Below, piece by piece: positions 1 through 28,596 of a stretch of 28,596 nt of DNA. Where the stretch lies: the IMG/VR virus record IMGVR_UViG_3300047372_000454, positions 1 through 28,596 of that record; one strand, 5' to 3'. The position numbers were made by a program, and so were the translations under genes. The notes under the pieces are model-generated. The model made no database searches. It was not told where the DNA came from and saw only the letters and a program-made list of their open reading frames with translations. This DNA is from a virus. Position 1 is the stretch's first letter. Every line of letters starts with the position of its first letter.

Positions 1-133
1 CACCCCGGATTGCGTCCAGCTTCTCCCATACCGCTGGCGGTAGGTTGATGCTGCTAGTCTTAACAGTGCGGCCCTTGCCGCTGCCCTTGGGCCTTCCAGC
101 CCCCGCTCGTTTTCCTCCGTGTTGTTTCTTCAT
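1..133 (-). CDS. Small basic GRPKG-motif protein, 3' end cut by window edge
   Basis: The ATG is at 133 and the reading frame is still open at base 1, so only 44 N-terminal residues are visible. The start is very basic, with a glycine/arginine stretch (GGKRAGAGRPKG, residues 6-17) of the kind found at the front of small phage and plasmid DNA-binding proteins. A segment starting NLPPAVWEKLDAI follows and looks like the beginning of a ribbon-helix-helix type domain. The ATG lies 1 base past the stop codon of the gene at 135-389, so the two are probably cotranscribed. A DNA-binding or regulatory role is inferred only from the basic motif and the ribbon-helix-helix-like start. Confidence 0.6.
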   Translation of the reverse strand, partial: MKKQHGGKRAGAGRPKGSGKGRTVKTSSINLPPAVWEKLDAIRG

Positions 134-134
134 T

Positions 135-389
135 TTAGTAAATCCTTGCTGATAGCTTAATGACTGGCACTAACTCTTGAAGTGGCTTTTGATTTTGCAC
201 GTCTTGCTCAAGTGCGCTTTGTGCTTCTGCAACCCACCTTGAAACAGGCAGGTGAGTCATAGCTGACACCATGACTGAGTCAGCATTTAATGCACCGTGT
301 GCATTTGTGAAGTAAAAGCAACCGCTTCCGTTGCCGCCTTGTATCTCAAGCTTAAGGTGAGCGATGGCTTTGTTAATTCTTGCTCTCAT
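135..389 (-). CDS. Hypothetical protein, 84 aa
   Basis: I do not recognise this family. The protein is 84 residues long with a basic N-terminus (MRARINKAIAHLKLE), a Gly/Phe/Tyr-rich middle (GGNGSGCFYF) and a helical, Gln/Glu-rich second half. It sits between two other small genes on the same strand with 1- and 5-base gaps, which supports it being a real gene. It lies downstream of the terminator at 705-741, so it belongs to a transcription unit apart from the replication operon. No signal peptide or membrane segment is visible. Confidence 0.6.
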   Translation of the reverse strand: MRARINKAIAHLKLEIQGGNGSGCFYFTNAHGALNADSVMVSAMTHLPVSRWVAEAQSALEQDVQNQKPLQELVPVIKLSARIY

Positions 390-394
390 ATCTG

Positions 395-643
395 TTAATG
401 TGATGCAAATTCAATAGCTCTTTTGCAAGTATCAAAAAAGAAATAGGGGCAGTAATCTGATTGCATATCTGGCAAATCATCTTTTTGCCTGACAGAAAAA
501 TAGTCAACATCCCCATCACAATTGGCTTGGAATTCTATAACGTATTTGCCGAATTCTCTTTCGGCTTTGTAACAGTTCCAAGGTTTGATTCTTACAGCAA
601 AACCTGATTTCTCTAACTTGTTTTTGGCATTCTTTAGTTTCAT
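395..643 (-). CDS. Hypothetical protein, 82 aa
   Basis: The frame stays open upstream to 787, but I chose the ATG at 643 because a longer form would have to be translated through the terminator hairpin at 705-741. The chosen protein begins MKLKNAKNKLEKSGF, is rich in aromatic and acidic residues, and has no membrane segment. The longer form would add a hydrophobic helix, which I regard as an artefact of the T-rich terminator tail. The family is not recognised. It is the first gene after the terminator, so a promoter should lie between 644 and 704. No Shine-Dalgarno sequence precedes the ATG. Confidence 0.6.
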   Translation of the reverse strand: MKLKNAKNKLEKSGFAVRIKPWNCYKAEREFGKYVIEFQANCDGDVDYFSVRQKDDLPDMQSDYCPYFFFDTCKRAIEFASH

Positions 644-652
644 ATCAACGTG

Positions 653-681
653 AATATGGGCTATTTCTTGAATGATGTAAA
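653..681 (-). promoter_or_regulatory. Candidate promoter for the small-gene unit
   Basis: On the minus strand TTTACA (681-676) and CATATT (658-653) are separated by 17 bases, a sigma-70-like arrangement just upstream of the ATG at 643. It lies directly after a terminator, where a new promoter would be needed. The match is modest and the AT-rich sequence makes chance likely. If the host is Bacteroidota, this consensus may not apply. Confidence 0.25.
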
Positions 682-704
682 CCCCTAAAATGAAAATAAT
701 TGCA

Positions 705-741
705 CAAAAAAACGGGGCAGGGAATTTCTCCCCCACCCCGT
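705..741 (-). terminator. Intrinsic terminator after the replication operon
   Basis: On the minus strand ACGGGG...CCCCGT forms a GC-rich stem of about 11 pairs with two G-U wobbles at 741-712. Seven T residues (712-706) follow immediately. It sits 21 bases after the stop codon of the SSB-like gene (762). This is a textbook rho-independent terminator that closes the long replication/recombination operon. Confidence 0.85.
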
Positions 742-761
742 GAATACACACACTTACAAAT

Positions 762-1082
762 TTAAAACGGGATTTCGTCCCCGTCATCTATATCGGCAGC
801 TACTTGCTCCCCGGTTGGTCGCTGACCAGCCCACTTGCCATTCCCTAGAATAGCCCCTTTGACGCCTTGCTTACGCTCTTCTTGGCTAACGTCTTGGACA
901 ATCATGCCGTCATTGCCGTATTGGTCAGGCTCATCTTTCAGCAGCACGGCAGCATTAAGATAAACGCCTTTTTTGCCTTTGTAGAGCTTGCTTTTGTCGA
1001 TTTTGCTGACGTCGAGCGACAGCCGTAGTATTCCTCCCTTGTTCATTTGTTTTTTTATTTTGGGTTGTTTTTTTGGTTTCAT
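762..1082 (-). CDS. SSB-like single-stranded DNA-binding protein
   Basis: The protein has 106 residues from the ATG at 1082; a GTG at 1085 is directly in front and less likely. Its last residues, DDGDEIPF (99-106), closely match the acidic DDDIPF tail by which bacterial SSB proteins recruit replication and repair partners. The body has a very basic N-terminus (KPKKQPKIKKQ), then strand-rich sequence with LRLSLDVSKI and YLNAAVLL that would suit an OB-fold. It is shorter than classical SSB (about 170 residues). It is the last gene of the operon, after the DnaB-type helicase and the DUF3127 gene, whose stop codon overlaps its ATG by one base. Function is inferred from tail, size and position. 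Confidence 0.65.
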   Translation of the reverse strand: MKPKKQPKIKKQMNKGGILRLSLDVSKIDKSKLYKGKKGVYLNAAVLLKDEPDQYGNDGMIVQDVSQEERKQGVKGAILGNGKWAGQRPTGEQVAADIDDGDEIPF

Positions 1083-1360
1083 CACTCAGCGCATTCAATA
1101 CGCCAAGCAATAAGATTTGTGTAATGCTTTCCATCTTTTCCACGGTTTCCTTTAATATCGTAATAGACTTTCACGAAGTCACCCGGCTGATAAACGCTTA
1201 TGATGTCAGCCTTTTCGTGGTGCAGCTCAAAGACCAGCTCCTGAGAATAAGCCCCGGGCGTTTCAATGACAAAGCGCACTTTTCGGAAGCCATTTTCATA
1301 GGCTTCTTCTGGTTGGATTTCAAGAATCTCACCCAGCTTAGTGTCTGGCTTGCGTTTCAT
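1082..1360 (-). CDS. DUF3127-like OB-fold protein
   Basis: The 92-residue protein resembles the DUF3127 family, small putative OB-fold proteins known mainly from Bacteroidota and their phages. The family pattern visible here is an N-terminal GEILEI strand, a central FVIETP segment (residues 31-36), a GDFVKVYYDI strand (61-70) and the closing YTNLIAWRIE (80-89). It lies between the helicase and the SSB-like gene, so it probably binds nucleic acid or serves as a replication accessory. The start is separated from the helicase stop by 45 AT-rich bases without an SD sequence. The biochemical role of the family is not established as far as I know. Confidence 0.6.
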   Translation of the reverse strand: MKRKPDTKLGEILEIQPEEAYENGFRKVRFVIETPGAYSQELVFELHHEKADIISVYQPGDFVKVYYDIKGNRGKDGKHYTNLIAWRIECAE

Positions 1361-1405
1361 TTCGTTGTGATTGTTAGGTTTTTAAATGTTTTAGCAAGTG
1401 TTTTT

Positions 1406-2707
1406 TTATGACTCGCGAAAGTAGATTTTGTCTGCATCTCTGACAATTGGTAGCAGCAACCCGGAGCGTCCGGTGTGCCTATCTTTCTTGATTGTGATGC
1501 CTGTGACAGAAAGGTAGTCGTCATCCTTTTCATCCATTTCTTGCACCAGAGAAAGCACGTAGTCAGCATCTTCGTTGATAGACGTAGCATATTTCAAATG
1601 CCCTTCCTTGTTTTGTTGTGACAGCACAAAAATAAGCAAATCTAATTCCTTGGCAATGCCTTGCAAAGCGTGTGAAATCTGAGTCAGTTCCTGTTCCTTG
1701 CTGCTTGCGTCAGCGACTTGAATTAGTTGCAGATAGTCGATTCCGATTACCCTAACGCCGTGGCGTTTATGCGCTCGCCGTATCATCGTAATGATTTGCC
1801 CGATTCGCGGCGAGACTGGCTCTTCAAAATGCAAGGGCATGGCTTTAATGGCCCTGTAAGCCTTTCTGAAGGCACTTAGCTCTTCTTTGGATACAGTTCG
1901 CCTATTTTGCTTCCGGGCGTATGAGAGCGGGTCTGAGAGCAATTCAGACGGTAGTCTGCCATATGTCCCTATGAACCGCTGCATGATTTGCTGGGCAGTC
2001 ATCTCGCAAGAAATCATTAGGCATGGTGTCCCGGTGCTGGCGATGTCGGTCAGGAACTGCCCGGCAAGCAATGTCTTACCGCTTCCGGGGAATCCGGCAA
2101 TAACGCAATACCGTGGCGTTTTAAATCCCCGCAAAGCTGCCGAAAGAGTAGACAGTGAAACTTCAAAACCATTTGGCTCAACTTTGCCATTCACCAAATC
2201 AGCAAATTCATCGGCCACTGCTTTGAGCAATGTTGCCCGGTCTCGGGTCGTCTCAGTGTCGGTTGCTGACTCGGCTACTTCTGTCATAGGTTGCCCGGTT
2301 GCTTCGACGAAGCCTGTTTTGTCGTTCATATCGGCTGCTCGCTCTGCAAGGTTCTCGGCTGCATCAATCGCCAGCCGTCTGCTGTGACAGTCCCGCATGG
2401 CTTCGATGCTTTGCCCGAAGTGGCTAATGCTTGGCGCATTTACTAAAATTTGAGCAATATCAGCCACGCCGTCAGTTCCGTTAATCATGCCGCGCTGCTT
2501 GAGTGCTTCAACGGTCAAGGACAAGTCCCCTTGAACATCAGCCGGGAGCTTGTTGCTCGTTGCAAATTCGTAGAGTCGTCGGTAGTGCTGAGAGTAGAAC
2601 CATTCTGGTTGTATCGGTTTCTCATCCCAGCCGGGTAGTTTCTGCATCACCACGCTGAGAACATATTTTTCAGCTTCTAAAGCTGTCGGTTTTTGAATTT
2701 CATTCAT
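1406..2707 (-). CDS. dnaB: DnaB-family replicative helicase
   Basis: This 433-residue protein is a DnaB-like hexameric helicase that would unwind phage DNA at the fork. The N-terminal region (about 1-130) fits the DnaB primase-binding domain. The RecA-like motor has Walker A GFPGSGKT (205-212), the catalytic Glu in SCEM (E235), Walker B VIGIDY (320-325), the QQ sensor pair (364-365) and a C-terminal KKDRHTG (407-413) that supplies the arginine-finger region. Length is close to bacterial DnaB (about 450-470). Its start overlaps the stop of the initiator-like gene by ATGA, so the two are likely translationally coupled, as expected for an initiator/helicase pair. Confidence 0.93.
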   Translation of the reverse strand: MNEIQKPTALEAEKYVLSVVMQKLPGWDEKPIQPEWFYSQHYRRLYEFATSNKLPADVQGDLSLTVEALKQRGMINGTDGVADIAQILVNAPSISHFGQSIEAMRDCHSRRLAIDAAENLAERAADMNDKTGFVEATGQPMTEVAESATDTETTRDRATLLKAVADEFADLVNGKVEPNGFEVSLSTLSAALRGFKTPRYCVIAGFPGSGKTLLAGQFLTDIASTGTPCLMISCEMTAQQIMQRFIGTYGRLPSELLSDPLSYARKQNRRTVSKEELSAFRKAYRAIKAMPLHFEEPVSPRIGQIITMIRRAHKRHGVRVIGIDYLQLIQVADASSKEQELTQISHALQGIAKELDLLIFVLSQQNKEGHLKYATSINEDADYVLSLVQEMDEKDDDYLSVTGITIKKDRHTGRSGLLLPIVRDADKIYFRES

Positions 2708-3474
2708 AGCATTTCTTTAGTCAGGATTCTTGTTTTTTTCTTTGCTGGCTGCTCAGGCAAGTCCAGCCACTTTTCATTCTTCAGCCATAGGTGTAAACCC
2801 GGGACAAAGCTGCCACCGTCTTTTGTCCAGTCATCGCACTTGTTCCATGCTTCGATTGCTTTGACGATTGTTTCTTTGTCGGGCCTGTCTTTTTTCTTAA
2901 TCTTTTTCCATTCATCGGCCACCTGTTTGCGGCTACTTCTTCGCCTTGCTCGCTCCGGTGCAGAGTTCCAGAATGACAGAAGCAAATCCTTATCCAACTC
3001 CTCCGCATTTGCGGAGTTCTTAGTTATCTTTTCCTTTCTTTTCTTTTCCTTTCCTTTCTTTTCGTTTCGCTGATGGTTACCCATATGGTTATCCTTATGG
3101 TTATCCATATGGTTTTCTTCCTTTATTCCATCAGGGTTTTCAGTTGCCTTGACTTTTTTAGGACGACCGCCAAGCTTGCCTTTTTCGCGTTTAGATTTCA
3201 CTGCTGCTTCGGACTCAACCGGGTAGAATTTAACCACTAAGTTTTCACCTTCAAAACAGTAAAGCTCGCTAGTGGTTTTCACTTCGTCTTCAGTCACTCC
3301 AGCAAGCTGTTGCCACTGCCTACTTTTCCAATTTTTGCAGTTTTCAATCGTTCCGCTGTTCTCTTGTGTCGCACACCATCCAAGTAATGCCAGCCATGTG
3401 GCTCGCTCTACCGGGTCGGCTCCAATAAACTCAACACCGCGCAAAATGTCGGTGTGGATGTTCAAATAATTCAT
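2704..3474 (-). CDS. Putative replication initiator carrying internal iterons
   Basis: The 256-residue protein sits directly before the helicase, the place of phage replication initiators such as lambda O or phage DnaD-like proteins. The N-terminal 80 residues (NYLNIHTDIL...WLALLGWCA) look like a winged-helix domain. A GKLGGRPKK basic motif lies near residue 99. The middle holds a four-fold tetrapeptide repeat ENHM-DNHK-DNHM-GNHQ (about 119-134), then a lysine-rich stretch. The C-terminal part (about 155-240) resembles DnaD/DnaT-like C-terminal domains (LLLSFWNSAPE, VPGLHLWL). The tetrapeptides come from 12-bp DNA repeats, a likely origin. Its ATG is 7 bases after a 28-residue small gene. No enzymatic motif is visible; function is inferred from position and architecture. 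Confidence 0.6.
   Translation of the reverse strand: MNYLNIHTDILRGVEFIGADPVERATWLALLGWCATQENSGTIENCKNWKSRQWQQLAGVTEDEVKTTSELYCFEGENLVVKFYPVESEAAVKSKREKGKLGGRPKKVKATENPDGIKEENHMDNHKDNHMGNHQRNEKKGKEKKRKEKITKNSANAEELDKDLLLSFWNSAPERARRRSSRKQVADEWKKIKKKDRPDKETIVKAIEAWNKCDDWTKDGGSFVPGLHLWLKNEKWLDLPEQPAKKKTRILTKEML
3001..3016. repeat. Perfect inverted repeat beside the candidate origin
   Basis: CTCCGC and GCGGAG form a perfect 6-bp stem with a 4-base ATTT loop inside the initiator-like gene. It lies about 13 bases from the pyrimidine tract and 56 bases from the iterons. Lambda ori also combines iterons, an inverted repeat and an AT-rich segment, which is why I list it. Confidence 0.6.
3028..3066. 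repeat. Pyrimidine/purine strand-asymmetric tract
   Basis: About 39 bases are almost only C and T on the plus strand, built from repeated CTTTC/TTCCT units, so the opposite strand is purine. The protein reads it as a lysine/glutamate run. Together with the adjacent iterons it could be the easily melted segment of an origin; alternatively it is just codon bias of a charged linker. Confidence 0.55.
3073..3120. repeat. Four tandem 12-bp repeats, candidate origin iterons
   Basis: Units start at 3073, 3085, 3097 and 3109. They read ATGGTTACCCAT, ATGGTTATCCTT, ATGGTTATCCAT and the more degenerate ATGGTTTTCTTC. The unit junctions form CCATATGG palindromes at two places. Initiator binding sites inside the initiator gene are the known arrangement in lambda and related phages. 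I see the repeats directly; origin function is inferred. Confidence 0.6.
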
Positions 3475-3480
3475 TCGTTT

Positions 3481-3567
3481 TCAGTCTCTTTTTTGGGTTT
3501 CGTTTCGTTGCTCATTGAGCCTATAAAGGTCTCCTATCGTTTTGTCTATTTTCATTTCCTTTGTCAT
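3481..3567 (-). CDS. Small hydrophilic protein, 28 aa
   Basis: An ATG at 3567 opens a 28-codon frame (MTKEMKIDKTIGDLYRLNEQ...). It starts 6 bases after the metallophosphatase stop codon and ends 6 bases before the initiator-like ATG, so it fills the only gap between these genes. The product would be one charged helix. A 14-codon frame overlapping it in another phase also ends with an ATGA on the initiator start. Real coding is plausible from the fit but cannot be proven at this length. Confidence 0.4.
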   Translation of the reverse strand: MTKEMKIDKTIGDLYRLNEQRNETQKRD

Positions 3568-3573
3568 AAAAAA

Positions 3574-4710
3574 TTAACCATCACACCGCTCGCATATCCA
3601 ACCTTGAGTGTGATTGTGGTAAAGATTCACGCCACATTTGCAGACTTTCTGCTCGGTATCAACATAATGCGTCAGCCGGGCAACTTGGCCATTGTCGTAG
3701 CTGTGAATGAATGCTTCCACCGCTTTCGGGCTGCGATAACCCTTTTTTGCATGCCAAGCGTCACTTGCTGACGGGCTGCGAAGATACTCAGCCGTGACTC
3801 CAATGAAGTCCTGCCCAGCCATAAACTTTGCTGTTTGCTTGTGGTGAATGTGATGTAAATAAATGTAGCGGTGGACGCTATTGCTCCACATCTCCGGGCG
3901 TTCTGTAGCCATCAAGAGCGGCGTGTCTGCGATTTTCGCTCCATCGCCGTGGGAAAAGCTTAAAAGGTTTTTGCCGTAAGCGGTGTATTTTCGATGAGCA
4001 ATTGAAACGTCAAAGGTGATGTTTTTGGATTTACGGAAATAAGCTTTGATTGTTTGGGCAAGCATGAAGCCGCTCATAAAGTCATGGTTTGACGGGCAAA
4101 AAATAATCTCAACATCGGCCAACGGTAAACATTTTTCAATTGCTCTGATATACATATCCCGGGCCGCCAAAAAAGCATCATGCCATTTGCCATCCATGTC
4201 TTGGCTGGTGCCGCTAGTGGTAACCGGAGAGCTTGATGAGTCGATGTGAAGGCAATCGTTTCCAATCACAAAGATGATTTTTTCCAACGGAAACCCGGCA
4301 GCTTTTTGAAGGAGTGAATCAATGCCAGAGTCAACAATGCTGACGGCCTTTTTTACATCATAACACTCACCGGATTCATGGTTTACTGCGAGCTTGCCAA
4401 CGTGGATGTCGGACGGGTCAAGGATTAGGCAATGCGGATTCTTGATTTTGCTGCGCTTAATCTTGCGAAACTTTGGCGAGTATCTTTGAACATCCTTGAT
4501 AATAGGGTCAAAGACATCTTCTAATTGCAAGCCGTCAGTTTTGCTGAAAATTGAAAACTTTTCTGATTTATACCAAAAATGCTTTACGTTGGAGAGCGGC
4601 AACCCGGCTTCATCGCATTGGTTTACAAGCTCGCTTGCCACGCCCTTTTTGCGCAGCTGCTTTATTAAAGCATGCTCATCTTCAGTAAGTCTAATTCTTG
4701 GAACACTCAT
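3574..4710 (-). CDS. Calcineurin-like metallophosphatase with C-terminal zinc ribbon
   Basis: The 378-residue protein shows the full signature of the calcineurin-like phosphoesterase fold. This comprises DPSDIH (98-103), GND (150-152), NHD (208-210), SHGDG (253-257) and an HHIHH cluster (286-290), which together bind two metal ions. The first 55 residues (LTEDEHALIKQLRKKG) look like a helix-turn-helix or tether. The C-terminus has a zinc-ribbon pattern CxC (357/359) and CxxC (373/376). I prefer the ATG at 4710 because it overlaps the upstream stop as ATGA; the frame extends to 4740. Its place between the recombination genes and the initiator suggests a DNA-processing nuclease or phosphatase. 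The substrate cannot be told. Confidence 0.8.
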   Translation of the reverse strand: MSVPRIRLTEDEHALIKQLRKKGVASELVNQCDEAGLPLSNVKHFWYKSEKFSIFSKTDGLQLEDVFDPIIKDVQRYSPKFRKIKRSKIKNPHCLILDPSDIHVGKLAVNHESGECYDVKKAVSIVDSGIDSLLQKAAGFPLEKIIFVIGNDCLHIDSSSSPVTTSGTSQDMDGKWHDAFLAARDMYIRAIEKCLPLADVEIIFCPSNHDFMSGFMLAQTIKAYFRKSKNITFDVSIAHRKYTAYGKNLLSFSHGDGAKIADTPLLMATERPEMWSNSVHRYIYLHHIHHKQTAKFMAGQDFIGVTAEYLRSPSASDAWHAKKGYRSPKAVEAFIHSYDNGQVARLTHYVDTEQKVCKCGVNLYHNHTQGWICERCDG

Positions 4711-4997
4711 TCTCTTAGTCGTTTCTGGGTTCGTTCCCAAGCGGGAAAAAATACTTCATCCATGCACCTTACGACGGCTTCCTGCTCGTAATTTTCACAC
4801 CAGCCAACGCCGGAAAGCAATAATGAAGCTTCAAGCATTTCATGCCGCAGAGTTGTCTCTAGCGTCCAGCCCGTGATTTCTTTGCTTAATAAAATAACCC
4901 GGTCGTCATGGCGATACTGGCCAAAGCAGTCGTCTAGCTCTGCACGTTTTATTTTAATGCGCTGGCCAGCGATTAAGACACTTTGCGGGAATGACAT
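4707..4997 (-). CDS. Zincin-like (putative metallopeptidase fold) protein
   Basis: The 96-residue protein has a strand-rich first half (GQRIKIKRAELDDCFGQY, IILL-type strand near 34-38). A helix containing RHEMLEA (51-57) follows, then SGVGW and an acidic helix with EAVVRCMDEVF. This layout matches small phage zincin-like proteins in which a HExxH helix follows a beta sheet. Here the second His of HExxH is replaced by Glu (H52, E53, E56), so activity is doubtful unless metal binding differs. It overlaps the previous gene by 25 bases and the metallophosphatase by ATGA. Role in phage biology unknown. Confidence 0.55.
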   Translation of the reverse strand: MSFPQSVLIAGQRIKIKRAELDDCFGQYRHDDRVILLSKEITGWTLETTLRHEMLEASLLLSGVGWCENYEQEAVVRCMDEVFFPAWERTQKRLRE

Positions 4998-5221
4998 TTT
5001 GAAAATTGGTAATTTTTTAAGCGCGGCTCATGCACCACGTTGATTTGCCGAGCAAGTTCTAGATAGTTTTCATCTGGTAAAACGTGCTTGCGGCACTTGC
5101 ATTCAGCAAAGGTCACACCCGGCTCATATTGTAATTGTGGCTGGCACTTGCACTTGGGGCAATTTGAGACAAGCCACTGAGCTTGGTTGAGTTCATCGTG
5201 ATGTTTAGTTAGTGCGCTCAT
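4973..5221 (-). CDS. Small zinc-binding protein, 82 aa
   Basis: The protein contains CPKCKC (21-26) and, 20 or so residues later, CKC (41-43), consistent with a zinc ribbon. A helical, basic tail with ELARQINVV follows. No catalytic residues are seen. It is coupled to the resolvase gene by an ATGA overlap and itself runs 25 bases into the zincin-like gene. Zinc-ribbon proteins at this position in phage recombination operons are usually nucleic-acid or protein adaptors, but that is a guess. Confidence 0.6.
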   Translation of the reverse strand: MSALTKHHDELNQAQWLVSNCPKCKCQPQLQYEPGVTFAECKCRKHVLPDENYLELARQINVVHEPRLKNYQFSKCHSRKVS

Positions 5222-5700
5222 GCTCGTTGCCAGTGGTGTCTCGCAATTAGGTATGCGTCAATTATGCCATCGTGTGGTTTTTTGGAGCGTTCGCTTCCAA
5301 GCCAGTTTTCATCCGGGCAAAGGCGGCTTGCTTCACGTAGGGCAAAAGCTTTGGTTTCACCCCTTGGCACCTTGCCAAGCATAGCCTTTTGCCATTCCCT
5401 AACTTGCACCCTTACGACTTCCTGCACCCGGCTCTCTGCCATGCCTACGAGCTTACCGAATGACAAGGCCATTGAACGCACTGCTGCACTACTTTTAGCG
5501 TGCGGCAGCGGTTCTTCAATGGCTAAGATGTAAGGTGAATGAAGGTCACACAGCCAACGGTAGACGGCCAGCGAGTCGACTTCCCGCTTCTTGCCCACCT
5601 TTTTGGTCGGCATTTTGATGCGGTCAATCAAATCACCGTTGTGGGTTGAGATTGCTGCCAACCCGCCGTCTAGGCCGTTGTCTATGCCTACAATTATCAT
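5218..5700 (-). CDS. RuvC-like Holliday junction resolvase
   Basis: The 160-residue protein has the RNase H-like fold signature of RuvC-type resolvases. It starts IIVGIDNGLDGGLA with the first catalytic Asp (D7), continues with AIEEP (E62) and ends with DGIIDAYLIA (D144 and D148). Length fits RuvC (about 170). It would resolve recombination or replication branches before packaging. It follows the ERF/exonuclease genes, overlapping the winged-helix gene by ATGA, and is coupled to the zinc-ribbon gene the same way. Confidence 0.85.
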   Translation of the reverse strand: MIIVGIDNGLDGGLAAISTHNGDLIDRIKMPTKKVGKKREVDSLAVYRWLCDLHSPYILAIEEPLPHAKSSAAVRSMALSFGKLVGMAESRVQEVVRVQVREWQKAMLGKVPRGETKAFALREASRLCPDENWLGSERSKKPHDGIIDAYLIARHHWQRA

Positions 5701-6014
5701 TTCAGCTTATCGGCTAATGCTAAACCGTCAGCGGTTGGGTGATAGGTTAGGAAGCCACCATTAACGGTTGATTGAACTCTCTTGTGTTTAATTAAACCCA
5801 ATGCAGTGCAGCGTTTAATGGTTGCCCTTACTGTCTCATTTTCGACTTTGCAAACATCGGCCAACTCAGCGGTTGAGATGCCCGGTTGGATGCAAACGGT
5901 TATAATGATTCGGGCTTGTCTAAGTGTTCTAATGCCGTGCTGCTCAAGCAGTGTAAAGTTGAGCAACGTCCGAAAGCGAACGTCTTGCTGGAATGGGTTA
6001 AACATCGTCTTCAT
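5697..6014 (-). CDS. Winged helix-turn-helix protein
   Basis: The 105-residue protein has a MarR/Lrp-like winged-helix layout: helix TLRQARIIITVC, HTH segment ISTAELADVCKVENETVRATIKRC (45-68), then LGLIKHK and a wing with NGGFLTYHPT. It is probably a DNA-binding regulator of this operon or a structural partner in recombination. Two in-frame ATGs exist, at 6014 and 6005. Both overlap the end of the exonuclease gene, so the exact start is open. It ends with an ATGA overlap on the resolvase. Confidence 0.7.
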   Translation of the reverse strand: MKTMFNPFQQDVRFRTLLNFTLLEQHGIRTLRQARIIITVCIQPGISTAELADVCKVENETVRATIKRCTALGLIKHKRVQSTVNGGFLTYHPTADGLALADKLK

Positions 6015-6846
6015 CTTGCATCGATGCCCAAACCGGGCGATTTAAAATTGGTGTTTCGTTCTCTGCTAGCATTGGCCAATAGTCTTCCTGAGCGGCGTGC
6101 TTGAGTTTGCCGAGCAATCTAAGGGCAGTTTTTAGCCCTGCCGCAATTTCGTCCCGGTGCAACTCAGTCACGCAAACTTCATAAGGTGGCTGGCTCGACT
6201 GCCAGACAATCTTGAAACGCTGCCGGGTGTCTTCCGGGTGTGTTGAGTTCCAGAGTGCTAGATAAAGCCCGGCTTGAACGTGATAACCGAAATTTGCAAT
6301 CGCCTTGCTGAATCCTTCAAGCGTGAAGTCCATGCCTGTGGTTTTCAAATCAACAAGGTAATCTTTGCCAACTGGAGCAAGGTCAACTAGCCCTTTAAAT
6401 TGAACGCCGGAAATCTTCGCGCCAATGATGACTTGTTTTAGACTGCCATCAAATATTTCAGCAGATTGAACATTGGTCTGCATTAGCATCTCCGATGCCT
6501 TTACGCCTTCATCAAATTGCTGCTGAGTGATTATTGTCTTTCCAACTGCAAGCTGCTCATCACGCCATTCCTTGGCTTCCTTTGTGCGGTAGCTTGAGAA
6601 AGGTGAAACTCTTATCTCTTCTTCTACAAGCTCCGGCGTAGTGGTTAAGCAGTCCACCAAGCTGCCCCACTGCATCGCTGGAGTCGGTGAAAACTCCCGT
6701 GGATGGAATCGCCATTTGAACAAGCTTGAACTGTTAAGCTCCCAGAGAACTGATTTTGAAAGATATGACTCCGGCGCAAATATGTCGGCCCGGTTGCATT
6801 TGAGCAGTGTGTGATAGTCGGCACTGCTTACTTCGTGAATCTTCAT
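5998..6846 (-). CDS. PD-(D/E)XK exonuclease (RecE/YqaJ/DUF3799-like)
   Basis: The 282-residue protein carries the PD-(D/E)XK core: WGSLVDCL (60-67, the usual G..H/D helix), KGLVDLAP with D155, then LVDLKTT with D166 and K168, and the helix YHVQAGLYL (188-196) with the YxxQ motif typical of RecB/RecE-type nucleases. The N-terminal segment SVLWELNSSSLFKWR is the family's usual SP-rich entry. It would resect double-strand ends to give single strands for the annealing protein. The ERF gene directly precedes it, with an ATGA overlap, so the pair forms a Red-like two-component recombination system. Confidence 0.85.
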   Translation of the reverse strand: MKIHEVSSADYHTLLKCNRADIFAPESYLSKSVLWELNSSSLFKWRFHPREFSPTPAMQWGSLVDCLTTTPELVEEEIRVSPFSSYRTKEAKEWRDEQLAVGKTIITQQQFDEGVKASEMLMQTNVQSAEIFDGSLKQVIIGAKISGVQFKGLVDLAPVGKDYLVDLKTTGMDFTLEGFSKAIANFGYHVQAGLYLALWNSTHPEDTRQRFKIVWQSSQPPYEVCVTELHRDEIAAGLKTALRLLGKLKHAAQEDYWPMLAENETPILNRPVWASMQDEDDV

Positions 6847-7424
6847 TGCAGTGGTTCAATTGTGTTTTGAATTTTGCTTTCAAGCACCGTCTTTGCCTTA
6901 ACAAAATCGATTTTTGGAACGTCCTTAATTAAATCAACTCCAAGCCACTTCAAGAATTTGTCCTTGTCTGAGCCTGTCTGAGTTATTAGGGCTTCCAGCT
7001 TCTTAGCTTGTGCCGCTGTAATTGTCTGCACGGTGTGCCGCGCTTGGTGGCTGTCGCTGTCTTCACTAGCGTCAAGGCATAGAAGCCCGGCAAGGGCATA
7101 TTTTCTAGCGTAAGATGATGCAGAGCCTGATATTTGCTCCATGCTCATTCCCTTTCTTGAAGAGTCTAGTTCGGCGTAGCCTGTGCTTGCTAGTGCAGTC
7201 TCACCGTCTGAAATAGTCGCCGTTGCTTTCACAAATAAACGGCCATCAACTTCATGCAAGTCGTCACTAATGTTTAAGAGTAGCTTGTGCTTTTCAAGCA
7301 ATGGCTTGGCCGCTTGGGTAATGTCTTCAACATTGCGGTAGTTGAATTTGGCAAAACTATTTTTTCGCCCTTTCGGTGTTTTTAATTCAGCAATTAATGC
7401 AATTGCGTTTTTTGGTGTTTTCAT
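6843..7424 (-). CDS. erf: ERF-family single-strand annealing protein
   Basis: The 193-residue protein has the ERF hallmark GSASSYARKYALAGLLCLD (100-118) followed by an acidic S/D patch (EDSDS). The N-terminal FAKFNYRNVEDI strand is the usual beginning of the domain. ERF proteins anneal complementary single strands and promote circularisation of phage DNA. The C-terminal part (135-190) is a helical KKLEALI domain like that of other ERFs, likely for partner or SSB contacts. It is coupled by ATGA to the exonuclease downstream and to the 50-residue membrane protein upstream. Confidence 0.9.
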   Translation of the reverse strand: MKTPKNAIALIAELKTPKGRKNSFAKFNYRNVEDITQAAKPLLEKHKLLLNISDDLHEVDGRLFVKATATISDGETALASTGYAELDSSRKGMSMEQISGSASSYARKYALAGLLCLDASEDSDSHQARHTVQTITAAQAKKLEALITQTGSDKDKFLKWLGVDLIKDVPKIDFVKAKTVLESKIQNTIEPLQ

Positions 7425-7573
7425 TGGTTTTTTCTGTTTTGTTTCTTGTCGGCTCTTTGCTTGAGCTTTCTAAGGTGTCTTTGATTGCTGCGCTTCATGT
7501 TAAGTGCAACAACTAAAATGGTAAATGGAGCCATTAAAACAATGGCCAATATGGTAAGAAATGGGTGATTCAT
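7421..7573 (-). CDS. Small membrane protein with basic tail, 50 aa
   Basis: An ATG at 7573 overlaps the stop of the 82-residue gene (ATGA), and the stop codon overlaps the ERF ATG (ATGA again). This double coupling argues strongly for a real gene. The protein has one hydrophobic helix (residues 4-24, FLTILAIVLMAPFTILVVAL) followed by a strongly basic cytoplasmic tail with many Lys/Arg/Gln. Its function is unknown. Its position at the front of the recombination operon suggests a membrane-linked role during early infection, but this is speculation. Confidence 0.65.
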   Translation of the reverse strand: MNHPFLTILAIVLMAPFTILVVALNMKRSNQRHLRKLKQRADKKQNRKNQ

Positions 7574-7818
7574 GCCTTTAAATGCAAACCGTTTGGAGCG
7601 TAAGACAAACCTTCCTGTATGTCGTCTTCTATAAGCAAACCATTAGTAAAAGCCTTTGCTTTTAGCTTAGAAACTGAGAATTTCGACTGTCGCCAATAGC
7701 CTTCAGACTTGCAATATTCAAAGACATTATCGCCTTCTCGCCTCCACGAAATCGTAAGCGGGCTGTAAAAGTTCTTCCATTTGCGACTCCTTATGATTGT
7801 TAATTTAGTTTTTTTCAT
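7570..7818 (-). CDS. Hypothetical protein, 82 aa, first gene of replication operon
   Basis: I do not recognise the family. The N-terminus is basic (MKKTKLTIIRSRKWKN), the middle has many aromatic residues (YSPLTISWRREG, FEYCKSEGYWRQSKF), and the end is mixed. It could be a small OB- or SH3-like nucleic-acid binder. It begins right after the structure-rich leader at 7836-7924 and no SD precedes the ATG, so the leader may control its translation. It is coupled to the 50-residue membrane protein. Confidence 0.6.
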   Translation of the reverse strand: MKKTKLTIIRSRKWKNFYSPLTISWRREGDNVFEYCKSEGYWRQSKFSVSKLKAKAFTNGLLIEDDIQEGLSYAPNGLHLKA

Positions 7819-7835
7819 ATCATTTTTAGTTGGTT

Positions 7836-7924
7836 GCCCGTCTTTCCGGGCTGTCAGGTGTAGATTTAAGACGCACCACGGTCCGGTAGTAGGCTACCAG
7901 CCGTTAAACTTGCCCGCCAGCCCA
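7836..7924 (-). promoter_or_regulatory. Folded leader with two mutually exclusive helices
   Basis: Upstream of the gene at 7818 the minus-strand RNA could form a closing stem GGGCTG (7923-7918) with CAGCCC (7853-7848). This stem encloses two hairpins: ACGG-GGTAG/CTACC-CCGT (7904-7878 region) and GGTG/CACC (7877-7857). A competing hairpin pairs GCCCG (7851-7847) with CGGGC (7840-7836), using the same bases as the closing stem. Such either/or folding is the usual logic of attenuators and riboswitches. No known class is recognised, and a cloverleaf tRNA does not fit. Regulatory function is inference. Confidence 0.35.
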
Positions 7925-7984
7925 TGCTAAAAGAATCATAATTGCAACGTAAAGGGCGGCTTGGAGAATTTCTTTAGTATTCAT
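7904..7984 (-). CDS. Tiny hydrophobic peptide, 26 aa
   Basis: An ATG at 7984 opens a 26-codon frame whose second half is hydrophobic (ALYVAIMILLAWAGG), enough for one membrane helix. It lies alone between the amidase and the replication operon, and its end overlaps the folded leader. It may be a small lysis or leader peptide; translation of the leader would affect the competing helices at 7836-7924. No SD is visible. Confidence is low because such a short frame can arise by chance. Confidence 0.3.
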   Translation of the reverse strand: MNTKEILQAALYVAIMILLAWAGGQV

Positions 7985-8011
7985 ATCGCCGTGAGAATAT
8001 ACAAATGCCCG

Positions 8012-8076
8012 GCGGGTAAAAGACTTTTTTTATCCGCTTAAGCCTTTTTTCTTTAGAATCCCTTATTTCATAAGGG
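8012..8076. other. Two hairpins in the lysis/replication intergenic region
   Basis: One stem pairs GCGGGTAAAA (8012-8021) with TTTTATCCGC (8028-8037), ten positions with one G-T pair. The other is a perfect 7-bp stem, CCCTTAT (8060-8066) with ATAAGGG (8070-8076), touching the amidase stop codon. Neither is followed by a T tract on the minus strand, so they are not clear terminators for the lysis genes. On the plus strand the first is followed by a T-rich run, but no plus-strand gene is nearby. Confidence 0.4.
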
Positions 8077-8077
8077 T

Positions 8078-8695
8078 TTAAGCCGCAAAATAATTCTTGA
8101 GTGCATCAGCGTAAACTTCCGCAAGCACTTCCTGATTGCCGTCAAACAACACCCATTCACCCGGGTTGCTGCCAAAGAACGGCTCACAGATGATGGCAGT
8201 TGGCTCGGTCTTTACTAAGAACTTGTAGCCACGCTCACCCACCCGCACCATCTTGGCTCCCCGGTTGTTCTGGGCAGGGATTGACTGCTCATGTTGGTCG
8301 GCAAATGCTTTTGCTAACTTCTCTCCGGTCTCGCTGCCGTGATAATAGAGATACTCAAATCCTTTTGCACTTGAACTTGTGTAGCTGTTAAAGTGTAGCT
8401 CAAGGGCAACATCAAATCCCCAAGTTCTTTCCCGCACCCAGTCCATGCTCTTACCGTAAGTCTTAAACGGATAATCATTAATGACTTCGGAAGCTATCCC
8501 GCGCTCTTTCAGCTTCTCGTTTAAAAATATGGCAACGGCGTTGTTAAATTCCCACTCGCTAACTCCACCCACGCTCTTGGCACCGCTATCGTTAATTCGG
8601 CTATGACCTACGCAGATGGCGACTTTCCTGACTGGCTCGGGCTTTGGCTCACTTTTAAAAAACAAGGCAAGCAGTTTTTGAAGAAAAGATTTCAT
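8078..8695 (-). CDS. N-acetylmuramoyl-L-alanine amidase (Amidase_3), endolysin
   Basis: The 205-residue protein shows the zinc amidase pattern: GHS with H31, an acidic EWEFN segment (E47/E49), ELHFNS with H101, and the catalytic Glu in ICEPFF (E171). It would cut the peptide stem from peptidoglycan to release progeny. The N-terminal FLQKLLALFF stretch (4-13) is a short hydrophobic segment, perhaps a signal-arrest or membrane anchor, followed by a KPEPEP-type linker. It is coupled by ATGA to the lipoprotein upstream and ends the lysis cassette. Confidence 0.88.
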   Translation of the reverse strand: MKSFLQKLLALFFKSEPKPEPVRKVAICVGHSRINDSGAKSVGGVSEWEFNNAVAIFLNEKLKERGIASEVINDYPFKTYGKSMDWVRERTWGFDVALELHFNSYTSSSAKGFEYLYYHGSETGEKLAKAFADQHEQSIPAQNNRGAKMVRVGERGYKFLVKTEPTAIICEPFFGSNPGEWVLFDGNQEVLAEVYADALKNYFAA

Positions 8696-8925
8696 TTGCT
8701 GCCGATTATTATGGCTCTTCGATAGGAGTAGTCACTATGAAACTTCTGGCCACGCCCGGGAAGGATGCCTTCTTGAAATTGATAAAACTGGCCATCAATC
8801 AGAGTCACTGTCGGCGGGTCGTAAAGTGCGCTCTCGTTCAAGCCTTTTAGCGAGTCGTTCAATGCGCAACTTGGCAGCAGGACTGCCATCAGCAGCAAGC
8901 TCATCAATTGCGTCTTCAAGCTCAT
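8692..8925 (-). CDS. Small lipoprotein, candidate outer spanin (Rz1-like)
   Basis: The ATG at 8925 gives a 77-residue protein with a hydrophobic signal and a lipobox-like LPSC ending at C20. This predicts lipid attachment and placement in the outer membrane. The frame is open to 8964, but that form would put extra residues before the signal. The remainder (YDPPTVTLIDGQFYQFQEG, then SDYSYRRAIIIG) is a short periplasmic tail. 131 bases overlap the neighbouring gene in another frame, the arrangement known for Rz/Rz1 spanins. Spanin function is inferred from lipobox, overlap and place before the amidase. Confidence 0.6.
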   Translation of the reverse strand: MSLKTQLMSLLLMAVLLPSCALNDSLKGLNESALYDPPTVTLIDGQFYQFQEGILPGRGQKFHSDYSYRRAIIIGSK

Positions 8926-8998
8926 ATATGTAATTCCGTTGCTGCCACTCCAAATGAGCGACAAAGGCTCTCAGAGCGGCTGTGAGCAGCTTTATCAC
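8795..8998 (-). CDS. Coiled-coil protein, candidate inner spanin
   Basis: The 67-residue protein starts with a short hydrophobic helix (MIKLLTAALRAFVAHL) and continues as a highly charged helix (YELEDAIDELAAD, AKLRIERLAKRLERERTLR), a probable coiled coil. It starts by ATGA overlap with the membrane protein upstream, and the lipoprotein gene begins inside it. A membrane-anchored coiled coil overlapping a lipoprotein gene recalls Rz/Rz1, but the protein is short for Rz and the membrane anchor is weak. It could instead be a structural accessory unrelated to lysis. Confidence 0.5.
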   Translation of the reverse strand: MIKLLTAALRAFVAHLEWQQRNYIYELEDAIDELAADGSPAAKLRIERLAKRLERERTLRPADSDSD

Positions 8999-9174
8999 TT
9001 ATCTTTAGCCTTGAACACGTTTAAGGCCAGCCAATCGATTAGCTTGTATGCCTTGCCGATAATCGTGTCATCTTTGGGCGTGGGTGTCAGGGCAGCGATT
9101 GCGGAAGCGGCTGCGATGACTGCGGTGACAACTCCAAAGAGCTGTTCTTTGTTTTCAATAATGTAATCAATCAT
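8995..9174 (-). CDS. Small membrane protein, holin candidate
   Basis: I place the start at the ATG at 9174, which overlaps the upstream stop as ATGA; an in-frame ATG at 9201 is possible. The 59-residue protein has one clear membrane helix (FGVVTAVIAAASAIAAL, about 13-29) followed by TPTPKDD and an amphipathic helix (AYKLIDWLALNVFKAK). Small one-helix proteins of this form next to the amidase are common in phages and often annotated as holins. No homology can be confirmed by eye. Confidence 0.55.
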   Translation of the reverse strand: MIDYIIENKEQLFGVVTAVIAAASAIAALTPTPKDDTIIGKAYKLIDWLALNVFKAKDK

Positions 9175-9350
9175 TTTTTGCGGTTTTTGAATTTCTGCCA
9201 AGTGTTGGCGAGTGAAAGGATTCCAATAATTAAGCCGATTATTGCAGAGATAAAACCAATGGCCATCTCAAAGTAATCAAAATAGGCTGAAATTGCTGAC
9301 CAGCTAGAAGCAATCATACCTGTCACCGGATGCGTCAAATGGTTGTTCAT
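9171..9350 (-). CDS. Small membrane protein, second holin candidate
   Basis: The ATG at 9350 begins a 59-residue protein with one membrane helix (MAIGFISAIIGLIIGILSLA, 29-48) and a basic tail (KFKNRKK). It starts 2 bases after the tail gene stop and ends with an ATGA overlap on the next membrane protein, so it is likely a genuine member of the lysis cassette. Two adjacent small membrane proteins suggest a holin/antiholin or two-component holin pair, which the sequence alone cannot decide. Confidence 0.6.
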   Translation of the reverse strand: MNNHLTHPVTGMIASSWSAISAYFDYFEMAIGFISAIIGLIIGILSLANTWQKFKNRKK

Positions 9351-9352
9351 TG

Positions 9353-9688
9353 CTAAAGTTCGTTTTCTGGCTCGGGCTTAATCGCTAAAAACTCCAGTTG
9401 CGTCAACTCCTGCACTCCATCAACGCCGTCGAGCATCGCGTCATCGTTGGCTGTGAATCTCCAGCAGTCGATGGCAATGAGTTTACCACTAGCGTCCGTA
9501 GCTTCTGCCAGGTTAGCGACAGGTGGAAGTCCGGTGAGCGTTGTGCCTTGTTTGTTCGGGTAGCCACGGTCAGCGTCAACAGCAGCCACGAGTCCTGTGT
9601 AGACATCAGGTTGAACAACATAGTATCGAAACCCTGTGTCAGCGCGTGACTGCTCAATGTCTGTAAGTGGTTGTTGTTCGTCGTCCAT
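9353..9688 (-). CDS. Hypothetical tail-associated protein, 111 aa
   Basis: The protein is acidic, with DDEQQPLTDIEQSRAD at the start and PEPENEL at the end. It contains GFRYYVVQPDVYTGLVAAVDA and YPNKQGTTLTGLPP. It follows the 108-residue gene by a TAATG overlap and precedes the lysis cassette. Such small acidic proteins directly after fibre genes can be fibre-assembly chaperones or tip components, but I do not recognise a family. Confidence 0.6.
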   Translation of the reverse strand: MDDEQQPLTDIEQSRADTGFRYYVVQPDVYTGLVAAVDADRGYPNKQGTTLTGLPPVANLAEATDASGKLIAIDCWRFTANDDAMLDGVDGVQELTQLEFLAIKPEPENEL

Positions 9689-10014
9689 TAGTCAGGTAGT
9701 TCAAGTTCGTCGAGAAGCTCTAGGTCTTCTTCGATAGGCGGCTCCCATTGCAAACGCTGCAAATAAGTCTCAAGGTTTATCTCTTTGATACCCTCCAAGG
9801 TAAAGTCGTCGGTCTCAAGGATGCCACTGCGCTTAACACAATACAGTCGGTCACTGTTGGTCTCTGGGTCGAGGAAAGTGTTATCCCACAGTGCCAACCA
9901 CCGCTCAGTGCCGTCACCGTCAGGTAAACCTCGGGCTTCGTTACCGGATGACGTAAGTGTCTCGTAGCTGTCCTTGTTGCTGAACCTAAAGAATCTATGG
10001 GTTTCGTCTGTCAT
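9688..10014 (-). CDS. Hypothetical acidic protein, 108 aa
   Basis: The protein is strongly acidic, ending EEDLELLDELELPD. It contains WLALWDNTFLDPETN and a YCVKRSG strand. Its ATG lies 3 bases past the stop of the large fibre gene, so the two are cotranscribed. It may assist folding of the fibre, in the manner of short acidic fibre chaperones encoded just downstream of their clients, but this rests on position alone. Confidence 0.6.
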   Translation of the reverse strand: MTDETHRFFRFSNKDSYETLTSSGNEARGLPDGDGTERWLALWDNTFLDPETNSDRLYCVKRSGILETDDFTLEGIKEINLETYLQRLQWEPPIEEDLELLDELELPD

Positions 10015-10017
10015 TAC

Positions 10018-12633
10018 TTAAAGTGTTACGTTGTTCACGATGATGCTCCAGCCTTTGGCTTTGAGTGATGTTACTGCGGCGTTCGTCGCGGCGGTTAGTG
10101 AGCCAGTGGCTGTATTGTAGTCGATGTCGATGCCAGCGTCAGCCAAAGCAGTTCCACCAGATGCTCCGGTAGACGTTGCGTATTGGCCTGATGCGTCGAT
10201 GGATGTCAGTATGTTCTCGACCGATTGTGCGGTGAGTGACGTGCAGAAAAGCCAAGTTTCATGGAACACTTGATTACTAATTGAATCAGGATTCCAGTCT
10301 TTTAAGACATCATATGAAAAATCAGTTAAACTAAAACAAGCAAGCCAAGTTTTGTAAAAAGATGACCCATTTCTTAAAGGTGTACTAAATGACGTTAAAT
10401 CTGTAGTAATGAAAGCTTCACCAAAATTAACATTACTAGCATTTGTCCCGAGTTTTGCATTTTCAGAAAACTGCGTTAGCTGAGAGTCATGCCAAGCCGC
10501 AAAGAAATTTGTTCCCGTGCTCAAGTCTAAAGCAGGGAAACTTGTGAGTCCACTTGACCGCCATGCGCTCGTAAAGTTCACATTGCTTGCCGCCGTGCCG
10601 AGCTTTGCGCCAGCCGGAAATGACGTTAGGGCCGAGCAGTTTTGCCATGCGGACGTAAAGTTGGTGCAATTAGGAATCTCTGTCGTCCTAAAATCTGTAA
10701 GTGCGAGGCAGTAATTCCAAGCAAGACTAACGTCGGTAGCAGATGAAAGTCCGGGGGCATTAAAAGAAACTAGTCCGTAGCAATTTCTCCAAGCATTTCC
10801 AAAATCTGTTGCTCCCGTAAAATCTACGGCATTAAACTCAGTAATATCAAATCGTTGAAACCAAGCGTTGTTATAACTACTAGCTGTTGCTGCATCTGAC
10901 GCGCCTCTATCTATTAACAATTTCCTCGCCGACTCAATGTCAGCACCTGTTGCCGAATCTGGTAAAAGTAGCATTCCGTAAGAATCTCCGACTGACCTGT
11001 GACTGCCAGCGTTACCCAAAAGATTCAGCTCAGTGACCGCAGTGTTGTTCACGCGATACGCAAAGGTTCCGAGTGACGTGCCGACGATTTGCCAGCCTGC
11101 TTGGGTTGTCGATGGGATGTCTAGGTGGTCAGTGTTGTCTGCGAAGGTTACCTTGAATCCATCTGAGACAGGTTGGTCGTTAGAGGTGGATTGGGTGGCT
11201 TCGATTGATGCACTGTCTCCGTTGTCGCTTCCAACAATCCGACCGCTCCAAGCATTAGAGCCTGATGAAATCGCTCCGACTGGTGCTTTCTGTGCATCGT
11301 AGAAGTAGTATCCAAAGCCGTCCTTTAGGTCAAACACGTTGTTCCTATTATTAATATAATTACGAACGTCGTCAGCTTGGTCGTCGGTGATGGACGCAGG
11401 GAAGAGCGCAAGGAACTCTAGGTCAAACGCTGTGTTAAGTCCATTAGTAACTCGCTCGGCTATACTAAACTCTTCCGAGTTTATTGTTGTAGTTGCGCTA
11501 GAAGAAAGCAGGTCGGCGTTGTTAATCTTTGAGATTTGAGAACCAGACTTAAATTTTACTTCGTGAAGAATATCACGATTTGAATCATCAAACAATCCTG
11601 TGTGGTCAAGCGCAACGTTTGAATTAAAAGACTGTAGTCGCTCTGAGTTTCTGTGAGTAATCGCATAACCGTCAGTTGAAATTGTAGAACCTCCGGTGGA
11701 GTTTAATCCAAAGCAGGTTGCGAATTGCTCGCCGCCTCCCCCGAGGACACTAAAGGTCAAGAACGCATACCCTTCTGTCACTGTTGTCCCAAGCAATCCT
11801 TTGAGATTGTCGTTTACACCATCGAAGCGTAAGACGCTTTTTTTAATAATGGTGGCCACATCGTTCGATGAGCTTGAGTCTTGGTTGATTGTAACAATCT
11901 GGCCAGTCGCGCATTTGAACTTGGTGTCACCGTGCCTAATGCTTGTTGACCCGTTGAAATCACAATCGAATACGACCGCATTGTTGACCGTGAGCTTGGC
12001 CTTTTGAATCGCGTAGTTGCCTAAAGCGGACAAATTGTTTTGCTGGTTTAATTGAATTGTTTGAGTAAGTATTGCTGCTTGACTTGGGGCCGTGGTTGAA
12101 AATTTCCTTACGCCGTCAATGTCCACATAAACATCAGTTCCATCGTATCCGTATTTCACGTTAAATGGAGTGCCTAATGTCACTCCGCTAGGCTGTGGGC
12201 CTAATCCGGGGCCTGCCTTACTTAAAACCAAAACGCCACCAGACGTGTTTTCAAATATAAGTCCAAAACCACTTGACCAAAAGCCACCGCCCATCGGCAC
12301 AATATAATTACCAAACTGAGTAATCACCATGTCTAGCTCACCTTGCCAAGTCTCGTTGGAGCCAATGGTAACACTTGGCCCAGTCGCGTAGTTGCCTGAG
12401 ACGTTCGGAATGTAAAGATAACCACCAAGGTTGCCCGCTGGATTTTTGATTAATGGTAAGGCTCGTGGCTGGTTTAGGCTTACTGATTGCTTGGCATCGC
12501 CGCCCTTTTGTGAACCGCGAGCCAAGTTGCGTAACACTGGGACGTTCTCAAGGAAGTCAGCGGTCGTCAGGGCTTCTGCTAGAACGTCACCAGATGTCGC
12601 GCTGGAAGTCAGTGTGGATAGATTGAGTGCCAT
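10018..12633 (-). CDS. Receptor-binding-type fibre protein with lectin-like and BspA-like repeats
   Basis: This 871-residue protein is the largest product in the window. Residues about 90-240 look like a concanavalin-type lectin fold (TWQGELDMVITQFGNY, VKYGYDGTDVYVDIDGV). Another strand-rich LamG-like region lies at about 265-435 (LRFDGVNDNL ... LALFPASITDDQ). From about 585 to 800 there are repeated units of roughly 20-25 residues with an F..AW..C..LTSFP pattern, matching BspA/DUF285-type leucine-rich surface repeats. The end is SLKAKGWSIIVNNVTL. Position after the tape measure and before the lysis genes fits a host-recognition fibre. The middle of the repeat coding region is more AT-rich than its flanks, which may signal modular exchange. 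Confidence 0.7.
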   Translation of the reverse strand: MALNLSTLTSSATSGDVLAEALTTADFLENVPVLRNLARGSQKGGDAKQSVSLNQPRALPLIKNPAGNLGGYLYIPNVSGNYATGPSVTIGSNETWQGELDMVITQFGNYIVPMGGGFWSSGFGLIFENTSGGVLVLSKAGPGLGPQPSGVTLGTPFNVKYGYDGTDVYVDIDGVRKFSTTAPSQAAILTQTIQLNQQNNLSALGNYAIQKAKLTVNNAVVFDCDFNGSTSIRHGDTKFKCATGQIVTINQDSSSSNDVATIIKKSVLRFDGVNDNLKGLLGTTVTEGYAFLTFSVLGGGGEQFATCFGLNSTGGSTISTDGYAITHRNSERLQSFNSNVALDHTGLFDDSNRDILHEVKFKSGSQISKINNADLLSSSATTTINSEEFSIAERVTNGLNTAFDLEFLALFPASITDDQADDVRNYINNRNNVFDLKDGFGYYFYDAQKAPVGAISSGSNAWSGRIVGSDNGDSASIEATQSTSNDQPVSDGFKVTFADNTDHLDIPSTTQAGWQIVGTSLGTFAYRVNNTAVTELNLLGNAGSHRSVGDSYGMLLLPDSATGADIESARKLLIDRGASDAATASSYNNAWFQRFDITEFNAVDFTGATDFGNAWRNCYGLVSFNAPGLSSATDVSLAWNYCLALTDFRTTEIPNCTNFTSAWQNCSALTSFPAGAKLGTAASNVNFTSAWRSSGLTSFPALDLSTGTNFFAAWHDSQLTQFSENAKLGTNASNVNFGEAFITTDLTSFSTPLRNGSSFYKTWLACFSLTDFSYDVLKDWNPDSISNQVFHETWLFCTSLTAQSVENILTSIDASGQYATSTGASGGTALADAGIDIDYNTATGSLTAATNAAVTSLKAKGWSIIVNNVTL

Positions 12634-12655
12634 TTGTTGAAATATATATTATTAA

Positions 12656-14512
12656 TTACAGGCTATCACTATGATAAGGCCAGTAGATGAGACGCTTGAT
12701 TCTGCCCGTCATCAGGCGAGGCGTTGGCGCAGTGCTGTTTCCAATTAACAACTGTGAAATACCAGTTGGAACTGCCCCTGTCTCTGGAATAGGTGTTGCA
12801 CCGTTAGATGAACCTAAATAATCATTAGATTTGTAAGAATATGAGATTCGATTAAGAGAGTCTAACGTGACTGAGCCGATTCCTGTGTTAAAGATTGTAG
12901 TGCCGCTTATATTTAGCGCGTAAAAATGAGATGATGCGCCAGAGCGGTAAGCGTGATGTCTGTTACCTGTTGACCCGTTTGAGAACTCAAAGTAATAAGG
13001 AAACTCATTGATTCCATCTTGAGGCACAGCTTCAACATAAACCGTCCCCTCAGTATCATTATAAAAGTCCGTGAAGTCACTGCCGGAAATCACAAGGTCG
13101 TCAGCGGCTCGTTGCGCGGTGGAGCCTGATGTGGGGATGAACGATGTTGCTACGTCGCCTTCTTCAAGCTGAACTCCCGCAAAAGCGATTCCTCCTGTTC
13201 CTGCGAAATTTGAATTTCTGGAGTCTCCTAACGAGTCAGCAAGGCTCAACCTAATTTTGCCAGAGCTCTGTGAGGCGTTATCGGGGCGCGTCCATTCAAG
13301 TCGCCTCCAACCATTCCCAAGGTTAGTTATTTTAGCTGACCCCGCAGATGCGTTAAATGCATCACTTATGGTATCAACGTTTACGAAGTTATTGCCGCTC
13401 AGATTAGTATCCCAGAACTGGAAGAAACGCGCTTCACCTATATTTTTGTAGAACAAAGAAGCGGTTGCGTTTGTCGTTGAGCCTCCGCTTATGTCACCGT
13501 GCTGCAAGCTCGTTTTCTGGTTACTCCCTATTCGCGATAAAACGTAAGCGTTTATTTCTCCTAAATCACTCGTGTGTTGGGTAATAGTTGAATCGTTTGA
13601 ATAAAAACCCCAATCTGCGTTGATGTCCGATGATTCCACCAAGTTTTCACTCGACGGCTCCACCAGTATCATCGGCACTCGTGGGCCAAAGGTTGCCCCT
13701 GTGATGAACTTTGGGCTGCCCGTTGTATTCGCCACGAAGGAACTTGCGGTTGTGCCTTCTTCGACTTGTGGTCCCCAAATAAGATATGATGATGCAGGAG
13801 CAGAACCATTGCTTGTGAATATAACAAAATTATGCGTGGTAGCAGTCGCAGTGATTGAAACACTAATCCGTTGCCATTCGTTAGTTGGTGTGAAGTTTAC
13901 AGTTGAACCTACTCCAGTGAAATGTGTGGACTGTTGAATTTGAGTTGTTCCATCGGACTTCACATAAAAACTCGCGGTGTATTCCTGTCCAACAGTTAAG
14001 CCTATTATAGTCTCAACGATTTGAGGATAACTACCACCGTTTGATACAATTCTAGTGGCTTCCTGCTCTCCATTAGGAGCAGTGTCATAATTGTAAACTG
14101 GACTGCTCATCTGCGAGCTAAAGGACCAATATGCTTGGTCAAACTCAGTATTGATAAACCGCTGAAACTTCGTCGGCGTCAGCTCGGCTCCCTGTGTCTG
14201 GTCAACGCGCACCGTGTTCGCTGGGGCGGTCGCTATGAGACCGTTAGCATCAGTGAACGTGGCGGTTCCTGCCCTTGTTGCCGTAATAACATCAAGCGTG
14301 TCTTGCTTGCTTGGGTCTAGGTCTAGCGTGGGATTCTCCAACGTGCCAATCATTGAAGATTGGGCATCAAAGAGAAGGTAAGGGTCAAGGTCGTTCGGAT
14401 GGAACGATTTAACACCTTTATCAAACAGTCCAGCACTAGAAAACAGGCCGGAAGCTGCTTGCAATCCGGCCCGTCCTGTTCCAATCCCAGCTTTGGCACT
14501 CTGAATCTTCAT
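12656..14512 (-). CDS. Tail fibre/spike protein with two carbohydrate-binding-like modules
   Basis: The 618-residue protein has two copies of a beta-sandwich module. Each ends in a matching motif, WGPQVEEGTTASSFV (about 245) and AGVQLEEGDVATSFIP (about 445), with a preceding WQRISVS or WRRLEWT strand. Modules of this form are common in phage fibres and bind carbohydrate or hold the fibre together. The C-terminal 150 residues look like a third LamG-type domain ending RIKRLIYWPYH. It overlaps the upstream 81-residue gene as ATGA. It probably contributes to host adsorption together with the 871-residue protein. Confidence 0.7.
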   Translation of the reverse strand: MKIQSAKAGIGTGRAGLQAASGLFSSAGLFDKGVKSFHPNDLDPYLLFDAQSSMIGTLENPTLDLDPSKQDTLDVITATRAGTATFTDANGLIATAPANTVRVDQTQGAELTPTKFQRFINTEFDQAYWSFSSQMSSPVYNYDTAPNGEQEATRIVSNGGSYPQIVETIIGLTVGQEYTASFYVKSDGTTQIQQSTHFTGVGSTVNFTPTNEWQRISVSITATATTHNFVIFTSNGSAPASSYLIWGPQVEEGTTASSFVANTTGSPKFITGATFGPRVPMILVEPSSENLVESSDINADWGFYSNDSTITQHTSDLGEINAYVLSRIGSNQKTSLQHGDISGGSTTNATASLFYKNIGEARFFQFWDTNLSGNNFVNVDTISDAFNASAGSAKITNLGNGWRRLEWTRPDNASQSSGKIRLSLADSLGDSRNSNFAGTGGIAFAGVQLEEGDVATSFIPTSGSTAQRAADDLVISGSDFTDFYNDTEGTVYVEAVPQDGINEFPYYFEFSNGSTGNRHHAYRSGASSHFYALNISGTTIFNTGIGSVTLDSLNRISYSYKSNDYLGSSNGATPIPETGAVPTGISQLLIGNSTAPTPRLMTGRIKRLIYWPYHSDSL

Positions 14513-14754
14513 TTCTCAAGAACCATCTCAGTTCCAGCCGCTGAAGGAGTCACTCTGATTTTGTCGCCGTTGGAATAAGTCACAAGGAACTTTTCCGTTC
14601 CAGCAGTAACCGGGCTACCATCAACAGCTAACCATGCTCCCGCTGCTGTGTAGCGTTCAACCGTAAGGTCACCGCTTGCAGCAGAAATGTAGTGTGTCCT
14701 GCCGCGCTCAATCGGGTATTCGACCGGGGTGGTGTTTGCGAATGTAACAGTCAT
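14509..14754 (-). CDS. Small structural protein, 81 aa
   Basis: The protein is all-beta in appearance: YPIERGRTHYISA, LTVERYTAAGAWLAVD, EKFLVTYSNGDKIRVTP. It is polar and without charge clusters, typical of a small tail or decoration protein. It starts 20 bases after a TTTGAC motif and overlaps the fibre gene downstream as ATGA. No family is recognised. Confidence 0.6.
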   Translation of the reverse strand: MTVTFANTTPVEYPIERGRTHYISAASGDLTVERYTAAGAWLAVDGSPVTAGTEKFLVTYSNGDKIRVTPSAAGTEMVLEK

Positions 14755-14788
14755 AATTCTAAATTTCTTTTTGTGTCAAATTAAAGGT

Positions 14789-15142
14789 TTAGCCGATGCG
14801 CCAGTTGGTGCCGTCAGAGAAAACGGGTGTAAAATTACTACCGCCACCAACGACAACGTGGTTGTGGTGATTCCCAAGTCCATTGGTTGAATCACTTACA
14901 AATGCTCGCTTTCCTTGAGCGCTTGCAGCGGGAAGGTTTGCCACGGTGTAAACGGCTTGCTGGATGATTCCTGTGACGTTTAAAAGCCCGCTGACGTCGA
15001 GATTGAGCAAATCAATGTCGCCTGTCCCATCGCTCCCGGTCGCGCTTGTAATCTCATTGAGAGTGCCACCGCCACGGTTAATAATTACAGATGAAGCTGC
15101 ACCTGCCCGGGTCGTTGTGATTACTATGGTGGCAACGCTCAT
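14789..15142 (-). CDS. Tail tip/fibre protein with a common C-terminal segment
   Basis: The 117-residue protein has a glycine- and threonine-rich first half (DIDLLNLDVSGLLNVTGI), then VANLPAASAQGKRAFVSDST and ends TPVFSDGTNWRIG. The last 45 residues match a segment found at the ends of many phage fibre or tip proteins, where it is likely a folding or trimer cap. It shares the ATG/stop region with the upstream 109-residue gene. A short fibre or tip role is inferred. Confidence 0.65.
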   Translation of the reverse strand: MSVATIVITTTRAGAASSVIINRGGGTLNEITSATGSDGTGDIDLLNLDVSGLLNVTGIIQQAVYTVANLPAASAQGKRAFVSDSTNGLGNHHNHVVVGGGSNFTPVFSDGTNWRIG

Positions 15143-15471
15143 TAGGTGTTTGGGCTGTTACGGTTTGCGAGAATTAAGCGAACCGGGCTTGTCCAATAGT
15201 CATGCCCGTCAGCATCGGTCAACCTGATGTCGTAGTAGTAAGTGCCATAACAAAATTCTGCGTTGCCCGTGTCGATAGTTGTAGTGGCTACCCCGGCGGC
15301 AATTGTCATGGTTGGATTTAGAACAATATCCCCGCCAATGTGGTCTTCAGTGATTCGACACGCCGCGCTCCATGTATTATCTAGAGTGATGGGGTTGCCG
15401 CCTGTGTCTTGGGCAGAAACGCTGATGTCATAGGTTTCGCCCCAAACTATTTCGTCAGTTGTAATTGCCAT
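15142..15471 (-). CDS. Ig-like tail protein, 109 aa
   Basis: The sequence reads like one immunoglobulin-type or BppU-like beta sandwich: GETYDISVSAQDTGGNPI, then TMTIAAGVATTTIDT and YYYDIRLTDADGHDYW. Such domains occur in baseplate and fibre proteins that bind sugars or anchor fibres. It is the first gene after the tape measure, separated by 45 bases containing a TTTGAC motif. Canonical distal tail or Tal genes are not at this position, so it may be part of an unusual tip. Confidence 0.65.
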   Translation of the reverse strand: MAITTDEIVWGETYDISVSAQDTGGNPITLDNTWSAACRITEDHIGGDIVLNPTMTIAAGVATTTIDTGNAEFCYGTYYYDIRLTDADGHDYWTSPVRLILANRNSPNT

Positions 15472-15516
15472 AATAAGAGTGCTTGGTCGGCGTATTTAAG
15501 GTTTTGTCAAAAGTAA

Positions 15517-17343
15517 TTATTGTGAAACGGGTTGCTGACCAGTTGCAGTTTTTACTCCTTCAAGAAGCCCCACCATTTTTTGCTGCAAGTCCACTAGCTG
15601 CCGCTGCAAGTCGGTCTGTGTTTTTTGAAGGTTTAGCTCGCCAGCAACACCACCACCTCCGCCAATGGCTTGCATGGATGAAACAGCGGTAATTGAAGAA
15701 CGTGTCATTGCAGAGCTAAACCGGGATTCAGTTTCGCTTATATCACCTTCAAGATTAGCTTTTTTCTCTTCTTGTGATTTAGCTAAGTTAATCTCGTTAT
15801 CTTTTCTTTTTTTCTCTGCTACTTCAGCTTCTCTTTTTTTCATAACAATTTTTTCAGCACTTTTTGCATCTAAAATAAAACCTTCAGCGGCGGATGCTCT
15901 TTGTTCTTCTTGGATTTTTTTCCTAAGCTCTTCTTGTGCTAAAAGCTTTTTGTCCCCTGTGATTCTAGCATTTAGAATTTTTAAAGTGTGGGCATATTCA
16001 TCTCTAATTGACTTAATGATTCCTTTTCTTTTTTCGGCTTCTTTGTTTGCCTTTTCTTCATTTTGCTTCTGCCTTACTGCTGCTGCATCTTGCTCGGCTT
16101 GAAGCCTTGCTCTAAATGCTGCATTTTCTTTATCTAGTTTTGCGTTTCTTTTTACCGCTTGCTCGTTTACTTGCCCGCTAGGAGTATCTGAAGAAAAACC
16201 CATAGGGCCATCGGGAACAAAATTGGCAAATCCTTTTCCAATAAACTCCCCAACTTTAAAGCCAGCAAACCCAACAGCAGCAGCCGCTAAAACTTGCGGA
16301 AATCTAGCCATTAAACCCCCGGCTGCACCTTTTGCAGTTGCACCACCAGCAACAGCAGCACCGCCACCAGCACCAGCAGCAGCCCCAGCAGTGGCATTCT
16401 TTATTTTAGCGGCTGTGTTTGCTTCAACAGCAGCCGTTTCAGCACCCCAAAGGCTTATTGATTTAGTAAGCCCAGCAACCATGACAGCAAAAAATTTAGC
16501 TATCTGAATGCCTTTTACGGCTGCTGCAACAGCAAGCACTTTTGGAGCCAAATCGATGACTGCTCTGGCAACTTCCGCAACTTTTCTAGATACTTCCTCA
16601 AAGTCAATGCCTTGAATTTTTTCAGTGATTTGGTCAATCAAGGGCATGAACTCAATTGCAAGAGTCAACGCTATTGCATCAAATGCAGTTCCAAGGTTTC
16701 CAAAACGGTCAGAAAGTGTGTCTAATTTTTGGGCGTTATCGGTCAGCAACTTAGGTAGATTCCCAAGTTCTTTTTCCGCTTGTTGAAATGCAGTTTGGTC
16801 TTCAAAAAGTGTTATAAGTGCTGTGCCAGACCTTCCAAATATATCCATTGCTGCCGCTGTTCTGTCTGCTGTTGAGCCTACAGAACGAAATGCGACAGAG
16901 ATTTGCTTTAAGGCATCAACTGGGTCTAAAGCTCTAAGCTCAGACATTGAAAGCCCAAGCATTTCAAACGCTTGAACGGTTGATTTTTGCTCTGAATTTA
17001 AACCAGAAAACGAATCTTGCATTTTACGCAAAATATCATCCATCTGAGCGGCTGCGATGCCGTTGTTTTTCAATGCTCTTTCTAAAACAACCAAACCTTC
17101 CCCTGATGCTCCAGTTTTGGCCATTTGGTCAGAAAGCTTGCCACCCGCATCAATCATTTCTTTCATCCTAGCAGGGACGCTTCTGGCGGCACTTATAAGG
17201 CCGTCAAACATTCTTTGCCCGATTCTTTCTTGAAAACCTTTGGCAATTGTAGACGCAATTTTTTTGGTTTTATTTTGGAAAGAAGCAAGTTCTTTCTGGG
17301 CTTTACTACTATCAGCCCCAATTGTTACGTTTACACCAGCCAT
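15517..17343 (-). CDS. Tail tape measure protein
   Basis: The 608-residue protein sets tail length and fills the tail tube. Residues about 1-150 show the TMP N-terminal style (IGADSSKAQKELASFQNKTKKI, GASGEGLVVLERALKNNGI). A hydrophobic Ala/Gly-rich region (about 271-375) follows and may cross membranes during DNA entry. A long charged coiled coil (about 395-545) is rich in Lys, Glu and Ala. At roughly 0.15 nm per residue the tail would be near 90 nm, an estimate. It lies directly after the G/GT frameshift genes, the lambda order. No SD precedes the ATG; a TTTGAC motif is 18 bases upstream. Confidence 0.88.
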   Translation of the reverse strand: MAGVNVTIGADSSKAQKELASFQNKTKKIASTIAKGFQERIGQRMFDGLISAARSVPARMKEMIDAGGKLSDQMAKTGASGEGLVVLERALKNNGIAAAQMDDILRKMQDSFSGLNSEQKSTVQAFEMLGLSMSELRALDPVDALKQISVAFRSVGSTADRTAAAMDIFGRSGTALITLFEDQTAFQQAEKELGNLPKLLTDNAQKLDTLSDRFGNLGTAFDAIALTLAIEFMPLIDQITEKIQGIDFEEVSRKVAEVARAVIDLAPKVLAVAAAVKGIQIAKFFAVMVAGLTKSISLWGAETAAVEANTAAKIKNATAGAAAGAGGGAAVAGGATAKGAAGGLMARFPQVLAAAAVGFAGFKVGEFIGKGFANFVPDGPMGFSSDTPSGQVNEQAVKRNAKLDKENAAFRARLQAEQDAAAVRQKQNEEKANKEAEKRKGIIKSIRDEYAHTLKILNARITGDKKLLAQEELRKKIQEEQRASAAEGFILDAKSAEKIVMKKREAEVAEKKRKDNEINLAKSQEEKKANLEGDISETESRFSSAMTRSSITAVSSMQAIGGGGGVAGELNLQKTQTDLQRQLVDLQQKMVGLLEGVKTATGQQPVSQ

Positions 17344-17362
17344 GATTATAATTTGTTAAAAG

Positions 17363-17991
17363 TCAAACTTGCTTTTCTAATCTTGCAATTTCACGTTCAA
17401 GCTCCCAATCAGAAGGGCCGCCATTTTTAGGAATCATTCCACTAGCCCAGCCAGAGCAAGCAGAAAGGGCAAAAGCTTGTGACATGGGAAGCTCATGTAT
17501 TACATACTCAGGCTTCCATTTATATTCTCGGCAAATGCCGGAAACACTACTTAAAAACCAACCGAACGGGTTTTTTTTTGAGCTTTAACACCTTCCGGAG
17601 CATCCATTGGAACAATGGTTTTCATTGAGCCAAAGTAGTGAGCAATTAAAATAGCTGACGATTGCTCGACTTCATCCATAGGAATTGCATCTAAAAATTC
17701 ATAAAGAGAGTCCTCTAGTCTGTCTTCTCTTATGAGCTGGGTAAGCTCTTTTGATGTTCTAGTGAAAGCAAAAAGAGCAACAGCAATGTCATAAGGTTTC
17801 CAGTCATCAATTTGCCCAGTTGCAAGTGGGTGATTAATGTTTGAGAGAAACAAGCCGTGACCAAATGTGATGTCTACTAAAGGGACACCGCCAACAGTTT
17901 TTCCTTTTGGAATAAAAGCTTCAAGAATCTCACTCGGAGTTTTTCCCTCCGTGTTTTTAATTGCTTGCTGTAGCTGCTCAAGGCTCGCCAT
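17363..17991 (-). CDS. GT-type tail assembly chaperone made by -1 frameshift
   Basis: Reading the G-type gene and then slipping back one base at the A9 run (17579-17571) gives an uninterrupted 209-residue protein. It has 140 residues in frame 0 and then 69 in the -1 frame, beginning NPFGWFLSSVSG and ending REIARLEKQV with a stop at 17363. The slip site reads A-AAA-AAA in the phase needed for simultaneous slippage. Lambda G/GT and many siphoviruses make a long T-tailed form in this way, and the T part recruits the tape measure. The extension fills the gap before the tape measure and has no start codon of its own that fits, which supports the model. Confidence 0.8.
17551..17991 (-). CDS. G-type tail assembly chaperone (unshifted product)
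   Basis: The 146-residue protein binds the tape measure during tail assembly but is not part of the virion in the lambda model. It begins MASLEQLQQAIKNTEGKTPSE, is helical and mildly acidic, and ends in QKKTRSVGF just after the slippery A run. It follows the tube protein with a TAATG overlap. Most ribosomes should stop at 17551; the minority shift gives the long form at 17363. Confidence 0.8.
   Translation of the reverse strand: MASLEQLQQAIKNTEGKTPSEILEAFIPKGKTVGGVPLVDITFGHGLFLSNINHPLATGQIDDWKPYDIAVALFAFTRTSKELTQLIREDRLEDSLYEFLDAIPMDEVEQSSAILIAHYFGSMKTIVPMDAPEGVKAQKKTRSVGF
17571..17580 (-). other. Slippery site, nine A residues
   Basis: On the minus strand C is followed by nine A (17579-17571) and then CCC. 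In frame 0 the codons are CAA AAA AAA ACC, so the heptamer A AAA AAA allows both tRNAs to re-pair after a -1 slip. The stop in frame 0 follows 6 codons after the slip. A stimulatory stem is not obvious to me downstream. Confidence 0.8.
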
Positions 17992-18374
17992 TAGGTGAAG
18001 CTTGGGTAATGTGTAACCGTAAAGCTTACGGTTGCTGTGTTTGTGCCAGCGTGAGTGATGCTCGCTGATTCAACAAAAGCTTCCCCAGCAGTAAAATCAA
18101 CACCGTCAATTGCAGATGCAAATGTGACCGCAGTCCCTTTTGATGGGAGGGTTGGAGATGATGCGGTTACTAAACTTGAAAAAGAAACAGTATTTTTTTC
18201 GCCGTGGTCAACTCTGGCAACCATGTCACCATCTTCATCAGCTATCTCAGCTACGTTGCCGTCAGTTGAAATTTCAAAGTCTTGAACAATTCCATCAACC
18301 AGTGAGTCGGCCACTGTCTTTCCTGCTGCGGGGATTCCCCAAGATACGGTTGCGCCGTTAATTGTAACTGCCAT
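17991..18374 (-). CDS. Major tail tube protein
   Basis: The 127-residue protein is all-beta (VTINGATVSWG, NTVSFSSLVTAS, TNTATVSFTVTHY). It has an acidic middle (EIADEDGDMVARVDHGEK), in keeping with small tube proteins that stack as hexamers. Its place directly before the G/GT chaperones and tape measure is the standard siphovirus order. A TTTGAC motif lies 14 bases upstream of the ATG and no SD is seen. Identity rests mainly on order and fold-like sequence. Confidence 0.7.
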   Translation of the reverse strand: MAVTINGATVSWGIPAAGKTVADSLVDGIVQDFEISTDGNVAEIADEDGDMVARVDHGEKNTVSFSSLVTASSPTLPSKGTAVTFASAIDGVDFTAGEAFVESASITHAGTNTATVSFTVTHYPSFT

Positions 18375-18395
18375 GATAATTTTCTGTTGTCAAAA

Positions 18396-18800
18396 TTAAG
18401 ATGGGCCAGCAATAAGCCTGTAAGTTTGAAAGTGCGTCCACTTGGTTTCTTCCCGTCCTGCTTCGATAAGTTGCGGATGCCACACTGATGCTTGAAAATT
18501 CCCAGAATTTAAATAAGCAGTTACATCTTCGTAATCTGCAAGCTCATCAAACAGTTCAGCGGCGTCAGTTTCAGCCGTTTCAATTGTGACGTCATCAGCA
18601 TCATGAAACACGGCGACAATCACGTTAAAATCCCAAACATAAGCTTGATTTGCTCCCATGTCCTCAGCGGAGCTAATGCGAACGACAGCACAAGGTGGCG
18701 TTAAGTCTCCGTCATCTTCTTCCGTTAAGATTGTGATGTTTCCATCATACTGGGTTTGCAAATAGCTTTGCAGCCTTCTAATTATGTCTGTTCTAATCAT
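18396..18800 (-). CDS. Tail terminator-like protein
   Basis: The 134-residue protein starts MIRTDIIRRLQSYLQTQY, followed by alternating strands and acidic loops (VWDFNVIVAVFHDADDVTIE, ELFDELADYE), then HFQTYRLIAG. Size, order (between the gp10-like gene and tube protein) and the helix-then-sheet layout fit tail terminators such as lambda gpU, which cap the tube at the end of assembly. It starts by ATGA overlap with the preceding gene. Confidence 0.6.
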   Translation of the reverse strand: MIRTDIIRRLQSYLQTQYDGNITILTEEDDGDLTPPCAVVRISSAEDMGANQAYVWDFNVIVAVFHDADDVTIETAETDAAELFDELADYEDVTAYLNSGNFQASVWHPQLIEAGREETKWTHFQTYRLIAGPS

Positions 18801-19576
18801 TTTCTGCGCATTTTGCGGTTTGTTTTTTCAGCGTTCTTCTTCATTGCAACCCCTATCAATGCTCTTAGGTTGCGCTCTGAACGATAAATTGACTGATTGA
18901 TTCTAGCGGCTGCATCTTTAGGATAATAGTTTACCTTGTTTGCAATTGTTATAGCCAAGCCGCGCTTGCTTTTTCTGAAAATAGCATACCCCGGTTTTGG
19001 TGTGTGTCTGGTTATCCATTTAGGGGTTGCTGCTTTAGCAAGTTTTAAATCTCTTGCAGCATTAAGCCAGCCAGCGTTCAGCAAACCAATCTTTGCAAAT
19101 TGCCTTTTCTTAAATTCATTTTTAATTTGGGTTCTGGTCAAAGCCATATTTGCAGAAGCTCTTCCTGCATTTACCCTTCCTCGCTTATTTCTTGATTGTT
19201 TGTGAATTCTTTCAAGCTCTGCAATTGAGCCAGCAAACTGCTTTACTTGTCGCAACCCCAATGCGGTTTTAAATTCTTTGCCGCCTGCAATTTGCCCTTT
19301 TAGCTTGCTTTCTTCAACAGCGGAAGTGGGGAACAACTTCGCAACGTCCGAAGTAATTACTTTTTTTGCATTTTGAAATGCTGCGTTTGAGATGTAGCCT
19401 TTTTTGTTTAAAAAGTCATTTCCTTGTCTTTTACCCGGGGGCGTGACTGCAATCAAGTTGCCAAGAATGACCTTTGTCTGGTCTTTAATTATATCGTTCA
19501 AATCTTTAAAATTCTCAGCGGCAAGCTCTGCCATGAGATAATTCATTTTGCTTGTGTCTACTTTAGCGGTGAACAT
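18797..19576 (-). CDS. HK97 gp10-like minor tail / head-tail protein
   Basis: The 259-residue protein is very basic, especially in the second half (KKRQFAKIGLLNAGWL, RKSKRGLAITIANKVNYY). The N-terminus has VDTSKMNYLMAELAAEN and VTPPGKRQGND, where the TPPG followed by basic residues is typical for gp10/gpZ-type head-tail joining proteins. It lies before the tail terminator, as expected. It is longer than usual (about 130-200 residues), owing to a lysine/arginine-rich insert in the middle. Confidence 0.6.
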   Translation of the reverse strand: MFTAKVDTSKMNYLMAELAAENFKDLNDIIKDQTKVILGNLIAVTPPGKRQGNDFLNKKGYISNAAFQNAKKVITSDVAKLFPTSAVEESKLKGQIAGGKEFKTALGLRQVKQFAGSIAELERIHKQSRNKRGRVNAGRASANMALTRTQIKNEFKKRQFAKIGLLNAGWLNAARDLKLAKAATPKWITRHTPKPGYAIFRKSKRGLAITIANKVNYYPKDAAARINQSIYRSERNLRALIGVAMKKNAEKTNRKMRRK

Positions 19577-19597
19577 ATTAAAAGTTTTTTGCTAAAG

Positions 19598-20725
19598 TTA
19601 TCCGTCGTAAGGAATCCATTCGGGTGCTACTGTAGAACCACCAGCGTGAGCCAAAATAAAATATTCTCCATTTGAATTTGTTCCTGATGGCTTGGCTAAA
19701 GTCACCCAAGTTGAGCCGGTATGGTAAAGAATATCACCAGAGCTTCCAGACGGAGTACACCCTGCCGTAATAGTTTGCTCTCCTACTGATGTAATAAGCC
19801 CATCTCTCCAATCAAGCAATGTTGTATCATCACCATCACAATCCATCCATAGAATGGTCCCGTCTACATTGTTTCCCCTAACTGTAATAGTTCCAGCATT
19901 GTCATCATTAACTTTAATCTGAGAAGGGCTTGTTTTTTCAGCAATAGCGGAAAACTTAATTGCGTCATTTTGGTCATCATCTTCGGTATTAACAAAATCA
20001 ACAATTACCTTTCCATAATTCACGTTAGAAGGCTCGTGTTGCTTTAATGTTCTAAAATCATATCTATCAGCGGCCCCATCCCAATCTTTATGAATGTATC
20101 TTTCCCCGCCAACATTGCGAAATGTTGGAAGTCTTGTGTGTTCAATATCGCTTTGCTGGTAAACAATTATCTTAGGAGAGCCATTATCAATTGTAAGCTT
20201 AAATAGCTTTACCTTATAGCTTCCATATGCTCCAGCACTGACACCTGACGGCGGTTGGTGATGTGTGCTGTTTGGAACGGAAGACGCAACAGTAATTGTT
20301 GGGGTCGTATTTACAAAACCTTCGTTGGTTGTCCCAAATTCAACGTAAGCAAATTGGTCATGCTCAAGAGATATTTCATTTCTTGGCCGGGTTGACATTG
20401 CTGCCCCGCCTAAATTTACTTCGTGAAAACTTACAGCATCAACACTTGAGTCATATCTTGTTTTCCGCTCAATTACCCAGCCTTCTTGAATTTGAACAGC
20501 ATAGGTGTTGCTTGAATTTTTCCGCAAACTTAAAACAGAAAATGGTGGAGCTTGTGACTGCTTTATATCTCTTGGCTGTTTAGCCGAGATAATGCTGCCG
20601 CTGCTTGTGCTGTTTTCAATCTTAATGCCTTTTCCAGCGTTAAGCTGACTGCCTTTTAGATATTCACCAAGCTGCTTCCACTTGTAATCTGTTGGCCCAC
20701 CTTGAAAAATTTGGTATAAGTCCAT
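19598..20725 (-). CDS. Structural protein, 375 aa (fibre or tip-like)
   Basis: I chose the ATG at 20725, which overlaps the upstream stop as TAATG; the frame is open further upstream. The protein is strand-rich and polar (SVLSLRKNSSNTYAVQIQEGWVIER, HDQFAYVEFGTT, VKLFKLTIDNGSPKIIVYQQ). It closes with SGDILYHTGSTWVTLAKPSG and PEWIPYDG. The end resembles the terminal segments of phage fibre or tip proteins. Its position before the tail terminator is unusual for a fibre. It may be a component of the neck or the tip; no family is recognised. Confidence 0.55.
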   Translation of the reverse strand: MDLYQIFQGGPTDYKWKQLGEYLKGSQLNAGKGIKIENSTSSGSIISAKQPRDIKQSQAPPFSVLSLRKNSSNTYAVQIQEGWVIERKTRYDSSVDAVSFHEVNLGGAAMSTRPRNEISLEHDQFAYVEFGTTNEGFVNTTPTITVASSVPNSTHHQPPSGVSAGAYGSYKVKLFKLTIDNGSPKIIVYQQSDIEHTRLPTFRNVGGERYIHKDWDGAADRYDFRTLKQHEPSNVNYGKVIVDFVNTEDDDQNDAIKFSAIAEKTSPSQIKVNDDNAGTITVRGNNVDGTILWMDCDGDDTTLLDWRDGLITSVGEQTITAGCTPSGSSGDILYHTGSTWVTLAKPSGTNSNGEYFILAHAGGSTVAPEWIPYDG

Positions 20726-21447
20726 TACGAATAAATATCGGTATCCCAGCCATTTCGTCCAGAAAGTTTCCAAGTGCTGGTGACTTGGTATATATGGCCC
20801 CTACGAACATATGTTTCCCCCCATGCTAACCAATTACGGCCTGATAAAGTTGGCGGTGAGCCTGCTGGTGTTTCAATTGTCCCAACGTCACGAATGCCTG
20901 TAGGTCTACTTGTTTGAAATTTTGTTTCACGCCATTCACACCCGGGAGCTAAATACGATTCAATGCCTGCTTTTTCGTTGGCTGTTCCTTTAAAAGCAAA
21001 CTCTTTCCAAATAGCATTGCTTTTTCCCGATTCAAATCCGGTGTCCGGGTCAACAAAGACTGAACCGTTTTGCGGAGAAGATGGAGTCCCTGCAAACGTG
21101 GCAAAGTCTGGGTGCGTTTGAATTGGTTCCTGACTAAGGGAAGTTGTCAGCTCATAGGTTTCGTCTGGTAAACTAATTAAAAACCCTTCAAAAACATAGT
21201 TGACAGTCCACCAGCCCGGCTTTCCGCGCTGCCCAGTTCTGCGAGTCAGTGACATATTTGGATAAGCAGAACTACTTGAAGGAGGTCTTGCGGGATAAGT
21301 AGCACCCTCAAGAAGCATTTGTGATGGAAAACTGGCGTTTGGTATTTCAACCGTCATTTCAATAGAATCAACTCCAAATCGGTCAGTTTCAAACCGTTCA
21401 GAAATCTGAGTTACGACCGAAGTTGCACCGTTTGTAGAGGAAGGCAT
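20725..21447 (-). CDS. Structural protein of unknown family, 240 aa
   Basis: The ATG at 21447 gives 240 residues; a TTG at 21468 would add 7 more. The protein is strand-rich with many Gly, Ser and Trp (MTVEIPNASFPSQMLLEG, GKPGWWTVNYVFEGFLI, GRNWLAWGETYVRRGHIYQV). It is coupled to the 375-residue gene by TAATG and is the first gene downstream of the reversed island, so its transcript must come from readthrough or a local promoter. Baseplate, tip or neck function is guessed only from context. Confidence 0.55.
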   Translation of the reverse strand: MPSSTNGATSVVTQISERFETDRFGVDSIEMTVEIPNASFPSQMLLEGATYPARPPSSSSAYPNMSLTRRTGQRGKPGWWTVNYVFEGFLISLPDETYELTTSLSQEPIQTHPDFATFAGTPSSPQNGSVFVDPDTGFESGKSNAIWKEFAFKGTANEKAGIESYLAPGCEWRETKFQTSRPTGIRDVGTIETPAGSPPTLSGRNWLAWGETYVRRGHIYQVTSTWKLSGRNGWDTDIYS

Positions 21448-21452
21448 TAAAA

Positions 21453-21484
21453 TTTGCCAAGCTGTCAATTTTTGTGTAATTTTG
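21453..21484 (+). promoter_or_regulatory. Bacteroidota-type promoter for the reversed gene pair
   Basis: TTTG (21453-21456) and TAATTTTG (21477-21484) are separated by 20 bases, an exact fit to the published Bacteroides -33 TTTG / -7 TAnnTTTG consensus. The ATG at 21489 comes 4 bases after the -7 element, so the transcript would start at or very near the start codon (leaderless or nearly so). An alternative reading is TTGCCA-N17-TAATTT for sigma-70. This is one of the few places where a gene needs its own promoter. Confidence 0.55.
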
Positions 21485-21488
21485 TTTC

Positions 21489-21860
21489 ATGCAACAATTT
21501 TATTGGGAAAACGGCGAGCGAGTCCCGGCATACGACCCACGAGAAGAAGAGACGGTGACTAACTCAATTGAGTCGCCCGTGCTTGTAATGATGAGACGCC
21601 TGCTTGGGTTTTTAAAAGCATCGCCACACCCTGATTTGACGATTGATTGCCTTTGCTTAATATCTGGACTTTGTTATGAAGGAAAGAGCATGGCGGAGAT
21701 TGCCCGAGAGCATAAGGTGAGCAGAGCAACCGTTTCCCGGCGCTGTGTTGACTTGTGTGAAGCTTTTGGGATTGAGCCGACTAGAGCCATGCGAAGCCGC
21801 AAAGGGCGTGAGAACTGCCGCAACGCACGATTTAAGAACGTAGAAAATACAATCAAATGA
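21489..21860 (+). CDS. Helix-turn-helix protein of the reversed island
   Basis: The 123-residue protein has a clear helix-turn-helix near residues 65-95 (SMAEIAREHKVSRATVSRRCVDLCEAFGI), in the style of sigma-factor region 4 or resolvase C-terminal domains. The N-terminal 40 residues are acidic and polar. A DNA-binding regulator, repressor or small-terminase-like role is possible. It is on the opposite strand from all head and tail genes around it, with its own promoter, and is coupled by ATGA to the second gene of the island. Confidence 0.65.
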   Translation: MQQFYWENGERVPAYDPREEETVTNSIESPVLVMMRRLLGFLKASPHPDLTIDCLCLISGLCYEGKSMAEIAREHKVSRATVSRRCVDLCEAFGIEPTRAMRSRKGRENCRNARFKNVENTIK

Positions 21861-22471
21861 AAACTGAATTAACACAAAACGGGCCGGGTGAAGTCGGCAT
21901 GACATTTCAAGCTGAATTACCTTTTGAAGAGTGGCGGGAAATCGGGCAACGATTTGGAGAAGCCACGAAGCGGTTTAGTTGGGCATTGGGTGACTGGCTT
22001 GTCTATGGCGGCACCAACTTCAAAAAACGCATTTCATCAGAGATGTTTGAAGAAGCCGAGAAAACTACTGGAGTCGATAGGGCATCATTGTTGGCCTTGG
22101 CTACTGTCTGCCGAAGAATTCCAATGGACAAGCGAATTGCTCACCTTAGTTTTGAACATCACCAAGCAGTTGCATCAATTGCTAATGAAGAGTCACGTTT
22201 TGGCTGGCTTCAATTCCTTGCTGGAAAAGAATCACAGCCGTCAAAGAAGATTCTAAAGCTTTCAATTTCTTGCTCACCTAAAGAGCCAAGGTTAATAACA
22301 AAAGAAGAGTATGAAGGTCGAAAACGCAAGTTTGGCTCTGATAATTACATTGTCCACCTTACCCGGTTGCTTTCCGTATTAAGAAAGACACTACCAGCAA
22401 TGGACGAAGATGAACGTGCAGCACTACGGGCTGACACAAAGGATTTGAAGCGATTGCTTGAGCTACTTTAA
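21857..22471 (+). CDS. Conserved phage/plasmid DNA-binding-type protein, 204 aa
   Basis: Residues about 20-120 match a domain I know from phage and mobile-element proteins of unclear role. The pattern runs LPFEEWREIGQRFGEA, WALGDWLVYGG, a TTGVDRASLLALATVCRRIP helix-turn-helix-like segment, and LSFEHHQAVASIANEE. It resembles ParB/DUF3102-like DNA-binding modules. The C-terminal 70 residues are charged and helical (SVLRKTLPAMDEDERAALRAD). It overlaps the preceding gene as ATGA and its stop codon overlaps the stop of the minus-strand gene at 22468. A regulator or partition/exclusion factor is possible. Confidence 0.6.
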   Translation: MKTELTQNGPGEVGMTFQAELPFEEWREIGQRFGEATKRFSWALGDWLVYGGTNFKKRISSEMFEEAEKTTGVDRASLLALATVCRRIPMDKRIAHLSFEHHQAVASIANEESRFGWLQFLAGKESQPSKKILKLSISCSPKEPRLITKEEYEGRKRKFGSDNYIVHLTRLLSVLRKTLPAMDEDERAALRADTKDLKRLLELL

Positions 22472-22782
22472 CGCTTAGACGGGCGGCAGCTTATTTCACC
22501 AACTAATGCGCCGGGTTGTGTTCCAACTCTTGAAACTCTGAAGTTTCTTGAGCGGAATGACACGGGCTTTCCAAGGCTTGGAATCTGGGTAAGGTCAGAA
22601 AGTAAGACTTTCACTTCAATGTCACCTTCGTCAGCAAAGCCGCCTTCCATTAGCTCCCGGGCGAACTGAGACTCTGACACAATTGCTGTAACAGTCTCGC
22701 CGTCAATGGTAATGCTTACACCGTAATCGGCACGGTGCTGCACAAACGCATCTTTGATGCTGTTAGCTATCGCTGTCTGCAT
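22468..22782 (-). CDS. Head-tail joining-type protein
   Basis: The 104-residue protein starts with a helix (TAIANSIKDAFVQHRADYG), then alternating strands (VSITIDGETVTAIVSE, EVKVLLSDLTQIPSLG, KPVSFRSRNFRVSRVG). This is the layout of small head-tail joining proteins such as lambda gpFII and relatives. Its place between the capsid and the tail genes agrees. It overlaps the upstream gene by 20 bases and its stop codon shares bases with the stop of the reversed island gene, leaving no room for a terminator between them. Confidence 0.6.
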   Translation of the reverse strand: MQTAIANSIKDAFVQHRADYGVSITIDGETVTAIVSESQFARELMEGGFADEGDIEVKVLLSDLTQIPSLGKPVSFRSRNFRVSRVGTQPGALVGEISCRPSKR

Positions 22783-22993
22783 CTACCTTTTTGGCTGCTT
22801 TCTTGGCTGCTTTTTTAGCAACTTTCTTTTTTGGCTCGGCTTTTGGCTTTGGCTCTGCCTTTGGTGCGATAATTGCTCTGCCACTAACAAGCAATTGAGC
22901 GGCTGCACCATTTTCTACATTTTCAAGAATTGCTCCTGCTTCGACAGGCTCACCTTTAACAAAGCAAGCTTCGATGATTTCAAGATTCTTCAT
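22763..22993 (-). CDS. Small head-associated protein with Lys/Ala-rich tail
   Basis: The 76-residue protein starts at the ATG at 22993; a TTG at 23005 is the alternative. Its first 45 residues (LEIIEACFVKGEPVEAGAIL, QLLVSGRAIIAP) form a compact beta-type module. After that comes a histone-like tail with PKPKAEPKKK and VAKKAAKKAAKK. Such tails often bind DNA or line the capsid. It is the first gene after the capsid terminator. The ATG is preceded by GGGAAAGAAC, one of the few SD-like purine stretches here. Confidence 0.6.
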   Translation of the reverse strand: MKNLEIIEACFVKGEPVEAGAILENVENGAAAQLLVSGRAIIAPKAEPKPKAEPKKKVAKKAAKKAAKKVDADSDS

Positions 22994-23014
22994 GTTCTTT
23001 CCCAAAAGTCAAAA

Positions 23015-23045
23015 AAGGACGGTAAGGATTAACCCTACCGTCCTT
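23015..23045 (-). terminator. Strong intrinsic terminator after the capsid gene
   Basis: On the minus strand AAGGACGGTAGGG pairs with CCTTACCGTCCTT around a short TTAAT loop, 13 positions with one mismatch, and a T6 run follows at once (TTTTTTGACTTTT). It lies 26 bases after the capsid stop. It should lower transcription of downstream genes relative to the capsid. Confidence 0.88.
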
Positions 23046-23070
23046 GCGATTGTTATTGCGCTCTGGTTAA

Positions 23071-24957
23071 TTATGCACCCAGTGCGTCAAGCATTGCTGC
23101 GAACGACTTAGGACGGCGAACACCACCATCATAGTAGGTGTTAGCAACCAAGGTGTGCAATCCAGTCTTGGCGTTAGCACTGTCGCGGAGAAGCTCAAGG
23201 TTGAGTCCACCCCAGTAGCCAATCACATAGTCAGCAAAGTTACCGAAGAAGATTGCAGATGCAACTGATGAACTTCCTTTGGTCAATGTGCGGCTAACAG
23301 CGTTGGTGAACTCAGCGCGGTATCCGTTGATGACACCCGGGCTTCCATCAGAGATGATGAAGTTGCCTTCAACTCCAGAAGTCTGCTTGCTGGTCTGCTT
23401 GAGTTTCGCACGGATTTGGCCGTTTGTAACATAAGCGAGTCCACCTTGCAGAGCATTCTGAGCGTCAACCTTCTCTTCAAGAGCAACGATGTCAGCATAG
23501 TCAGGAGCGGCTCCGTTAGTTCCACCAACAACAGAACCAATTCCAGAAGCTCCAGCAACGCCGTTTGCTTCGTTGGTTCCACCGCCGTGGAAGAATGCCT
23601 TCTCTTGAGTCTCAAGCATCTGAGCAGTCAGGTGTCCGCGAAGCATTGCTTCAATTGCGGAAGACGACTGGCTCAAAAGCTGGTCACTGATGTCGATGAA
23701 TGCAGGAAGTCGCTTGGGAGTAAGGCTCAACTGTGAAGTGGTTGGGCTAACTTCGTCGGCTGCTGCGTTCTCGGCTTTTTTAGCGGCTGCTGTTCCGGCT
23801 GCAAGAATCGGAATGTCAAGGTTGCCAGAAAGTCCGGTGAGAACCGTAGCACCAAGCTGATTCATTACTGATGAAGCAAAGAAGTCATCAAGAAGACCAG
23901 CTTTGTCAGTTGCGATTGTGTTACCGCCTTGGTTGGCAGTTCCTGCGGTCATGTCACGCTTGTTGACGTAGAACGAAGGAAGCATGATGCCACGAGACTG
24001 ACCGATGCCAGCGTTCTTAGCTTCACGAATTCCTTCTTCAACAATCTCACGCTCGGCACCGTCCAGCTTTGCACCAGAGTAGTGAGCGCGAAGAGCGGTT
24101 CCAAGGTCGAAACGGCCAAGGTCACGCTTTTCAGACTTGGAAAGGTCGGCTGGGACAAACTCAGCTTTCTTTTCGCAAACTTTGTCGAATGCAGCCTGAC
24201 GGAAATCGTCAGCAGATACGCCTTCAGCAACAGCTTTGCTTACATCAAGGCTGATGCCGCGCTCTTTAGCTTGCTCGGCTACTGCTTGGATGTTTGCAAT
24301 GCGGCTGCGCTCGGCAGAAACAGCACTGTGACGCTCTGCGTTGATGTCAACACGGGGAGCTTCGTTGATAACCTCCACGGAGCGTTGCTCAGGAGCCGAT
24401 GGGATGTCTTTATTTTCGGACATATTTTCAGTTTTTAAATTTTGGTTTTCCGTTGTTTTGTTTTCCATTCCCCTGCCAACTCCCACGGAGTCGTCGGCTG
24501 GAATGCTCACCAAGCTGAGTTCATATGGCTCCCAATCAGTTGCCCGGATAGACTCCCGTCCCCCGTCCATCTTTTCAGAATCCATTTCGTGGATTCGATA
24601 GCCGACAGAAACCAATCGCCGAATGCCATCTTTCACGTCTTGGAAAATCTCTTCGGCTCTTGCCGATTTTGAAAACTTAACGACTGCACGTCCTTTTTTG
24701 TCGTCGTCAATCCATGCCCGCTCTACAACACCAATCTGGTCGTTGCGGTTGTGTTCCATCAGGAAAGCCCCGCCGTTGTTTAGACGGTCAAGGCGAACGC
24801 TTTTAGAGCGATGGTCTAGCACTTCAGTGCCATATCCGCGCTCAACTTCAGCTTCAGAAGAAAACGCAATTTCAATCGTGCGGTCGTCTTCGTTGATTGC
24901 CCGTTGATTTAACTCAAACGAGCGGTGTGACAGTTCTTCAACCTTCTTCTGGCTCAT
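23071..24957 (-). CDS. Fused HK97-type prohead protease and major capsid protein
   Basis: The 628-residue protein joins two normally separate products. Residues about 1-160 are an S78/U35-type prohead protease, with GGAFLMEHN (catalytic H69) and RLVSVGY (catalytic S117), and the closing ELSLVSIPADD. A linker with NKTTENQNLKTEN leads into a coiled scaffold-like segment (about 200-300). The HK97-type capsid domain occupies about 330-628 (LDIPILAAG, IDISDQLLSQSS, FFGNFADYVIGYWGG). In-frame ATGs at residues 164 and 179 could start a capsid-only product. The gene starts 20 bases inside the portal gene; I chose the ATG at 24957 over a TTG at 24978. Fusions of this type are known in other phages. 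Confidence 0.88.
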   Translation of the reverse strand: MSQKKVEELSHRSFELNQRAINEDDRTIEIAFSSEAEVERGYGTEVLDHRSKSVRLDRLNNGGAFLMEHNRNDQIGVVERAWIDDDKKGRAVVKFSKSARAEEIFQDVKDGIRRLVSVGYRIHEMDSEKMDGGRESIRATDWEPYELSLVSIPADDSVGVGRGMENKTTENQNLKTENMSENKDIPSAPEQRSVEVINEAPRVDINAERHSAVSAERSRIANIQAVAEQAKERGISLDVSKAVAEGVSADDFRQAAFDKVCEKKAEFVPADLSKSEKRDLGRFDLGTALRAHYSGAKLDGAEREIVEEGIREAKNAGIGQSRGIMLPSFYVNKRDMTAGTANQGGNTIATDKAGLLDDFFASSVMNQLGATVLTGLSGNLDIPILAAGTAAAKKAENAAADEVSPTTSQLSLTPKRLPAFIDISDQLLSQSSSAIEAMLRGHLTAQMLETQEKAFFHGGGTNEANGVAGASGIGSVVGGTNGAAPDYADIVALEEKVDAQNALQGGLAYVTNGQIRAKLKQTSKQTSGVEGNFIISDGSPGVINGYRAEFTNAVSRTLTKGSSSVASAIFFGNFADYVIGYWGGLNLELLRDSANAKTGLHTLVANTYYDGGVRRPKSFAAMLDALGA

Positions 24958-26377
24958 CGACAATCTCAGAATTGTCAATTTGGTCAGGGTCTAATTTTAA
25001 GCCATAACTTGCAGCAAGCTCTTCGTCTTCTTTAACTTTGGCAAGAACGTCATAGATGTCATCCCCGGCATCAGCAATAATGTCACGAAGTGGTCTGATG
25101 CGGTTACGCATTGCAAGGACAGCGGCTTCCATGTCTTTCTTGGGGTCAACCCAAGCCCATCGGCGTCCCCGGAATTCTGGGGCGTTAAATTTAAAGAACT
25201 TATCGAATGGCAAACCAAGGCGACCAGAAAGAAGCTCGACTTCAAGCCATGCTTCAAAAACTGGCTCAAGAACGTGGTCAATCATCATGCGTTGAACTGC
25301 CTTCCAGACTTCGCGCTCTTCAATTAGCCCGGCTCTGATGCTTGAGTAGTTTACTCCTTCCAAGTCATTACTAAGAGCGTTGTAACTAATGCCAAGAGAA
25401 GTAGCGACTCCACGAAGGCAAGATTTGACGAAATCTCCATAACCAGAATTTGGGTGGTTGGTGTCCCAACTTTTAAAATCTACACCAGCAGGAAGTTCTT
25501 CGATTGTTCCCGGCGATGAATCAACAGGAAGATTTCCATCATCATCAATTTCGCCCGTCCAGCCGTCCGGTGTTGCTTTGGTGAAAAAGCCCATTTTAGC
25601 GGCCCCGGTTCTAGCTGCAACAAGTTCGGCTTCTGCATAGCCGTCTAACATCTTGAGCCTGTTCATTGAACTAACAAGCCAAGGAATGCCACGGCTTTGC
25701 TCTGGTCTCTCAGTCTTAAACGGGTGAATGATTTCTTCGGCTGGCACTCTGATGCGACGCTTGAAATCAGCGTTGAATTGAGAATCTCCGGGGTGGTTGC
25801 CAAGCAAGTGGTAAGCAACTGGTCGGCGGTATGAATCAAACTCAACACCAAACCGGATTTCGTTACCGTTTTCAGCCCGGGCGTTGTAACTATCATCAAG
25901 CAGGTCGGCTTCAAGAATCTGCAAGCATAACCCGGTGCTTTTCTTAATCATGCGAATAAGAACTTCACCATCACGGGCAATGCATCGAAGGATTAAGCGT
26001 TGCACATCAACCCATGAGTGCCGCCCTGTAACTTCACAGTTGCCAACCTTGCTCCACTGTTTCCAAGCCCGCTCAATGATATTGTTTGCAACTTCGTCAA
26101 GCTGTCCACTCGGCTCTTTAGCTCTCACCTGTAAAGACACACCCTTCTCGCCGAGCGTGTTGTTTTCAAGGCTACGCAAAAAACCTTTTACCCATTCATT
26201 GTTGCGTTCTAAGTCACGCGAGCGGTCACGAAGAATTGGAAGCTGGCCTTTAAGCTCACCATCTTGCGATAGGCAGGCAGTAATCCAGTCGAGCGTCAGA
26301 CGGCTTGACTGGGTTGCGTTAAATCTGCGAACGGCTGTTTTGGGCGATGAGAATTTGCGCTTTAGATATTGAATCAT
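24938..26377 (-). CDS. Portal protein (lambda gpB family)
   Basis: The 479-residue protein forms the dodecameric ring at the DNA entry vertex. Lambda-family portal features are the N-terminal RRFNATQSSRLTLDWITA, the RDRSRDLERNNEWVKGFLRSLENN segment, LQVRAKE, and central DGEVLIRMIKK and LLDDSYNARAENGNEIRFGVEFDSYRRPVAYHLL. I place the start at the ATG at 26377, which overlaps the gpW-like stop as ATGA; the frame extends to 26449 without better signals. Gene order (terminase, gpW-like, portal, protease/capsid) is that of lambda A-W-B-C/E. Confidence 0.9.
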   Translation of the reverse strand: MIQYLKRKFSSPKTAVRRFNATQSSRLTLDWITACLSQDGELKGQLPILRDRSRDLERNNEWVKGFLRSLENNTLGEKGVSLQVRAKEPSGQLDEVANNIIERAWKQWSKVGNCEVTGRHSWVDVQRLILRCIARDGEVLIRMIKKSTGLCLQILEADLLDDSYNARAENGNEIRFGVEFDSYRRPVAYHLLGNHPGDSQFNADFKRRIRVPAEEIIHPFKTERPEQSRGIPWLVSSMNRLKMLDGYAEAELVAARTGAAKMGFFTKATPDGWTGEIDDDGNLPVDSSPGTIEELPAGVDFKSWDTNHPNSGYGDFVKSCLRGVATSLGISYNALSNDLEGVNYSSIRAGLIEEREVWKAVQRMMIDHVLEPVFEAWLEVELLSGRLGLPFDKFFKFNAPEFRGRRWAWVDPKKDMEAAVLAMRNRIRPLRDIIADAGDDIYDVLAKVKEDEELAASYGLKLDPDQIDNSEIVDEPEEG

Positions 26378-26616
26378 CTGAATTGAATTTTCAAAGTTTT
26401 TCGGTGACGGTTGACTGATGCCTTTAATGTTTCCGCTTCTTGTCTCCAACGGTCACGGCTCTTTTCCAAATCAGCGATGCTTGCGAGTGTCAAAGATTGG
26501 TCGCCAAAACTTGTAGCACTAGCCGTCTTTTCATAAAGAGTTCCAAGAGTAGTTTCTATCTTGGTAATCATCGCCAACGCTGATGTCAGCTTTTCTTCGT
26601 CAGTTTTGTCGGCCAT
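26374..26616 (-). CDS. gpW-like head-tail joining protein
   Basis: The 80-residue protein fits the small proteins encoded between the large terminase and portal in lambda-type phages. Those have a helix, a TSFGDQSLTLASIADLE segment (36-52, the beta hairpin of gpW) and a long charged helix (RDRWRQEAETLKAS). Lambda gpW is 68 residues. It starts 23 bases after the terminase stop, with a TTTGAC/GTCAAA inverted repeat in between, and is coupled to the portal by ATGA. Confidence 0.75.
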   Translation of the reverse strand: MADKTDEEKLTSALAMITKIETTLGTLYEKTASATSFGDQSLTLASIADLEKSRDRWRQEAETLKASVNRHRKTLKIQFR

Positions 26617-26639
26617 TGAATTTTGACTAATGTCAAACT

Positions 26640-28463
26640 CTACCAGTCATTCACCCAGCCGCCTTTCTTTTTGCGGGCATTCTTTTTTGGTTTTGCGGCT
26701 TTTTTCTTTGGCGGGTCTTGGATGCTTTGCTTGAGTTTGTCCCAGTTCACGCGCATCAATGACAGCGCGGCGGTTGCATAGACTCGGATGTCTAAAGCTT
26801 CGTTTCTTGCTTTGCTTGGATTCTCAAAACGTGTGTATGGCACGCCATTTTTGTAGCGGGTCACCTTTGTTTCACTAACAAGCTGCCGAAACCAATCTTC
26901 TGGTCGGTCGTTGGGGAAGTGCATAAATCCACTACCCTTTTCGCCAAGCGAAAGTCTAGAGTAAGTCAATTCCTTAGCCGTGTCAGTTCCAACGCTAAAC
27001 AGCGCAGCTCTCTCTGCTCCCCTTCTTGTTGGTCTGCCAACTAACGGCACACCCGGGCCACCCATACCTTTGCAAGCGTAAACTCTTCGGCCTTCTCTTG
27101 GTTTTGTAAATGAGTAAACGGCTTTTGTTTTGTGTCCTGAGTCAATAAACGTGCAAGTGATTGGCAGCTCCACCCCGCTTGGGTGTGTAAACTTCTTTTG
27201 CAGAATCTCATCAAGAGCGGCTTGCGTGTCTGGCGAGTTAAAATCACCCATGACGTTGTAATGGTCAATGCTCCAAGACTCTTCCCCTTCTCCCCAGCCA
27301 ACAATCTCGACTTCAAAGCGGTCACCTTGAATATCAACGCCAGCGGTAAGGATAAGCGCATCTTTCGGGAAATCACCCCAATCTTCCCGGCGTTGCATAA
27401 GTGGCTCCCACGCTACGCTTTCGCCTTCATCTTCCCAAGTTTCAGCTAAAAACGTGTTTATCCACGTCCTAAGCGTCTCTTTTCCTGATTTTTTGGCTCT
27501 GATATTGTCGGCAGCCATCTGGTGCAATCGCGATTTATAACCCTTTTTGTGCCGAAAAAGTGATGCAATTCCGGGCAAATGATAGCCCCGGCTGGTGCGT
27601 TCCGGGTAGGTTGCCACCCATTTCCCTGCTTTGACCATCTCAATCCGCTGCTCATCAGTCAGCTTTGCCTTGCAACCTTCACATTGCAGCCATGCATCAC
27701 TGCCGTCTTCTGCTTTCCATTGGACATTGACCCATTTTAAGCTTTGAGAGTAGCCGCATTCTGGGCAATCAACGTGAAATCTTCGCTGGTCGCTTGCTTC
27801 AAATTCAGTCTCGACTCTGCTCCGGCCTTTTACGGTCGGCGTTGATGTCATCACAATGACAGCGTTCCAGAATGTCTCTGTTCGTCGAATAGCTAAGCTT
27901 GACGGGTCGCCTTCACTTCCTGCTGTGACTGGGTAGCGGTCAACTTCGTCCAATAAAACAACCCGCCTTGGACGTGACGCCAAGCCAGCCGGGGCATTAG
28001 CTCCAGCAATCGCCAAGTTTCCACCCGGAAAGGTTTTGTGCAGAATTGTGTTGCCACTAGTTCGCGATTTTACGTCTGCAATCTTGTCCTTAATTCTAGG
28101 CGTGTCCCGGCACATCGGTGCAAGTCGTTCTTTGCTCCACGCTTCACCCATCTCAATCGTCGGCTGTACCATCAGCATCGGTGACGGCTCGACATCGACA
28201 AAATATCCAATCATGTTGTTTAGAACTTCAGTCTTTCCTAATTGCGCCCCCACCATCAGCACAGTCCCAGTTGCTTCCGGGTCATTGATTGAGTCCATCC
28301 ATTCGCGAGCATATGGCGTTAGGTCAGAAGAATACTTTCCCGGCTGCCCTGATGACTCAGGCGAGAGAAAACGGTACTTATCAGCCCACTCTGAGACTGT
28401 TACTCTTGGCGGCGGTTCACAAACCGAAAGCCATGATTGAATGATTTTCTCAACCTTGCTCAC
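26640..28463 (-). CDS. Terminase large subunit (lambda gpA / GpA family)
   Basis: The 607-residue protein packages DNA using an ATPase and cuts concatemers with a nuclease. The ATPase Walker A-like site is VGAQLGKTE (71-79) and Walker B is VVLLDEVDRYP (168-178). A zinc-binding insert has CPEC (233-236) and CEGC (261-264). The nuclease starts at GVDIQGDRFE (D377). The C-terminus is lysine-rich (KKKAAKPKKNARKKKGG), possibly for DNA or portal contacts. The start is a GTG at 28463, with AAAGGA just upstream, and overlaps the previous gene. GpA-type enzymes usually cut at cos sites, so the phage is probably a cos packager. Confidence 0.93.
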   Translation of the reverse strand: MSKVEKIIQSWLSVCEPPPRVTVSEWADKYRFLSPESSGQPGKYSSDLTPYAREWMDSINDPEATGTVLMVGAQLGKTEVLNNMIGYFVDVEPSPMLMVQPTIEMGEAWSKERLAPMCRDTPRIKDKIADVKSRTSGNTILHKTFPGGNLAIAGANAPAGLASRPRRVVLLDEVDRYPVTAGSEGDPSSLAIRRTETFWNAVIVMTSTPTVKGRSRVETEFEASDQRRFHVDCPECGYSQSLKWVNVQWKAEDGSDAWLQCEGCKAKLTDEQRIEMVKAGKWVATYPERTSRGYHLPGIASLFRHKKGYKSRLHQMAADNIRAKKSGKETLRTWINTFLAETWEDEGESVAWEPLMQRREDWGDFPKDALILTAGVDIQGDRFEVEIVGWGEGEESWSIDHYNVMGDFNSPDTQAALDEILQKKFTHPSGVELPITCTFIDSGHKTKAVYSFTKPREGRRVYACKGMGGPGVPLVGRPTRRGAERAALFSVGTDTAKELTYSRLSLGEKGSGFMHFPNDRPEDWFRQLVSETKVTRYKNGVPYTRFENPSKARNEALDIRVYATAALSLMRVNWDKLKQSIQDPPKKKAAKPKKNARKKKGGWVNDW

Positions 28464-28596
28464 TCAATCCTTTTATTTTGATTTTTAAACCTGATAGGTT
28501 TTTTAAACATTTATCTTTTGCTTCATCGGTCACTGCATCATTTAGAATTGCGTTTTTTATTGCCGCCATGATTTCTTGACCAGCCCTTTCCACATC
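28450..28596 (-). CDS. C-terminal part of a small gene before the terminase, 5' end cut
   Basis: The frame is open at the window edge and runs 48 codons to a stop at 28450, overlapping the GTG of the terminase by 14 bases. The visible residues are charged and helical (AGQEIMAAIKNAILNDAVTD, CLKNLSGLKIKIKG). This is the position of the small terminase subunit in lambda-type phages, but nothing specific can be recognised from the fragment. Confidence 0.45.
   Translation of the reverse strand, partial: DVERAGQEIMAAIKNAILNDAVTDEAKDKCLKNLSGLKIKIKGLSEQG

What the first reader, a model, noticed from the sequence alone, without database searches (positions are those of the whole stretch)
1..28596. 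GATC appears to be completely absent from the whole window
I read every line for GAT followed by C and found none, including across line breaks. From base composition near 45% GC, about 100 occurrences would be expected, and GATC is palindromic so both strands are covered. Complete loss of one tetramer points to strong selection by a host restriction system that cuts GATC (MboI/Sau3AI/DpnII type) or by methyl-directed systems acting on it. Nearby palindromes such as CCGG, GGCC, GTAC and CATG are present, so this is specific. I found no methylase or anti-restriction gene here, so avoidance would be the phage's defence.
Basis: partly seen in the sequence, partly recalled or inferred. Interest (0 to 1): 0.8.

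Follow-up and report, generated by a model that had tools for sequence, protein, structure and literature searches.

The report
Marine phage purged of GATC sites
A nearly complete marine bacteriophage genome, probably of a Verrucomicrobia host, contains not one GATC although about 80-110 are expected; relatives show that the site was selected away, most likely to escape a host restriction enzyme, which is a known kind of defence seen here in unusually clean form.

Summary
GATC occurs 0 times in 28,596 bases (80-109 expected). It is avoided by synonymous codon choice (0 against 83 in codon shuffles) and no other tetramer is absent, although GTAC (4), CCWGG (1) and GGWCC (4) are also strongly depleted. 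Twenty close IMG/VR relatives (226 kb, about 857 expected) also have none. Outgroup and some sister phages have normal or raised GATC. Mosaic relatives carry GATC mainly where a segment is foreign to the GATC-free backbone. So it is real, heritable and selected. The best explanation is a host Type II restriction system cutting GATC. The host is probably a Verrucomicrobiota bacterium of the Opitutae (only two genome-collection TerL matches exceed 44%, both MAGs of that phylum); GATC restriction genes occur in about 9 of 273 genomes of that order. No specific host is identified. Phage site avoidance is known; this is a new member.

The parts
1..28596 (.). Whole window: zero GATC; near-complete siphophage-type genome (contig ends fall beside the ParB/modification-gene slot and inside TerS)
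   Evidence: G000 is a linear virus record
28464..28596 (-). 3' end of the terminase small subunit gene, cut by the contig end; the DNA-modification slot (ParB-like plus Mom, methylase or TAGT in relatives) lies just beyond it
   Evidence: window 28498-28596 matches L188 14849-14947 at 98%; TerS ORFs
26640..28463 (-). Terminase large subunit (phrog_15)
   Evidence: PHROGs E 2e-241; used for the tree
26374..26616 (-). Small conserved gene between terminase and portal (94-100% in most close relatives)
24938..26449 (-). Portal protein
   Evidence: PHROGs E 5e-97
23071..24978 (-). Major head protein with protease region
   Evidence: PHROGs E 4e-119
15517..17343 (-). Tape measure protein
   Evidence: PHROGs E 2e-22
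10018..12633 (-). Large protein in the tail region, fast-diverging (37-78% identity in relatives); function not tested
8078..8695 (-). Endolysin
   Evidence: PHROGs E 4e-33
6843..7424 (-). Erf-like ssDNA annealing protein
   Evidence: PHROGs E 6e-36
5998..6846 (-). Exonuclease VIII-like; with Erf a recombination pair that could explain the mosaicism
   Evidence: PHROGs E 4e-45
5218..5700 (-). RuvC-like Holliday junction resolvase
   Evidence: PHROGs E 4e-15
3574..4740 (-). DNA repair exonuclease family protein
   Evidence: PHROGs E 5e-70
1406..2707 (-). DnaB-like replicative helicase
   Evidence: PHROGs E 2e-54; 100% identical in L188
1..11543 (.). Stretch 100% identical to IMGVR_UViG_3300048130_000175 (L188), which continues beyond window base 1 into HNH-like, ParB-like, Mom and TerS genes
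   Evidence: blastn; Mom PF25680 E 1.8e-54

Best explanation
The window is most of a roughly 32-kb, apparently non-temperate tailed phage of a marine bacterium, probably a Verrucomicrobiota of the Opitutae. Its lineage replicated for a long time in hosts with a Type II restriction system whose endonuclease (DpnII/MboI or Sau3AI type) cuts unmethylated GATC. Genomes that had lost a site survived better, so GATC was removed, mostly by synonymous or conservative changes (GATC to GGTC, AATC or GATT as read on the + strand), until none remained. Avoidance works together with an exchangeable DNA-modification gene next to the terminase (a Mom-family gene in a contig identical over 11.5 kb), which presumably protects other sites. 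Shown: the absence, its codon-level and clade-level character, its loss relative to GATC-bearing relatives, the mosaic pattern, and the modification slot. Inferred: the host, the responsible nuclease, and the protective role of Mom.
For: Zero GATC against 80-109 expected and 83 in synonymous shuffles. Of 47 GATC sites in aligned DNA of the 79%-identical relative G012, 0 are kept in the window, while tetramers as a whole are kept at 39%; likewise 0 of 34 (G009), 0 of 23 (G032) and 0 of 49 (G027). Twenty close relatives, 226 kb from many metagenomes, all have zero; GATC-bearing phages come from some of the same metagenomes, e.g. 3300017737: L008 0, L074 33. In mosaic relatives GATC density is 0.12/kb where identity to the GATC-free clade is 95% or more and 2.9-4.3/kb where it is under 80% or absent. 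The strongly depleted short words (GATC, GTAC, CCWGG, GGWCC) are all restriction-type words. The only TerL matches above 44% found in a scan of 84,980 species genomes are two Verrucomicrobiota MAGs (79% and 66%); MAG G036 holds two contigs of a related phage. In 273 genomes of that order, 6 carry DpnII-family genes, at least two of them beside DpnA-type methylases and one also beside a Dam-family methylase. Three carry MutH/Sau3AI-family proteins, one of them below the family's score cut-off, each with a DpnA-type methylase nearby judged by motif. GANTC is at its expected number, so CcrM-type hosts are unlikely, whereas Roseobacter phage CRP-823 has GANTC 0 and raised GATC. Literature: GATC under-represented in all 46 phages whose hosts encode a GATC enzyme (PMC6286503).
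Against: No host genome is identified; the Verrucomicrobiota link rests on two metagenome bins. GATC restriction genes occur in only about 3% of the sampled order. Phages with a GATC-bearing block (11-18 sites) in an otherwise nearly GATC-free background exist, so the selection is not absolute or those phages have other hosts. No GATC cleavage or methylation has been measured.
Confidence: 0.68

Rival explanations
1. GATC was counter-selected by a host Dam/MutHLS mismatch-repair (and SeqA) apparatus acting on under-methylated phage DNA, as proposed for enterobacteriophages and phiX174.
For: Known precedent for complete GATC absence in phiX174 (PMC5014478). CCWGG, the Dcm word of E. coli, is also depleted.
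Against: Needs a gammaproteobacterial Dam/MutH host; the host evidence points to Verrucomicrobiota. MutH-family hits occur in only 3 of 273 genomes of that order and sit near DpnA-type methylases, i.e. look like restriction genes. GATC-normal sisters have 90% identical TerL, which would require a jump between repair systems.
Confidence: 0.1
2. The pressure comes from an enzyme that cuts methylated GATC (DpnI type, or another methyl-directed nuclease): phages methylated in one host are destroyed in the next, so losing the site removes both problems.
For: Works on the same word. The order has many D12 (Dam-family) methylases, 57 of 273 genomes, so hosts that methylate GATC may be common, although specificity was not tested.
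Against: DpnI-family genes were not searched for; no direct evidence.
Confidence: 0.12
3. The phage itself makes a GATC-cutting nuclease (for example the HNH-like protein next to the modification slot) that degrades host DNA, and its own genome avoids the word.
For: An HNH-like protein is encoded beyond the window edge (L188 11989-12960; assigned by motif only, no Pfam hit).
Against: That gene holds the single GATC of L188; a homologue (52%) is present in G009, which has 77 GATCs; the GATC-free contig L005 has a different gene there.
Confidence: 0.04
4. Artefact or mutational bias: library preparation with a GATC enzyme, or drift in composition.
For: None beyond the possibility that a library method depletes GATC-containing molecules.
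Against: Same metagenomes yield GATC-bearing contigs; sites are avoided in a context-specific way by synonymous codons; 0 of 47 sites kept against 39% for other words.
Confidence: 0.01

Closest known systems
Restriction-site avoidance in phages (survey: Rusinov et al. 2018, PMC6286503)
   Same: Near-complete loss of an orthodox Type II palindrome in an apparently non-temperate dsDNA phage; GATC is under-represented in all 46 surveyed phages whose hosts carry a GATC enzyme.
   Different: Uncultured marine phage clade with inferred Verrucomicrobiota host; several lineages and recombinants are seen, so gain and loss can be read from mosaics.
GANTC depletion in pelagiphages following phylogeny (PMC9516812)
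   Same: Marine phage clade in which a methylation word is absent in some subclades and present in others.
   Different: Word is GATC, host not SAR11; GANTC is at expectation here.
GATC absence in phiX174 and enterobacteriophages (PMC5014478; Deschavanne and Radman 1991 as cited there)
   Same: Complete absence of GATC.
   Different: There attributed to Dam/MutH mismatch repair; that system looks absent in the inferred host order.
Phage Mu Mom (PMC12707154) and 936-type lactococcal phage methylases (PMC4190342, abstract only)
   Same: Phage-encoded DNA modification against restriction; Mom family (PF25680) and acquired methylases.
   Different: Here the modification gene varies between close relatives in one slot beside the terminase and coexists with site avoidance.

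Membership tests
Restriction-site avoidance (GATC) by a dsDNA phage | Significant under-representation of the recognition word after correcting for composition | tested here: met
   0 against 80-109; z -12
Restriction-site avoidance (GATC) by a dsDNA phage | Avoidance reached by codon choice, not by protein composition | tested here: met
   0 against 83 in synonymous shuffles; GAT 0/70 before C; ATC 0/94 after G
Restriction-site avoidance (GATC) by a dsDNA phage | Relatives without the pressure keep the word | tested here: met
   Outgroups and some sisters at or above expectation
Restriction-site avoidance (GATC) by a dsDNA phage | Host encodes an enzyme that cuts the word | tested here: inconclusive
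   About 9 of 273 genomes of the inferred host order carry DpnII or MutH/Sau3AI-family genes; actual host unknown
Restriction-site avoidance (GATC) by a dsDNA phage | Non-temperate life style | tested here: inconclusive
   No integrase among the ten PHROGs-annotated proteins, but not every gene was searched
Dam/MutH-driven GATC counter-selection | Host has Dam, MutH and MutL/S methyl-directed repair | tested here: inconclusive
   MutH-family in 3 of 273 genomes of the inferred order, near DpnA-type methylases: not met for the order as sampled, but the actual host is not known
Mom-type DNA modification system | Protein of the Mom family encoded | tested here: met
   PF25680 E 1.8e-54 in L188, which is 100% identical to window 1-11543 but joins the window's TerS end at 98%; so met for a near-identical phage, likely for the window's own
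Mom-type DNA modification system | Modified adenine in phage DNA | not testable with these tools
   Needs mass spectrometry or long-read modification data

The most novel reading that the evidence does not exclude
In this phage group site avoidance and DNA hypermodification trade off: recombinants that picked up the TAGT-ParB-TerS-TerL block carry GATCs in that block while the rest of the genome is nearly GATC-free, which would fit a new modification (without any known TET partner) that makes GATC harmless, so that the removed word can start to return.
Probability: 0.15. Interest if true: 0.6.

Novelty: new member of a known kind. Interest (0 to 1): 0.4.

Why it matters
It confirms a raw-sequence reading and gives a clean case of complete restriction-word removal in a phage clade whose host is probably an uncultured marine verrucomicrobium. 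The mosaics should make the strength of the selection measurable. It predicts a GATC restriction system in the host and so offers a handle for linking phage and host. It also suggests that avoidance and exchangeable DNA modification are used together.

Tried and rejected
GATC-specific phage methylase as an explanation: no PF05869 Dam-type gene in any of 36 records; D12 methylases over the cut-off only in the more distant L023/L043; cassette methylases have no assignable specificity. A fixed link between cassette type and GATC: GATC is zero with Mom, two ParB-methylases and MT-A70 alike, and present with TAGT and two other methylases, and G009 has 77 GATCs with a 99% identical Mom, so the cassette does not determine it. 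Mu Mom's known target context (from memory, not looked up) as the reason why GATC must be avoided: not supported, since CCWGG and GGWCC, partly in that context, are also depleted. Host by CRISPR or shared DNA in 246 Opitutales genomes: only short or low-complexity matches except the G036 phage contigs. One or several losses (window clade against G030/L039): shared replacements 16 of 31 against about 40% background identity, undecided. No tRNA genes to help with the host.

Full report
Check of the observation. GATC occurs 0 times in the 28,596-base window. Expectations are 79.6 (sd 8.2) in dinucleotide shuffles, 86.9 from the trinucleotides (z -12, lowest of all 256 tetramers) and 109 from base composition. 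It is not a by-product of the proteins: when synonymous codons are shuffled, 83.4 GATCs appear on average in the coding regions (minimum 58 in 300 shuffles), against 0. Aspartate is never written GAT before a C (0 of 70; 239 of 481 elsewhere), and isoleucine never ATC after a G (0 of 94; 155 of 439 elsewhere). Among other words GTAC (4), CCWGG (1) and GGWCC (4) are strongly reduced, as are many 6-bp palindromes.

What it is. The window is a linear IMG/VR virus record with terminase, portal, major head protein, tape measure, DnaB-like helicase, Erf and exonuclease VIII, RuvC-like resolvase and endolysin. No integrase is among the proteins searched, and no tRNA genes were found. Its nearest cultured relatives are Roseobacter phages CRP-82x, with only 48% identical TerL.

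Relatives. A TerL search of IMG/VR gave 80 loci from 100% to 44% identity. With head-protein, helicase and TerS searches, 20 close relatives (TerL 97% or more, or the matching head genes), together 226 kb, have no GATC where composition predicts about 857 (my sum of the rows). G030 and L039 (TerL 88%) also have none (63 and 18 expected). Sisters with 90% TerL (L016-L018) have more than expected, and the outgroups, including the two found in Verrucomicrobiota MAGs, have about 1-2 times the expected number. Metagenome 3300017737 yields both a GATC-free contig and a GATC-bearing one, which argues strongly against a library artefact.

Selection shown in alignments. In DNA aligned with G012 (79% identity) the relative has 47 GATCs and the window keeps none, whereas tetramers as a whole are kept in 39% of cases. 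The same holds for G009 (34 to 0), G032 (23 to 0), G027 (49 to 0) and L187 (31 to 0). The usual replacements on the + strand are GGTC, AATC and GATT.

Mosaics. Relatives with a reduced GATC count look like recombinants. In G031, GATCs are mainly in the TerL-TerS-TAGT-ParB block and in a few accessory genes, while the other core genes examined have none. In G009, G031, L191 and L014 taken together GATC density rises as similarity to the GATC-free clade falls: 0.12 per kb at 95% identity or more, 0.31, 0.65 and 0.96 in the middle classes, 2.9 below 80% and 4.3 in DNA with no match. The one GATC in L188 is in an HNH-like gene. The natural reading is that foreign DNA brings the word in and selection removes it.

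The missing piece. L188 (14,947 bases) is 100% identical to window 1-11543 and runs on through a 130-aa gene, an HNH-like gene (motif only), a ParB-like gene and a Mom-family gene (PF25680, E 1.8e-54) into TerS, meeting the window's other end at 98%. The window therefore lacks about 3.4 kb, including a DNA-modification gene. Because the TerS ends differ slightly, the window's own cassette is likely but not certainly Mom. In relatives the slot holds ParB-methylase fusions (G001, L012, L018), an MT-A70-like gene (assigned by motif; L008), a second Mom plus a PAPS-reductase-like gene (assigned by eye, no Pfam hit; L033), TAGT glycosyltransferases (L020, L014) or another methylase (L017). GATC is zero with Mom, MT-A70 and two methylase types alike, and G009 carries 77 GATCs with a 99% identical Mom, so the cassette does not set the GATC content.

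Host. In the scan of 84,980 species genomes the only TerL matches above 44% were two Verrucomicrobiota MAGs, 79% (Opitutae) and 66%; the Opitutae MAG G036 has two contigs of a related phage. Metagenome bins can be wrong, so this is moderate evidence. GANTC is at expectation (121), which argues against alphaproteobacteria with CcrM; CRP-823, a Roseobacter phage, has none. In 273 genomes of that order, 6 have DpnII-family genes. G119 has a complete Dam-DpnII-DpnA-type operon and G144 a DpnII gene beside a DpnA-type methylase. Three have MutH/Sau3AI-family proteins, one of them below the cut-off, all with a DpnA-type methylase nearby by motif. Enzymes with the right specificity thus appear to exist in the host group, while a MutH mismatch-repair system does not.

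Mechanism and rivals. Best: purging by a host GATC-cutting Type II restriction enzyme (0.68). Rivals: methylated-GATC-cutting enzymes (0.12), Dam/MutH repair (0.1), a phage nuclease (0.04), artefact (0.01). In a published survey all 46 phages whose hosts encode a GATC enzyme under-use GATC, and phages with hydroxymethylated cytosine do not avoid sites (PMC6286503). GATC absence in phiX174 (PMC5014478) and GANTC loss in some pelagiphages (PMC9516812) are the closest cases.

Verdict. Observation confirmed, interpretation partly supported, novelty modest: a new member of a known kind, with unusually informative mosaics.

Noticed in passing
L118 (Opitutae MAG G036, contig C76): The TerL gene has an in-frame insert of about 380 aa just after the Walker A lysine that looks like an intein.
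   Followed up: partly
G131, contig C1, 4494975-4603955: Four TerL copies at an exact spacing of 35,720 bases in one Opitutales genome: a tandem prophage array or an assembly artefact.
   Followed up: no
L081 (Roseobacter phage CRP-823): GANTC is completely absent in 29.3 kb while GATC is above expectation, as expected for a phage of CcrM-bearing hosts.
   Followed up: partly
L053, L054, L055, L076: CATG is completely absent (0 of 42, 25, 57 and 29 expected) in more distant relatives: another complete word loss.
   Followed up: no
L001-L043 and window: GTAC is depleted in GATC-free and GATC-normal members alike, so a second restriction-type word is avoided family-wide.
   Followed up: partly
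1-28596: GAGG and CCTC (together 33 against about 100 by Markov) are depleted, perhaps an asymmetric Type IIS word such as MnlI's CCTC.
   Followed up: no
8692-8998: Two overlapping ORFs in different frames next to the endolysin, one with an LPSC lipobox-like motif: a nested spanin pair is possible.
   Followed up: no
L020 831-1721, L014 705-1421: TAGT (TET-associated glycosyltransferase) genes in the modification slot; no TET gene was noticed nearby.
   Followed up: partly
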